In this document: positions 1 to 64,000 of the stretch, piece after piece | Layout of the letters: every line of letters starts with the position of its first letter | Position numbering within the stretch: the first letter of the stretch is position 1 | Assembly (NCBI GenBank): GCA_001599355.1 | Contig: BCGQ01000005.1 | Span: forward strand, 810,222 to 874,221 | Direction: 5' to 3' | Origin: Nakazawaea peltata | Taxonomy: Eukaryota > Ascomycota > Pichiomycetes > Alaninales > Pachysolenaceae | DNA: 64,000 nucleotides | The notes under the pieces: generated by a model | What the model was told of the DNA's origin: nothing | The model's database searches: none | The model's input: only the letters and a program-made list of their open reading frames with translations | Position numbers and translations under genes: made by a program

Positions 1-191
1 TTAGAGTGGCTGCTGGGTTGAGACCTTCAAGACATGGTGGTGTTAGAATTGAGAAAGAGATTGTAGAGGATGGTAAGGTTGTGATTCATAACTACGGAGC
101 TTCGGGCTACGGGTATCAGGCAGGATTTGGTATGGCTAATGATGCTACAGATTTACTTCTTAGTGAGATTTCTATGAGACTGAAATTGTAA
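1..191 (+). CDS. D-amino-acid oxidase, C-terminal fragment (5' end outside window)
   Basis: Only the last 62 or so codons are present. They carry the C-terminal signature of the FAD-dependent D-amino-acid/D-aspartate oxidase family: the 'GLRPSRHGGVRIE' segment, whose Arg binds the substrate carboxylate, and a later 'HNYGASGYGYQAGFG' segment that contacts FAD. These enzymes oxidatively deaminate D-amino acids in peroxisomes. The last four codons are AGA CTG AAA TTG. With the standard code the protein ends RLKL, a weak signal; with CTG = Ala it ends RAKL, and AKL is a canonical type 1 peroxisomal targeting signal. Substrate preference (neutral or acidic D-amino acids) cannot be judged from this fragment. 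The true start lies upstream of base 1. Confidence 0.85.
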   Translation, partial: RVAAGLRPSRHGGVRIEKEIVEDGKVVIHNYGASGYGYQAGFGMANDATDLLLSEISMRLKL

Positions 192-1031
192 GCAGATAGA
201 CAGGCAAACATACACGCAATGGTATTTTTCGTGACATGAATAAACTTTTTCTTCGTTGTGAAGTCATTCTAATTGATCTTGTAAGGAAGGAAGTGACGCA
301 ATCGACGCACCACAACAATAATATTTTCTTTAATTGTGTAATATTCTAATTGATAATTGATAATTGATAATTTGTAATTTCTAGTTCTGTGTGCGTTAAT
401 TGATAAGGTGATACGGTAGGGTATAGGGGTAGGGGTAGGGGTAAGGGTAGGGATGGGAAAATAAATGAAAGGGGTGGAGGGCTGGAGGGCTGGAGGGATG
501 GTGATAGTGATCTATATATTCGTATCTACAATTGATGGTAATACAATAATAAGATTAGTAGTAAAGGTCTTACAGAGGCACCAATATTTCTTTACCCGTG
601 CCACCCCACATCCACTCCTTCTTAATCCCACCCACCATTTAATCCCACCTCTTTTTCTTGTTTCACCCCTTTTAGATTTTTTATCCTTTTTACCTTTTTC
701 TCTCTTCTCACCTTTTCACCCCTTTTCTCCTTCTGCTTTACCCTTTTCTCCTTTTCTGCTTGCCTCTCCTTTCTCCTTTCTCCTTTCTCCTTTTTCCTTT
801 TTCCTTCCCCTTCTACCTCTCCTTTTCCCTACATTTTCGTTCCTTTTCTTCCCCCTTTAATTTCCGTCTCCAAATTTTCCCTCTCTTCTCTCCGGATCGT
901 GCAAAAATCAAATTTTTTAAATCGATCCATCTCTCAATTCACAAATCAACACTTCAATCATAGAGCGCTGGACGCCATACTGAGATCCAAATCTCCACCC
1001 TTCCACATTACACTGTCATTGGATCGTGATA
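192..1031. other. Intergenic: oxidase 3' end to SOG2 promoter
   Basis: No gene is seen in these 840 bases. There is a G-rich run at 419-457 (separate entry) and then a pyrimidine-rich tract from about 590 to 890, made of repeated CTCCTTT-like units, on the sense strand just upstream of SOG2. Two open frames here, at 465-860 and 760-963, translate into Pro/Ser/Phe/Leu-only low complexity and are not credible genes. Confidence 0.7.
419..457 (+). repeat. G-rich telomere-like run (GGGGTA units), G-quadruplex candidate
   Basis: Seven runs of three or four G lie within about 39 bases, separated mostly by TA, TAA or AT. The core is three GGGGTA units followed by GGGTA and GGGAT variants. Loops of two to three bases favour a stable G-quadruplex, and the sequence also resembles yeast telomeric or Tbf1/Rap1-type binding DNA. 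It lies about 575 bp upstream of the SOG2 ATG and 230 bp past the oxidase stop. The function is not known. Confidence 0.6.
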
Positions 1032-3701
1032 ATGTCGCTCAATACCGCTAATTCCGGCGCTAACTCAAGCGCCATAACTAGCGCCAATACCGCCATCACC
1101 GCCCCTACAAACGTGCCCAAACAATCTTCACGTACCAAATTACTTCATCACGTCACCGAAGAACTCTCAAAAATAGAGTCCCTCCCGATAGATGAGCGCG
1201 AGCTCAACTTGCTGGACATGAACATAGTCTCAATACCACTGGAAGTAATAGAACTTCTCAGAGATAACGTATCGAAGCTTTTATTACACAGTAATTTGAT
1301 CCCTCAGATCCCCAATTTCTTCAACCAATTGACCACTTTGAAGTATCTCGACTTGCATGCGAATAGACTCACCGAGTTCCCGCAACTGATCTGCCATCTT
1401 ACCGGCTTGGAAGTATTGGATCTTAGTGGGAATCAGATCAAAAAACTCTCCCTCAATTTGGGTAATATGACAAATTTACAGCTCTTGAACATCAAAGATA
1501 ACAAAATTGAGTACTTGCCATCTTCAATTTTGGAGCTCTCCAATTTGAAAGTGTTAGAATTGGGTGAAAATCCATTGATTCAGCCCTCTTTACAACAAAT
1601 TTCAGAATTTAAGAAGAGTTCTAAAGATTGGATCGAGAAATTGAAGATTTATTTGCATGAAAACGGGAAAAGTATAGACAAGAAGATTCAGGAGGTTGAT
1701 CGTAATAACTCTGTCGATCACCATATCTCCAGTAAAGCTGCTAAACGGATGGGTTTCATCGTCAATAAGAAACCTTCACAGGGATCCATTCCTTCTACTG
1801 AGGAAGAGATCCGGTCACTGCTGCAATTGCAGATGGAAAACAACAACAAAAACTTACACCAACATTCCTTATCACAGCCAGATTTAATGAAGCCCAATAA
1901 TACTTCACCAATCACACCTTTAACTGGTACCAGACTGAGATCAAGAGCTCTGACTGTATCACTCAGAGAAGGAGCTCAAAGTGCGGCCGATATTCCCGTC
2001 CTTCTTCCGCCAATGGAAGAGGTCAAAGAGGAATCGGAACAACGTAGTTCTGCTTATTTCAAGAGACTCTCTGTCTTACCAGAGGTTAAGAAACCAAAGG
2101 ATGCCACTATCATTGGAGTCTCCCGTAAATTATTGTACATTTTCACCCAATTGCACTCGAATGTGAACAAAATCACCATGTTCTGTTCCAACAAAAAGGT
2201 TTCCATGCAAATTAACAGTCATCTTTCATCACTGAGAGAAACAATTGACCAGTTTATTGAGGTTTTAGAAGAATTGGAGAGAGTTAAACCGGCTGAAAAA
2301 TCCGTAGACAAACTCGTTCATTACATTTCGGATTCTTTGACAATCTACAAATCATTAATGAAGTATTTCCAAGAGAATCTGAGTGAATTTTTCAGTAATG
2401 TCGACGTGTGTTTCATCAGGTCTCTTTATTTGAATATGTTTGGTTCATTTATGGAGTTATTTAATGCCTCCAAAATCTTGTATCCTGATTTGACGGTATC
2501 TCCAACGGAACAAAAGCTCGTGAGGGGGTCTGTTGCCGAATCTTCAAGCTCAAATATCGCTTCAATAATGACACTGACTCAATCTCATCTTCCGCCACTG
2601 CCAATATCTCATAATCCAAGCTCCGGTCAACCTAACTTACGTATCGATACCGCTATGCTGCAACAACTGATGGGACAAGGAGGTGCTCCGATTATCCAAT
2701 CGGCTCAACAACCTCCAACTCAAGTCAGCGATGAAAGATTGTTGGAAAGTGTTTATAATGCTACATCAGCAGCTCAAATTGTTTTCAGTCAGTTGACTAA
2801 TGCTATTAATAAGACAGCTTGGCATAATGTGGCACAACAAGAGCAACAGCAACAGCAACAACAGACCTCTGGAGGGGCGGAAACTGATCCAAATGATCCA
2901 AACATCTCTGATAATGCTTCTTCCACTACAGCATCGTCTATCAACTCCACAATGACTGCCTCTACAGCTGCTACCGACCTGAGCTCCACCGCCTCCAAAG
3001 AAATTGTGACCACCAAGGTCAAAGAACTTACAAGCATTTGTGTCAGTGCCATTGAAAGTACGAAGACCCTCAAAAACTCCCTCCACATAGTAAGCACCAC
3101 TATCCCCCAACAACAAGATAAGCTCAAGTTCTATAAAGATACCAATCTGTTCTTGAAATCGATCATCAATATCTTGAATACGACCAAACTGTCCATCAAA
3201 GATTTACCGATCTTGAACGAATTGAGACCAAGTTTACTGCTGTTGACCAAACTGACAAAGGATGTCACTATCATGTTGGAAAGTAGCACTTTCAAAGCGG
3301 TTTATATAAGTCTGCATCAACTGCCACAGACTCTGCCTTTACAATCGTCACAATCTCAAGCGCAATTACCCGAAGATCATCATTACCATCCTTCACTACC
3401 TCAGTCTGCAGTTACTTCCCATCCCCCTCCATTATCGTCGATTCCATCCTTTGCACTGTTCCCGTCGTTCCATCACCAACATAATACACCGTCATCGATT
3501 GCGGCAGGTCTTCCTCCGGTGACTACACCACTTGTAGCACTGCTTGGAAATGCTCAACTGCAACTGGTTATGCCATCGGGGACTCCATCACAACAGCTGC
3601 CTGGTACTAGTCCAATTAACTCGGTTCATAATATCCAACCTAACCCATTTGATGCTGTGTTCGCAAAGACTAATGATGATAAACATCATACCAATACATA
3701 A
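1032..3701 (+). CDS. SOG2: Leucine-rich-repeat protein of the RAM signalling network (Sog2)
   Basis: An 889-residue protein with leucine-rich repeats at roughly residues 55-185 (units such as 'LKYLDLHANRLTEFP' and 'LEVLDLSGNQIKKL'), followed by a long helical and low-complexity region that includes a Gln-rich run near residue 600. This is the layout of Sog2, the LRR subunit that binds the Kic1 kinase in the RAM/MOR network (with Hym1, Cbk1-Mob2 and Tao3) controlling polarity and Ace2-driven daughter-cell separation. The first ATG in frame is at 1032; the frame is open two codons further but without an ATG. The repeat scaffold leucines are written TTG, CTC, CTT or TTA. In-frame CTGs fall at variable, often small-residue positions, which fits CTG = Ala. 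The RAM target CTS1 lies 30 kb away in this window. Confidence 0.85.
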   Translation: MSLNTANSGANSSAITSANTAITAPTNVPKQSSRTKLLHHVTEELSKIESLPIDERELNLLDMNIVSIPLEVIELLRDNVSKLLLHSNLIPQIPNFFNQLTTLKYLDLHANRLTEFPQLICHLTGLEVLDLSGNQIKKLSLNLGNMTNLQLLNIKDNKIEYLPSSILELSNLKVLELGENPLIQPSLQQISEFKKSSKDWIEKLKIYLHENGKSIDKKIQEVDRNNSVDHHISSKAAKRMGFIVNKKPSQGSIPSTEEEIRSLLQLQMENNNKNLHQHSLSQPDLMKPNNTSPITPLTGTRLRSRALTVSLREGAQSAADIPVLLPPMEEVKEESEQRSSAYFKRLSVLPEVKKPKDATIIGVSRKLLYIFTQLHSNVNKITMFCSNKKVSMQINSHLSSLRETIDQFIEVLEELERVKPAEKSVDKLVHYISDSLTIYKSLMKYFQENLSEFFSNVDVCFIRSLYLNMFGSFMELFNASKILYPDLTVSPTEQKLVRGSVAESSSSNIASIMTLTQSHLPPLPISHNPSSGQPNLRIDTAMLQQLMGQGGAPIIQSAQQPPTQVSDERLLESVYNATSAAQIVFSQLTNAINKTAWHNVAQQEQQQQQQQTSGGAETDPNDPNISDNASSTTASSINSTMTASTAATDLSSTASKEIVTTKVKELTSICVSAIESTKTLKNSLHIVSTTIPQQQDKLKFYKDTNLFLKSIINILNTTKLSIKDLPILNELRPSLLLLTKLTKDVTIMLESSTFKAVYISLHQLPQTLPLQSSQSQAQLPEDHHYHPSLPQSAVTSHPPPLSSIPSFALFPSFHHQHNTPSSIAAGLPPVTTPLVALLGNAQLQLVMPSGTPSQQLPGTSPINSVHNIQPNPFDAVFAKTNDDKHHTNT

Positions 3702-3809
3702 GCATAAGAAACCTCATTCATTAAATAAATGTAGTTCGTGTCTCTGCCTACCTCTACCTACCTCTACCTACCTACACTTCTGTCTATCATCATGCTATTT
3801 ATTTACAAG

Positions 3810-5756
<1,947 letters not shown>

Positions 5757-6701
5757 ATGTCATTCGAAATTGATTGGGATAAGATCACAAGCGATGCCCG
5801 TCTCAACTCACAGATTCGTGATCTCATGAATGATCATATTCAAAATCTTTCCCTCCCCTCATATCTCAGTCAGTTAAGTGTCACCAACTTTTCTTTGGGC
5901 CCGGTCCCACCTGAGATCACTATCCGACATATAGGTAATCCATTTGACGAGTTCTATCGACCAGATGTGATAAATGAGCGCCGTTCCACCCCAACGTTAG
6001 ATGCATACATGGCCAACCATGATAATACAATCAAAAAGAGTGATTCAGACATCCAATTCACAGTGGAGCTCAATTTCCAGAGCGAGTTGTACATTGAGAT
6101 GGAGACTAACTTACTTTTAAACTATCCTTCGGCCAATTTCATATCATTGCCGATCAAATTGAAGTTCACAGGGTTGGCAATCCATTCCTTACTGGCAATG
6201 TCCATGATAGGTAAGAAATTTTACCTCTCTTTCTTATACGATATAGATGATGATGAGCAGCTGCAAGCTCAGGGCCCACCACAATCGCTGACTCTTCCTC
6301 CAAATGAAGATCTCTTCCCTTCAGCAACTAGCAGATCTAATTCATATATGGGATCTGTGCCGCTTAATTATAGTGCCCCGTTGCTGAACTTTTCCTCGGC
6401 ACCTTTATCAGCTAACTCCTCTTCTAGTGGGACCAAATCTAACGACCGCATAGATATCATCAAAAGATTGAAGATTGAGAGTGAAGTGGGGAAACAGTCA
6501 AGTGAGATTGATGGTTCGATTTTGAGAAATATCGGGAAAATCGAGAAATTCCTTGTTGAGTTACTTAAGGATTGGGTGGTAAGTGAGCTTGCGTGGCCCA
6601 GCTGGATTGAGCTTGATTTTGATGAGAGTGAGGAGAGTGAAGATGAGAGTGAGGAATCGACTTCACAGAGCACAGATCCTGGTCAGACCACTACAGTGTG
6701 A
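5757..6701 (+). CDS. MDM12: ERMES subunit Mdm12
   Basis: A 314-residue protein starting 'MSFEIDWDKITSD' and carrying the conserved early segment 'VTNFSLGPVPPEITIRHIGNPFDEFY' (18 of these residues are near-invariant in the family). It is a single SMP lipid-transfer domain across almost the whole length. Mdm12 bridges Mmm1 on the ER and Mdm10/Mdm34 on the outer mitochondrial membrane in the ERMES tether, which moves phospholipids and anchors mitochondria. Residues about 165-230 form a Ser/Pro/Asn-rich insert, a place where length varies among yeasts. The C-terminus is an acidic Glu/Asp/Ser tail. No membrane segment is present, as expected. Confidence 0.93.
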   Translation: MSFEIDWDKITSDARLNSQIRDLMNDHIQNLSLPSYLSQLSVTNFSLGPVPPEITIRHIGNPFDEFYRPDVINERRSTPTLDAYMANHDNTIKKSDSDIQFTVELNFQSELYIEMETNLLLNYPSANFISLPIKLKFTGLAIHSLLAMSMIGKKFYLSFLYDIDDDEQLQAQGPPQSLTLPPNEDLFPSATSRSNSYMGSVPLNYSAPLLNFSSAPLSANSSSSGTKSNDRIDIIKRLKIESEVGKQSSEIDGSILRNIGKIEKFLVELLKDWVVSELAWPSWIELDFDESEESEDESEESTSQSTDPGQTTTV

Positions 6702-7306
6702 GTATTGTGTCTACCTCTGCCTCTAGGTCCCTCTCGCTACTTCACATCATTCCCTCACTCCTGATATGCCCTCTCATATAATATCATAACACCATCAGAG
6801 ATGGTTCCTAAGAATAACATCATTACACCAGCTGGCAATCAACGCACATCTGCGTACCCCTAAAAATAGAACATCATAACACCAATTTTCCATACTACTG
6901 ACGATCCTACAGTTTGGTTCACTAATTTCTTAAAAATCGCATATAGCTCCTTATATATCTTGTAAATACATCTTGTTCTCTCATATACACCCCTCATTGC
7001 CTCCCCCTCGATTCTTCTCACTTCTTCTCACTCCTCCTCACCTCTCGTCACCCCGCCCCCCTTTTCACTCCCCACCTTAAAACCGTTATCTTTTCCATCT
7101 CCCAAAATCTCTGCAGAAAAAAAAAGGAGAAATCGGGATTGAGTTAGATTGGACGCCGATGATCGGATAATCCTTAGGACGTGCATAAATACCGGGAGAA
7201 TCCAGATCTGTTCAGTATAAGAGGTGTCAGAATCGTCAAAATCGTCAGAGCCTCTTAGAAAGCTTAATTGGATTGATAAAATTATCATACAAATTCCTTT
7301 ATTTTA
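6702..7306. other. Intergenic between MDM12 and the JID1-like gene
   Basis: About 600 bases with no credible gene. The segment is AT-rich with a pyrimidine-rich block near 7000-7080. An opposite-strand open frame at 7028-7288 has no recognisable motif and overlaps the expected promoter of the downstream gene; I treat it as chance. Confidence 0.5.
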
Positions 7307-8164
7307 ATGTGGGGCTCCAGATCTCCTTTATATTGCTTTCATGCCAGACGATGGGCGTCTCATTTCGCCCAACAACCGGATCATTATAAGGTGTTAGGTA
7401 TTACATCTTCACTGAGTGAGGCCGAAATCAAGAAACTGTATCGTCGGTTGTCCAAGAAATATCACCCGGATTTGAACTCGTCGCTCCCCGCAGAACAACT
7501 CAAGCAAAATAGTGAGTCGTTCATCGAGATCACCAAGAGTTATGAAGTATTGTCGGATAAAAAAGCGCGCCAACTGTACGATAGTCGGGGTCAAAGTAAT
7601 GGACTGGGTGGATTCTCGTCTCAACTGCTGTACAACAGTCTGAAACGACAAGAATTTCATAGACAATACTACGGATCTAATAGCAACAGTATGAGATCAA
7701 GTGGGTTGAATAGATCACGTAACAGGGTTCACAGAAACCCAGGGACTACCAGTAATAAATTTAGCTCTATTTTCACAGGAGAATTCAGAGATCATTCTCG
7801 AGTCAACGATGTGCCCCATTTCGACTACGATAAGCATTTACAGAAGAATATCAATGTCGATAAAAGATATTCACAGACACAGACCTTCAAAAATGCCAAC
7901 TATATGTTACATTTCATCAGGACATATGATCCACAGGAAGTTTCATTCGAGAATTCGAGACCTGAAACCCTGAAATACAAACCAAGACCTCCTCAACAAG
8001 ACAAATCTTCAGGTAAACGCTCATATTCTTCATATAATCACACCAAAACTTTCCAGGATGAGGTCCTGGAGGAAGCTGCTACTGCTTATCAAACCAAACT
8101 GAAACTACTTGCCACGGTGATTTCTGTCTTCAGTATTTCGTATTATGTTAGTTCCGATGAATAA
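7307..8164 (+). CDS. JID1: Mitochondrial J-domain protein, JID1-like
   Basis: A 285-residue protein. A basic, Arg-rich N-terminus (about residues 1-20) looks like a mitochondrial presequence. A J domain spans about residues 25-92, with the Hsp70-stimulating HPD tripeptide at 53-55 and the helix IV remnant 'YEVLSDKKARQLYDS'. The middle is low complexity and basic. A hydrophobic stretch close to the C-terminus (about 264-281) may anchor the protein in a membrane. There is no Gly/Phe region or zinc domain, so it is a class III J protein. Length and layout best match yeast Jid1, a mitochondrial J protein of poorly defined role. Assignment to JID1 rather than another class III J protein is inference. 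Confidence 0.7.
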   Translation: MWGSRSPLYCFHARRWASHFAQQPDHYKVLGITSSLSEAEIKKLYRRLSKKYHPDLNSSLPAEQLKQNSESFIEITKSYEVLSDKKARQLYDSRGQSNGLGGFSSQLLYNSLKRQEFHRQYYGSNSNSMRSSGLNRSRNRVHRNPGTTSNKFSSIFTGEFRDHSRVNDVPHFDYDKHLQKNINVDKRYSQTQTFKNANYMLHFIRTYDPQEVSFENSRPETLKYKPRPPQQDKSSGKRSYSSYNHTKTFQDEVLEEAATAYQTKLKLLATVISVFSISYYVSSDE

Positions 8165-8561
8165 TGATCAATTTTTATGATTTCCATATCTTTAACTCTT
8201 TGCTTTGATAAGATATATTTTTTATATCTTCTATTTGTAGCTTAAAAATGAGACGTAGTTAAAACGGAAAAGAAACAATCACCTTAATTCTATGAAAAGT
8301 TTACACAAACCTACCAAATTCAAACAGAAATGATACCGACCCTCTCCAGACATATCCAAACACCTAAACCACTTAAATACCCCCTTCCTCCCACTATTCC
8401 AACCATCTCCTAATCCCATCTACCTCATCTCATCTTAACCCCTCGAAAATTCATAAGTTGCTAAGTCAACACTTCTCGAGCCCAAACAAACCACAAAAGG
8501 CTCTTCACAGAGGAGATGAGAAGAGCCGATAACGCAAGACGGTTCAGTATAAGCAATTAGA
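8165..8561. other. Intergenic between the JID1-like gene and SWT1
   Basis: About 400 bases with no gene seen. Sequence is AT-rich next to the upstream stop and pyrimidine-rich near 8340-8440. Nothing specific is recognised. Confidence 0.4.
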
Positions 8562-9998
8562 ATGACACTGCTTCCCTCAATATACTCTAAAGAAGGTTTA
8601 AGTGAGCTGGACTCGAAAAAATTCATCACTGTGGGCTATGAACGTTCTAACGACGGTAAAACTTTAGAGCTTCGAATCAAAGAGCGGTCTGACCATTTGC
8701 AGAAGGGGCAAAGGAGGTCATCTGAGCATGGAAATGATGACCTTGACACAGACGTGATGATGGTGGGTGCTGAAAATGAAGAAGAGGTTCAGACAATCGC
8801 GGATTTTGCCTCCAAACAGAGACTGATGCCTACGGCTGAGCCAGATCATGACGTTGAAATTTCCATGCTCATCGATGAAAGTATCCCATCGTATATTCCT
8901 CCTCAAAGGACTATTTTCTTGGTAATTGACACGAATTTCATTCTCTCACACTTGGATATCATCGATGAGCTCGTAAATTTGCATTCAAAGTTCAATGGTC
9001 TGTATCAATTGATCCTTCCAAGGACTACTATTCAAGAATTAGATGGGTTGAAGAGCTCATCTAGAGAGTCTCAAGAGAACAAAGATAAACAAGGAATATC
9101 GAGACACTCAATTCTGGCTTTACTGAGATGGGCCAATGATTGGTGTTATTCCAAATTGCTGGCATCAAATCCCCTGATCCGTGGACAAAAAGTTGATGAA
9201 CGTTTGGACTTTTCTACTCGTAAAGATGATTCTATTTTGGACTGCTGTTTATATTGGCAGAAACAATATCCTAGTAATTTGGTGATATTGATGTCAAATG
9301 ATAAGAACTTCTGTTTAAAGCTGTTGACGAATAACATATTGACCATCAGTTATCGTCCCCAAATGAGTGCCTCTTTAATAGCAGAGACTATAATCAAGGA
9401 AAATATAGCAAGGGGTAACCAGCAACCGGGGGCCACCGGAAATATATATGAAACTCAGCCTGAAATTCAACATATCAGCGATGAAAATGATATAGACATC
9501 GATATTGACACCTATTCCAACCCAATTTCCACCGAAACTACTTTTGATCCACCCAAACTGCACGAGAATCCGTACCATATCAAAGTAGCTGATAATTCCA
9601 CCCTGATAAATCTTGTTTATGAAGAAATAGAAACCTTACTACGCTCACTGGTCGATAAGATCATGAGAGATATCTACGAGGAGGATATTAACCTCATAGA
9701 CTACGAACCACCTACAAATATGCTGGATGTTTTCAGCGTTTTGACTCGATATTGGATCTCGAGTTTCCTGGGTAAGATCCACTCGGTAAACTTTCTAAGA
9801 GACTTCGATACCCGCAAAGGAGGTCAAGATAAAGGTAAATTCATCAGGAAGCCTGCCAATGCTGATGCCTTGCAAAAATTTGCTGCCTTCTGGATGTCTG
9901 TACTTAACGATCTCTACAAAGATAAATCACCTAAAGATCAAGATGCATTGAAAATGTTGATCAGCAGATGGAATGATGTGATCAGCCAGATGTCTTAA
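8562..9998 (+). CDS. SWT1: PIN-domain RNA endonuclease Swt1
   Basis: A 478-residue protein with a PIN nuclease domain at about residues 120-275. The acidic active-site residues sit in 'FLVIDTNFILSHLDII' (first Asp), 'LPRTTIQELDGLKSS' (Glu/Asp), 'DDSILDCCLYWQ' and 'LMSNDKNFCLKL'. A helical C-terminal domain follows. Swt1 is a nuclear endonuclease that removes defective mRNPs at the nuclear pore and acts with TREX and transcription. The baker's yeast protein is about 460 residues with the same order of parts. The gene is tail-to-tail with NEJ1; stops are only 26 bp apart. Confidence 0.88.
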   Translation: MTLLPSIYSKEGLSELDSKKFITVGYERSNDGKTLELRIKERSDHLQKGQRRSSEHGNDDLDTDVMMVGAENEEEVQTIADFASKQRLMPTAEPDHDVEISMLIDESIPSYIPPQRTIFLVIDTNFILSHLDIIDELVNLHSKFNGLYQLILPRTTIQELDGLKSSSRESQENKDKQGISRHSILALLRWANDWCYSKLLASNPLIRGQKVDERLDFSTRKDDSILDCCLYWQKQYPSNLVILMSNDKNFCLKLLTNNILTISYRPQMSASLIAETIIKENIARGNQQPGATGNIYETQPEIQHISDENDIDIDIDTYSNPISTETTFDPPKLHENPYHIKVADNSTLINLVYEEIETLLRSLVDKIMRDIYEEDINLIDYEPPTNMLDVFSVLTRYWISSFLGKIHSVNFLRDFDTRKGGQDKGKFIRKPANADALQKFAAFWMSVLNDLYKDKSPKDQDALKMLISRWNDVISQMS

Positions 9999-10024
9999 TT
10001 GTATATATTATGTAAAGTAAATAT

Positions 10025-11092
10025 CTAAAGAATTCTTGGGGCCTTTATTGGACTCGAGCTTCCAGCTTTTAGCTTTCTTTTACGATTTGGTGTAGAACCC
10101 CCACCTATCACACCAAAGACACGACGTCTTGAGGGGGAAGGGGATTGCAGCTGAGATTCCATTTCATCTCGAGTTCGTTTAGGAGAAACAGCCCTCACAG
10201 AAAGTGATGCTGGCGTCAATTTAGTGGATTTTTGTCTCAAGTCATCGAGATTTATGAATTCTGAATCGGGATTTTCCTCTGACTTAGTACTGAGGGTCAA
10301 AGATGAGGCTGTTGTCTGTGTAGAAGACCAGATATTGGGATCTGCAACAGTATCCTTGATACTAGTCCACACTTCATTGCCAGAAGATGCATTAGATTTC
10401 AACCTCGACTTCTCATAAACAGGTTCCACTCCCTTTTGAAATAACCCGTCTCTCAATAAACTAGACTTTGGGAAGATCCTACTCAAAGCCTTGTTAGACT
10501 TGACTCGATGCTCGAGGTCCACATGATTTTGAGACTCATCAGATGCCAGACTGCTCACATAAGAATTATTTAACTCTAAATAACTTTCTAATAAGATATC
10601 TATTATACGATCCTTGAGGATCAATTGCTTCTCAAACTCCTTCATAAGCCCTCGGGTGTTCCCGAGAGTACTGAATAGTTGAAATTTCAATTTCTGATCA
10701 AACTCATCACGAAGCGATTGCAGTTCTACATTTTTCAGCTCAAATTCCCATTTGAATGCTCTTCCTTTGAATGTATAATCCAATTTACAAACAAGTTTAC
10801 CCCCTCCCTCAATGATTTGGATACCCCTTTCTTCTGTAGTCGCGTCGATCAGATCTTTCAAGCTCTGTAAGAGTTCTACGACACCCTCTCCTTGGGAGAA
10901 TCCTCCTATATTCAATCTTTTCAACTTTCTCTCTATCTCCCAGGCCGTAACGGACTCCACATAGAGCCCTGAACTGGTCAAATCTGTCACAATGAAATGA
11001 TACTGTGCTTCTGAACTATCAATATGAATTCCATAGAGGTAATTTTGACCACCTCTATTCACATGACCCCATTTCTCGGGTATTACAATCAT
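10025..11092 (-). CDS. NEJ1: XLF/Nej1-type non-homologous end-joining factor
   Basis: A 355-residue protein from the first in-frame ATG at 11092; the frame is open five codons further without ATG. The N-terminal head has the XLF layout: 'WGHV..GGQNYLYGIHI', then 'YHFIVTDLTSSGLYVESV', which matches the VTDL(T)..W.E segment of XLF proteins. A helix 'LMKEFEKQLILKDRIIDILLESY' corresponds to the XLF stalk. The last 100 residues are disordered and end in a basic Arg/Lys motif ('NRKRKLKAGSS'), like the Ku- or Lif1-binding tails. Nej1 works with Dnl4-Lif1 and Ku in double-strand break ligation. Lif1/XRCC4 is the main alternative, but the VTDL head motif favours XLF. Confidence 0.72.
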   Translation of the reverse strand: MIVIPEKWGHVNRGGQNYLYGIHIDSSEAQYHFIVTDLTSSGLYVESVTAWEIERKLKRLNIGGFSQGEGVVELLQSLKDLIDATTEERGIQIIEGGGKLVCKLDYTFKGRAFKWEFELKNVELQSLRDEFDQKLKFQLFSTLGNTRGLMKEFEKQLILKDRIIDILLESYLELNNSYVSSLASDESQNHVDLEHRVKSNKALSRIFPKSSLLRDGLFQKGVEPVYEKSRLKSNASSGNEVWTSIKDTVADPNIWSSTQTTASSLTLSTKSEENPDSEFINLDDLRQKSTKLTPASLSVRAVSPKRTRDEMESQLQSPSPSRRRVFGVIGGGSTPNRKRKLKAGSSSPIKAPRIL

Positions 11093-11392
11093 TTTGGCAA
11101 TATTCACTTCAATTCTGTTCTTTGGCTCCTTTAGACACCACTATGTTCGCCAACACGTCTTAGTAGCATCCGCCATCTCCAAGATGGTATCTCAGCAATA
11201 TACAATATCTACAAGGGCATTATCAATATTGAGCAATATATCAATAAATTAATAGGGAAAATTATCAAAACTTAGCAATAAATCAATTTAATCATTGAAT
11301 ACTACACGAGCAATTTATCAATTTACTATCAAAGGTTATGAGCCTCCATCTACACTATCTTAGTAAATACAAATATTACAATTAATGTATAT
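11093..11392. other. NEJ1 promoter / SEY1 3' region with a triple A+T repeat
   Basis: Three degenerate 17-base copies of AGCAATWWATCAATWWA occur at 11232-11248, 11274-11290 and 11309-11325. They lie between the NEJ1 start and the SEY1 stop, so they could act in the NEJ1 promoter or the SEY1 3' UTR (both genes read leftward). No gene is seen. Confidence 0.5.
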
Positions 11393-13720
11393 TCACTGCT
11401 TCTCCTTCCCCTCAACAACAGGTTCAGCAGCTTGTGATACCGGTTTATGCATCTGAGGTTCATCCACCAAAATCTCCTTCAACTTCAGTTTCAGCATAGC
11501 CTTTGATTGGTCGATCAAAGTCATGGTCAACTTCATCATCGGACCTAACATTTGCATGGAATAAGCCAAGTATAATCCCAGCAAAACAATCAAGAGCAAA
11601 GTGAATAACAATGGGCTTCTTAATACAGCCATGAATTCATTCCAGCCCAATACCAATAACAAGAGATAGAAGTATCCTGGGATCGATGTTCTGGACAGTA
11701 CGATAGATCTCTTGGCATCAGTATAGATCAAATCGATCTGTTTCTTGAACTTAGTGATGATCGCTTGTTCTTGTTTGAATGTGAGTAAATGAGCGAACTC
11801 TTGAGGCTCGTCATCTTCGTCTTCATCGTAATCTATCTCCAATTGTATACTTGAATCAGGTAAGATTTCTACATTTCCCGAGGTCTTAGCTACGCTGAAG
11901 ATTGGAACTAAGCTCAATGTCTTCGTTCTAGCCAATGTGAAGTAATTATCAATTTCTAAAGTAGTTTCCCAGATCTTTGGCAATCCCTTGTCATCATATC
12001 TGAATTCTTCGTCGAATTTGTCTCTCAAGATATTTAATACATTGTCCTCTGTGACATAGTCGTGGATAATATGATAGAAACGAGTCCAACATTTGGCCAT
12101 GATTGTCTGATAAGCTTTGGAGTTCAGCTTTTGGTCGAGCTCCAAACCGAAATCATAAATTTCATCTCCAGTCTTATATTTACTAGTTAAATTCTCAACT
12201 AATTTCTCGAACAGATCCAAAATTTTATCCCAAGAATCTGTCGAAGGGTTAGTTAAATGATCTTGAACAGATTCTTTGAACGAAGAGTTGAATTTCTTCA
12301 AGATCCTAGAGATGATCGAGTCCAATTCCTTGTTCTTTTCCAAAGTGATGATATCATTCAACTTGGTATGTAAATCTCCCAACAGTTTCTCATTACTTAA
12401 AAGTTCAGTCTCGGTCTCATCGTCCTTGATAGAGAGGAAATTGGAATTCGAAGCAAAGAATTCCGATGCCGACTTGAGAGCTTCTTTCAATACTTGTACG
12501 AAAACAGCTCCCTTAATAACTCTCCCTTCAGCAAGAGTCTTTGAAAATGTCTCAACAGAACGCTGAGATAATACGGAGAGTGCATTCGAATGCAATTCTT
12601 TGATATCCAGGTCCACCTTTTGACAAAGAATCTTTCTTCTTTGAAGATAGACAGATTTTGAGTACCGGCTAGCACTAGAATCATATTCCAGTAATACTTG
12701 GGATCTCAATTCAGCAACTTCCTTACCCAAATCACCGAACTCATCTGCCTCATCAAATTGAGACTTTAATCCACCAAATTTAGACTCAAATAATTGGATA
12801 CACTCATTTGCAATCTCATCACATCTGAATCTAGCGACCAATATCTGTTGTGTAGGCAAATCTAAATCCTTATTTAACTCGATTTGTTCCCAGATTTGCT
12901 CAGCATAGAACGACCACCCATCAATTGGGACATTACGATGATATTTCTTCTGGAACAATTGATCAGGAACTAAGAACTCATCTCCCAACCCTTTAACTCC
13001 GTCCATGAACTCATTCAGTTGTAAAATCTTATGAGGCAAAGCCCAGAACTTCAAATCAAAGAAATCAAAGATCGACGAATCCTCAGTACCTGGAGGCATA
13101 CTCAATTGAGACCAAATTTTATTCAAATCTTCAGTCAAAGTCAGAGCCAAATTCTCCAAAGGAGTATTCCCAATATGATCTCTAATGACGAACAATAAAC
13201 ATGACTTTTGCTTGTTTTGGGCAAACAATGACAAATTGACCTCGAAAACAGTCTTCAATAAACCCATATTGGCACCTTGATACAAACCAACTTGGTGTTC
13301 CCAAATGTTCACTATCAATACTTCCGACGTAGAAAGAGCGAAAAGAGCCGACTTACGTTCAAAATCTTGATCCTCCCCTCTTTCACGACCATCGGTACCC
13401 TCGACGTCCATAACAAAGATATCTCCATTGACATTGCTCTCCATCAGCTTAGAATTGGCAATATTACCAGCATGAGCCAACCAAATACCCTTAGTCGTCT
13501 GCTGTCTTTGAACCTCATTCATGACATCGAACTGTGTACCAAACAAATGGTTCAACAACGTCGATTTTCCCGTCGATTGTGATCCAAATACCGACACTAT
13601 ATGGTAGTTCAACCCCGAATCATTCTCGGCGCCATAGTACTTAGAGAGGTATGGTAACAAGTCTTTATTGAACTGTTTGTTCTCGTCTATCACCTGGATA
13701 GAGCCATTGTCCACGTTCAT
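11393..13720 (-). CDS. SEY1: ER-fusion dynamin-like GTPase Sey1
   Basis: A 775-residue atlastin/RHD3-family GTPase that drives homotypic fusion of ER tubules. The N-terminal GTPase has the P-loop 'GSQSTGKST' at residues 46-54, switch/G3 'DVEGTDGRERGED' near 105 and the 'RD' G4 motif in 'FVIRDH'. A long helical-bundle middle follows, then two closely spaced hydrophobic segments at about residues 680-735 that form a hairpin in the ER membrane, and a cytosolic tail with amphipathic helix character. Length matches the baker's yeast protein (776). It diverges from GET4, another ER-membrane gene, across 322 bp. Confidence 0.96.
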   Translation of the reverse strand: MNVDNGSIQVIDENKQFNKDLLPYLSKYYGAENDSGLNYHIVSVFGSQSTGKSTLLNHLFGTQFDVMNEVQRQQTTKGIWLAHAGNIANSKLMESNVNGDIFVMDVEGTDGRERGEDQDFERKSALFALSTSEVLIVNIWEHQVGLYQGANMGLLKTVFEVNLSLFAQNKQKSCLLFVIRDHIGNTPLENLALTLTEDLNKIWSQLSMPPGTEDSSIFDFFDLKFWALPHKILQLNEFMDGVKGLGDEFLVPDQLFQKKYHRNVPIDGWSFYAEQIWEQIELNKDLDLPTQQILVARFRCDEIANECIQLFESKFGGLKSQFDEADEFGDLGKEVAELRSQVLLEYDSSASRYSKSVYLQRRKILCQKVDLDIKELHSNALSVLSQRSVETFSKTLAEGRVIKGAVFVQVLKEALKSASEFFASNSNFLSIKDDETETELLSNEKLLGDLHTKLNDIITLEKNKELDSIISRILKKFNSSFKESVQDHLTNPSTDSWDKILDLFEKLVENLTSKYKTGDEIYDFGLELDQKLNSKAYQTIMAKCWTRFYHIIHDYVTEDNVLNILRDKFDEEFRYDDKGLPKIWETTLEIDNYFTLARTKTLSLVPIFSVAKTSGNVEILPDSSIQLEIDYDEDEDDEPQEFAHLLTFKQEQAIITKFKKQIDLIYTDAKRSIVLSRTSIPGYFYLLLLVLGWNEFMAVLRSPLLFTLLLIVLLGLYLAYSMQMLGPMMKLTMTLIDQSKAMLKLKLKEILVDEPQMHKPVSQAAEPVVEGKEKQ

Positions 13721-14042
13721 ACTGCGATTATGTGGGATTCAGGAACTTTTGGTGAGTTGTTGTGACTTGTTTAGTCCTGGTTATCTTCAGCTCCAAGTCT
13801 TGTAAAAGTCGTGTTTAGCGCCGATGGGTGGTGTTTTGTCTGATGATTTGCGTGAAGTGCACGACTTTTCTAAAACGGGAGAACTGGGGCTGCGTGAGAA
13901 CTGCGCGCACTGCGTGGAGAGCTGGTGGAGAGCAGGCGGAGAGTAGGCGGGAGCTGGACGGGAGGTGGAGTGAGCTACTACAGAATATTTAACAATACAT
14001 CCAACTAGGGGCGGTCTATTTAGTGAAAAGTAACCATCCAGG
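13721..14042. promoter_or_regulatory. Divergent SEY1/GET4 promoter
   Basis: A 322-bp head-to-head spacer. It holds a purine-rich segment near 13910-13975 with repeated GGAGAG/GGCGG words, and the word GGGGCGGTC at 14007-14015, about 30 bp before the GET4 ATG. The same nine bases recur at 17460-17468 between WDR70 and RPS28. No known factor is assigned. Confidence 0.4.
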
Positions 14043-14972
14043 ATGAGTAGTGCCCCAAACGCTAAATTACAACGGACGTTGAACAGATTCAATGCAAAGA
14101 TCGCTGATGGATCTTACTACGAAGCATTATTAACTTTACAGACCATCGTCAACCGTTACATTCCAAGCAAGAACTATAGTGATGCTATAGATTTGTTGTA
14201 CCATGCATCGTTCACCTTATTGGAACATAAGCAGATCTCGTCGGTATATGATACGATATTGAAAATCCTTGAGATCTTCCGTTTACAAGATCCGGATCAA
14301 GCCGAGTTCAAGTCTTCACAATTACCTAAATTGATTCAATTGTTACACAAATTCCCTCATGACGATCCAAGTTTGAAGCTGTTGTCCAAAGAGGTCATTG
14401 GATATTCTATTGAGAAAGGTCAATATAAGTTAGGAGAACCTCAATTGCATCTGTTGTTTGCTGAAAAGTTCTTACTGAATGGAACTCCGGAGAGTTTGCA
14501 ATTGGCCGAGACTTTCTTGGTCTTGAGTGGTACTACCCAGTCATTGGACTCTTACGTCTCACTTTTGGTTCAATTGTACGAGGCAAACACATCTCAAAAC
14601 CCTGCTTCTTTGGTAGGAAGATTAGTTATCAATTATTTGTACGTAGAGAATATCAAATTTGCTGAAGAGGGGTTCTACAAGTTTGTTTCATTGGCTAACT
14701 TATCCAACAAAGAAGACTACAAGGAGATTTTCGTATTTGATGATCTGAACAGAGTATTGAATTTCTTTCAATTATTACTTCAAATGATCAGAAGATCCAA
14801 CGAGGAGATCGTCCCTGCATACAGAGCATTGATTAATAGATACAAAGATGATTTGACCCAATTGAACTTGATTTCTCAAATTGATTTCATCGGATCTACT
14901 TACTTCAACGTCAGTGTCGTTCAAAAACAAAATAACATGATGCTGAACTTATTAAGCGGGCTCATGGGATAG
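14043..14972 (+). CDS. GET4: GET pathway component Get4
   Basis: A 309-residue all-helical protein, nearly the same length as baker's yeast Get4 (312). It begins 'MSSAPNAKLQRTLNRFNAKIADGSYYEALLTLQTIVNRY', the conserved opening of the TPR-like solenoid that binds Get5 and Get3. Get4-Get5 hands tail-anchored proteins from Sgt2 to the Get3 ATPase for insertion in the ER. No motif is missing that I can see. It is tail-to-tail with DDP1. Confidence 0.93.
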   Translation: MSSAPNAKLQRTLNRFNAKIADGSYYEALLTLQTIVNRYIPSKNYSDAIDLLYHASFTLLEHKQISSVYDTILKILEIFRLQDPDQAEFKSSQLPKLIQLLHKFPHDDPSLKLLSKEVIGYSIEKGQYKLGEPQLHLLFAEKFLLNGTPESLQLAETFLVLSGTTQSLDSYVSLLVQLYEANTSQNPASLVGRLVINYLYVENIKFAEEGFYKFVSLANLSNKEDYKEIFVFDDLNRVLNFFQLLLQMIRRSNEEIVPAYRALINRYKDDLTQLNLISQIDFIGSTYFNVSVVQKQNNMMLNLLSGLMG

Positions 14973-15046
14973 AAATAGTACATAAATTAATAAAACAACA
15001 TCGCTTATCTTTTTAGATTTTGGGAAATATATAGCTGATACAAATA

Positions 15047-15634
15047 TTAATACTCATCCGACTGAACATCATGATCAATAGTGGTCCCCTCATGCCCGAA
15101 TTCAGGATGACGAATATCTTTTTGGATAGAACTGAGTCCAAGAGCTTCCAATAATTCAGGTCTCTTGGATTTCAATAATTCATGCTTAGCTTCGGAATAA
15201 GTACACCATCTTCTGTCTCTTTTCTTCAGCTCTGGCCAATCGGTGCTCAATTCCTCCACTACCATCTCATACAAATGAAATTCCGACCTTGGAATCACCT
15301 CATTCTCAATAGTAAGATCGACCTGCGATCCCTTCCCTTTGAACCGATGATCCTCCATCACATCCAACTTCTTCACAATCTTCCCAATGGCACCCAGCTC
15401 TTCCCATGTTTCACGCTGCGCCAGTTTCGAAAAATCATCAGCTTCATCGGTCTCTACCCCTCCTTTTGGAATGACCCACTTATTCTTATGCTTAGATGAG
15501 CTGATCATGATCACTTTAGTCTTCTCCTCATTTAAAGCCACGCACCCAGCGACAATTCGCGCTCCACTCGTTTCAGAATACACCTGATTCAGTCGCCCCT
15601 CTCTTGCCGCCTTGGTCTTTACAAATTCGCTCAT
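15047..15634 (-). CDS. DDP1: Diphosphoinositol/diadenosine polyphosphate phosphohydrolase (Nudix)
   Basis: From the ATG at 15634 the product is 195 residues, close to yeast Ddp1 (188), and its start aligns with the family ('AREGRLNQVYSETSGARIVAGC'). The Nudix box runs 'GGVETDEADDFSKLAQRETWEELGA', with the REXXEE metal-binding core and the Ddp1-type one-residue-longer spacing. Such enzymes hydrolyse diadenosine polyphosphates, inositol pyrophosphates and polyphosphate. The frame stays open another 53 codons to an ATG at 15793, which would add a basic N-terminal extension and leave only 46 bp to the divergent WDR70 ATG. I prefer the shorter start on family length. Confidence 0.88.
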   Translation of the reverse strand: MSEFVKTKAAREGRLNQVYSETSGARIVAGCVALNEEKTKVIMISSSKHKNKWVIPKGGVETDEADDFSKLAQRETWEELGAIGKIVKKLDVMEDHRFKGKGSQVDLTIENEVIPRSEFHLYEMVVEELSTDWPELKKRDRRWCTYSEAKHELLKSKRPELLEALGLSSIQKDIRHPEFGHEGTTIDHDVQSDEY

Positions 15635-15839
15635 CAATCGCTTCCCACTGATGCCCCTCGCTATCACTCCAGCCTTCATCAGGCCCCTCATGTCATGACT
15701 CTGCTCCTGCCCCACGCCCCCTACAGTTTTCCCAAGCTTGATTTGGGGGCTGCCGGAAATTACCTTTTTAGTATTTTGATATTTCATAAACAACCTTTCA
15801 ATTATCTATCTGATTATTGATGAGATTGAAGTAAAGGTC

Positions 15840-17294
15840 ATGGCGGAGTCATTTGGAGGAGCTAGAAGCTCCGGAAAGATCTCAGATGACGTCATTCAGC
15901 TGAGGTATGATGATTATCGACGCAAAGATTACATTGAGCACCTTCAAATGAGACTGTTACAGGCTCATGAGTCCGACTCTGACTCCGATGAGGGTAGTGA
16001 CTCCGATGAGAGTGATGATGACGAGAGTGATGATGATGAATACGCCGAGTTTCCCATTACTCATCAATTTGAGATCCCTTCTGGTGACAAAAAAGTCACT
16101 TCTGTGGCGGTCAACCGTAATGCTACGGATTTCCTTGTGGGATCTCAAGATTCCCTCTTAAAATTCTATGGGTATAACAGGTTGCAATTGAATAGATGTG
16201 GAAGTTACTTTGAAACTCATCCATTTCTCGAGGAGGTGACAATATCAGAGTATGGGAGTACTAAGGAAGCTGGAAATTACCTGATTAGAAGAATTGTTAA
16301 CGACAAGGCTACCGATAACTTTTTAGTTGTTCCGGCTTATTCTACTTTTAAGATTCTTAGCTCAAATGGGGAGGATATATGGCAATCTAAGAGGGGAGAT
16401 GTCTTCATTCAAGATTATAATTTGACCAATGGTCATGTAAATGATATACAGGATGGTATTATAGACTCCAATGAAGTCTTGACTTGCTCTAAAGATGCCA
16501 CGATTAGAAAATGGGATATTGTTAAAGAGAAGCAAGAGAGCGTGGCATTCTTCCGTGATTTGAGAAGAAAGAGAGGTTCTCTAGATAATATTCTGAGTGT
16601 CGGATTGAACAGCCAGAGTGTTATAGTTTCAGATTCGACAGGAAACCTCATCATCCTCGATAAGAAGACCATGAACCCTAACAGACCTGTCAGTATCTTA
16701 TCAGAATCTGATCCTGTTATCTCATTGCAAGTCAATGAATTTAATAAGAACCAAGTAGTCACCAGAACTGAAGGAGGAGAAGTCAAAATATATGATTTGA
16801 GAAACTTTGAGTCCGCAGTACAATCCAGACAAGGTTTCTATCATGATAACGAGTACCAGAATTTACAAATATCTAATAATGGATCATTTATTATTGGAGC
16901 TTCGGCCAATCAGATTCATCTCATGGATATCAACAGTCTAACCACCAAGTATTCATTGAATTTCAAAGAGGAAACAACCTGTTTGAAATGGTGTTATCAA
17001 ACTAATCAGATCTTAGTCGGTGACACTAAGGGTAAGATTACTACATTGTTTAGTGCGAAAGATGATGTGTCTAACAAAGGTATCAAATTGATGTTTTCAA
17101 AACCTGCTGGGAAGAGAATCAATGAAGATGCTCTGTCTGAAGATTATGGTCCTGGAGAGATCATGAATTCGGAAGATTTGTCTCAAAGATTACTGCAACA
17201 GAAGGATAAGAAGAAACAGCGTGTACAACAACCGGTTGCTCTGAAGAAGGAGATCACGATTTTCTCGAAAAAGGATGTACATGCTGATGAGTAA
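15840..17294 (+). CDS. WD40 protein, WDR70/gastrulation-defective homologue
   Basis: A 484-residue protein. Residues about 43-67 form an acidic Asp/Ser run. After it come degenerate WD repeats with the WDR70-specific order: a 'GEDIWQSKRGDVFIQDYNLTNGH' segment, then 'CSKDATIRKWDI', where animal WDR70 has 'GDQYIVDMANTKGH' and 'CSNDATVRTWEV'. A basic C-terminal tail follows. WDR70 is nuclear; in fission yeast and human it supports histone H2B ubiquitination and resection at DNA breaks with CRL4. I do not know of an orthologue in baker's yeast. The function here is inferred from the family only. Confidence 0.7.
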   Translation: MAESFGGARSSGKISDDVIQLRYDDYRRKDYIEHLQMRLLQAHESDSDSDEGSDSDESDDDESDDDEYAEFPITHQFEIPSGDKKVTSVAVNRNATDFLVGSQDSLLKFYGYNRLQLNRCGSYFETHPFLEEVTISEYGSTKEAGNYLIRRIVNDKATDNFLVVPAYSTFKILSSNGEDIWQSKRGDVFIQDYNLTNGHVNDIQDGIIDSNEVLTCSKDATIRKWDIVKEKQESVAFFRDLRRKRGSLDNILSVGLNSQSVIVSDSTGNLIILDKKTMNPNRPVSILSESDPVISLQVNEFNKNQVVTRTEGGEVKIYDLRNFESAVQSRQGFYHDNEYQNLQISNNGSFIIGASANQIHLMDINSLTTKYSLNFKEETTCLKWCYQTNQILVGDTKGKITTLFSAKDDVSNKGIKLMFSKPAGKRINEDALSEDYGPGEIMNSEDLSQRLLQQKDKKKQRVQQPVALKKEITIFSKKDVHADE

Positions 17295-17812
17295 TTATAG
17301 AGAAAGGAATTAGGTAAACTAGTGTAATATACTGATTAATGAATCAAGTTTCTGTAGCCGTTTATATGACAGATCACGTGACCAAAATCTCAAGTTCACT
17401 ATTAAAGAAATTGCGAAATTTCCTTATTGGGAATGGGTGTGACTGCCTTTTTCAAACAGGGGCGGTCATTGGTGATAAAAAATCATGACACCAGATGGCA
17501 GCATTGATCAAGAGATAAAGAGAAGAGGTACAAATCTACAAGAAACGCAATGACAGGAAAGGTCAGGACTATGGAGAATCACGAGAGCTACCTAAAAAGC
17601 TTCATTTATCTCAAATCCAATTCCAAACAGTCACCACACTGGGGGGAACTTACAATTCATGGCCCTTCTTACACCATGATTCAAATGATAAATATCAAAA
17701 GACCAAATTAATATATTTTTGTGCGATTGAAAATTCGTTTTCGATAATAAATCTATTTCATTAATGTAGTTTTAATAATGGTGTATATGTAGCAACAATA
17801 CTCCAAAAAGAC
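17295..17812. other. Tail-to-tail spacer of WDR70 and RPS28
   Basis: About 520 bases of AT-rich DNA between converging genes, with no open frame of note. It contains the word GGGGCGGTC (17460-17468) shared with the GET4 promoter. The last 100 bases are presumably RPS28 3' UTR. Confidence 0.45.
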
Positions 17813-18286
17813 TTATCTCAAACGACGAGCTTCTCTCTCGGACTCCATCAAACACAAGATGTCGTTTTCTCTGACTGGACCCTTGACGTTTCTGACAATG
17901 GTTCTGGAAGAGTCGTCAATGAATTCAACTCTGACTTGGGTGACACCACCACGAGAACCGGTTCTACCTAAGACCTTGATAACTTTAGCAAGAGTAACTG
18001 GAGTTTTGGTATCCTGAATTTAGTTAGTATAACTTGTTTGGTGTGAGACTAAAACGATATTGATCCAAATGAGAAGTGAGCAAACGGTGTGATGTTAACA
18101 GAATTATCCATGCTTGTACCTTGGGCCGTTCAAAACCCTTCAACTTCTTCCCTCTATTCTTCCACTCCTAGGGTACATGCCACACATGCCACACATATTG
18201 AAATACCACATCAACATTCATCTCTATACGCCCATACTGCCATCTTCTCGTTGAATCAACTCGTCTACATCATCTTAACATACCAT
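17813..18286 (-). CDS. RPS28: 40S ribosomal protein S28 (eS28), spliced
   Basis: Exon 1 is only the ATG at 18286-18284; exon 2 is 18013-17813. The 270-nt intron (18283-18014) begins GTATGT, has a perfect TACTAAC branch point at 18029-18023 and ends TTCAG. The spliced product is 67 residues, the exact family length, starting [20 protein letters not shown] and ending '[10 protein letters not shown]'. eS28 sits at the mRNA exit of the small subunit. The coding exon matches baker's yeast Rps28 almost residue for residue. It is divergent from GLN4 across about 720 bp. Confidence 0.96.
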
Positions 18287-19008
18287 TTTGATTTGTTTTG
18301 TATATGCTTAATATTAAACTGTTCAAAAAGTGAAAATATATGAACAAAATTTTTTTTATAAAACGAAAAGTGAAAATGGAAATGAAAATGAAAAAATTTT
18401 TTCCTTGAGTGAAGAGAAAAATTTGGAGAAAAATTTGCGTGAGGTCGTTTGAAAGAGACGAAAAGCCGGATCGGGAAGGTAGCAGAGGAAAAGCTGTGAG
18501 CGCAGAGGAAGGCTAAGAGATAAGGGGAAAAGCAGGAAAATGATTTTTTGAGATTTTCACACTCTTCAATTCTCTCTACTTGATCTTAACTGTTTGTTTT
18601 ACTGTTCGTCTCTTACTATGTGCTCATCATTTACAATTTCTTAATTAAACACAGATCCTCTGCTCTTCTCGTCCCCTACACAATACACACGATATACTCT
18701 CTCTCCTCCACTCTTTTCTTCTAGGATTTTTCACCCACATCACCATTACATCTTCATATATCCTACACCTCAACATCAACTTAATCACCTCCCTGTTATC
18801 ACTATCCCCCTCCTATCACTGTCCCCCTCCCTTCTCCACCCTCCCCTCCCCATCGCCCCTATCTACTATTGACACGTAAACTTACCCTCCGTCCAATGAC
18901 AGTCACAAAATTTTTCCCTATTGCTCATGCGCAGAGGAGTCACTTCCCTTCTATAAATTCGAATCCAACGGCTCATCAACCATCAACCGCCAATACCAAT
19001 TGCCAAAT
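18287..19008. promoter_or_regulatory. Divergent RPS28/GLN4 promoter region
   Basis: About 720 bases without a gene. Next to RPS28 there are A-rich tracts (18345-18440). A C/T-rich tract at about 18660-18860 leads into GLN4. The 14-mer TATTGACACGTAAA at 18867-18880 recurs exactly at 30607-30620 upstream of RPS30, in the same orientation. Confidence 0.45.
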
Positions 19009-21417
19009 ATGTCAGGTACTGATGAAGAATTATCGTTGCTCTTCTCCCGAATCGGGTTCGAGGACAACAAAATCAAAGAAATTTTGAAAAACAAGAAAGT
19101 ATCCACCTCATTGAAGGAGATTGTCCAAGAAACCAACCAGGAAGCGCTGTTAGACAAGTCAAAGACTGCCTTATTGCACAACTTGGCTTCCTTAGCTAAG
19201 GGTGAGACTGTTGCTAACAGAGATTTAATCTCTAAGGCCATTGTAGACGGCAGATTGAAGACCAATTTACAAGTTTCTGAGGCTTATAAGTATGTCAAAT
19301 CAGCCGGCGCTAACGCCACAAATGAAGGTTTGGATGAGAACGCCGGTGTAGGAATCGAAGTCACTGCTGAACAAGTCAAAGAAGAGGTCGCCAAATATTT
19401 CGAATCCAATAAAGAATCTATCTGTGAACAGAGATATAAGGCTGTTCCTCTGATAATGGGAGAGATCAAGAAATTGGAATCTTTAAAATGGGCCGAGCCA
19501 AAGTTATTCAAGCCAATCATTGATGAGCAAGTTTTACTGATATTGGGTCCTAAAGATGAAAGAGATTTGGTCAAGGAGAAGAAGAAAACCAAGGCTGCTT
19601 CTAACGATAAATCAGCTAAGAAGACTACTACTTCAGGTGAGGTCAAACAGAGATCGATGTTCTCTGAAGGTTTCCTTGGAGATTTACACAAGCCAGGTGA
19701 AAACCCTCAACTGTATCCAGAGTTGATGGAAGAGCATTTGAAATTCACCAAGGGCAAAGTCTTCACTAGATTCCCACCTGAACCTAATGGATATTTGCAT
19801 ATCGGTCACTCCAAGGCCATCACAGTCAACTTTGGTTACCTGAAATACCATGGAGGAAACTGTTACTTGCGTTTCGATGACACCAACCCTGAAGCCGAGG
19901 AAGAAGTTTACTTCCAATCGATTAAAGATATCATCAGTTGGTTAGGATTCGAGCCATGGAAGATCACTTATTCTTCCGATTACTTTGATCAATTGTATGA
20001 GTTGGCTGAAAAATTGATCTCCATCGACAAGCTGTATGTTTGTCACTGTACAGCTGAACAAGTCAAACAACAAAGAGGTTTGAAAGAAGATGGTTCTTTG
20101 GGTGGTGAGAGATTTGCATGTGAGCATCGTGATAGAGATATTCAAGAGAGTTTGAAAGAATTCAGAAGAATGAAACTGGGAGAGTACGAAGTTGGTAAGG
20201 CCACCTTAAGAATGAAACAAGACTTGACTTCTCCATCTCCTCAAATGTGGGATCTTGTCGCTTATAGAGTTTTGAATGCCACACATGCTAGAACTGGTGA
20301 CAAATGGAAGATCTATCCAACTTATGATTTCACTCACTGTTTGGTCGATAGTTTTGAGAATATCTCTCATTCTTTGTGTACCACCGAGTTCTACTTGTCC
20401 AGAGAGAGTTATGAGTGGTTGTGTGACCTGTTACATGTCTACAGACCAGCACAAAGAGAATACGGTAGATTGAATATCACCGGTACTATTATGTCTAAGA
20501 GAAAGATTGCCAAATTAGTCAACGAGGGAATTGTTAGAGGATGGGATGATCCAAGATTATACACTTTAGAGGCTATTAGAAGAAGAGGTGTCCCACCAGG
20601 AGCTATCTTGTCATTCATCAACACTTTGGGTGTCACCACTGCTACTACTAACATCCAGGCTGTCAGATTAGACTCTGCTGTTAGAGCCTACTTAGATACC
20701 ACTACACCAAGATTAATGATGGTTCTCGATCCAATCCCAGTTATCATTGACAATTTACCTGAAGATTACGAAGAAATGGTCACTATTCCATACAAACCAG
20801 GATCTCCAGAGTTTGGTGAGAGACAGGTCCCATTCTCAAAGAAGATTTACATCGACAGATCAGATTACAGGGATGAAGTGGACAAAGAATACTTCAGATT
20901 GGCTCCAGGTCAATCAGTTGGCTTAGTTAAAGTTGGCTGTAACTTAAGTGTAAAATCTGTAGAGAGAGACAGTGAAGGAAAGGTAACATTGATTCATGGT
21001 CATTACGACAACGATATCAAGTTTGTCAAGCCAAAGACCTACATTCAATGGGTTCCAGAGAGTAAGAACTACACCCCAGTGAAGATCAGTGAGGTAAGAA
21101 TTCATAATCCATTGTTCTTGAGTGAGAATCCATCTGCTCATCCAGAAGGATACTTGAAGGATATCAATCCAGACAGTGAGGAAGTCATTAAGGGAGCTTT
21201 AGTTGAGAGTCTGTTCCATGAAATCAAGGCCAAGTCTCCAATGAATGTTCCTACTGTCAATGAGGAATTCAATATCAAAGAGAAGGAAGGTGCCGTTGAA
21301 AGTTGCAGATTCCAGGCCATGAGATGTGCTTACTTCTGTGTGGATAAAGATTCTACCGAAGACTCATTGATTTTGAATAGAATTGTTACATTGAAGGAGG
21401 ACTCTTCCAAGAAATAA
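19009..21417 (+). CDS. GLN4: Glutaminyl-tRNA synthetase, cytosolic
   Basis: An 802-residue class I synthetase charging tRNA-Gln. The ATG is at 19009; the three codons before it are in frame but lack an ATG. The N-terminal ~200 residues are the yeast-type tRNA-binding appendix. The catalytic HIGH is at residues 264-267 ('PEPNGYLHIGHSKA') and the KMSKS loop is 'MSKRK' at about 495-499. The C-terminal anticodon-binding barrels follow. It is highly conserved, so it tests the code well: CTG codons at 19711, 19840, 20032 and 20428 fall where yeast or human enzymes have Ala ('NPQAYPEL', 'FGYAKY', 'KAYVCHC', human 'WLCNAL'). Confidence 0.97.
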   Translation: MSGTDEELSLLFSRIGFEDNKIKEILKNKKVSTSLKEIVQETNQEALLDKSKTALLHNLASLAKGETVANRDLISKAIVDGRLKTNLQVSEAYKYVKSAGANATNEGLDENAGVGIEVTAEQVKEEVAKYFESNKESICEQRYKAVPLIMGEIKKLESLKWAEPKLFKPIIDEQVLLILGPKDERDLVKEKKKTKAASNDKSAKKTTTSGEVKQRSMFSEGFLGDLHKPGENPQLYPELMEEHLKFTKGKVFTRFPPEPNGYLHIGHSKAITVNFGYLKYHGGNCYLRFDDTNPEAEEEVYFQSIKDIISWLGFEPWKITYSSDYFDQLYELAEKLISIDKLYVCHCTAEQVKQQRGLKEDGSLGGERFACEHRDRDIQESLKEFRRMKLGEYEVGKATLRMKQDLTSPSPQMWDLVAYRVLNATHARTGDKWKIYPTYDFTHCLVDSFENISHSLCTTEFYLSRESYEWLCDLLHVYRPAQREYGRLNITGTIMSKRKIAKLVNEGIVRGWDDPRLYTLEAIRRRGVPPGAILSFINTLGVTTATTNIQAVRLDSAVRAYLDTTTPRLMMVLDPIPVIIDNLPEDYEEMVTIPYKPGSPEFGERQVPFSKKIYIDRSDYRDEVDKEYFRLAPGQSVGLVKVGCNLSVKSVERDSEGKVTLIHGHYDNDIKFVKPKTYIQWVPESKNYTPVKISEVRIHNPLFLSENPSAHPEGYLKDINPDSEEVIKGALVESLFHEIKAKSPMNVPTVNEEFNIKEKEGAVESCRFQAMRCAYFCVDKDSTEDSLILNRIVTLKEDSSKK

Positions 21418-23340
21418 GTTTGACATCACTATGATATCGCTTCGATATCGCTTCTCCGATATCTTCTAATAAACATTTAACCGAACTTACATGTAAATTT
21501 TTAGTCAATAAGTGAAAAATTCTCTTCGTTTCTTTTTCTTCTCGACCTGTAATAATAGGAGTTTAAAGGTTAAGTGACGAGGAGGAAACGGAGTCCGTTG
21601 AGGAGGAAAAATTAGGGAAAAGAAGGAAAAGAAAGAAATAGCGAGAGAAGTTGAGTAGGAAGTGTGGAGGTGGGTGGTGAGTGGGTGTGGGTGAAGGGGT
21701 AAATGAGTGTGTGGTCAAGTAGTGAAGGGTGAGGCGGTAGTGGTGAATAGTGTCGGAAAAGTGTAACGGAAGCGCAATGTAGTAAACATTCATTAATGAT
21801 CATCCATCAGACGCGTACATTACGTAACAGCCTCATACCTCTCCTGTGACACTATCACTGGTCGGCATTAACCCTTCATGCGTTCCAGACCGCATTGCGG
21901 TGATCTTAAATTCGTTTCAGCGCGAGAAAAAATGCAAACGCGCGCGTTCTCGCTCATAAAAACTCCACAAATTACCTGTCAAGGATACATGTATTGTTTT
22001 ATGCAATATTGAGACAAGGACAGTAGAAAAATAAGGGAAAAAGCTAAATGCGCAATTTATCTAGCAGGCCGGAAGCGGAACTTAAAGGAATCATAAGGTT
22101 AGTGGGCTGATATTTAATAAGACGGAAAAGAGGATAAGAGGATAAGAAGATCAGCTAAATGATAATAAATGGGCTAATCAGATATTTTCTGGGGGAATCC
22201 TCGGATAAGGTTTGAAACTGTAATATTTACTGCTCCCCTAGAAACCCCCTCTTTACGCCTTCCCTCATCCCTTATTCTGTTATTGTTCGTGACCCAACAT
22301 TTTAAAGTTTTTTTTTCTTTGTCGCCTTAACAATGCCTTTAGAATTAAGTTATGTTGCTGAGATCAAAGTGGGGAGTGGGGAGGAGTCAGACACTAGGGT
22401 GGAAATGAATTGGAGACACATCTAAATAGGTTTAAAAATATTATAGAACTACTAGTAACATCTGTCCATGTGCACCTCAGGGAGTTAAATGGATAACCAC
22501 GGGCCCCACGATGGCCTCATTAGCTAATGACAGCTTTTTATCTCAGCCGATACTGGAGATCAAACAAAGAAAAATTTTCTCTTACACTCAAGATGCGCAC
22601 CTTCTACAGCTGTATAGTACGATTTTATCTCCTGCAAGCAAAAATATGGAGAATAATAGCTGCTGCACCGCTCAAAAAAAAGTATGCAAGCAACATTGTA
22701 ATAAAACTCAAATCCCCCCTAGCTATACGGAACTTGATAGAGGAAGTTACCGGAATCATCCAGTCCCCAGTAAAAAGAAATCACTGCCCAGATGAGGAGA
22801 AATGGTTAGCCTCAACATCTCATTAATGAGTTGATGCTGCAGTTTTTTTTTCATCTTTATTTAAATGTAGCTCATTATCCCCTCTTGCGTAATTAATTAG
22901 TAATTTTACTAAGGGGATACATTTTTATTATCAGGGATTGCACGGATACTGCACAGCCAGTTTCAAGTATATATCAGAAACGATCTTCCACAAGATCATT
23001 TTCATAAGGGTCTTCTAGTCACTTGATTGCATTTATTGATCATTTCTCGATCGTCCACCCGACCCTACCGATCTCTATCCACCACAGTCATCACTGACCG
23101 TCCATCATTTCGGTTGCTAAGACATTCTCGAAGCAAATCCCTTATCTTAACACAGAGAAGCGAAAAAAAACTTTTTTCGGACTGCATTTTGTGGCTTTTC
23201 TTTTTTTTTTTTCTTTCCCTTTTATTAACCCTCACCGCCTTCTGAAACGAATCTTTTAGAAGAGAGTGAGAAAATTTAATTAATTGCGATCAGAAGCTTT
23301 AAAGACTCCAAAAAAACTCGAGGAGTTTCAGCGTACGAGG
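21418..23340. other. Large intergenic region between GLN4 and the PP1 regulatory gene
   Basis: About 1.9 kb with no confident gene. Visible structure: a G-rich run at 21672-21699; an ACGCGT word at 21811-21816; an inverted repeat ACCGCA-T-TGCGGT near 21889-21901; and a GCGAGAA...TTCTCGC stem at about 21923-21955 around a CG-alternating loop. Two overlapping open frames at 22511-22795 and 22527-22826 have mixed amino-acid composition but no recognised family. The last 100 bases are a pyrimidine- and A-rich leader. Confidence 0.5.
21672..21699 (+). repeat. GT/G-rich run, G-quadruplex candidate
   Basis: Four runs of at least three G occur within 28 bases, with loops of 8, 3 and 4 bases, inside a longer GT-rich purine strand (about 21655-21735). 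It lies 255 bp downstream of the GLN4 stop. One loop is long, so stability is less sure than for the run at 419-457. Confidence 0.4.
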
Positions 23341-25032
23341 ATGCCTTACTCCGCTGGAGATGTCTCTACCTTGACATCCGACAACCTTCTACTTTTGAAC
23401 GACGCCCTTTCGCGACATGTGCGTGATCAGCGGCGCTCTCAGCATTTCAAAAACTCATTAGTAAACAGCAAGAAGAACAATGTTGAAGAAACATCAAAGG
23501 AAGCTCTGCTGGCTCTGGTTGAGTCTGCTTCATCTGTAAGTTCATCTCCAGAATTGGTGAGCACTCCAACAAGCAACCTTTCTAGCATCAGCTCAGTCGA
23601 GAATTTGTCTGATCTCTCAGCGCCAAATAGCAATAATCTGTCTACCGATAAGATCCGCTTGTCATGCGCCACTTCTTCATCTTCACTTTCCACTATTATT
23701 GCCACCCAACAGCAGCTGGCCTCTGTTGGTGCTTCTCTGATAGTCGATGACGACCCAGCTACTCCAAGATCATATAGATCAATGGGCGCTCCTCTTTTGA
23801 GGAAGAAGAGTGGAGAATTATTGAAATCTTCTTTAAAATTACCTGATTTGAAGAGATGTATGTCTTTGCCTAATGCTAAATCTGTCAGATTTGCAACTGA
23901 TTTGGAAAGAGTCAAATTATTCGAAAAGACTGAACGTCCTATTGCCGTGTCTACTCAAAATTCTCCAACAGGAGATGAAGATTTCGATATCAGCGATAGA
24001 TTACTGAGCTTAAGACAAAGACTGCCACCTCTTTGGGACCTTAATGGTTCCTCATCTTCAGATTCAGATGAAGATGATGAGCATGACAAAAGCAAGAGAC
24101 TGCATTCAAAGCCTTGGAATATCGTTTCTAGTAATGTAAGAAACTCTTTCCATTTTGTACCTGAAAATATGGTTCAATTGATGAGAGTATATTTGGACAA
24201 GTCCACATTACATGGCTCTGTCTTTGTTAAGAACGTTTCATTCAGTAAAAGAGTAGCTATTAGAATCAGTATTGATGACTGGAAGTCCATTGTTATTATT
24301 CATTCCGATTTTAAAAAATCGATCAGTAGCCAAGTGGATGAATTCCAATTTGAATTGAACATCAATTCTTTGAATTTCAAGTTTTATGAGACAAGGTTGA
24401 CCATTAATCTTTGTGTTGAATATGAAGCAGCTGGCAAAGTTCATTGGGATAACAATCAACATAAAAATTATCAAGTTGTTGTTGATAAAGCAAATTCATT
24501 TTACAATAGTAAGAAATATTCCCCAACGAAAAAGGGATCGAAATTGTCCAGAGGCAGAAGAGACAGCAGAACTTCTACACTGTCTAACTCTACAATTACC
24601 GATTATTTCGGACCTCGCGTTCACGACGACGAGATTCATGACCATGGCCTGGTTTATAGCGGAGATGAGGATTGCCATGTAGAATCGAAACATGATGATT
24701 ATGACGACTTGTTTAATTATAGATTGAGGTCTTCTTCACAGAAGAATTCTCGTTATGCATTTGATTTTGATAATCATTACGTCTTCAATGATTCTATTTT
24801 GGCAAAACCATCTTTGAACAAATTTGTATATTATACAGAGAAGAAGGCCAGTTCAGATGACGAGGTTGAAAAAACTAGTAAACCTACTAGAAATTTACCA
24901 CACTCTCTGAGCTCTTCTCCAAACTTATCTTCATTGCTGACTTTTGGCTCTTCTACCAAGTCATCTTCCACCAGCTCATCCGATGAGTACAACAAGTTGA
25001 TCAGAAACTACTGCTACGCCTTCAGCCAATAG
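23341..25032 (+). CDS. Glycogen-targeting PP1 (Glc7) regulatory subunit, GAC1/PIG family
   Basis: A 563-residue protein from the ATG at 23341. It has the two hallmarks of PP1 glycogen-targeting subunits. First, a PP1-docking RVxF motif 'KSVRF' at residues 180-184. Second, a CBM21 carbohydrate-binding domain at about 275-385 with 'VFVKNVSFSKRVAIRISIDDW' (split: 'VFVKNVSFSKRV' then 'RISIDDW') and the ending 'GKVHWDNNQHKNYQV'. Ser-rich, disordered flanks surround these. Such proteins bring Glc7 to glycogen synthase and promote glycogen storage. Baker's yeast has Gac1, Pig1, Pig2 and Gip2; the sequence does not let me choose among them. The long upstream gap suggests an extended, regulated promoter. 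Confidence 0.82.
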   Translation: MPYSAGDVSTLTSDNLLLLNDALSRHVRDQRRSQHFKNSLVNSKKNNVEETSKEALLALVESASSVSSSPELVSTPTSNLSSISSVENLSDLSAPNSNNLSTDKIRLSCATSSSSLSTIIATQQQLASVGASLIVDDDPATPRSYRSMGAPLLRKKSGELLKSSLKLPDLKRCMSLPNAKSVRFATDLERVKLFEKTERPIAVSTQNSPTGDEDFDISDRLLSLRQRLPPLWDLNGSSSSDSDEDDEHDKSKRLHSKPWNIVSSNVRNSFHFVPENMVQLMRVYLDKSTLHGSVFVKNVSFSKRVAIRISIDDWKSIVIIHSDFKKSISSQVDEFQFELNINSLNFKFYETRLTINLCVEYEAAGKVHWDNNQHKNYQVVVDKANSFYNSKKYSPTKKGSKLSRGRRDSRTSTLSNSTITDYFGPRVHDDEIHDHGLVYSGDEDCHVESKHDDYDDLFNYRLRSSSQKNSRYAFDFDNHYVFNDSILAKPSLNKFVYYTEKKASSDDEVEKTSKPTRNLPHSLSSSPNLSSLLTFGSSTKSSSTSSSDEYNKLIRNYCYAFSQ

Positions 25033-25525
25033 CATTCCATGTACTTTTATTGACACTAACATCAACGATCTTAGCATGATATTTCCATAGGAGATCTAGC
25101 CGTATTTTCTTCACTTGTTTACTCTTATAAGAGTTGTTTCATTTCAATTACACATTTTATCAAATGCTTTCAATGTTTTTCATTTTATACTAAAAGGGGG
25201 TGCTAATTTACTAATAAACTTGACGAAGATGTTTCATATTTTTCATTTCATAACATGGTTTGTCATATTCATATACATATATTTGTTTTATAAGGGTTGA
25301 TTTTTGGAAGTATCATAATAAATTCTAAATTCATATTTTATATTAAATGTAGGTCAACAGGGGCCCGGCATGCAGCAGGCTCCCAAACAGCACCAAGAAA
25401 CAGAGCCGGCAAAATAAAGCCTATTTAATTCAGTCAGCAACTTATCAATTATCCACACACAAACTATATAAACGTCAGGAGATCCAATTTCCGCTCCCTG
25501 TAGAACTAATTAGGTGCTAATCACA
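25033..25525. promoter_or_regulatory. ECM15 promoter region
   Basis: About 490 bases. The first 300 are very AT-rich. A GC-rich block at about 25355-25410 (GGGGCCCGGCATGC core) is followed by a TATA box (ACTATATAAA at about 25463-25472), about 55 bp before the ECM15 ATG. No gene is seen. Confidence 0.5.
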
Positions 25526-25882
25526 ATGTCTTTACTGCTGCTGGTGCTGAAAAAGCACATCTCCTTGAAATGTCTTGCTGATGTTTGTCTTATTCCAATT
25601 GGTACGGCCACACCATCTGTATCCAAATATGTTGCCCTTGTTGAAAATCACATCAGACAGTCCAACTTAAAGTCCACTTTACACAGTGCAGGAACTACAA
25701 TTGAAGGCCCATGGACTGACGTTATGCAATTGATTGGAGAATTGCACTTATTATGCCATGATAACGGTGTCTTACGTGTCCAATCTGATATCAGAGTAGG
25801 TACCAGAACCGACAAACTGCAGACCATGCAAGATAAGGTCGATGTAGTCGAAGAGAGGATCCTGAATAGTCGTTACGATTAA
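25526..25882 (+). CDS. ECM15: Thiamine-binding-type UPF0045 protein, Ecm15
   Basis: A 118-residue protein of the MTH1187/YkoF-like family. The core is strongly conserved: '[12 protein letters not shown]', '[14 protein letters not shown]', 'VRVGTRTDK'-like '[12 protein letters not shown]' and 'QDKVDVV'. Baker's yeast Ecm15 has 104 residues and forms a tetramer; family members bind thiamine-like ligands, though the cell role is unclear. The start ATG is at 25526 and gives about 12 extra N-terminal residues, encoded with four CTG codons. Read as Leu this looks like a membrane anchor; read as Ala it is '[16 protein letters not shown]', an Ala/Lys-rich segment that could be a weak mitochondrial presequence. 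Confidence 0.92.
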
Positions 25883-26044
25883 GATTGCCGAATATGGCAA
25901 TACAACCGTATCAGGAAGCTCATCTGTTTCTATATTAGGAAATTTTTCACTTTAGAAAATTTTTTTAAATAAAATTTTTATTTCTTCTCAGATGACGACA
26001 CTAAGCGTTTATTGTAAGGATAGATTGATCATTATATTGGTATT

Positions 26045-27769
26045 ATGAGTGATAAAACCAAGGGATCCACTGTAGCAGTGGCAGATCTGTATTTGGATGA
26101 GTCCGTTAGTTTTCAGTCATTCAACTTGGACGCCAGAATCTTACAACTGATCAACCAGTTGGGGTTCAAAAATCCAACTTTGGTTCAACTGAAGCTGATT
26201 CCTTTAGCATTACAAGAGAAAAGAGATATTATTGCCAAGGCGACCACAGGTTCAGGTAAGACAGCAGCATATCTGATTCCAATTTTACAGAGCATTTTGG
26301 AGGAAAAGCTGAAAGATGAAGATCACAAAATTAGCGCTATCGTGTTGGTTCCAACAAGGGAATTGGCTACTCAAGTGTCGAATTTCTTTGAACAATTATC
26401 GATCTTCTGTGGTAAACAAGTCAAACATTTGAATTTGTCATCTTCTGTTAACGAGAAAGTCCAAACTAGTTTGTTATTAGAAACTCCAGAAATTATCATT
26501 TCCACTCCTTCTAAATTGGTCTCCTTCTTAGAGAAGACAAAAGTCAGTTTGAAAGCATTGAGGTATTTCTGTATTGATGAAGTCGATTTGGTATTATCAT
26601 ATGGTTATGAAGAGGATTTAGATAAGATGAGTGAGTACGTGAACTTCAGTACCGTACAAGTATCATTGATGAGTGCTACAATGAATGAGGATGTTGAGAA
26701 TATCAAACTGAAATTCTGTTCCAAACCAGCCATTTTGAAATTGAACGATGACGCTTTATCTCAACGTAAATTAGTTCAATTCTATGCTAAGACCACCGAG
26801 TTTGACAAATTTTTACTTGCATACGTCATTTTCAAGTTACAATTGATCAAGGGAAAGACTTTAGTCTTTGTCAATAATATCGATAGAGGTTATCGTTTGA
26901 AGTTGTTCTTGGAACAATTTGGCATCAGATCTTGTATTTTAAATAGTGAGTTACCTATCAACTCCAGAATCCATATCGTTGATCAGTTCAACAAAAACAT
27001 CTATAATTTATTGATCGCTACAGATGAGACTAATGACTTCACCAAAGAGATTGACGAAGATGATGACGAGGGAACCGAAGATGTAGACCAAAAATCTGAC
27101 AAGAAGCAAAAGAAGCAAAAGAAAGACAAGGAGTACGGTGTATCTAGAGGTGTTGATTTCCAAAATGTAGCTTGTGTGTTGAACTTTGATCTCCCAGTCA
27201 CCTCCAAACTGTACATTCATAGAATTGGAAGAACAGCTAGAGCTGGTAAGTCGGGAATGCTGTTATCATTTGTAGTACTACAGAAGGAATGGGGTAAACA
27301 TAAACTGTCATCTTTATTGAGTGCCAAACGTGATGAGAAAGTGTTAGGTAGAATTATCAAACAACAAACCAAGGCCAACTTCGAAGTCAAGCCATATCAA
27401 TTCGATATGAAACAAGTCGAAGGTTTCCGTTATAGATGTGAAGATGCCTTCAGAGCTGTCACCCTGGTACTGATCAGAGAGGCTCGTATCAAGGAAATCA
27501 AGGACGAATTATTGACCTCTGACAAATTGAGAAGACATTTTGAAGAAAATCCTCAAGATTTACAAAACTTAAGACATGATAAAGAATTACATCCAACAAG
27601 AGCTCAACCTCATTTGAAGAGAGTCCCTGACTACTTATTACCAGAGTCTTCTAGAAAGCTGATGAAGAAAATCAACTTCGTCCCCTTCAGTAAACCTAAT
27701 AAGGTACACAAAAAGAAGAAGCTGTCCAATAAGAGAACCGATCCGTTGAAAACTTTCAGAAAGAAATGA
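26045..27769 (+). CDS. DBP9: DEAD-box RNA helicase Dbp9 (60S biogenesis)
   Basis: A 574-residue nucleolar helicase for large-subunit assembly. Motifs in order: the Q motif region near residue 30, Walker A '[11 protein letters not shown]', Ia 'PTRELA', II 'DEVD' (the DEAD variant shared with DDX56/Dbp9), III 'SATM', then 'VFVNNIDR', 'RGVDFQNV' and VI '[11 protein letters not shown]'. An acidic/Lys insert sits between motif IV and V (about 335-370), and the C-terminus is Lys/Arg-rich, as in Dbp9. CTG codons at 26195, 26273 and 27209 fall at positions that are Ala in human DDX56 ('KAIPLAL', 'AAYAIP', 'EAYIHR'). The stop is 14 bp from the convergent COQ11 stop. Confidence 0.94.
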
Positions 27770-27783
27770 GCAATGCATAAACC

Positions 27784-28640
27784 TTATATAACTAATTCAT
27801 CTAGTTGTAATATTTTATCTGAATCTGTATGCAAATTATGAATAATTTTGGAGGCCACTTTTTGGGTGCTAACAGTAGGTCTGATGAGGGGGGCCAATAC
27901 ATTACCTAACAAATTTGTGTTGATTTGATTGAGCAGCTTAAGACCAACACTAAAGTTGGATCTCAAGTCTCCTGATATCTCTTCGTCAAACATAAATCCT
28001 GGTCTCAGTACCAACACACTCAAATTGTCGTGCGCACTACTTTTTTGAATCAATTGACCTTCTGCCTGTCTTTTTGATTCGATATAACCTGATGGGAGAC
28101 CGGGGAACCCACGATCCAGTGATATATATACAAATTTTAATTTCTTAGTGGGAGTCTCAATGTTGGCATTGATGAATCCAGATGAGGTTATATTGGCACT
28201 TTCTCTGTTCATATGGTCATATGAGTAATATATCGATTTATTCATTGGATTAGGACTCACAATTCCTTTTAATTCCTTCAATAAACTGGCTCCCCCTTTA
28301 ACGGCTGATTTATTTAACGCCGACTTATAATTAGTCTCTAATAAAATACCAATAGTATGAACAAGGATATCTGTCTGTTTCAATTGATCAGAATATGATT
28401 CCGGATTGAAAACGTCCAGTTTCTTCCAATTCACCTGATTGATCCAGTCATGATCTTTATAAGTTGTTGAGAGTGGTGGAGCTCCAGAGCGTCTAAAGGA
28501 GGTTAGTGACTGAACAACAGATGTATGATTTGAAACACTTACGATAAAGATATAACGTTATAACCACTGGAAACGGCGGCTTGGCATATTCTTTTACCTA
28601 AAAATCCGTTTCCACCGATAACTGTTAATGTTTTATTCAT
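27784..28640 (-). CDS. COQ11: Mitochondrial NAD(P)-binding protein Coq11, spliced
   Basis: Two exons: 28640-28543 and 28492-27784. The 50-nt intron (28542-28493) has GTAAGT, a CACTAAC branch point and TTTAG. The spliced protein has 268 residues. It begins 'MNKTLTVIGGNGFLGKRIC', a Rossmann GGxGFLG dinucleotide loop, and continues 'SLSRSGAPPLS' across the splice, as in baker's yeast Coq11 (277). It is an atypical short-chain dehydrogenase/NDUFA9-like protein associated with the coenzyme Q synthome, where it tunes CoQ synthesis. A YxxxK-like 'YIESKRQAE' is present. The ORF alone, without exon 1, lacks the cofactor-binding loop. Confidence 0.93.
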
Positions 28641-28961
28641 TTGATGGAACCGAAGTGGTGTTATAGTTAAGAGATTTTACTTGTTTTCTATGTGTTTTTC
28701 ACTATGGTTTCTACTGAGTTGCTATTGAATTTTCCAGTGTATTTTCACTATGCTCTGTGCTCAGTTTTTATTAGCTTCTCTCTGTGAAATCAAGGGAAGA
28801 GTTAGGTAGATCTAAGAAATGCGTGGGAAAATGTGGGAAATGTGTGGGAAAATCTAAGGAGAAGAGGAAGGAAAAATGTATGGAGAAGAGGAAGGGAAAA
28901 TGTAGCAGAAAAGTAGAAATCTATCACAAATCCCCTAGCTTATCGTTGGTCAATTGACGTG
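28641..28961. promoter_or_regulatory. Divergent COQ11/DUF202 promoter with short repeats
   Basis: A 321-bp head-to-head spacer. It carries GTGGGAAAATG-like words at 28823-28853 and a 24-base tandem pair, GGAGAAGAGGAAGG(A/G)AAAATGTA, at 28858-28880 and 28882-28904 with one mismatch. No gene is seen. Confidence 0.5.
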
Positions 28962-29685
28962 ATGACAAGTTTTCGTGACAATGACACTGAAAGTATAGCT
29001 TCTGGGCTCAGATCCATCGACACTGATTTCCTGTTCCCTTCAAATAATGAAAATACCCAGGACTTGTCTCATCAATCAGAGCTGCCCATCGCTCTTAACT
29101 CTCTTGACCCCACGGAGGATCATGAAACAAATATACTGAGAGATAACCGAGTTTTAAGGTATTTACAATTTCTTCAGGATGCTGAATTGATTTGTTGTGT
29201 GGAAAATAAAGGGTCTGCCGCTCGTGATCATGTAAGTTTATAGGTATCTCATTATCATTACAACCCATTTACTAACATTAGTAGTTGGCTAACGAAAGAA
29301 CCGTTTTAGCCTGGATAAGAACATGTCTCAGTATGATTACAGTAGGGGTGGGGGTAGTACAATTTTACAAATTTTCAGAGAAAGCTTCGAAGGGGTCACA
29401 CTCGGTCTTAAGAAAGTTATCCCTCAATTTCAGTGAGCCACTTGGTATCTGTTTCGTCTTTCTTGCCCTAGTGAGTTTATGGTGTGCATCTTACAGATAT
29501 TTCTTAGTACAAAGCAAGTTACAGAAGGGCAAATTCCCTCTAGGGAGACTTTCGGTCTCAATTATTGTGATATTTCAGTTAATTGTAAGTAGACAGATCA
29601 TATTATATACTAAATGGGTTACTAACAATATCAGTGCATCATTCTGCTTGCTGCCTCTATGATGATGTTCTTAGCTTCGGATTAA
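28962..29685 (+). CDS. DUF202 (YidH-type) membrane protein, copy 1, spliced
   Basis: Three exons: 28962-29231, 29285-29584 and 29635-29685. Intron 1 (53 nt) has GTAAGT, TACTAAC and TAG, and must use the second of two nearby AGs because the first gives an immediate stop. Intron 2 (50 nt) has GTAAGT, TTACTAAC and TCAG. The spliced product has 206 residues: an acidic, Ser/Asn-rich N-terminal tail, then the DUF202 signature '..ARDHLANERTVLAWIRTCLS', followed by three hydrophobic segments. The last of these exists only after splicing and ends 'MMMFLASD'. DUF202 proteins are small integral membrane proteins of unknown function, related to the transmembrane part of Vtc1. The neighbour is a diverged copy. 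Confidence 0.85.
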
Positions 29686-29872
29686 TCAATGGAGAGCAAA
29701 TTATCAATATTGCGTCATATGCAAGTGTTTTTTCTTAATATGAGGATTCATTTATTAGGAAGAAATGATAAGAGGGAGAAATAGCGAGAGAGAGAGAACT
29801 TAGTGCCATACAATCTGATTGATTGTTGTTCCAATGTTTTAATTCGTTGATTGATTCAAAGAAATCCAAAAT

Positions 29873-30423
29873 ATGAGCTATTCAGAACGTGAATCAGTGC
29901 GAGACCGCAAACAACATAAGCCTGTCCTCCCAGAGGCGTTAAGAAGCGAGATCCGTTCCCTCTCTAATCACAGTTATAAAATTTGGGATCTTGGTTCGGT
30001 CTATTTGGAACATAAAGCCTCTGTTGCAAGAGACCATTTAGCTAGTGAGAGGACTTTTCTTGCTTGGCTTAGGACAAGTTTATCCTTCCTGTCTATAGGG
30101 GTAGGAATTACTCAATTGTTTAAATTATCAGAAAATGCAGAATCCGAAGAAACCACAGCTATGAGGATGGGAAGAGCTCTTGGATTGACATTTATTTCAA
30201 CTAGTATGTTGACTCTTCTCTTCGGATTATTCAGATACTTTATGATTCAAAGACTGTTGATTCAGGATATCTTCCCTCTGAGTAAGTTGTTCATATCCTT
30301 CTTATTCATTATCATATTTACGGTATGTCAACAAATCACCCCTCAATGGCTTGTCTCCTTCATACTAACTTCCACCAGCTTATCATATTGACCACTGCTC
30401 TTATTCTGGTCACCGCATCATAG
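29873..30423 (+). CDS. DUF202 (YidH-type) membrane protein, copy 2, spliced
   Basis: Two exons: 29873-30322 and 30379-30423. The 56-nt intron (30323-30378) has GTATGT, TACTAAC and CCAG. The product has 164 residues: a basic N-terminal tail, the signature 'ARDHLASERTFLAWLRTSLS', and three hydrophobic segments, the last completed by exon 2 (ending 'LILVTAS'). Without splicing the frame runs into a hydrophilic tail that breaks the last helix, so the spliced form is preferred. It is a tandem, same-strand duplicate of the preceding gene (188 bp apart) with the same position for the last intron. The copies differ mainly in their N-terminal tails. Function is unknown. Confidence 0.85.
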
Positions 30424-30825
30424 ACCCCACACATGTTGTCATATACACATAGAAATTTATAATTTGCTCCATATCAATGCATTCGGTCGTGAACATCAAA
30501 ATTCCTATTTAGGAAAATCGCAGTCACAAAATTATTGTAGCTCTTATATTTCTGAAAGCGCGTAGCTTAGATTCTTCCGTTCAATTTGGACAGCCCCTGT
30601 CTGTATTATTGACACGTAAATTATATCAGTATACCCATTTACGCCGCGCACTCCCCTATAACTTTCACAAATGGCAGATTTTTCTAGAGGCAAAAAAATT
30701 TTTTTCATTCTCCTTTTTTTCCCTGCTTTTTTTCCTTCTTTCATCATATTAATTTTTTTTAACTTGATATTAATAGTTTTGATATAGTATACCATATAAC
30801 CATATACATATAAAAACATATCAAA
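30424..30825. promoter_or_regulatory. RPS30 promoter
   Basis: About 400 bases with no gene. TATTGACACGTAAA lies at 30607-30620, about 206 bp before the ATG, and is shared with the GLN4/RPS28 region. A possible Rap1-like 'ATACCCATTTACG' lies at about 30632-30644. A T-rich tract at 30700-30775 and AT-rich DNA with TATA words precede the ATG. Confidence 0.5.
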
Positions 30826-31400
30826 ATGGTACGTGTTAATGAGAAGACGATCAGTTGGTGAGACAGAAGCAGCAGATGGGATCAATCAGTCGGATGGTAT
30901 CAATACGTTGGATTTAATCGCTTACCAGTCAAGTGTAGATTTTGTGAATTAAGGAGGCGATCAAGGGTGGATAAAAGACTTTATGGATATTGTATTGCTC
31001 AGTAGAATGAGTGTCCAGTGAAAGGACACCCCTGATCATCAGGATTGATCATTTTTGACTCTTGAAGGAGTGTTCTTATCCTTAAACAGCGATCCATACT
31101 AGAAGTCAGGCCCTTGTACTATTATTCACTATAGCGTGACCAAATATTTGATCATCTGGCGCTTGGTTGTCATTTGTTACCACATCTTCCAACTCTATCA
31201 TGCAATTCATACATATATACTAACTCATTTTACAGGGTAAAGTTCACGGTTCCTTAGCTCGTGCTGGTAAGGTTAAGTCTCAAACTCCAAAGGTCGAAAA
31301 GTCCGAAAAGCCAAAGCAACCAAAGGGTCGTGCTTACAAGAGATTATTGTTCACCAGAAGATTCGTCAACGTTGTTGCCGGTAAGAAGGGTAGAAACTAA
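30826..31400 (+). CDS. RPS30: 40S ribosomal protein S30 (eS30), spliced
   Basis: Exon 1 is only the ATG (30826-30828). The 407-nt intron (30829-31235) starts GTACGT, has TACTAAC at 31218-31224 and ends TACAG. Exon 2 is 31236-31400. The product has 55 residues, '[20 protein letters not shown]...' ending '[14 protein letters not shown]', a few residues shorter than the 63 of baker's yeast, which has a longer tail. It is a stand-alone S30, not a ubiquitin-like fusion as in animals. The intron is the longest in the window and contains clear inverted repeats. Confidence 0.95.
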
Positions 31401-31649
31401 GCTGGTTGTTTACATCTAGTTAATTAAAGACTATCATTTCGCGATGTATATCTTAATTGAATAATCATACTATATTGAGAAAAGAATTCGTAAAAACTTC
31501 AATTAGCTAAATCTCAGTACTCTCCTCACGTCAGCAGCCCTAGCATCACTGCTTCCCCTCTCGTAACGGGATGAAAATTTTTATAGGAAAAACCAAACCT
31601 TAATTAGCGTTTAGATATATAGTCAAATAGGTGTGTAGTTGGTAGAACG

Positions 31650-32402
31650 ATGTCAGACGACGAACTTGGCCTTGAGGGAGGCTTATTTGAAGAGCCAAAT
31701 GATTTCAGACCCCCACCTCCAGCTTCTCACTTTGTCTCGTATAAGAGAGAGAAGGACCTGGAGCCAAAGGAGATCAGCTTAAAATTGGTTGGTAGCTCAC
31801 CTCTTTGGGGTCACTTACTTTGGAATGCCGGTAAATATACAGCTCTGTACCTTGATAACCATGCCGATGAGTTAGTTAAAGGGAAGTATGTTTTAGAGTT
31901 GGGAGCTCTGTCTCTGTTACCTTCGTTAGTGTGTGCAGTTAACGGTGCTGCTAAGGTGGTTTGCACAGATTACCCTGATGCAGATTTGATCGAAAATATT
32001 CAGTACAATGTTGACCACTGTCCAGGTGCCTTAAAGAACACAGTAGTTAAAGGATACATTTGGGGAAACGAGTACGAACCGTTGCTCGAAGAGATTCCTA
32101 ATGGAAAGAAGTTTGATTTGATTATTTTGGCTGACTTGGTATTCAATCACACTGAGCATAAGAAACTTTTGAAGACTTGCAAGGACACTTTGAGTGAGAA
32201 CGGGAAGTGTCTTGTAGTGTTTTCTCCACATAGACCTCATTTATTGGATGCGGATTTGGAATTCTTCGAAACTGCCAAGTCTGAGGAATTTGGTTTCAAA
32301 GTAGAAAGAGAGAATTTGGTTAACTGGAAACCAATGTTTGAAGAGGATGAAGAAACCGTAGAGATCAGATCCAGAATCTATTCTCATATCATGTATTTAT
32401 AA
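31650..32402 (+). CDS. EFM7: eEF1A N-terminal methyltransferase Efm7/Nnt1
   Basis: A 250-residue seven-beta-strand methyltransferase. It opens '[21 protein letters not shown]', the family signature, followed by '[16 protein letters not shown]'. The SAM-binding motif I is 'VLELGA', then '[15 protein letters not shown]' and the post-motif '[12 protein letters not shown]'. Efm7 trimethylates the N-terminal Gly and dimethylates Lys2 of elongation factor 1A. Directly after motif I the codons read GA-CTG-S-CTG-LPS where yeast Efm7 has an Ala-rich GAAAxLPS-like turn; this supports CTG = Ala (31908 and 31914). Confidence 0.94.
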
Positions 32403-32582
32403 TTTGCATACTACGTTTAGAGTTTAATAATGTCTTTTTATTCAAGCGAGAAAGCGATATTGTAAAATGTAGAACCTAAATAAATAATCTCAATGGTCTT
32501 TCAATGGACCGCTTGGATGTCGTAGCTGTTTTTGTATGTTTCGTAACTCATTAAATGTGAAATTTGTCTTTAGCTTTTAAGC

Positions 32583-34274
32583 TTAGTAACTGTAGTTACT
32601 CTTCTCATTAGAGTAGTTACAGCCGACGGAGACGGTCTCACCAGAGTTATAAGCATAACATTCGGTTCCAGCAGCACAAGAGATAATAACCCAGGAACCC
32701 CAGTTACATTGGGCCAATTGACCATTCAGGTTACAAGCGTACTCACCTTCGTTACAAGAAGAAGCAGAGCCCAAGAACAAACCGTTAGCGAAGTTTTGGT
32801 TCATGCATTCGGCCTTCTCCAAACCAGAGTAGCTAGAGCAGTCAGTGTATCCAGAGGAAGCCGTAGCAGTAGCAGTAGCGGAAGTCGAAGAAGTAGTGGA
32901 AGTAGAAGTGGTAGTAGTTGGGGCAGCAACTGGAGTAACAGTAGTAGTTTGGCTATCGACGTAGGAAACAGCAAGAGTAGTAGAAGATGGAACTTCTGGA
33001 GTGAAAGTGGAGACATATGGGGTCTTGGCTACAGATGTAGTAGTAGCTGGACTAACAGTTTGAACAGTAGCTGGAGTGCTGGTCGAGGTGATTTCAGCTG
33101 GAGTGACAGTAGAAGAAGTGCTGGTAGTTGGATCGGCCTTAGCGATAATTGCACTCAGAGCTTGGAGAGTCTCAGCAGTAGAAGTAGTAGAAGTTGTGGA
33201 AGTAGAGGCGGTTGAAGTAGAAGTTGTGGAGGTGGAAGTTGTGGAAGTAGAAGAAGTGCTGGAAGTGGTGGTAGTGGCAGCAGCGGTAGAAGAAGAGCTA
33301 CTAGAAGTAGTAGCAGATCCCGATTGTTCAGTCAAAATAGACTTCATAGCTTCAGCGTAGTTTCCACCATCAACTTCGTTAGCCCACAGTTGAGAAGCAT
33401 CCCACAACATAATACCACCAAAGTTACTGCTTTGAGCACTGATGGTGTCGTCAACAGCAGACTTAACAGTGTCAACATCAACATAACCAGAAGAAGCAGC
33501 AGAAGAAGAAGCTGGCAAACCCAAGAACAACTTGATGTCAGAGTTTGGAGAAGTGTTAGCAGCAAAGTCGGCCCAAGTGTCCCAGTTGAAAGTACCATCA
33601 ACAGAGCAGTAGTTATTGTAGAATTGAATGAAGGCAAAGTCGACCTTAGAGTTAGATAACATGTCACCGACATTAGCATCTGGATAAACACATTGTGGAG
33701 CAGCAGAAATATAGTAGTCTTTGGAACCCTTGGAGTCGAAGATGGATCTCAACTCGGTAGATAAAGCAGCATAACCAGTGTCATCGTTGTTTTCGATGTC
33801 AAAGTCAAAACCGTCAACAACAGCAGTACCAAATGGTCTCTCATCGGCAGAACCTTCACCAAAGGTGTTCCACAAAGTAGTAGCGAAGGTGGTAGCATCA
33901 GAGTCGCTGCTGAAACCATAGGATCCAGTAGCACCACCAAGAGATAACAAAACAATTTTACCCAGACTTTGACAAGTGGCAATATCGGTAGCAATTTGCT
34001 CACAGTCGAGTAAACCATCACTGAAAGTGTCAGAACATTGGTTAGCGAAGTTCAATCCCAAGACACCACCGTCTTCTGGGAATTCGTTTAAGAAGGAAAG
34101 GACGAAGATATCAGCAGCGTCACTTTCACAGTAGGTAGATAATCTCTCTTGAGAACCGGCGGAGTTTTGACCCCAGTAAAGAACGACGTTCTCATTAGAA
34201 GAAGCGTCAAAGGCTTGAGCAGCAGTGGCAAACAAAGTGCAAGCAATCAATTGCAGAATAACGGAGTGAATCAT
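32583..34274 (-). CDS. CTS1: Secreted endochitinase, GH18 (Cts1)
   Basis: A 563-residue secreted chitinase needed for mother-daughter separation. A signal peptide covers about residues 1-21. The GH18 catalytic domain (about 22-305) includes the active-site motif 'VDGFDFDIEN' (DxDxE, Glu as acid/base), 'SAAPQCVYPD' and 'AFIQFYNNYCS'. A Ser/Thr-rich region at about 315-480 is likely heavily O-mannosylated. The Cys-rich C-terminal ~75 residues ('DCSSYSGLEKAECMNQNF', 'CAAGTECYAYNSGE') form a CBM19 chitin-binding module. The codon CTG at 33387-33389 (WDASQ-x-W) is Ala in baker's yeast Cts1. Large open frames on the opposite strand are artefacts of the Ser/Thr repeats. Confidence 0.96.
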   Translation of the reverse strand: MIHSVILQLIACTLFATAAQAFDASSNENVVLYWGQNSAGSQERLSTYCESDAADIFVLSFLNEFPEDGGVLGLNFANQCSDTFSDGLLDCEQIATDIATCQSLGKIVLLSLGGATGSYGFSSDSDATTFATTLWNTFGEGSADERPFGTAVVDGFDFDIENNDDTGYAALSTELRSIFDSKGSKDYYISAAPQCVYPDANVGDMLSNSKVDFAFIQFYNNYCSVDGTFNWDTWADFAANTSPNSDIKLFLGLPASSSAASSGYVDVDTVKSAVDDTISAQSSNFGGIMLWDASQLWANEVDGGNYAEAMKSILTEQSGSATTSSSSSSTAAATTTTSSTSSTSTTSTSTTSTSTASTSTTSTTSTAETLQALSAIIAKADPTTSTSSTVTPAEITSTSTPATVQTVSPATTTSVAKTPYVSTFTPEVPSSTTLAVSYVDSQTTTVTPVAAPTTTTSTSTTSSTSATATATASSGYTDCSSYSGLEKAECMNQNFANGLFLGSASSCNEGEYACNLNGQLAQCNWGSWVIISCAAGTECYAYNSGETVSVGCNYSNEKSNYSY

Positions 34275-35787
34275 TGTTAAAATTGATAGTAAAAGAGTGA
34301 ACGAGAGTGATTTGATAAGTTGATTTCCAATGTAAAGAATGACTATAGTTAAAAACTAAATGAATGAATTGGGTTGGTTGTGATAAAAATGAACGAAAGT
34401 GGTGGGTCAATTAATTATGATTCCCTGTCAAATGAATGTGTCTCTCTGTAACTCTGATTTCTTTTAATTAAATTAAAATTATGAACTAGATCGAAAAAGA
34501 GAAACGGGTTCTAATTTATAGAAGATCTACTGAAATCAAGTGACATGGCAAGCGTTTAACTCATGTCTCTATTGGTGACGATGCCCGCTCAGGCCCATAC
34601 AAATTTCTATTGTGATGTAAGTCCCCTACATATGCTGGTTTTGTTTGATATCCCTTTTTTCCCCTTAGCGCAGTCGCCATAGTTAAGAAAAAAGGGGGTG
34701 AGATCTCCTCGTATTTCCCGATTCGTAAATTTTCCTTCTTTTCTTAAAGCGAAAAAAAAAACCGGCCCCCCTTTTTTCCCAAACTGAGCACTGTGCGCTC
34801 CTGCCTCTCCTACGTAAGGGAGGAAAAAAAGTATGTGCGCGACGCATAATAAGGGAAAAGTATAGCTAAGCGCTAGTCATAGCAACATGGTAGAGCCAGT
34901 AAGAGAGGCTTTGTGACAGGATGAGAGAGGTTGGAAGGTTGATTGGGAGGCCAAGCCGATCTGATTCGATCTGATCCGGCTTTTGAGAGAACGTGAAATT
35001 CGATTTCAAAGTTCAGCCTTATTTCATTTGAATCCCGGTTTCCATAGCATCGGGATCTCAAAGACACGATCTCACTGTGTCACGTACGTTGATCTAAGGG
35101 ATGTGGTAGCGTTTTTTTTGACACACGGCGCACTTCGAGGAACTGTTCAAACAAAATGTTTCATCGAAAATTCTTAGGACATTTTACCCCTGAATAAAGT
35201 TTCAGACCTCGAGGTAAATCTCGTAAGTAGTCTCTTGGCTTTAAGTTTTTATCCGCGTAATTTGTCTTTTCTTGGCCCGTTAGGTTCTAGTACCCCTGGG
35301 GATACAATAGGTTGGGGAAATAAAGTTACGAGGTTGAGATTTAAGTCAGATGATTATGATGGTTAGATGGTCTAGATTGTTATGGATAAGTTTACGAGGT
35401 TAGATGGGTTGTGAAGTGATGCGCAGACTTAGTGACATAATAGTATAGTTGTATAATGACAGTGACATCACCAGTCATCGAGGAGGATGGAATATGAAGG
35501 TGGTCTGGATCGTATAAATTTGGAATTACGGAGAGACAGATTCTAGATCGTGAATTATTACTGATTTTTTGATATTCAGTCCTCATGTCATATTCTTTGT
35601 GATTGATCTCCCTATCTGCTCCTCTGTCTCCCCAGCTTTTCCTACCCCCCTTCCTCTTCTCTTTAGCTTTCCCTCTCTGCCTTCCATTTGCTCACATTTT
35701 ATCAATTCCCAATCAGTAAAGAAAATTTTTATATACAATTAGCTACCGCCCTACAATACCAGTAAGTAAGTTCATCGAGTACCCACA
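34275..35787. promoter_or_regulatory. Long divergent CTS1/PRP19 intergenic region
   Basis: About 1.5 kb with no gene seen. An Ace2/Swi5-type site is listed separately. Homopolymer-rich DNA at 34650-34780 includes A-runs next to CCGGCCCCCC. The stretch 34870-35000 has mixed composition with direct GATTCGATCTGAT-like repeats (34957-34977). Short open frames of 60-65 codons here have no recognisable features. Confidence 0.5.
34633..34640 (-). promoter_or_regulatory. Candidate Ace2/Swi5 site upstream of CTS1
   Basis: On the CTS1 strand the sequence reads AACCAGCA, an exact fit to the RRCCAGCR consensus of Ace2/Swi5, about 360 bp before the CTS1 ATG. In baker's yeast Ace2 drives CTS1 in daughter cells under control of the RAM network. 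An eight-base degenerate site occurs often by chance, so support is mainly from context. Confidence 0.4.
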
Positions 35788-37281
35788 ATGTTCATCTGTT
35801 CTATCTCGGGAAACCCAACTACTGACCCGGTTTTATCACCTGTCAGTGGTCATGTTTTCAGTAGACTGTTGATCGAATCCTATATTGATAAACATGGCTC
35901 AGACCCTATAAACGACCAAGAGCTCTCAGTGGAACAGCTTGTGACGGTGAATAGTCCGAATGCCGCCAATTTAGGTCTGGCTCCAAACAACTTGACATCC
36001 ATACCGAACTTGCTTTCCCAGTTCCAGAAGGAATGGGATGCTTTACTGATTGAAATATTCACGTTGAGAAAACAACTTAAAGAGTCCAGAGAAGAGTTAA
36101 GTGTACTGTTATACCGTCAAGACGCTGCTGTGAGAGTGGCATCTAAAGCCATCCAAGAGAGAGATGAGGCAAAGAGAGCAATGGAAGAATTGGCCATGTC
36201 CATTTCTAAGGGAAATTATAATGATCTGTTGGGTGAAGAAGAATCTACAGTTCCTGTTCCAGACCAGATAACTCCAGAATTTTCACTGGAGGTTCAGAAT
36301 GCTCATCAAGAATTGTTCCAATTGCATAAGGCTAATAAGAAGAAGCCGCGTTTTGGAGCAGATTCTCCACTTCAATTACAAGCTGCCGATGGATTAGATC
36401 TCCAATCAATACTAAAGGATATTCCAGGGTTCAAAACAGCTCATGTCAAATGTACGTCATATTCTGAGACAACTAATCGTCTTCTCTTAGGATTCGACAA
36501 TGATAACGCAGTAATAATCGATTACACATCAGGAGAGTTGATTGATACTATTGTTTCCAAAAAGAAAGGTTTGGTTTCTGTCAACTGGTTACAAGAAACT
36601 CTGATATTGGGATTCTCAACCGGGTCTATATTAGTGGATAATCAGGAAATCAAAGCCGACAAGAAATTGAAATCGGTTCTTGTACACCCATCATTGAATC
36701 TCTTAATTACCATCCATCCTTCTAAATTCCAAATTGTATACAATCATAATGTGATATTTGAGGCCGAGACAGACTACGAAATTTGTTCACAAGATTTGCA
36801 TGGAGATGGAGTTTTATTAAGTTTAGGTGGAAATGATGGAATAGTTCATATCTTTGATATTTCTAAAGGATCAGAGGTGTCCACTTTGACCGTATCGGAT
36901 CTGGTGACCACATTAAAATTCGCCCCTAACGGTTATTGGTTAGTTGCTTCCACTAAAGATAATCTCTTGAAAGTATTTGACTTGAGAAAAGAATCTGTGG
37001 TATTTGAATACTCATCAAATTCTTCACTCTTGGCAATTGATCCATCTGCCCAATTGCTCTACCTTATTTCATATGCTAATTCTTCTATTGAAGTTTCTGC
37101 CCTCAGATATTACAAGAAGCTGAAAACATTCGAATTGATTGGCGAGCCAATTAAGATCGATGATATTTCCAAAGTGAAGAAAACCCTTCTCACTCTGGTT
37201 CTGGGTCACATTTCCTCAGATTCCTTGACTCTTATTGAAAACTCCAACAGAGTCCTCGTCGTCTCCCCTGTCACAGTCTAA
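35788..37281 (+). CDS. PRP19: Pre-mRNA splicing factor / U-box ubiquitin ligase Prp19
   Basis: A 497-residue protein. It begins with the U-box 'MFICSISGNPTTDPVLSPVSGHVF' (split: 'MFICSISGNPTTDPVLSP', 'SGHVFSRLLIESYI') at about residues 1-70. The Prp19 tetramerisation coiled coil with 'WDAL..FTLRKQL..SREELS..LYRQDAA' spans about 75-140. A seven-bladed WD40 propeller fills about 205-497. Prp19 is the core of the NineTeen complex that activates the spliceosome and also acts in DNA repair. The CTG at 36106-36108, in 'LS-V-x-LYRQDAA', is Ala in human PRPF19. Length equals the usual ~503. Confidence 0.96.
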   Translation: MFICSISGNPTTDPVLSPVSGHVFSRLLIESYIDKHGSDPINDQELSVEQLVTVNSPNAANLGLAPNNLTSIPNLLSQFQKEWDALLIEIFTLRKQLKESREELSVLLYRQDAAVRVASKAIQERDEAKRAMEELAMSISKGNYNDLLGEEESTVPVPDQITPEFSLEVQNAHQELFQLHKANKKKPRFGADSPLQLQAADGLDLQSILKDIPGFKTAHVKCTSYSETTNRLLLGFDNDNAVIIDYTSGELIDTIVSKKKGLVSVNWLQETLILGFSTGSILVDNQEIKADKKLKSVLVHPSLNLLITIHPSKFQIVYNHNVIFEAETDYEICSQDLHGDGVLLSLGGNDGIVHIFDISKGSEVSTLTVSDLVTTLKFAPNGYWLVASTKDNLLKVFDLRKESVVFEYSSNSSLLAIDPSAQLLYLISYANSSIEVSALRYYKKLKTFELIGEPIKIDDISKVKKTLLTLVLGHISSDSLTLIENSNRVLVVSPVTV

Positions 37282-37505
37282 TAAATCTGCCCTTGTTTTA
37301 ATAATCTGCTCCTGTAAATGCCTTTTCTCGGAAATAACTCATTTCCCAAAAGGGTAATCCGATACTTCTAAACTTTTTTTGATGCGATTTTCTGTCACAG
37401 GGCTTTTTCCTTAATTTTAATTAAGGGGGCAAGAGATGGTAAATTAGTTGGCGGTATTGGATCAGAGAAAGTAGTTGCCGTTGGAATCCACTTGATTGAT
37501 ACTGC

Positions 37506-38429
37506 ATGTCGAAACTGTTTGTGCGATCGATTAGAAATCTTTCAGGTTCTCCACTGGAGGTGAAAGTACGTAACCTGACATCGAATGATCCATGGGGGCC
37601 ATCGGGATCAGATTTGGATGAGATCTCAAAGTTCACTTTTGATAATGAGAAGTTGAAGGTGGTGATAAAAGTGTTGAATAAACGATTGAGTCCGAAGCAG
37701 AAATCACCTTTGCATATTTTGAAGAGTTTGACTATCATTCAGTACTGTTTACAGGTCGGTTCTCAAGCCTTTGTCGATTATTATAAGGTTAATATCGAGT
37801 TTATTTCATTGTTGCTGGATTATGATATCTTGAATAAAGCTAATAAGGATGCAGTGAATATAAGGAAACGATCAAGATATATAGTGAGGTTGCTCAATGA
37901 TGTGGAATTGTTAAGACAGAAGAGAGAGAATTTCCATAAATTACGTTCAGAAATGCTTATTCCTGGAATCAAATCTTCTGATCGTGATAAAACAAAGCAT
38001 ATGAGATATTCTTTGGATAGAGTATCATCGGATATTGAACAAATTGAGACAATGTCTACTGGAAATTCCTCAGAAGGAGCAAGGTCATCGTCATTGGATA
38101 TGAGGAGATTGAATTATTATAGACCTAAGAGATCAGCAGTGGGATCACCAAGGATGAATGTGGATGAAAAGAGGAAATTACAATTCATTACAGAGGAACA
38201 AGTTGAAGATTTACCAGATTGGAAGCTTGCATCAAAAATTGAACTGCTTGCCCTGGATAGAAGCTTCAGAAATACAGTGTTTTTGGATAGTTTCGAGAAT
38301 TCCAGTTTGAGTACAACTCCAAGTAATAGTAGCAGTGCTACAAGTTTGAATGATGGGTCATTGGATCGTAAAGGTGAGACTAGTGCCTACAATAACAATC
38401 CCTTCTTGAGCTCCTACAATTCCCCATAA
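37506..38429 (+). CDS. ENT4: ENTH-domain protein, Ent4-like
   Basis: A 307-residue protein. The N-terminal ENTH domain (about residues 8-150) shows 'VRNLTSNDPWGPSGSDLDEIS', the typical epsin helix 2-3 sequence, followed by 'VIKVLNKRL..K.PLHILKSLTIIQYCL'. The rest is disordered and Ser-rich with an NPF motif near the end ('NNNPFLSS') that could bind EH-domain proteins. There is no ubiquitin-interacting motif, which separates it from Ent1/2 and fits Ent4 (247 residues in baker's yeast). Ent4 acts in endosome/Golgi trafficking of vacuolar cargo. Ent5-like alternatives are less likely given the NPF and length. It is tail-to-tail with the next gene (28 bp). Confidence 0.75.
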   Translation: MSKLFVRSIRNLSGSPLEVKVRNLTSNDPWGPSGSDLDEISKFTFDNEKLKVVIKVLNKRLSPKQKSPLHILKSLTIIQYCLQVGSQAFVDYYKVNIEFISLLLDYDILNKANKDAVNIRKRSRYIVRLLNDVELLRQKRENFHKLRSEMLIPGIKSSDRDKTKHMRYSLDRVSSDIEQIETMSTGNSSEGARSSSLDMRRLNYYRPKRSAVGSPRMNVDEKRKLQFITEEQVEDLPDWKLASKIELLALDRSFRNTVFLDSFENSSLSTTPSNSSSATSLNDGSLDRKGETSAYNNNPFLSSYNSP

Positions 38430-38457
38430 ATAGATATTCATTGCATATACATATAAA

Positions 38458-38727
38458 TTATTCTTCGTCCGGAGGTCTCTGTTGTTCACCTTCTACTTTA
38501 GATCCCTTATCTTGTAGACTTTTGTATCCTTTGTAGTTTTGCATGATAAGAGACTTGAGTTTCTTCTTATCTTCCAGGCTCAATTTGGGACCAATTGGGG
38601 GTTCATAAATGGCTTCCCTCAAATTTTGAGGGAGTTTGTTACTTTGCTCTTTGTTGTATAGCTTAGAGGTGGATAACAATCTCTTTGAGCCTTGGGATAT
38701 GGTACGAATTTGACTTGTCCTGATCAT
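38458..38727 (-). CDS. Small putative mitochondrial protein, unknown
   Basis: An 89-codon open frame starting 'MIRTSQIRTISQGSKRLLSTSKLYNK'-like (first 20: MIRTSQIRTISQGSKRLLST). This is a textbook presequence: Arg/Ser/Thr-rich, no acids, with an R-x-L-x-S cleavage context. The mature part has 'LPQNLREAIYEPPIGPKLSLEDKKKLK', a Pro-containing amphipathic segment, and a hydrophilic end. I do not recognise the family. Support comes from the presequence, the compact tail-to-tail fit with ENT4 (28 bp between stops) and protein-like composition. It could be a small respiratory or mitoribosome accessory protein, but nothing shows that directly. Confidence 0.6.
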   Translation of the reverse strand: MIRTSQIRTISQGSKRLLSTSKLYNKEQSNKLPQNLREAIYEPPIGPKLSLEDKKKLKSLIMQNYKGYKSLQDKGSKVEGEQQRPPDEE

Positions 38728-39145
38728 GAATGGGTATTAGAATATTAACTATGGTGTATCAATTATAGTTTATTAACTATAGAGATAACTGTGGTCGAAT
38801 AATGGAGGAATATAATATTTATATACTATATTAATCATAAGTTGTACCCCTCTTATTTCTTATTAGCCCCCTTCCTTAAGTATTGCATGACTTACACTCA
38901 AATAACCCTAAACCCTAAGAATCGCCTGATTCTTAAGCTTCCTCTTTCCCTCTAAGGTAACTGCCAGATCCGCTCATCGTGCCCGATTACTCATCGTGCC
39001 CTGGTTACCCCATAGCAACTATTCACTCATCCATCGCCTGCCCCGGATTTGCCCCGGTCACTCTATTTTCCCCATCGCGCAAGAAGGGCACAAAATTTAT
39101 AAGCTTTTGATCCATCACTAAGGTAACTAAGGACCACCAACAGAG
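38728..39145. promoter_or_regulatory. Divergent promoter with AACCCTAA (Tbf1-like) pair
   Basis: About 420 bases between the small mitochondrial gene and the STK19 homologue. AACCCTAAACCCTAA at 38904-38918 is two overlapping Tbf1/TTAGGG-type sites. CTCATCGTGCCC occurs twice, at 38975-38986 and 38992-39003. CTAAGGTAACT occurs at 38954-38964 and 39119-39129. A short hairpin GAATC-GCCT-GATTC is at 38919-38933. No gene is seen. Confidence 0.5.
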
Positions 39146-40168
39146 ATGCCCCCGAAAATACGGGTCACAGCCTCTAATTCGTCAAAGCATACCCCGAAAT
39201 CCATAGTTAAGCACCAACTGCTCAAATCTACGGGGCTTAATTTATTTAAGAAAGAAACATCAAAGAAGAAGAAGCTGGGTATTCTGGGGGGCCAAAAGAA
39301 TGTCACTGCCGATTTCACAGTCACTAGCTACGAAGGACTGGATTTATATCCAGAAGCTGGCTTCTCCATGGACTCTTTAGAGGATGAAGAAGAGGAGATC
39401 ATTGAAGATGAAGATTTTGGTGAAGGGACCGAAAAGAGTCCCGTCATCAAATGTATAAACTTCTTGAAAAATAGCCGGTTCAACTTGAATCTCCCTCCAG
39501 TGGCCAAAGGTGTCATCACAGCTGCATATAGGAAGACAATTCTCGAGAAACAACAACAGTACCCACCTATCATAGTCCGTAATCAATTGTACTCGATTTT
39601 CATCAACCAAATCACCCTAGTCGATAAAGAGATCGAACGTTGTGTACGACAGGGCAAATTAATGACATTATTAATCAACCATATTGACTTTCACGATAAC
39701 TTAATAATATTGAAATCGGATTACCTCCATTATATAGATACTCGTCTCAATGACTCCCAGCCAAAGGATCTACTGATATTTAGGAAATTGATACAAGAGA
39801 GTAACGGAGTCTCCATCTTGACTAGAAATGATTTAGAAGATTATGGGATTGAAGACACCCAGAGCTTAGTCAACCGAGGTTTCTTGAACCATTCCAAAGA
39901 CCAAACCGAATTCTACATCTCTCTACCAAACCTAGGTAACTATTTGAACTTCTTGAAGAGGTCTACAATGTTCATTACTGCCACAATACAAAGGCTGAAG
40001 GGTAAACAAATACTCGAAAAAAGCTTGAAAGAAAAATGGGAATTGAATTATAATAATTGGTACAAATTTTATGGACTTGATCTTCGATTCGTATTAAGTC
40101 TTGGTTACGGAATGGGTCTTGTAGAAAGTTTTCATACGAATTTGGGACCGGGTTGGAAATTCACCTAG
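39146..40168 (+). CDS. STK19-family protein
   Basis: A 340-residue protein. The basic N-terminus (about 1-50) is followed by an acidic patch (about 76-95) and then winged-helix-like segments. The C-terminal 70 residues, 'SLPNLGNYLNFLKRSTMF', then 'LKEKW..NYNNWYKFYGLDLRFVLSLGYGMG' and 'ESFHTNLGPGWKF', match the end of STK19 ('IPGAGRFIKYF...RKAKYRELLL...RLGLTYHVHDLIGA..'). Despite its name, human STK19 is a DNA-binding winged-helix protein that acts in transcription-coupled repair. I know of no baker's yeast orthologue. The stop codon overlaps that of the next gene on the other strand. Confidence 0.72.
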   Translation: MPPKIRVTASNSSKHTPKSIVKHQLLKSTGLNLFKKETSKKKKLGILGGQKNVTADFTVTSYEGLDLYPEAGFSMDSLEDEEEEIIEDEDFGEGTEKSPVIKCINFLKNSRFNLNLPPVAKGVITAAYRKTILEKQQQYPPIIVRNQLYSIFINQITLVDKEIERCVRQGKLMTLLINHIDFHDNLIILKSDYLHYIDTRLNDSQPKDLLIFRKLIQESNGVSILTRNDLEDYGIEDTQSLVNRGFLNHSKDQTEFYISLPNLGNYLNFLKRSTMFITATIQRLKGKQILEKSLKEKWELNYNNWYKFYGLDLRFVLSLGYGMGLVESFHTNLGPGWKFT

Positions 40169-41646
40169 ATTCTTCCACTATTTAATAAAAGCTCAACGTA
40201 CTCCTGGATTTTTTCATCTTTGTAGAAGTCGGCCTTTCTCAAAGCTTCTTCATCAGATGCGGCATTTCCATCGATGTGGAAGTTATCACTGGATAAGATC
40301 TTTAAGAAGTTGGCATTTCTAGCGAGAATTTCATTCATGAATTCCGATGGGTTCTCCGACAATTTCTTGTAGAAATCGTACTTGTACTTGTTGTAGTTCA
40401 ACAAGTTCAAATTGAGTGAGATTTTCTCTTGTAATTTCTGTAATTCTAAAGCAGTCTTTGTATTACTGACCAAATCGGTGATGAGTTTGTTAATGTGGGA
40501 TACCTTTTGAGCTGATACTGCTTCGTTATATTTCTTCAAGTCCACATCGATTATTGTCTCACCTAAAGTGGAGTTTGTTAAGGTATTGATTTTGTAAGTA
40601 ACTTTGATAGGGTCTATTGGTTTCAATAATTGAGTAGATAAGATCTCGAGCAATTTTGGCATTGGGAATTTCTCCAATTTGAAAATCTTGAATAATAACT
40701 CATCACTTTTCAGCATAATGATCGATTGTTGTTGTGAATGTTGAGATTTGACATCTTCTGGCAGTTTGGTCTTGTCATCTATCAATTCAAATAAGCCATT
40801 CAACTTGATGTAATTAAACACTTTAATGAAACAATCATGTTGGGTGATCTCGGTTTGCCCAAGTAACTCGGCCAAATCGGCATTGTCAACCTTCAACAAA
40901 AGAGGATACGATTTTGGTTGGATCAAAATCTCGGCTTCTATTTCTTTTACATGATCACCTTCATCACTGGATCTTTCAGATGCCGGAATTGAGTATCCAA
41001 ATCTCTTGATATCCAAACCATCAAATTGTTGTTGCAGTTTCTCCATTTCAGATTTGCCTAAAGACATATCATCATGCCATTCGACAATATTATTTGGGAT
41101 GGATGGATCGTTCAATTGAACGGAAATACTAGACAAAAAGGAGGAGAATTTCCTTCTAGTTGGAGAATCAGCCGGTTCATCATTCAAACAACGTCCCTCT
41201 ACTCTCAATGTATAAGATGGTTGAGGTACTTGCAGAGGATCCAGTAACGGACCCACTTGCCAAGGTTGGTTCTCACTGATATTATAGATGAATATTCTCA
41301 AAGTTTCAGGTTTCTCATCCTCGTCATCACCAGTAGGAATGATATTGTTATTCATGCCAGCTTGTAAGTCTTGTAAATCGACCAATTTTCTATTAATGAC
41401 CAAGTCGATCTTCTTTTCTCTTGCCTGCAATTTCTTGTACATCTCGACTTGACTAGGGAACATTTCCTCGATGGATTTTGGAATCATTGTGTCGGTAGGC
41501 TTGAAGTTGATCACTGGAGGAGGTGCTGGAGCCTGGCCCGCCTGTGGAGGTACGCCCTGTGGCAGTCCTTGTGGGGGTGCCGGCGCGTATTGAGGCTGTT
41601 CATAGCCCTTCTTATATGTTCCTTTAGGTCTTGGTTGATACGACAT
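40165..41646 (-). CDS. SWI/SNF or RSC subunit, SMARCD-type (SNF12/RSC6 family)
   Basis: A 493-residue protein from the ATG at 41646. The Pro/Gln-rich N-terminus is followed by 'IPKSIEEMFPSQVEMYKKLQAREKKIDLVINRKLVDLQD', a segment shared by Snf12 and Rsc6. A SWIB/MDM2-like fold spans about 225-320 ('YPLLLKVDNADLAELLGQTEITQHDCFIKVFNYIKLNGLF'), and there is a helical end 'DFYKDEKIQEYVELLLNSGRI'. These proteins are obligatory subunits of the SWI/SNF (Snf12) or RSC (Rsc6) nucleosome remodellers. The sequence does not let me decide between them. The last four bases, CTAG, are shared with the convergent STK19 gene. Confidence 0.82.
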   Translation of the reverse strand: MSYQPRPKGTYKKGYEQPQYAPAPPQGLPQGVPPQAGQAPAPPPVINFKPTDTMIPKSIEEMFPSQVEMYKKLQAREKKIDLVINRKLVDLQDLQAGMNNNIIPTGDDEDEKPETLRIFIYNISENQPWQVGPLLDPLQVPQPSYTLRVEGRCLNDEPADSPTRRKFSSFLSSISVQLNDPSIPNNIVEWHDDMSLGKSEMEKLQQQFDGLDIKRFGYSIPASERSSDEGDHVKEIEAEILIQPKSYPLLLKVDNADLAELLGQTEITQHDCFIKVFNYIKLNGLFELIDDKTKLPEDVKSQHSQQQSIIMLKSDELLFKIFKLEKFPMPKLLEILSTQLLKPIDPIKVTYKINTLTNSTLGETIIDVDLKKYNEAVSAQKVSHINKLITDLVSNTKTALELQKLQEKISLNLNLLNYNKYKYDFYKKLSENPSEFMNEILARNANFLKILSSDNFHIDGNAASDEEALRKADFYKDEKIQEYVELLLNSGRI

Positions 41647-42047
41647 TTGAACGCACAATCACGAGAGTTTTGGTCTGTAATATCAACTGACACTTTACTT
41701 TTTGATCGATGGTCGGCTTCTTCGCGATCTACACAGTCGTTAATTTAACAAACTCTCTTTAAATCTCGCCTTTTCGAGTTTTTGTTATTTTTTTGAGTGG
41801 GAGAGTTTCTTAATTTGGGATTGAGATTTTGTGCACGACCAAATCAATCAGATCTTGAAGATGGATGTGGGCTAGTGTATTAGTGGCTGGTGATCTGTGG
41901 CTGTTGATGAGGGCTGGTGGTTAGTGGCTGGTGCGACCATGATCACAGCTCAACTGGCTCACTTTTCAATATCCCCTGATACTCACTACACTACATACAT
42001 TACTTACACTACCTACACAAACACTCCTAACACTTTAAATGTATTAC
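41647..42047. promoter_or_regulatory. Promoter of the SNF12/RSC6-like gene, THR4 3' region
   Basis: About 400 bases. TTAGTGGCTGGTG occurs twice, at 41880-41892 and 41921-41933, in a GCTGG-rich segment. A CAC/TAC-rich segment with short repeats (about 41976-42030) abuts the THR4 stop. No gene is seen; a 75-codon open frame at 41897-42124 overlaps THR4 and is not credible. Confidence 0.4.
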
Positions 42048-43553
42048 CTATAACAGTTCCTTCTTCAATTCCTCAACAACAATGCTCTCAACAAGCTTAT
42101 AATCTGGCTCAGAAACTTGAATAACATTCTTCTCCAACTTAGCAAAGTCCTTAAATTGTTGAGGTAACACCTTATTCTCGAAATCATAAGTCTCGAAACC
42201 ATCCAAAGCCTTGTTGACAACCTCAGAGAACTTGGCTGGGTGAGCAGTGGACAAAGAAATGTAGGTGAATTCTGGCTCCTTGGCAATCTTGGATAAGGAA
42301 GCCTTAATACCAACAGCAGTATGAGGGTCGGCAATGTATTGGTTCTTCTCATATACAGCCTTGATGGTCTCGACAGTCTCATCATTGGAGACCTTGAAAG
42401 AGTCAAAGTCCTTTCTAGTTCTGGCGATCAATTCTTCAGAGACGGTGAAAGAACCCTTGGTGTTCAAATCCTTCATCAAAGAAGCCAAGATCTCACCAGA
42501 TTTTTGGTCATCATTACCTCCGTCGGTGAATCTAACCATGTACCATAACAATCTCTCAAAGTTAGAGGCTATACTGATGTCCATAGCTGGAGAGTAAGAT
42601 GGAGAAGCTGGGTTCTTGGTATAAGTACCGGTCTTCAAGAATCTGTTTAAAATATCGTTCTCATTAGTAGCAATGACCAATTCTTCAACTGGCAAACCCA
42701 TCTCCTTAGCAAAGTAACCAGCCAAGATATCACCAAAGTTACCAGAAGGAACAACAAATTTCACCTTCAGATCTGGGTTGGTCTTGATCAATTGGAAGTA
42801 AGAATGGAAATAGTAAGAGATTTGAGCTAAGATTCTGGCCCAGTTGATAGAATTCACAGCTCCAATATGGTACTTGTCGTTGAACTCGGTGTCAGCAAAG
42901 ATCTTCTTGACAATATCTTGACAGTCATCGAAAGATCCCTTAACAGACAAATTGTGGACATTCTTATCAGTGACGGTGGTCATTTGCAGTTCTTGGATCG
43001 GACTAACTCTACCAGTTGGGAACATGATGAAGACACTTACATCCTTCTTGTTTCTCAACCCATAGATAGCAGCACTACCTGTGTCACCACTAGTAGCACC
43101 AACAACGGTAATGAATTCTCTCTCTTCACCCTCTTTCTTCTCAGCATTTCTTCTATTCAAGAAATACTCGAACAAATTACCAACAAATTGCAAAGCAACA
43201 TCTTTGAATGCATAAGTTGGACCATGGAAAAGCTCCAACAAGTACAAATTGTCATCTAATTTTTCAATAGGAGTGATCTTTTCAGATCTGAAAGTGGAGT
43301 AAGATTTCTCGATCAAGACTTTCAAGTCAGCACTGCTGATCTCCTCCTCCTTAATGTACAATCTCATGATGTTGAAGGCCAACTCTTGGAATGAGAATCC
43401 TGCCCATTTGTCCTTGAAATCAGCTGGCAACTGAGGGATGACAGATGGGATGAACAAACCTCCATCTTTGGCCAAACCGGTCATTACAGCTTGCTCAAAT
43501 GAGATGCTCTCGGCAGACCCAGAACGGGTCGAGCGGTACTCTTGCGACGACAT
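42048..43553 (-). CDS. THR4: Threonine synthase
   Basis: A 501-residue PLP enzyme making threonine from O-phosphohomoserine. It begins 'MSSQEYRSTRSGSAESISFEQAVMTGLAKDGGLFIP', the standard opening of fungal threonine synthase. The PLP lysine lies in 'GPTYAFKDVALQF' near residue 120, the phosphate loop is 'SGNFGDI' and the substrate loop 'GATSGDTGSAAIYG'. Length is close to the 514 of baker's yeast. Codon use is strongly biased to AAG/TTG/GCC/ACC, as for a highly expressed gene. No clear Gcn4 site (TGACTC) is seen in the 250 bp upstream. Confidence 0.97.
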   Translation of the reverse strand: MSSQEYRSTRSGSAESISFEQAVMTGLAKDGGLFIPSVIPQLPADFKDKWAGFSFQELAFNIMRLYIKEEEISSADLKVLIEKSYSTFRSEKITPIEKLDDNLYLLELFHGPTYAFKDVALQFVGNLFEYFLNRRNAEKKEGEEREFITVVGATSGDTGSAAIYGLRNKKDVSVFIMFPTGRVSPIQELQMTTVTDKNVHNLSVKGSFDDCQDIVKKIFADTEFNDKYHIGAVNSINWARILAQISYYFHSYFQLIKTNPDLKVKFVVPSGNFGDILAGYFAKEMGLPVEELVIATNENDILNRFLKTGTYTKNPASPSYSPAMDISIASNFERLLWYMVRFTDGGNDDQKSGEILASLMKDLNTKGSFTVSEELIARTRKDFDSFKVSNDETVETIKAVYEKNQYIADPHTAVGIKASLSKIAKEPEFTYISLSTAHPAKFSEVVNKALDGFETYDFENKVLPQQFKDFAKLEKNVIQVSEPDYKLVESIVVEELKKELL

Positions 43554-43802
43554 TTTTTATCCTTGTTATTTATCGACTCTTCTTTTTATAACAGCGCTTA
43601 AATCACCCTCGAAAAATACCCTACCAAATAAGGTGAAAAAAAAGGTCAAAAACACGAGGGATGACACTCCGGAACAGGAGCGTTGGGGGAGAGAAAATTT
43701 TTGCGATGACTAATTTGATTACCGGATTGGGAAGGTACTGAAGAAGGAAATATTATTTGGAGATGTATATTGGATTGCCTATTTAGGGAATTCCCGATTG
43801 GG

Positions 43803-45242
43803 TTATTTGAGTTCCTGGATCTTACTTGTATGCTTATTGGTGACTTGAACTTTACCGTCTTTGGTGATATCGAGTTCTAATCCCATCTGAGCAAGCTTGC
43901 CTTCGTCACGAAGTTCGATTTTCTCCGGTGATAACAGTTTTACGAAATTTTGGTTCTCTTGATTATTCTCCAAAAGGTATTTTATGCAAATGATGGCTCT
44001 TTCTTTGATAAATGGTTCATTCTCATCGAGTTGACAGTTATTGAGGATAATTTCAAGTGTAGATGATTCTCTCACGTATTCTTGATTCTCAAAATTCTGA
44101 TACACAAGATATGTAATTATTTCTATCACTACTGTTTTGAGTCCTGGAAGTTCACTTTTACTTGTATTTTTTTCAACTTCTTTCAAAGTCAACCTGGGGA
44201 ACTTTTGTTCAAGCAGTTTGAGTAAGGTTGACAAGCTTGACAAAGCTGAATAATGATTTAAAAAGCTTCTTGCATGGTCAAATTTACCTAATGTAGAGAT
44301 GATATCCAAAATTTTGAACAATTTCAAATGCCCGTTGGTGTCATGGTGATCATTATGTAAAGTTGAAATAAATGAAGAAGATATTTGTTGGAAGATTTCA
44401 TATACCCATGATAATAAACTGGTCAATTCAAATTCGTCATAAGATTCTCTATTGATTAAAACTGTTTGAGCCGAGCTTAATAACAGCAATTGTTCAGTGT
44501 CTTTACCATTTAATTTACGCCAGAATTTAGTGAAACTTTCATGCAAAAATACCTTTTGGAAGAGTGATAACACAAGAATCTCTTCTGGAGATAAATCTTG
44601 GCCGTTTTGTTCAGTGATTACCTCTAAATAGCCCAATAACTTAAATGAAACTGAGACGCTCACCTCATGGTTAAGATAATTGTATAAAAATTCACTCGAA
44701 TTAAATAAGTTGTTCATTAACGTTAGCACAACCTGAACCGATTCTTTATCAAGGAGATCGAGGTTGAACCTACCAAGAAAATCTTTATAAAGATCAAAAT
44801 GGTATTCAAATCTCAGTTGTTTGATATCATCAGGGTCCTCAACATTCAATGGAGTCACAGAAGATGTAGTATTAACTAAAAATTGTATCATGGCCACCCT
44901 CAAATTAATTCCAAAAGGCTCCAATAAGCTGTTGAAACTCACTTCATTGATCACATGCTCATAAAACTCGCCAACCAACTGTCTCTCTCTCTTATTAATA
45001 ACCACATTTCGTGCAACAATCACCAATCCACGAACTACTCGAAGCTTTTCTACCTCATGATACCCATTGCCTCTCACACATCTTTTCAACAGAGACCAAA
45101 AGCTAGGATCAGCTGCCAATTCTGCCCCAAATTCCAGGTCACCGGCAGCCCGAGTCACCACTCCCGATAACCCTGTCAACACATCTTCGAATGATCCTAC
45201 ATTTTCCACCAAAAAGCTCTCGCTTTCCTCGATATAATCCAT
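43803..45242 (-). CDS. CTR86: Ataxin-10 family protein Ctr86
   Basis: A 479-residue alpha-helical repeat protein from the ATG at 45242. The C-terminal ~110 residues contain the Pfam ataxin-10 domain: 'LPGLKTVVIEIITYLVYQNFENQEYVRE', then 'LILNNCQLDENEPFIKERAIICIKYLLENNQENQ', the most conserved block in the family. Ctr86/Cop86 is an essential or near-essential yeast protein linked to cytokinesis and, by name only, copper transport. The body reads as ARM-like helices. It is same-strand with PWP2, 163 bp downstream of the PWP2 end. Confidence 0.85.
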   Translation of the reverse strand: MDYIEESESFLVENVGSFEDVLTGLSGVVTRAAGDLEFGAELAADPSFWSLLKRCVRGNGYHEVEKLRVVRGLVIVARNVVINKRERQLVGEFYEHVINEVSFNSLLEPFGINLRVAMIQFLVNTTSSVTPLNVEDPDDIKQLRFEYHFDLYKDFLGRFNLDLLDKESVQVVLTLMNNLFNSSEFLYNYLNHEVSVSVSFKLLGYLEVITEQNGQDLSPEEILVLSLFQKVFLHESFTKFWRKLNGKDTEQLLLLSSAQTVLINRESYDEFELTSLLSWVYEIFQQISSSFISTLHNDHHDTNGHLKLFKILDIISTLGKFDHARSFLNHYSALSSLSTLLKLLEQKFPRLTLKEVEKNTSKSELPGLKTVVIEIITYLVYQNFENQEYVRESSTLEIILNNCQLDENEPFIKERAIICIKYLLENNQENQNFVKLLSPEKIELRDEGKLAQMGLELDITKDGKVQVTNKHTSKIQELK

Positions 45243-45405
45243 TTTAACCACCTAATGTTCCGTCTCTTCCTCATCATCTCACTCGCTTACAAAAGGCGCT
45301 TGAAAATTTTAAGATGGACCCCTCGGGCGATGAGTCTAAATTAGGAAATTCATATACGATAATAGTTTAATAAAATGCTAAGTCTATTGGGGATATATAC
45401 ATTAA

Positions 45406-48150
45406 CTAATCTTGGTCCATTTCATCCAGGGATTCGTCATCACTGCTGGCATCGAATTGGTCAGGATTAACTTTCTTGACTTGATCTTCGAACCATCCAC
45501 CTTCTTCTTCATCTTGGTCGTCATCTCGATCGTCTTCGTCTTCTTCACTTTCTTCATCACCCCCAATTTGATCACCCCCAATTTCTTCATCCTCCAACTT
45601 CTTCATAACACTCAACTCATTACTAGATTTCAAGAAATCAATGGTGTAATTGTTATCAGCACTATACTTAACGAAATCCTTGACATATCTGTTCAAGAAT
45701 CTCTGGATAAGTCTGACTCCACTGGCAAACTCATGCTTATTAGAGTTGATATAACGACCATGTCTAGAAAGAACTTCTTTGATCCAAATTAAGTGGAATT
45801 CCAAATGTTGAGAAGTCAATGATAATTCTCCGATGAATTTAAGAAGCTTGGCCAAATATAATCTAGGAATCTGCGATACTGTCAATTTAATCTCAGAGAC
45901 AGGGATACTCTCATATACTTTATGAATAAGATAATTCTCATTCAATCTGAACAGCATAATTAAAGCATTCAAATATTCCTTATCATTCAAAGTTGCAATT
46001 GTGGATTCTGGAGTCACTTCGACATCCAATTCAAAGGGATCGAAAATCATACTATCGTCTACACTATACACTAAGATACCTTCAGTAGTAGCGGCAGCAA
46101 ATTGCTGGGCAGTTGGAGAGAATTGTAATGATGTCACTCTAATGGCAGGTCTCGAATTTCTATAAGACAGATCACCACGAGCAGATCCTGGTAATGAACT
46201 ATCAATTCGATCTTCGAGGTCGGAGTTTTCTCCGTCTCTGTCGATCAGATCTAAAGAACCCCCCTCAGTTAATCTTTTACTATTTAACATTTCTAAAGTA
46301 CCATCGATAGACATGTTCAAAGAGACGGTAAATCTCTTCAAAAGAACCTCATTAGCAATATCATAAAGACAGATAGAGTTATTGTTGCCTCCGGCAATCA
46401 TACTTAAGCCATCGAATGAGTAACTTATAGTAGTGAAATATTTAGATCTGGCGGAATTCTTAGCAGTAAATCTATCATTTAAGTAACGACCTCCTATGAT
46501 ATCTTTTCTACCGTCAATATGACCTACTTGCTTACCTTCTTCGATATCCCAGAATTGGATATATCCATCTAAGGTAGACACCAGTACTTGTTTGGAATCA
46601 GGTCTCATTGCAATGCTTAAAACATCGGAGTAAATGTTGAAAGGTTCAACTTGCAGAGATCTACCAAAGATATTCCAAATTCTAATAGTTTTGTCCCATG
46701 ATGCAGAGGCCAAAGTGGAGTTTTCTACACCAAAAGCTAAGGCCGAGATTGGTCCTTCATGTCCACTTAAACTGTCCAATAATTGGGCAGTTTGAACAGA
46801 CCAGACATGAATTTCGAAGCTGTCGGTAGAACCGGCACATACAACTTCACCAGCTGGATCAACAGCTAAGGTGTTGAATTGTAATCTCTCGGTAGCAGTG
46901 AAAGTACGGAAATTTCTAAATCTAATTAAATCCCAAGCTCTAACAGTACCATCCAAAGAGGCACTGAAAAGTACTTGACCACGTTTAGCAAATTGGACAG
47001 CTGTTACAGCAGAGGCATGCTCTTCAAAAGTAGCCAAACAGAACCCAGAAACTACATCCCAAATCTTGATTTTACCATCATCAGCAGCTGTCACTACCCT
47101 GGCTCCGTCTGGAGAGTAAGCTAATGCATTAGTGGAGTCGAAATGGCCCTGTTGTTTCAAGATATAGGACTCGGATTGCCATTCATAGACTAATAATTGA
47201 CCTAATTTGGCCGATCCAAACAGTAACCATTCACCATTAGCATTGATTTCGACAGTGTTGACCTCATTTTGACCCATACTCAACTGTTGAATTAAAGTGA
47301 AATCTGGAAGCTCATAAATACGGAACTCTCCATTACCAAAACCCACGATTAATAAGTTAGATTTAGCATGGAAAGCACAACTGGTCACTTTAGAGTCGGA
47401 AAAGAAGAACTCCTTCGAAGTTATACGCCAACTTTGAGGCACACCTTCCTCTGGATCCTCTTCAATAGCCCCATCTTCATCTGGCTTGGCTGTGTATTCC
47501 CACTTGAAAAGAGCTCCATCCTTAGATACAGTATAAATGATTTCTTGAGTCTCGTTGAAGAATGCACGTACTACATAGTCTCTGTGTCCCGAGAAGGTCA
47601 TAGCAGCACTCTTTTCGTCACTTTCCAACGACCAAATACGAGCAGTCATATCTTTAGAAGTGGAGATGAAGAATCTGGAATCGTTGGACCATGTCAAAGA
47701 GATAATATCATTATAATGACCTGCATATACACGGTGACGAACAAATGGTTGAAATTGACGGTCCTCAGTGAAGTCAGGGGTCTTCCAGATTTGTATAAAC
47801 CGTCCACAACATACACTGAAATAGCGCCCACAAGGTGAAAATTGTAAATCTGACACAGACTCTTTGAAATTGAAATGATACAACACAACATGGGTGCGGA
47901 AATTCACCAATATCACTCTACCATCCTCATCGACTGAGAGCATCAAGGTTTCCTGGCGATTTAAAGCAATTCTCTCGATATTCTTCCGGTGCTCATAGCT
48001 GAATGTGAACGATTTATTGTTGATGAGGTCGAAACATGACACTCTGTTACCCACAGGACTAAGTAATTTGGTTCCATCTTGATTAAATATGATATTTCCG
48101 TCACGGTAGACGGTACCAAGTAAGTTGCTAAGCTCAAAATCACTCTTCAT
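45406..48150 (-). CDS. PWP2: U3 snoRNP/UtpB component Pwp2 (Utp1)
   Basis: A 914-residue protein, close to the 923 of baker's yeast, from the ATG at 48150 ('MKSDFELSNLLGTVYRDGNI'). Two tandem WD40 propellers span about residues 1-680 with repeated 'GH..V..L.FS....LAS.S.D.TIRIW' units. The Utp12 domain (about 740-850) contains 'FRLNENYLIHKVYESIPVSEI'. The end is a Glu/Asp-rich tail. Pwp2 scaffolds UtpB in the 90S pre-ribosome and binds the 5' ETS and U3. Similarity to the baker's yeast protein is very high throughout. It diverges from MPP6 across a minisatellite-bearing spacer. Confidence 0.97.
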   Translation of the reverse strand: MKSDFELSNLLGTVYRDGNIIFNQDGTKLLSPVGNRVSCFDLINNKSFTFSYEHRKNIERIALNRQETLMLSVDEDGRVILVNFRTHVVLYHFNFKESVSDLQFSPCGRYFSVCCGRFIQIWKTPDFTEDRQFQPFVRHRVYAGHYNDIISLTWSNDSRFFISTSKDMTARIWSLESDEKSAAMTFSGHRDYVVRAFFNETQEIIYTVSKDGALFKWEYTAKPDEDGAIEEDPEEGVPQSWRITSKEFFFSDSKVTSCAFHAKSNLLIVGFGNGEFRIYELPDFTLIQQLSMGQNEVNTVEINANGEWLLFGSAKLGQLLVYEWQSESYILKQQGHFDSTNALAYSPDGARVVTAADDGKIKIWDVVSGFCLATFEEHASAVTAVQFAKRGQVLFSASLDGTVRAWDLIRFRNFRTFTATERLQFNTLAVDPAGEVVCAGSTDSFEIHVWSVQTAQLLDSLSGHEGPISALAFGVENSTLASASWDKTIRIWNIFGRSLQVEPFNIYSDVLSIAMRPDSKQVLVSTLDGYIQFWDIEEGKQVGHIDGRKDIIGGRYLNDRFTAKNSARSKYFTTISYSFDGLSMIAGGNNNSICLYDIANEVLLKRFTVSLNMSIDGTLEMLNSKRLTEGGSLDLIDRDGENSDLEDRIDSSLPGSARGDLSYRNSRPAIRVTSLQFSPTAQQFAAATTEGILVYSVDDSMIFDPFELDVEVTPESTIATLNDKEYLNALIMLFRLNENYLIHKVYESIPVSEIKLTVSQIPRLYLAKLLKFIGELSLTSQHLEFHLIWIKEVLSRHGRYINSNKHEFASGVRLIQRFLNRYVKDFVKYSADNNYTIDFLKSSNELSVMKKLEDEEIGGDQIGGDEESEEDEDDRDDDQDEEEGGWFEDQVKKVNPDQFDASSDDESLDEMDQD

Positions 48151-48556
48151 TCTTACCAATGACCATAAGTGAAGACTTGGATCTTGCCTTAAGATTTTTA
48201 TAGGGCAAAAAAATTTTTCAGGTGGAAAATTTTTGAGATGAGGAGCGGATTACGAAAGAGGGAGGGCAGGGTGAGGGGTGGCCAGATGGAGGGCAGGTAG
48301 AGAGAGGGAGATTTAGTTTGGTGGAGAGTGCGCGGAGAGTCGGTGGGGCTTGGGCAGAGGATGGGCAGAGGATGGGCAGAGGATGGGCAGAGGATGGGCA
48401 GAACTTGCGCAGAGCTAGGCGGAAACTGCGCTGGCTGGAGAATTCTCTCATCTCTTCAAGATCCATCTTCTACACCACTGTACCACTACACACTACATAG
48501 ACACTCCCTGTACTCCCTGTACTCACTATACATACCACATCACACCCCATTGCATC
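48151..48556. promoter_or_regulatory. Divergent PWP2/MPP6 promoter
   Basis: About 400 bases separating two rRNA-processing genes. The PWP2 side has an A/T-rich element 'AAAAAAATTTTTC' (48208-48220). The middle is a purine-rich, GGAGAG-containing strand holding an 11-bp tandem repeat (separate entry). The MPP6 side has CACTAC/CTCCCTGTA-type short repeats. Three open frames running through the tandem repeat are artefacts of it. Confidence 0.5.
48351..48401 (+). repeat. 11-bp tandem repeat (TGGGCAGAGGA), about 4.6 copies
   Basis: Four perfect head-to-tail copies of TGGGCAGAGGA followed by a partial copy that drifts into TGGGCAGAACT. Perfect identity implies recent slippage. It lies 205 bp upstream of MPP6 and about 200 bp upstream of PWP2. 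Confidence 0.9.
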
Positions 48557-49066
48557 ATGTCTGACAAAGGTTTCAGTAGCAGAGTGCTAAACATGAAATT
48601 CATGAGAAGAGCTGAAGGTCAAGCTCTGGTAGAAGAGAAAGGCGATGAAACTAAGCGGTTAAAAGACCAAAGTGAATGGCATTTGCCAACTCTTTCAGCT
48701 GCTGCTAAACTGAAGTTGATAAATAAACCCAAAATCAAAAAATTCGGGTACTCTTCCTTAATGGAAAATGAACCTGAAGAAACTTCAAGTGGAAGGAAGA
48801 AATTTGGAGCCGAAGATGAGCAAGAAGGTGAAGGAGAAGAGACTGAACTGCCCGAGAAATCCGGTAAGAAAGGCCCTGCAAACAAAAGCCAACGTGAATC
48901 TAAACTGTTTTTAGAACAAATGTGGAAAACTCAAAAGCAAGAAGACGATGATATTCTTGACTCATTATCACAAGGGATCTCTGGAGCTGGGTCGGTGCCG
49001 CCAAAGAGGAAAGGCGGACAAGACAACAACGGCTCCAAATCTAAGAAACAAAAGAGAAAGAATTAA
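48557..49066 (+). CDS. MPP6: Nuclear exosome cofactor Mpp6
   Basis: A 169-residue basic/acidic disordered protein. The N-terminal motif 'GFSSRVLNMKFMRRAEG' is the conserved Mpp6 segment. A central 'IKKFGYSSLMEN' and 'SGRKKFGAEDE' pair corresponds to 'VGYSEL...SGRKTFG' of baker's yeast Mpp6. The C-terminus is Lys/Arg-rich. Mpp6 tethers Mtr4 to the Rrp40/Rrp6 side of the nuclear exosome and helps 5.8S rRNA maturation. It is tail-to-tail with YIH1, 29 bp apart. Confidence 0.9.
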   Translation: MSDKGFSSRVLNMKFMRRAEGQALVEEKGDETKRLKDQSEWHLPTLSAAAKLKLINKPKIKKFGYSSLMENEPEETSSGRKKFGAEDEQEGEGEETELPEKSGKKGPANKSQRESKLFLEQMWKTQKQEDDDILDSLSQGISGAGSVPPKRKGGQDNNGSKSKKQKRKN

Positions 49067-49095
49067 TGTAATTTTATGCTATATACTTTGTAGAT

Positions 49096-49989
49096 CTATT
49101 TCTTCTTTTTAGATGGTTTGGTCAGAGACTTGGTCGACTCAGAACTCAATCCACTCTTCATTACGGCCTCACGGGTGGTCGAATTGATGTGCTTGAACCT
49201 GTCAGGTCCAATATGAATACCTCCGAACCATCTAGATACGACAACGACACAATTCCACAGGTCCATGATCGTCAAAAGATGGAGCATCCGACCTCCAGCG
49301 GCACTTTCTCCGTCATCGTCAAAGTCTTGGTAAATGTTATTCCCTGATTTAATACGGTAGGCTAACATATCATGAGCTGATTTCATGATCTTTTTGTCTT
49401 GTTTAAGTAGCTCGACCAGTTCCATTGCCTCATCTACAGAATGTACTTCTTTGATGAACAGTTGGAAGGTGGATTTTCTGTCTGTAATTGGGTCGGAAGT
49501 GATCCATCCTTTGAGTGGGTCGATAGTTGGGGTAGAATCTTTCAGAGCACTCGGAGACTTGATAGTAGTGTTAGCTATGTGCTCCAGAAGTTCTTCAACC
49601 TCATTATCTTCCTCCTCCCCTTCTTTCTGACCATCCTCCAGACCTCCCTCATCACCCACTTCCTCACTCTCCTCAACATGCAAAACAGCCTCCAACTCAG
49701 TCAAAAAATCGAATATACACACCATATCCGCGTTGAAAATACTATCTAGCACCTCTTGGAACAATGTTTGAAGGTATTCCCGGTCACAAAACCGACTTGT
49801 GGTCTCGGTAATCACCTGGATTATCGACGGTTTTATCTCCGGATATTCTTCGGGGAACGAAATTTGAACGTTGACATCCTCATGCTGTGGGACCTTGATT
49901 TCATAGATCAATGGTGCGAGTTTCTTCAAGTATCCAGGGTAGATCAGCTCGATCGCCTCAAGCTCATCACGAAGCTCTTCTGACTCCAT
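49096..49989 (-). CDS. YIH1: Gcn1-binding IMPACT homologue Yih1
   Basis: A 297-residue protein with an N-terminal RWD domain (about residues 1-105; 'EELRDELEAIELIYP', 'ISFPEEYPEIKPS') that competes with Gcn2 for Gcn1. An acidic linker (about 110-140) is followed by a UPF0029/IMPACT domain at about 165-280 with 'HDMLAYRI', 'DFDDDGESAAGGRMLHLL' and 'VVVSRWFGGIHIGPDRFKHI'. Yih1 dampens the general amino-acid control response. The baker's yeast protein is 258 residues; the extra length is in the acidic linker. Confidence 0.94.
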   Translation of the reverse strand: MESEELRDELEAIELIYPGYLKKLAPLIYEIKVPQHEDVNVQISFPEEYPEIKPSIIQVITETTSRFCDREYLQTLFQEVLDSIFNADMVCIFDFLTELEAVLHVEESEEVGDEGGLEDGQKEGEEEDNEVEELLEHIANTTIKSPSALKDSTPTIDPLKGWITSDPITDRKSTFQLFIKEVHSVDEAMELVELLKQDKKIMKSAHDMLAYRIKSGNNIYQDFDDDGESAAGGRMLHLLTIMDLWNCVVVVSRWFGGIHIGPDRFKHINSTTREAVMKSGLSSESTKSLTKPSKKKK

Positions 49990-50166
49990 CTCCTCACCTC
50001 TTCAGGTACTTCTATAGGCAGAAATCTGAGCTTGTTAAATAGTTCACGACTTAGCAAATTACGAAAATAAAGGGGGTAATTTGAGGCTTCGAGACAGAAG
50101 CTCAGATGGTTTGTTTTGTTAAGAGGGGTTCTACACATAATACCTCAAATCATTAAATTATACGAC

Positions 50167-53100
50167 CTAGTGCCCTATATGGTATGGCGGGACATATCCA
50201 CTCAATCCTTGTCTCGGACTTCGTGGAGTTAGGGGCTGCATCACGAGATCAGCAAACCTTTCGGGTAACAAAGAAGCAATATCAATCTCAAGATAATACT
50301 TTAGAATATATGGACCTGCAAAGATACACAGAAGTGATATTAATTGTAAGATGAAAATCCCACAATAAGATGATATTGTAGCCTGTCGCCTTTTTTTCTC
50401 ATGTTTGCTGAGGATTCGAGGTCTCAATTGTTGTTCTGGTTTAAGCCATAAAAGAATGAGAGAATGCCATTTGTCGACATATGGGACCATGAGAATTGGC
50501 AATTGGATGCATAAGATGACGTTCCCAATGAAGATATCTGCTGCAAATAAACTCATCTCTGTGAGTTTGCATACGAATTCTCGAAGTGGTTGAGAGAGTA
50601 TATGGATTCCGAGACCAGCTGTAACCCATTTGCCTGACCACCATGCTCTATTTGAAGAATCATCTTCGGGCTCTCTTGTTAAGAGTAAGATATTGACCAA
50701 CTTGAAGAAGAGAATTTGAATCGATATTGTATTACAGAATCCCAAGATCAGTACTGAGTATTGAAGATTTTGTGATACCAACATCAACTCAAATGAAAGA
50801 ACATGTAATATTGTTGTCAACACATGACATACAAGAGATAACACTGCTGGGAATCCTTTGAAAAATAAGGTCAAAAGTGGACCAAGAATCAGAGCAATAA
50901 GGAAAAACAACAACACAATAACTATATTCACAGCTATAGGTCCCAATGAGCATATTGCCAACCTGGCAATACTATTCGACTGAGATGCCTCATTGGAGCC
51001 TACTTGTGAGTTCGCGTATAAATAAGCTATAGTGAGCATAGAGCACCATACCAGACTAGGTAAAATATCAGATAAGAGCAAATTCAACCTACTCGCTCCC
51101 CGGTGTCTGATATCTTGACGTCCATTACTCTTCTTTGAAATTTGTTTGTATCCCTTAATTTGAGCTCTAGTTTCCTTTGAATATCTGATCCATGAATCTT
51201 GGTTACTTTTGGAGTTTCCTCCCAATAACCATTTGAAATATTTGTGGTCATCCAAGAAGAACTCTCCCCAAAGGAATTGATTCGGGTTGAAAATTATAGG
51301 CGATAAACAAAGAGCCAGGAGCGTATACCATAAATAAATTAGAGGGGGGTTCCACATTATCAGGGAAATGTATATCAAAACTCCAATGGCTAAAGCTTCG
51401 GAGTAAATTGCTTCTAAAGCGAATCTTGAATACAACGTGGCAAGAGGAACTCTCTTTGTTGCGAAACCTCTTCCTGTTGCGATGTATCGGGCACCACCCA
51501 CTTTCAAGTCATTGATCATCGACTGGGCATAAATCTTGCAGACAAATACTTCAAAAACAGGTGATAGGGAGGCAAAATGTTTTGCCAATCTGGCGGCAGC
51601 TCTCATAACCCCTCTTTCAGCCATCTCATGAACTACCAAAGGTGCAAAAGTTATTCCAAATACCAAGCAGATAGATACCACATATTGTTTGATCCATAGG
51701 ATCACAGGCATTATATTAGAACACCCGGCAGGTCTTCTGGGATCCGTTATTGGTCGGTTTGGATCAAATTCACAAATGGTCACGCTATAAGAAAACAGAG
51801 AGATATGAAGGCATGCCATAATAAATAACTTGATTGAAAGAAATATGGCAACATTATTGATATGGAATCCCAGATGAGCATAGTAAATGGTCAAGAATCT
51901 ATCTAGTGGGAGTTGTGTTCCTATATAGAAATACTCTCTAGATAACAATTGCTCCCCCATTCCAGAGCCAATCTTGGTTGTGAAGTTCATAATTGACCCG
52001 AATCCTAAATCACGACCTTTTCCACATTGTACATATTCACAATGTTTGATACGACCTCCTCTCATCAAAACATTCATACCCGCAAAGATATCTTCGTTCA
52101 AGTGCAACCCTTTCTGAGCCTTAGAAACACCTCCTCTCGTCGTCATAAATACTGAATTTAAGAAATCAGGATGACCATAATGCAATTTACCCCCAATTTG
52201 AGCTAGAGTTCTGGCAAACAAAGTCCCAAATGTTTGCTCCTTTGCTGCAGCGACATCTCCCAAGACTCCTATATTCTCAGAAAATATATACTCTCTAGTT
52301 CCAATTATAGCTACTGGAGATCTGTGCTTGTGTAGATCTTTGTTTAAGGCATAAGGATTAGAAGGGGGTGTTAGCTCTTCAAATTCTGCCAATATGCTAC
52401 GTATTTTGAGACATTCTTCCAAATAATGATCTTGGTTTGAGTCAATTAATTGGAGGTACTCACCTCTAGTAAATGGAAGAGCATGGTTCTGGTTATCACT
52501 CTTACCATCCCCAAGAATAGGATTACCTGATAATCTTAATCTATATTTTGGTTTTCTGAATCCGTTTTCTAAGATCTCACAACTTCCGTCAACGAGACAA
52601 GAGAAATATACAAGCTCACCTTCGATTACCTCCGACTCCAAATAACAAATTTGGATCTCAGGGTATGTTCGTAAAATAAACTCTACATTCTCCTGCTCTT
52701 CAGGAGTAGCCCAGGAAAATCTCTGCATGGCCACAACAATTCTGGACTTTCTCAAAGCCAACTTTGACGCTATTTCAGTTTTGTCATCCTCTCCGGATTC
52801 TTGATCAGGTTTCCGGTGTTCTACATCATAAATTAACTTAATTGCCCTTTGGTAATTCATGAATCCAGAAATGGTCCTGAAGAGGGTTTGAGTTCTCAAA
52901 GAAGCCCAAATTCTAGTCCTCAATATATACTCAGGATTTGAAGACTTGAAACCTATACAAAAATATGCCAAATCATCACATGCTGCTGATGATATTTTGG
53001 ATGATACCCCAAACCTCTCAACGTCACTCTCTTCTCCTGATGCAAGTAATTTCGTATCCTCGACGAAGTTTACCCATTCATTGGGATGTAACTTCTTCAA

Positions 53101-55677
53101 ATATTCGAGTAATGTAATCCTAGAATATTCGTCCTCTTCCTTAATGATATCTTTTAACGAAAGCAAGATCTTCTCCTGGTAGTGAGGAATAAGAACAGAG
53201 AAGCTAGGCATATTTTCTACCGGTAGTGGCTCAGGGATAGGCGTAGAAAGGGACTGAGCAAAGAAGGTTATTCTTCTTTGAGCCTCGGACTGAGATGTGA
53301 AAGTAGACCCCTTCATGAATTGATCTTCTTGTGAGAGAAAGAATAAAGGCTCTTTTGTCATAGTGTCTCCAGATCCCTGTATTCTTACTTCCTGGTAAAG
53401 AAGCTTCTGCGTTTGTTCGAGAGAGACCAAGTGTTCTCTGTACATTGAAATGATAATCGAATTCCATATTTGGGCAACTAAAGCCTTTCCAGAATTTGGC
53501 TTGTCTTCAATATTTACAATTAACTTTGAATATATTCTTTTGGGTAGTTTTGCAAAGATGTTCCTCCATGGAGTCCATACGGAAATTCCAAAAGATAGAG
53601 AGATCCAAAATGAGAATATGGTGTTCCACACTATATACCAAAGGTAGGTATCGAGAAAGAACATAACCAGATCCGTTACAATAATCAACCCCAGAATGAA
53701 TTTTGACTCATGTCTACAAAGTATTGATCCAATGTACAAATCTCCAGAACAGTTCTGGGGCCTCATATTGATCAACTCCCTTATAGGGTCTCTCATGGAT
53801 AGCGTTAAAAAGAAATAAGACTCCGTAAACTTACAAATGAAAATCAATGCCCATATTCCTAAGGAAGTCATCCTGTTGCTTTTGTCTAAGCGGGCTGGGG
53901 ATGAAGTGAAGAACACATTTGAGAGATATTTCCTTCTGTTTCTAGAATCTGTCAAACTATTTCCAAAGAGACTACATAATGGAGTGCAAGAGAAGTACAC
54001 GACTATCACCATCGAAACACTAAGCTGGCAGATTCCCAACGCCTTATCAAATGCGGAGTTTGTTTCTAGCCCCCCAAAAATGAAAATATAAGCCGATGGA
54101 GTTGCACAGATGATCAAGAATAGAAAAGTTGAAATCATTCGACTAGCGAGTTTAGGGGCCCCGGGCCAACTTCTTGGAACAAAATAGAACTCACCACACA
54201 AGGCGGCTAGTTCTAACATGCAGCTCAATGGACCGGCCAACGCAATCGATGATAGCTGCAGAGGAAGAAAAGGCTTGTTATCCTTATCCTGGCGATAATT
54301 CTTGGTATAAAAGATAGGAGTGTTAAGAGATGTATAGATCCAGAACATCGATAAATGTAAGATCCAAATTCTGTTAAAGTTAGTTACCAGGTGAAACCAT
54401 GTTCTTGTTTCTCTATAAGTTTTGGAAAATGCTTTAGGCCAGTCAATTCTGTGGAAGGCTCCGTAACGTTCATTCGAAGGCAACAGCATGAATTTGGGAC
54501 CCTCGATCAAAGAAATTTTCTCTAATCCTCTCCTGTACCAAAAACATTGGTTCATGTCATCATAGCCAATGACCTTGGAATGGTCTTTATCTAACCTTGT
54601 GTTATCTTTTGGATCATATAATTGGGACCTATAAAAATTGTACAAGGGAGTGATCAGATGATCGAGAAAACTCTCCTGTGTAACCTGTTCCAACGGCTGA
54701 TTAAAATCAATAGAATAAAAGTAATCGTTACAACACTTGAAAATAAAACAAATACATTCAGGCATAAACCTGATGTTGTTGGCTTCTCCCCAAATCAAAA
54801 GATAGAGTGCGAGTTGAACCACACAGTCAAGCGTTGATAAAGAGGCCATATTTTCTGACCATCTCTGTTCACATTCTTCCAAAGAAGGGAATTCCAGTTT
54901 CCCAATACCGGCGTCTCTCAAAAATCCTGACTTCGGTATTCCATTTTGTTTTGGATTTTCGAACCCTATCACATCGTCAATGTCCAATTGAGAAGCGAAA
55001 TACCATCTCCGGAAATTGGCATTGTAGCCGCCGATGTAATCAGCATGAAGAGTTTTCAAACCTTTCTCAGGGCCCATTCGGGAAGACCTTGAATCCAATA
55101 ATTTCATAAAATAATCATACATGTTTCTCATATTATCATCTTGAAACTTGAATACTTCTGCAAGCTGGGTAAAAATGGCTTGAATCTCATATCTCGTGAT
55201 TGGAAGATTCTTGTCATACGCCCAAGTGGGATACTGGTCATGATTACTTTCAAACAGGTTATATGCACCTCTTTCAGCTAGTGGATCCAATTCTCCAATT
55301 GCTTCAAATCCGAATCTGATATTAGTTCTCTCTTTTAAACCTCCTGTTCCAATATACGGTGTATTAAATGAGCTAAATAGAGGAGCACTTTTGTCGACTA
55401 CGGCGGAGATATCTTCATTAACAGGAACTAAAAAAAATGCAGTTAGAATAAGATCTTGGCATATAGTTGAAATGATTTACTCACAATTCTTCCGCCTCTT
55501 CTTCTCATGGTTGTGAGACTCTGGTGAAGCGCCTTTACTTTGGGCCTTTCCACCATCTCTCACTCCTTTCAGATCTCCTGATTTCATCTCATTATCGCGA
55601 TTTTTTCCAGGCGTCGAATGAAATAATGAGCCTGGAACAGCACTGTTCATCCTTTTAGGTGACCCTCTCCTTGACAT
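50167..55677 (-). CDS. FKS3: 1,3-beta-glucan synthase catalytic subunit, FKS family (probably FKS3), spliced
   Basis: Two exons: 55677-55485 and 55427-50167. The 57-nt intron (55484-55428) has GTGAGT, a TTCTAAC branch point and a T-run before TAG, and joins a 64-codon basic exon to the main frame in phase. The spliced protein has 1817 residues, between baker's yeast Fks3 (about 1785) and Fks1 (1876). It has multiple membrane spans, a central cytosolic glucosyltransferase-48 region with 'RTQTLFRTISGFMNYQRAIK', 'GRGRD'-type 'CGKGRDLGFGSI', and 'MTTRGGVSKAQKGLHLNEDIFAGM'. Echinocandin hot spot 1 reads 'FFLTLSMRDP', whereas hot spot 2 is diverged ('WIKQY' for 'WVRRY'), suggesting FKS3, the spore-wall-associated paralogue. 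The paralogue choice is inference. Confidence 0.85.
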
Positions 55678-56030
55678 ATCGATAATTAGTGAATTAAGTC
55701 TTCGTATCAATTCCAATACTTTAAGCGCCAATACAAATACAAAAATTACCCCCTTTCTATAAATAAGTCGTGTACTACACAAAATCAAAACACTTTTCTA
55801 CTTGGAATGGACGTGCATGACTCAAAACTACACCCCTAATTTAAGACATAAAAAAGAGTAGATTGAAGATAATAAATACATCTCAGTTGGACAACACATT
55901 AGTGGAATATATATAGCAGTTCTATAAGCGAACACTGCAAACTCGATCCACTCGTTTTTTTGGAATTTTCTGTATTTTCCCCATCAAAATCAAGCAAATA
56001 TAAAATTTAAATCATTAGCATAGAATTCAT
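55678..56030. promoter_or_regulatory. FKS promoter / YTP1 3' region
   Basis: About 350 bases of AT-rich DNA with TATA-like words (ATATATATA near 55908-55916). No gene or specific motif is recognised. An upstream in-frame extension of FKS exon 1 to 55788 lacks family support. Confidence 0.4.
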
Positions 56031-57896
56031 TCATTGATCTCTGAATTTCAAACGATCTCTAATGCTGAAAAGAGCCATTATCCACCCCATAAGCAAGGTA
56101 ATTAAACCGACACTGATGTTAAGTGAGAACATGGCTGTGAAACCACGGTATTCCATGGCCAAAATGACCGGATCTGTGCTTTGCATAAAGACAAAACCAC
56201 CACAGAGTAAACAGAAACTGGTGATTAACTCTGTTAATGGTCTTGCAGGCTTAAATAATGATTCGTAACTATTAAATCTCCAGAACATTAACAATAACAT
56301 GGTGATAATTCTCAAAATAGATCCATAACTCAACAAATTACCCCATTGAACATGGATATCGGTCGATAATTTCGAGGCTTGTTCATGAGCAGACATCAAC
56401 AATCCAGTAAAGAAGATAGTAAATGCTGGGAAAGGATTAGGAGAGAATCCAGGTGTACAAGTGTCGATAGCTTCTGGCTCAACTTTGGTGTTGTCATTAA
56501 GTGAAGGAACTTCTTGTAAAGTGCTCATGAATCTTTCCCTTCTCCAACTAGAGAGCTTGACTTCGGTCAAAACACCACATAATCCACAGCCGATGTACAT
56601 GAAGGCAATGGAAGCATGTTGTAAATCCTTAGCAGACCAACCTTTTCCAGCGTCTGATAAATGCTCCAAAAAGACATTAGTGCATCCGTAAAAGAGAATC
56701 AACGAACTTTCCAACATCTCCATAGTGAACATCGAGACCTTTGGTTGCATTCTTGAGTAGACACCGTATCTTGGTTGGAATTTTCCAATAAAAGAGTAAT
56801 TCCAAGCTAAACCTGATTCTTGGAAAGCTCCAAGATATCTCAGTAAAGTCATAATACCCAAAGCAAAGAAAACACCACCTTTAATGAAATGAGCCAACAA
56901 GTTGAACACAGTGTTACCTTTTCCAAGACAGTTCAATACCGAGACACCAGTAACATAGTAGACAAAAAGGTACAGTAACAATGGATAGTTGGTGAATCCG
57001 AACACTATTTTGGACAATCTGTCGAATCCGTCACTAAGTTTGAGCAAAATAGGATTGGCAAACATCTTGGAGAAGACAGAATCTCTCAATTGAGACAGTT
57101 TGGAGTTATTAGAGCCATTGGCAGTAGTCGAAGAGTTATGTTGTAAAGGTTGGACTTCTGGAGTATGTACACCACTACCGTGTTCGATAGATTCTTCATC
57201 GTCAATCTCGAAATCGGCACTTCTGGAGTCAGAATTTCTGTTATAAAGCGTAGAAGCAGGAGAATCTGAACTGCTGGCCTCCAAATCGTACAATGGGATA
57301 CCAGATTTTCCAATGTAGTCATAGTTAGGAGATCTAAGATATCTTGTAGTCTCCTTAATAAGCGAAGCAACAAAATGAGTAATGACCAGGAAGAATAATA
57401 TGACACCCATCTTACCATAGACATTGCCAGGGTAAAGGTCCTCGACGTTATTTATAAATACCATGTATAAGAACAAGGACAGGATTAATGCGGTATCGTT
57501 CAAGACCAAAGATGGTAAGAACCACTTGGACTCGGCATTGTTCAACATCAAAGAAATAGGATAGGTGAAGAATAACACCAAGGTCAATAAAGCGAAATGA
57601 CCAAGAACATAGTTATGGTAAGGAGTCTCCATAGTGAAGAAAGTGGTGGTGTTATAGGCCTCCCAAAACAGTCTCTCCAGAGGAGTCAAGTCGGTCTGCA
57701 AAATAGGCATTCCATGCATATGTTTCATTTCATGGGGCACTGGGACGATTTCGGTGTCGTTGCCACTCATTGCCTCCGAGGAATGGCCGGAATGTTGGCT
57801 CATCGCCATATCCATGTCCATATCTGGAAGGGCATATGCCAACTGGGTTGACAGTGCGAGAGAAATCGCCAATAGAGATAACGAATTGAACTTCAT
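56031..57896 (-). CDS. YTP1: Multispanning membrane protein Ytp1
   Basis: A 621-residue protein from the ATG at 57896. A signal peptide covers about residues 1-22 ('MKFNSLSLLAISLALSTQLA'). The lumenal N-terminus is rich in Met, His and Asp ('DMDMDMAMSQHSGH', then 'HEMKHMHGM'), a pattern seen in copper-binding proteins. About ten hydrophobic segments follow in two blocks (about 90-185 and 290-600), separated by a Ser/Asp-rich loop at about 195-260. These match the DUF2427 and Ytp1 domains of baker's yeast Ytp1, a protein of unknown role with similarity to plasma-membrane proteins. No catalytic motif is visible. Confidence 0.85.
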   Translation of the reverse strand: MKFNSLSLLAISLALSTQLAYALPDMDMDMAMSQHSGHSSEAMSGNDTEIVPVPHEMKHMHGMPILQTDLTPLERLFWEAYNTTTFFTMETPYHNYVLGHFALLTLVLFFTYPISLMLNNAESKWFLPSLVLNDTALILSLFLYMVFINNVEDLYPGNVYGKMGVILFFLVITHFVASLIKETTRYLRSPNYDYIGKSGIPLYDLEASSSDSPASTLYNRNSDSRSADFEIDDEESIEHGSGVHTPEVQPLQHNSSTTANGSNNSKLSQLRDSVFSKMFANPILLKLSDGFDRLSKIVFGFTNYPLLLYLFVYYVTGVSVLNCLGKGNTVFNLLAHFIKGGVFFALGIMTLLRYLGAFQESGLAWNYSFIGKFQPRYGVYSRMQPKVSMFTMEMLESSLILFYGCTNVFLEHLSDAGKGWSAKDLQHASIAFMYIGCGLCGVLTEVKLSSWRRERFMSTLQEVPSLNDNTKVEPEAIDTCTPGFSPNPFPAFTIFFTGLLMSAHEQASKLSTDIHVQWGNLLSYGSILRIITMLLLMFWRFNSYESLFKPARPLTELITSFCLLCGGFVFMQSTDPVILAMEYRGFTAMFSLNISVGLITLLMGWIMALFSIRDRLKFRDQ

Positions 57897-59915
57897 TTTA
57901 TGTGTGACCAACTTAAGAATCTATTTAACTAGCAAAGCATTCAATTAGTATCCTTTTGGACGATTCCGAGGGCTTCCTTAAATATATATGCAAGTTCCGA
58001 GAACTTTTTTTTTTGACCCGTAGTTGCGTTTATTCCGAGCAGATCCTTAAAATACTTTCTTGCCCCTAAATTTGCAGAAAAGAGTAAATTTGCCCGATGG
58101 GTTTAATTGTTTGCTGTATATTACTAATAATGTGTCACAGGACAACAGTAGAGGAGGGAGGAGGGGCAAGAAAAGTAGGGGGTGAAAGGGTAGGAATTAA
58201 GGGGGATAGTGGGAATAAGGGAGAGATAAGAGTACATTTAGGTTGAGATAAGGCAAGTATCAAGTGGGTACAGCCTTCCCATAGCCTTGTAGTAGATCAT
58301 CATCTGCCTGATGCTATTAATAGACTGGACCCCTCATCGATTCGACTATAAAACTGTTGTAGTCGTATTCGTTTCTTGTTTATTGCCGAACAAAAGTTTG
58401 GAGATGTTCGATTTAGTATGACATTGGGTCAAAAATATGTAGAGTTAACTTAATTAAGAAAAACTTGCCCCTCCCCCTCCCCCTTTTTTTTTTTGCTTTT
58501 CTGACCTTCCGTTCGAATCCGTAACTGATGAGATGAGGTGCGCTCCAAAAGTTTAAGACTAACTATTATGCTGAGATGGCTTAAACAAAATCAGCAGATT
58601 TTAATATGGTCGGAGAGTGCTCGGGAGAGTCTGACTTTTCGGTAACTTACCAAGCCACTGAATCTTGGTTAAATTACTCGCGTCGGTTCTTATATGAGGA
58701 CCAGCTAAGTCGGACCGACCTTGCATTTGAGCCCTAAGTTGTAGAGGGTTTTTCTCTTGTTTTTTCTCTTGTTTTCTGCAAGTTTGTTTCTATAGATGGA
58801 ACTTTCTATTTGTTCGATCGATGCGCTTGACCAAATGGGCAAATACGTTTTCAGTCATTAGGGCAGGTTTAAGTTTATTTACGCGCCCTGCAGAACGGAA
58901 GAGTATGGTTGGTGTTTGCTAAGATGGTGTTGAGTTGGAGATGTTAAGACGATCAATTACCTACGCCAAAGAAGCAGAACTGATAGCATGTACTAAGAGA
59001 GGATGAAAGTAGCACACACAAGGACTAAGTATACGAGATGGCTTATCGCATACAAACTATACAATAGGAATTTAACCATACCCAGTAACACCAGGAATAT
59101 AAAAGTAATCAGTTCATAATTTGTAAACCTACCTTTTTAATAAATGCTCATTCAATTTAGAGGTAGATCACTATTTACTTATTGTGGCCTTACTAAAATC
59201 ACTATGCCTCTCGGTTTTAGGTTCTAGCCTCGCAGTTAAGAAAAAAATGTAAATTGGAGCTTCTCGGGTAAATCAAATTATATAGAAGTTAAATTTTACG
59301 TTTGGCACACGATTTTAAATCAGCTTATTTTAAGAAGCAATCGAATAGAATTACCATTTCTGGCCGCCTCTGTTTCCAAACATTTTGATTACCGCTTGGA
59401 TTCTCTCTTTATTTCCTCTTAGTATTAACGCAGGGGCCTCGTAACAAAATAAATTATATGACTGATTTTTTCCTTTTTGGGATTCTACGTAATTTTCCGG
59501 GATGAGCCCATACACCGTGATGGGGTTTGGTAGGAGTTTGGGTGTTTGAAAAGAGGGCAAGGCTGAATTATCAAGAGAAGGAATTGCAACCAACATACAC
59601 AGAGAAGATCTTTACATCCATACAGCCATTCTTCCCCACCCCTCTCCACCTCTATACCCCTCTGCTCCTCTTCCTTAGTAACCCCGACACCCCATCACCC
59701 CCATTTTATGGCCTGTTTTTGATGTCCCTCCCTAAACTTTAAAACAAAGAAAAAAAAAATTCCTACATGATGCGGCTAGTAACAAAATTAAATTCATAAA
59801 TATATAGAACGACAACAGTTTATATATCATTAGTCATTGGTCTATTCAACGGTCATAATATCAATAGACGGTATTGAATGGGTTCGTTGATGTGTAGTGA
59901 ATGTATATACATAAT
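57897..59915. other. Large intergenic region between YTP1 and RCF2
   Basis: About 2 kb, the longest gene-poor stretch. The YTP1 side has TATA words (57978-57990) and poly-A/T runs. A C-rich/T-rich run sits at 58468-58496. One 81-codon open frame on the minus strand (59351-59596) is given as a weak candidate. I looked for tRNA internal promoters: GTTCGAATCC at 58511-58520 resembles a B box but has no A box or cloverleaf. Possible C/D-box words (TGATGA at 58526, CTGA at 58572) lack a terminal stem. Confidence 0.5.
59351..59596 (-). CDS. Weak candidate: 81-residue protein, unknown
   Basis: An ATG-initiated open frame of 81 codons in an otherwise empty 2 kb gap. Composition is protein-like: 'NPITVYGLIPENYVESQKG', 'YNLFCYEAPALILRGNKERI' and the ending 'FGNRGGQKW'. 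I recognise no family. The start context is poor (T at -3), and GTATGT at the ATG could be a splice donor, so this could be part of a spliced gene. It could also be chance. Confidence 0.25.
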   Translation of the reverse strand: MLVAIPSLDNSALPSFQTPKLLPNPITVYGLIPENYVESQKGKNQSYNLFCYEAPALILRGNKERIQAVIKMFGNRGGQKW

Positions 59916-60605
59916 TTAAACGGTAGATTCTTCTTCCTTCTTTGGATGCTTGAAATGCTTCTTAACATATTGTTGAGATTGTTGCAATTCTGGATGCTCT
60001 TTTAAAATACGTTCTTTAGTTTCTTCGACATCGACAATTTCTTTCCAACTATCCTCAATCTTGAACAGTTTCTTCTCTTCCTTCTTGTGGTTCTCTTCAT
60101 AAACAGATAAACCGACAGAAGCCAATAACAAACCAACGGTCAAGAATTGCAGGTACATTCTGGCAATGACCAATTTTTGGGTTTGAGTCAACATCTTATC
60201 TCTGTTAGTGATCAACCAAGATCCATACAAAGACAGTAACCAAATACCGGTAATGATCTTATATCTGTTTTCACTTAAAACCTCAATGGTCTTATCAGTA
60301 GTACTCAATGATTTCCATCTCAGGAACTCAGCCATCATACGCTTTTGTTCATATTCGGAACTGTACATGGTCTTATCAAAATCATTAGAGGCCAACTCGG
60401 CGAAAACCGAGGTGGTCATCAGTGGTGGCATAATGGCAACAGCGGTTCTAATCGACCATGGTAACTTGAATAATTGAGGGAATTTTCTTGGGGCGATGGC
60501 GTAAATTCCTAAGGAAATACATGATCCAAGAAGCAGACCTTTAACTGCTCCTCCAATAACAGCGTTCAGCTGGGCTTCGGCTTCCTCTTGTGAAAGTAAC
60601 TTCAT
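59916..60605 (-). CDS. RCF2: Respiratory supercomplex factor 2 (HIG1 domain)
   Basis: A 229-residue inner-mitochondrial-membrane protein, similar in length to baker's yeast Rcf2 (224). It opens 'MKLLSQEEAEAQLNAVIGG' and has two hydrophobic segments near residues 20-40 and 55-72. Then come 'ELASNDFDKTMY', 'RWKSLSTTDKTIEVLSENRYKIITG' and a C-terminal HIG1 domain (about 110-170) with 'SLYGSWLITNRDKMLTQTQKLVIARMYLQFLTVGLLLASVGLS' in separate blocks. Rcf2 associates with cytochrome c oxidase and III-IV supercomplexes. A CCAAT box on its strand (60702-60698) and a TATATAAA at about 60670-60663 lie upstream, fitting HAP-type control. Confidence 0.95.
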   Translation of the reverse strand: MKLLSQEEAEAQLNAVIGGAVKGLLLGSCISLGIYAIAPRKFPQLFKLPWSIRTAVAIMPPLMTTSVFAELASNDFDKTMYSSEYEQKRMMAEFLRWKSLSTTDKTIEVLSENRYKIITGIWLLSLYGSWLITNRDKMLTQTQKLVIARMYLQFLTVGLLLASVGLSVYEENHKKEEKKLFKIEDSWKEIVDVEETKERILKEHPELQQSQQYVKKHFKHPKKEEESTV

Positions 60606-61247
60606 CTTCTATTAACTTGTCTGATCAGTTCAATGGCTACTTTTTTCCAGCAGCATTCCCCGTTTATATAGCGCAGGAGTTTGAAAAAGATTTCTCTATT
60701 GGCTCGAGAAAAGAAACGAGGAGCAGGGAGTCGTTTCTTTTGGAAGTGATAAATAGTGAGCAAAATATGCCTCGGGAAGGAATCCGATGCAGAGAAGGAG
60801 GCAGAAGCAGCAGCAGAAACAACAAAGAATCAGGGGAAGTGATCAGGAGGTCATTTACATGCATTAGGTGAGATATTGATTTGTAAGCGAGACGGGTGGA
60901 GAATATTCAACGGTTGTGTTTTCCACCTTTTCTAGTTTATGGAGAAAGTCGGGTGCGCTATAAATTGATTAGAAATGAGCGGATATTACTTGGGGTGAGC
61001 GAATTTTTCAGAGATTTAGTAGCGGATATTTAGGTTAGGATTTTATAAGGATTTTTGCAGGGGATATTTCTAAGGATTTTATTAGCGGATAATAGGAAGA
61101 GAGCGGATATTAAAGGTGTGGGGGTATCTGCACAGTCAATAATTATCTTCTACTCATATCTACACTCTACTACATATCTCTACTACACATCTCTTCTAGT
61201 CACACTATCTCATACTATTGTCCTTAATTATTGTCCTAATTATTGTC
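60606..61247. promoter_or_regulatory. RCF2 promoter / PSH1 3' region with repeated AGCGGATA
   Basis: About 640 bases. The first 100 contain the RCF2 TATA and CCAAT elements. AGCGGATA occurs four times on the + strand at 60978, 61021, 61084 and 61102 (followed by TT or AT), a cluster within 135 bp. A 12-13 bp tandem repeat at 61217-61253 crosses the PSH1 stop. No gene is seen. Confidence 0.5.
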
Positions 61248-61253
61248 CTAATC
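61217..61253 (+). repeat. 12-13 bp tandem repeat across the PSH1 stop codon
   Basis: Three copies of ATTGTCCTAATT (the first with one extra T, the last ending in C) lie head to tail. The third copy contains the PSH1 stop at 61248-61250, so slippage here could alter the last codon or the stop. Confidence 0.75.
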
Positions 61254-62114
61254 ACTATCAGATAATACAATCGGATTTGATCTCAGCCGTGTACTTCTCG
61301 TTGGTACATCATAATCATCATCACTCGATACCTCATATGTCCTCAGATAATCATCCCTTTGATTTCCCTCATCAAATCCCCTTGTATCTTCATCATCAAA
61401 TCCACTCCAATCATCCACCTCATAATCCTCCTGTTGGTCATCAGAATCCACAAGTTCCGAATACAGATCTTCTAAATCGGCATTAATTTCATCGAGATCA
61501 CGATCATCCAAAAAACTTGACCCATCACTCTGATCATCGACATCATCCTCTGATCTATCACTATGTCCAATGACAGGTCCATCTTCATCGTCAGTATACA
61601 ATGCTTCACCGTAATCGGCTGCTCCGTCCCCATCAAATTCTGTACTATTAATAAAAGTAGCCCCACAGTTCAAACAACTAGAACCTTGTACTTCCCAATG
61701 ACATCTTGAGCAACGGGGCACCCCATCTGAGGTATCAAGTGTTGTTTCAATGAGATCTTTGAATATACGTCCAAATAATGACTCCGCTTTGATATCCTTC
61801 TGGTACAGTTCATCGGCATCGGCTCTTGCCTTAAATATAGTCTCATCATTAGTCAGGGCTACCATATTATGGTTAATTTCACGTAAACCCAAGTTTAAAA
61901 GTGGCAGACGTTGAACAGCCGCCCGACATAAGGGACATTCACGTCTATTACGGAACCATTCTTTAAGACACCCATAACAAAAGCTATGTCCACATACAAG
62001 GATGAAGGGAACGTACATTACTTCCAGACAAATGGTACATGAAGCTGTCAGTAGAGTTGCTTTGATGAGGTTTTGAAGATCATTTTGGGGTAATTTTTCC
62101 AAAGCTTCCTGCAT
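61248..62114 (-). CDS. PSH1: RING E3 ubiquitin ligase for centromeric histone (Psh1-like)
   Basis: A 288-residue protein from the ATG at 62114; the frame is open nine codons further but without ATG. A C3HC4 RING finger (about residues 25-70; 'CTICLEVM', 'CGHSFCYGCLKEWF', 'CPLC') is followed by 'ESLFGRIFKDLI', and a second Cys pair cluster 'DGVPRCSRCHWEV....CLNCGATF'. The remaining half is Asp/Glu-rich and ends 'VLSDSD'. This order, with 'SDDGITRCSNCHWEL' and an acidic tail ending in 'GDSDDE', is that of baker's yeast Psh1, which ubiquitinates mislocalised Cse4/CENP-A. This protein is shorter (288 versus 406), mostly in the acidic part. Confidence 0.82.
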   Translation of the reverse strand: MQEALEKLPQNDLQNLIKATLLTASCTICLEVMYVPFILVCGHSFCYGCLKEWFRNRRECPLCRAAVQRLPLLNLGLREINHNMVALTNDETIFKARADADELYQKDIKAESLFGRIFKDLIETTLDTSDGVPRCSRCHWEVQGSSCLNCGATFINSTEFDGDGAADYGEALYTDDEDGPVIGHSDRSEDDVDDQSDGSSFLDDRDLDEINADLEDLYSELVDSDDQQEDYEVDDWSGFDDEDTRGFDEGNQRDDYLRTYEVSSDDDYDVPTRSTRLRSNPIVLSDSD

Positions 62115-62531
62115 ATCTAACTTAGACACAATGGCCAGCAATCCTCTGTCTAGATCAAGTGATCAAACATCAGTCAACATCAATCAAAACATCAAGTCAT
62201 CGTGAGCCAAGATGCGCAGGCCAAGCGAGCACAGTTTGCGCCGTTTAAACAGAGCAATCTACAAACTTCCAACCTACGCTCCATCTTGCGCGGCTATCCA
62301 CAGCAATGTACAAGAAAATTCATGTTGATGAGCTGAGCTGAGCTCTCTGTGCTCACTCAGTGCCCGCTCTGTCTCAAACGCGTCTCGCAGCCCCCAAAAT
62401 GTAAACACTGCGCACGAAAAAGGGCCCCTTTTGTTGAGCCAAAAGGGGCGTTAAAATTCATCTAACCGCGGATGATCAACTTCTCCATCACCTATTAACA
62501 CCCAGTACCACTTCAGTACCACTTCCAACTA
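62115..62531. promoter_or_regulatory. Divergent PSH1/DYN1 promoter
   Basis: About 420 bases between head-to-head genes. An ACGCGT word (MluI cell-cycle box core) in AAACGCGTC lies at 62378-62383, about 150 bp before the DYN1 ATG. A GAGCTGAGCTGAGCTC palindromic run is at about 62330-62345. An inverted repeat AAAAGGGGCC...TTTTG / CAAAAGGGGCG lies near 62418-62450. No gene is seen. Confidence 0.45.
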
Positions 62532-64000
62532 ATGGTTCAGGACACAGATACACCCATTGAAACTGCTTCCATCGCAGATTTCATCTTCAAATTATCATCT
62601 GTACTTCTTTCCGCTACTAAAAATGATATAGTCGATTTCAAATCGAAGGAACTGATGGATCATTATGATACTTTCGCCACAGACCCTTCTCAAGCTGGGT
62701 TGTTCATCTACAGGATAGATCAGGCAACAGCGGCTGATACCGAGGAAGCCGCCAATGCTGACGCCGCCGCCGAGTCGCGTCCGAACTTCGTCATCTCCCT
62801 ACAATTGCGCCACCTACCTGACCTGGCGCTAAGCGCCGTTGCATTAATTAAAGAAAGGGGCCCCCTTAGATCCGATCTCGGGCTCGATTCTCAACTCCAA
62901 GTCATAAACTTACCATTATCAACCATCAAGGATAGGAAGAATTCATTCGAGTCGCTTAGGGCTTTGGTCAGTCTTGGAATTGCCCCTTATTTCGATACTT
63001 TATCAGCTAAACTGTTGAACAGTCAAGACCTTGTGGAGGAAGAAGCGGGGAGCGTGGGCGTTACAAGGAAGAAGATCAATGAGTTGCTGTTGTCGTTACA
63101 GCATTTACAACAGACGGTTCAGATACCTGATTTGATAATGAATGTTCATCCCAAGGTGAGGGAAATAGTGAGCTCTGCCAATGGCTCGACCGATCTCATC
63201 CAACTTGTCGACCCCTCCCTTCTAGATGACTCTCTGTTCCTTAATACTCTCCAATCAACAGTAAACAAATGGATAAAATCCGTCCAAGATATCACTCAAT
63301 TGACTCATGACCCTAAAAACGATAACTCAGCGGAAGATGAGATCAATTTTTGGATCTCAATGGAAACTGCTCTCAACAGTATTCAGGAACAGCTTAGACT
63401 GCCCGAGATAACTCTCACTTTAGACATTTTGAAACTGCTGAAAAGATTCCATGCCACTATTGGATTCCTCTCGGATACTGGTATCAAGGAGTCGGTGGGT
63501 GTGGCTCAGAAGTACAATCTGTTATTGAGGGATCTCCCATTAGACGAAATTTTGTCAGCTACCACGTTCAGACGTCTTGACGAGGCAATTATTATTGTTT
63601 TTAATCATTTGAAGAAACTTAGAGTCACCCAATACCCGGTGTCACGTGCCATAGCCCTTGTAGAGGCGATATCTATCGATGTTGAGCATCGAATGAGGTC
63701 TATACTATCACAACTCAATCTCATGGCATTACCTTTGACTCAATTTCAAGATACAATCAGTGAATTAAGTGAATGTTTCGACACATTTGATTCAAATGTC
63801 AAGGAATTCACTAGTTTAGCTCGTGAGTTACTTCGGAAACGTAATGAGAAGTTCATTTTAGTCAAAGTTGATTCAAAAACTATCAATTTAAAAGAAAGAA
63901 TCGAGTATATTTCGAGTTTCCGTCAAAAACATGACGAAATAGCTCAGACTATCGCTAAAATTCAATCGGAAAACAGTCTTATTCCTGATTTGCAGCATGC
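62532..64000 (+). CDS. DYN1: Cytoplasmic dynein heavy chain, N-terminal part (3' end outside window)
   Basis: About 489 codons are visible from the ATG at 62532, open to the window edge. They cover the tail of a dynein heavy chain. The DHC_N1 segment shows 'DLIMNVHPKVREIV', 'LNTLQSTVNKWIKSVQDITQLTHD', then 'EINFWISMETALNSIQEQLRLPEITLTLDILK', 'RFHATIGFLSDTG' and 'LDEAIIIVFNHLKKLRVTQYPVSRAIALVEAIS', the most conserved part of fungal and animal dynein tails. The full protein should be about 4000 residues. In yeast it pulls the spindle into the bud neck. No stop or frame change is seen in the visible part. Confidence 0.93.
   Translation, partial: MVQDTDTPIETASIADFIFKLSSVLLSATKNDIVDFKSKELMDHYDTFATDPSQAGLFIYRIDQATAADTEEAANADAAAESRPNFVISLQLRHLPDLALSAVALIKERGPLRSDLGLDSQLQVINLPLSTIKDRKNSFESLRALVSLGIAPYFDTLSAKLLNSQDLVEEEAGSVGVTRKKINELLLSLQHLQQTVQIPDLIMNVHPKVREIVSSANGSTDLIQLVDPSLLDDSLFLNTLQSTVNKWIKSVQDITQLTHDPKNDNSAEDEINFWISMETALNSIQEQLRLPEITLTLDILKLLKRFHATIGFLSDTGIKESVGVAQKYNLLLRDLPLDEILSATTFRRLDEAIIIVFNHLKKLRVTQYPVSRAIALVEAISIDVEHRMRSILSQLNLMALPLTQFQDTISELSECFDTFDSNVKEFTSLARELLRKRNEKFILVKVDSKTINLKERIEYISSFRQKHDEIAQTIAKIQSENSLIPDLQH

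Follow-up and report, generated by a model that had tools for sequence, protein, structure and literature searches.

Introduction

The codon CTG is translated as leucine in almost all organisms, and the CUG-Ala clade of yeasts, which reads it as alanine, is placed beside the Leu2 clade of the Pichiaceae. The CUG-Ala code is not new: it is already known as NCBI translation table 26 of the order Alaninales. In the literature covered, including the accessible parts of PMC5951914, nuclear CUG-Ala decoding has been reported only from the Pachysolen, Nakazawaea and Peterozyma clade, now the order Alaninales. According to the same accessible parts of PMC5951914, CUG would be read by a tRNA-Ala with an anticodon changed to CAG. 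Published work on the clade also suggests that alanyl-tRNA synthetase does not depend on particular anticodon bases, so that tRNA-Ala(CAG) would still be charged with alanine, and that competition from the ancestral tRNA-Leu(CAG) would be gone.

Here, a continuous stretch of yeast DNA of 64,000 nt (the window) was analyzed, and its CTG codons were compared with this code. No tRNA genes were found within the 64,000-nt window. Over the 30 ORFs counted, the CTG pattern is consistent with alanine as the main reading and rules out leucine and serine in that role. Judged from the sequence, CUG very probably means alanine in the nuclear genes of the window, and the yeast very probably belongs to the CUG-Ala clade, since such decoding has been reported only there; we put the probability of this reading at about 0.97.

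Open Reading Frames and CTG Codons

The window contains 33 ORFs of at least 120 aa that begin with ATG, and 30 of them were used in the codon counts (Table 1). The low-complexity ORF at 465–860 with one CTG and two antisense ORFs without CTG (42867–43259 and 47368–47838) were dropped. The 30 ORFs contain 248 in-frame CTG codons among 14,381 codons (17.2 per 1000), with at least one in each ORF. The longer frame around the ORF at 27784–28245 showed a weak match to NAD_binding_4.

Table 1. ORFs of the window with their in-frame CTG codons, and CTG codons at invariant alanines. Ala, Leu and Ser values are domain scores in bits with CTG read as that residue; (p), site or gene name taken from the preliminary description.
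Feature	Position	Strand	CTG codons	Observation
SOG2	1032–3701	+	27	SOG2 domain: Ala 201.1, Leu 184.6, Ser 196.4
HEM15 (ferrochelatase)	3810–4952	-	13	Ala 328.6, Leu 308.5, Ser 319.0
HEM15 residue 295 CTG	4068–4070	-		Ala in 1l8x, 2qd3
HEM15 residue 241 CTG (p)	4230–4232	-		Ala in 1l8x, 2qd3
HEM15 residue 146 CTG	4515–4517	-		Ala in 1l8x, 2qd3
HEM15 residue 67 CTG	4752–4754	-		Ala in 1l8x, 2qd3
MMM1-domain ORF, presumably MDM12-like	5757–6701	+	4	Leu 39.6 above Ala 37.3
DnaJ-domain ORF	7307–8164	+	10	Ala 79.1, Leu 72.3, Ser 75.7
DnaJ protein residue 36 CTG	7412–7414	+		Ala in the 4 J-domains used
DnaJ protein residue 44 CTG	7436–7438	+		Ala in the 4 J-domains used
SWT1	8562–9998	+	14	PIN_4: Ala 115.2, Leu 98.7, Ser 109.3
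XLF-domain ORF	10025–11092	-	5	Leu 44.8, Ala 44.0, Ser 43.2
SEY1	11393–13720	-	12	Ser highest in both domains, above Ala by 0.8 and 1.3
GET4	14043–14972	+	5	Ser 189.4 above Ala 187.3
Nudix (DDP1-like) ORF	15047–15787	-	5	Ala 60.1, Leu 52.0, Ser 54.6
Nudix protein residue 131 CTG	15395–15397	-		Ala in 7aui (DDP1), 3mcf; presumably within the Nudix box
WD-repeat ORF, presumably JIP5-like	15840–17294	+	7	No clear preference
GLN4 (glutaminyl-tRNA synthetase)	19009–21417	+	9	
GLN4 residue 278 CTG (p)	19840–19842	+		Ala in 4h3s, 8uk6, 4ye8
GLN4 residue 342 CTG (p)	20032–20034	+		Ala in 4h3s, 8uk6, 4ye8
CBM21-domain ORF, presumably GIP2-like	23341–25032	+	13	Domain score unaffected by CTG
DBP9 (DEAD-box helicase) (p)	26045–27769	+	14	
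DBP9 residue 406 CTG	27260–27262	+		Ala in 5ivl, 1hv8, 9dts
ATG-ORF within second exon of a candidate gene, presumably COQ11-like	27784–28245	-	3	No Pfam match
DUF202 ORF	29873–30391	+	3	
EFM7-like methyltransferase (p)	31650–32402	+	4	
CTS1 (chitinase)	32583–34274	-	5	
CTS1 residue 296 CTG (p)	33387–33389	-		Ala in 2uy2, 9hj7
PRP19	35788–37281	+	11	
ENTH-domain ORF	37506–38429	+	6	Ala 117.3, Leu 113.2, Ser 113.3
STK19-like ORF	39146–40168	+	6	Ser 111.5, Ala 109.9, Leu 108.0
SWIB-domain ORF, presumably SNF12-like	40165–41646	-	6	
THR4 (threonine synthase)	42048–43553	-	3	
Atx10-like ORF, presumably CTR86-like	43803–45242	-	6	
PWP2	45406–48150	-	7	
MPP6	48557–49066	+	4	
RWD + UPF0029 ORF, presumably YIH1-like	49096–49989	-	8	
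FKS-family ORF (start is an internal ATG)	50167–55131	-	15	Ala not preferred over Leu
YTP1-like ORF	56031–57896	-	8	
HIG1-domain ORF, presumably RCF2-like	59916–60605	-	7	
RING ORF, presumably PSH1-like	61248–62114	-	8	Leu slightly above Ala

Residues Opposite CTG in Homologous Proteins

Columns were counted in 10 of the 30 genes, which were aligned to PDB chains. The ten PDB searches gave alignments for 35 chains, of which 23 (26 pieces) were used and near-duplicates were dropped, together with the WD-repeat part of three chains in PRP19, the short second stretch of 4ye8 in GLN4 and the opening portion of the second 9dts stretch in DBP9. The FKS alignment covers 7 of the 15 FKS CTG codons. 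Prokaryotic ferrochelatases were sought as additional homologues, and none of the 40 stretches that fitted the pattern was confirmed. As a control, the standard amino acid was recovered for 59 of the 61 sense codons, the exceptions being CTG and CGC (six columns, K narrowly above R); all other codons thus appear standard, as they are in the CUG-Ala clade.

The preliminary description had proposed that this genome reads CUG as alanine, and the homologue columns agree, ranking alanine best of the 20 amino acids. The tabulation that it had suggested as a check gave 55 Ala, 9 Leu and 6 Ser among the 145 residues opposite CTG, with summed BLOSUM62 scores of +45.2 for Ala, -0.9 for Ser and -73.3 for Leu. 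Alanine was returned in 1996 of 2000 column bootstraps and each time that one of the ten genes was left out; taken singly, the CTG columns of FKS, PRP19 and SEY1 favour I, P and Q, respectively.

The assignment is decided by the invariant columns. CTG fills 11 of the 53 invariant-Ala columns (Table 1), none of the 92 invariant-Leu columns (at least two homologues) and none of the 41 invariant-Ser columns. Fifteen invariant columns hold CTG, and the four that are not Ala are K, P, N and R.

If the standard code applied, CTG would be leucine and the alanine matches would be due to chance. The nine leucines opposite CTG speak for this, namely at PWP2 635 and 661, at FKS 248 and 480 and at the gap-edge sites SEY1 92 and DBP9 89 (a single homologue each), CTS1 104 and HEM15 209 (1/2 homologues each) and GLN4 148 (1/3). 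In PWP2, the six CTG sites aligned with chain 5wlc_LO face three Ala, two Leu and one Gln. However, 78 of the 92 invariant-Leu columns are filled by TTG, TTA, CTT and CTC, and Leu is the majority residue in only 6 of 72 CTG columns versus 268 of 455 columns of the other Leu codons (p = 4e-17); for majority Ala the counts are 18 of 72 versus 7 of 455 (p = 8e-12). The invariant-Leu and majority-Leu counts refute the leucine reading, the probability of which is negligible. The earlier statement that no conserved Leu position uses CTG therefore holds for invariant columns, yet single opposite residues are Leu in the nine cases above.

CUG could also be mainly alanine with a minority charged with leucine or another amino acid, which would give statistical proteins like those of Candida albicans and Ascoidea; this overlaps the main explanation. 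Compared with GCN columns, majority Ala is rarer at CTG (18/72 versus 112/256, p = 0.004) and majority Leu is slightly commoner (6/72 versus 5/256, p = 0.017). However, the Leu excess depends on FKS and gap-edge sites: it is borderline without FKS (4/65 versus 3/220, p = 0.05) and not significant when three gap-edge columns are also removed (2/62 versus 3/220, p = 0.30), although the Ala deficit persists in the latter set (p = 0.056). Frequent leucine would also be costly at the invariant alanines occupied by CTG. Mixed charging is therefore considered unlikely.

The twelve CTG codons listed in the preliminary description were all found in frame at their places, those on the minus strand at 4230–4232 and 33387–33389. 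It had placed them at family-conserved alanines, and this stood for seven of the ten sites that were aligned. Four are invariant (GLN4 19840 and 20032, Ala in 3/3 homologues each; HEM15 4230 and CTS1 33387, 2/2 each) and three are Ala in the majority, namely PRP19 36106 (3/4), GLN4 20428 (2/3) and DBP9 26273 (2/3, the homologues being other DEAD-box helicases). Conserved alanine was not found at GLN4 19711 (A/M/T), nor at DBP9 26195 (T/V/A) and 27209 (S/S/N), for which the homologues are other DEAD-box helicases and not true Dbp9 orthologues. The EFM7 domain scored 65.2 with Ala, 65.1 with Ser and 61.0 with Leu, values that refer to the whole domain and not to single columns.

Pfam Domain Scores

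Pfam scoring was performed for the 30 proteins, 29 of which have a domain, and one family per region was kept (46 rows). The scores also favour the alanine reading proposed earlier. Alanine was ahead of leucine, the standard-code residue, by 142.0 bits in total (higher in 22 proteins, lower in 6, tied in 1) and ahead of serine by 67.9 bits (higher in 21, lower in 6, tied in 2). Six proteins favour Leu by slight to clear margins, a further point for the leucine reading, namely PWP2 (the most, -7.9 bits), MDM12, YTP1, PSH1, XLF and JIP5. Among the overlapping families left out, PF25174 on PWP2 gave Ser 244.1, Leu 223.1 and Ala 219.6. For the SOG2 repeats, the dropped LRR_4 favours Leu (42.2 versus 40.2), and the dropped LRR_14 and the kept LRR_8 favour Ala; in the RING gene, Leu is favoured by 2.4 bits with the dropped zf-RING_2 and by 1.1 bits with the kept zf-C3HC4.

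Serine, as in the Ser1 or Ser2 clade, is the second-best residue for CTG in the homologue columns, and 6 of the 29 proteins have higher Pfam scores with it. However, in addition to the total Pfam score, the absence of CTG from invariant-Ser columns and the six Ser among 145 opposite residues argue against serine, as does the composition of the aligned regions, in which Ser is already more frequent in the window without CTG than in homologues (8.9% versus 7.1%). The decoding of CUG as serine that characterizes the CUG-Ser clades was thus not found here, and this reading is very improbable.

Composition and Codon Usage

In the aligned regions, the homologues contain 6.8% Ala and 9.5% Leu, and the window without CTG contains 5.2% Ala and 9.3% Leu, with CTG making up 1.5%. 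When CTG is counted as Ala, both the Ala and the Leu composition therefore agree with those of the homologues. CTG is then the second commonest Ala codon (26% of Ala codons). Genes that use AGA strongly tend to have a smaller CTG share of Ala (rho -0.52, p 0.0035, one of five correlations without correction), and the smallest shares are those of CTS1 and THR4; the other correlations gave p 0.048 for the first codon-usage axis, 0.034 for gene length, 0.18 for the TTG share and 0.49 for GC3. At most, this codon usage hints that highly expressed genes do not prefer CTG.

The reassignment looks long complete in this genome, with CTG serving as a regular Ala codon, invariant alanines included. CTG is at least two substitutions away from any GCN codon. 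In an exploratory test of mutational neighbours, L/M/Q/R made up 21% of homologue residues at CTG columns versus 6% at GCN columns, and D/E/G/S/T 18% versus 27% (gene-stratified p = 0.0002, rising to 0.0012 and 0.0024 as exclusions were added in turn). The positive control, which compared serine AGY with TCN, did not work (p = 0.69), and of the four negative controls one, GCT versus other GCN, gave p = 0.04. Perhaps the code change was followed by a full re-expansion, making CTG a mainstream Ala codon whose sites keep a trace of their history, as if filled from the mutational neighbours of CTG and not from GCN; we regard this scenario as tentative, with the odds somewhat against it.

A homologue-free test of sequence context placed Gln first and Leu second for CTG, with Ala outside the top six; as just 2 of the 43 control codons were assigned correctly, the test was dropped as uninformative. 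An equally weak signal was seen in the neighbours that are GCN codons (CTG 29/496, GCN 94/1405, other Leu codons 123/2735, Ser codons 145/2802).

Comparison with Known Systems

If the window were translated with the standard code, about 1.7% of the codons in the counted ORFs would yield the wrong residue, a concern for annotation as well as for structure prediction and for expressing these genes elsewhere. In the window's yeast, hundreds of CTG sites are available for study per 100 kb. Such a recoded yeast, with free use of CTG that extends to conserved sites, indicates what can follow a completed reassignment, in contrast to the picture of a codon that stays rare and confined to unimportant sites.

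The CUG-Ala code (table 26, Alaninales) matches the window in that CTG is Ala, the other codons are standard and the genes are nuclear genes of budding yeasts. According to the accessible parts of the 2018 survey, CUG is relatively rare in recoded clades and mostly found at unconserved sites (PMC5951914), whereas it is common in the window and also occupies invariant alanines. No account of CTG usage in Nakazawaea or Peterozyma was found in the accessible literature text. The codon usage, unlike published accounts of recoded clades, would fit a yeast outside Alaninales with an independent CUG to Ala reassignment. However, the accessible parts of PMC5951914 describe a single CUG-Ala clade among 52 yeasts surveyed, and the heading available for a Codetta analysis of 462 yeast species presents it as confirmation of the CUG reassignment pattern already known (PMC8629427). 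An independent origin is therefore improbable, and membership in Alaninales is preferred.

In the CUG-Ser yeast orders, the same codon is reassigned in budding yeasts, but to the serine that was rejected here, and the CTG avoidance described for them in the accessible part of PMC11540330 was not seen in the window. In Ashbya mitochondria, the Leu-box codons CUU and CUA are read as Ala, according to the part of PMC3874161 available; that system is mitochondrial and concerns different codons.

Gene content and CTG codons

In the window, 64 kb of compact nuclear yeast DNA, 33 ORFs that begin with ATG reach 120 aa or more, and 30 of these were taken as genes. A Pfam domain was present in 29 of the 30. 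GLN4, HEM15, SEY1, PRP19 and PWP2 were named according to PDB and Pfam matches; the "-like" names are presumptive, some of them coming from the first reading of the sequence. CTG accounts for 248 of the 14,381 sense codons of the 30 ORFs and occurs at least once in each ORF. All 12 CTG codons cited in the preliminary description, which had proposed that CTG is read as alanine, were found in frame at their positions.

Residues opposite CTG codons

Ten genes were translated with CTG as X, so that no chosen residue could steer the alignment, and searched against PDB. Of 35 aligned chains, 23 (26 pieces) were used, and every end coordinate was verified by a script. Opposite 72 CTG columns, 145 homologue residues were found, namely 55 Ala, 11 Lys, 10 Pro, 9 Gln, 9 Leu, 7 Gly, 6 Ser and fewer of others. 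In the same alignments, Ala made up 130/241 residues in GCT columns and 43/131 in GCC columns, and Leu made up 223/356 in TTG columns and 56/79 in CTT columns. Residue 268 of HEM15 (ferrochelatase) would, under the alanine code, be Ala where both aligned homologues carry Pro.

Columns with at least two aligned homologues, all identical, were regarded as invariant. CTG was found in 11 of the 53 invariant Ala columns, in none of 92 Leu columns, in agreement with the earlier remark that no conserved Leu position uses CTG, and in none of 41 Ser columns. Of the 15 invariant CTG columns, 11 held Ala, and the remaining four held Lys, Pro, Asn and Arg, once each.

As a control, BLOSUM62 scores were summed for each codon over the PDB alignments, and the standard amino acid was recovered for 59 of 61 sense codons. 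The exceptions were CGC, covered by six columns, and CTG (Ala +45.2, Ser -0.9, Gln -31.2, Leu -73.3). Ala was best for CTG in 1996 of 2000 column resamplings and with any single gene of the ten omitted; taken singly, seven genes gave Ala, and FKS, PRP19 and SEY1 gave I, P and Q, respectively. For a published tool of related design, a power of >95% is reported from about 8 to 34 columns, depending on the codon (PMC8629427).

Ala was rarer in CTG columns than in columns of the four standard Ala codons (GCN) and Leu was slightly commoner. Leaving out FKS made the Leu excess borderline (p = 0.05), and leaving out three gap-edge columns as well removed its significance (2/62 vs 3/220, p = 0.30); the Ala deficit then had p = 0.056. 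This could stem from the mutational neighbours of CTG, a mere suggestion, since the positive control for it failed. Low-level mixed decoding of CTG is compatible with all sequence tests and is considered improbable.

Pfam scores and amino acid composition

The 30 proteins were scanned against Pfam under tables 26 (Ala), 1 (Leu) and 12 (Ser). The comparison used 46 domain rows from 29 proteins. In total, the Ala translation scored 142.0 bits more than the Leu translation (higher in 33 rows, lower in 8, equal in 5) and 67.9 bits more than the Ser translation (higher in 29, lower in 11, equal in 6). With the five strongest proteins removed, the differences were +44.3 and +29.3 bits. Leu was favoured over Ala in PWP2 (7.9 bits) and MDM12 (2.3 bits), and Ser in SEY1 and GET4 (2.1 bits each); some overlapping families left out of the 46 rows also favour Leu or Ser.

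Homologues contain 6.8% Ala and 9.5% Leu in the aligned regions. The corresponding regions of the window, without CTG (1.5%), contain 5.2% Ala and 9.3% Leu. Counting CTG as Ala makes both figures match the homologues; counting it as Leu makes Leu too high and leaves Ala too low.

The PDB columns, codon control, invariant columns, Pfam scores and composition all uphold the proposal, and at the sequence level CTG is read as alanine in the window with high confidence.

Gene structures and other features

The FKS-family gene starts elsewhere than at internal ATG 55131, and its candidate intron, found by eye, would link it in frame (hand count) to an upstream exon. The gene that we take to be COQ11-like seems to have a first exon and a 50-base intron. 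The branch-site-like motifs of both introns are of the CTAAC type, not the strict TACTAAC of S. cerevisiae. Two adjoining DUF202 domains look like a tandem duplication.

Features of the window with their coordinates
Feature	Position	Strand	Remarks
HEM15 codon 268	4149-4151	-	CTG; Pro in both aligned ferrochelatases (1l8x, 2qd3)
ORF	27784-28245		No Pfam match under any of the three translations
COQ11-like gene	28640-27784	-	ATG 28640; weak NAD_binding_4 match
COQ11-like candidate intron	28542-28493	-	GTAAGT 28542-28537, CACTAAC 28508-28502, AG ending 28493
Possible start of first DUF202 copy	28917-29243		Different frame, as expected from intron or frameshift; region 28917-30391, plus strand
DUF202 domains	29285-29662, 29873-30391	+	
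CTS1 (chitinase)	32583-34274		CTG 7% of Ala codons
THR4 (threonine synthase)	42048-43553		CTG 8% of Ala codons
Perfect 11-base tandem repeat	48351-48402		4.7 copies; between PWP2 and MPP6
FKS-family gene, 5' region	55677-55427	-	Upstream ATG 55677; frame open to 55476
FKS-family candidate intron	55484-55428	-	GTGAGT 55484-55479, CTAAC 55446-55442, AG ending 55428
Dynein heavy chain gene start	62499-63998	+	DHC_N1, 132.5 bits; continues past window edge

Codon usage and comparison with known codes

Among five Ala codons in the 30 ORFs, RSCU was 1.74 for GCT, 1.30 for CTG, 1.07 for GCC, 0.68 for GCA and 0.21 for GCG. The CTG share of Ala codons is 48% in HEM15 and the DnaJ gene and lowest in THR4 and CTS1, which are the extremes of the first codon-usage axis. 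The dynein fragment, outside these counts, has 9 in-frame CTG and 35 GCN among its 500 codons.

Scans of the window with ARAGORN and Rfam yielded no tRNA genes; the tRNA step leading from CUG to alanine would follow published work. In the parts of the sources consulted, only Leu and Ser are considered as alternatives (PMC4986446), CTG avoidance is named for Serinales and Ascoideales (PMC11540330) and the five CUG-Ala species are excluded (PMC6701816). The literature searched gave no CTG frequency for Nakazawaea or Peterozyma; it may well be recorded in supplements or in the two first descriptions of this code from 2016.

The sole aspect meriting a specialist's second look is the free use of CTG, conserved sites included. 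According to NCBI, the order Alaninales consists of one family that includes Pachysolen, Nakazawaea and Peterozyma, and table 26 is the CUG-Ala code. Thus, the window, possibly from a known species, is a further instance of an already known code, and its departure from published accounts is quantitative, lying in CTG usage.
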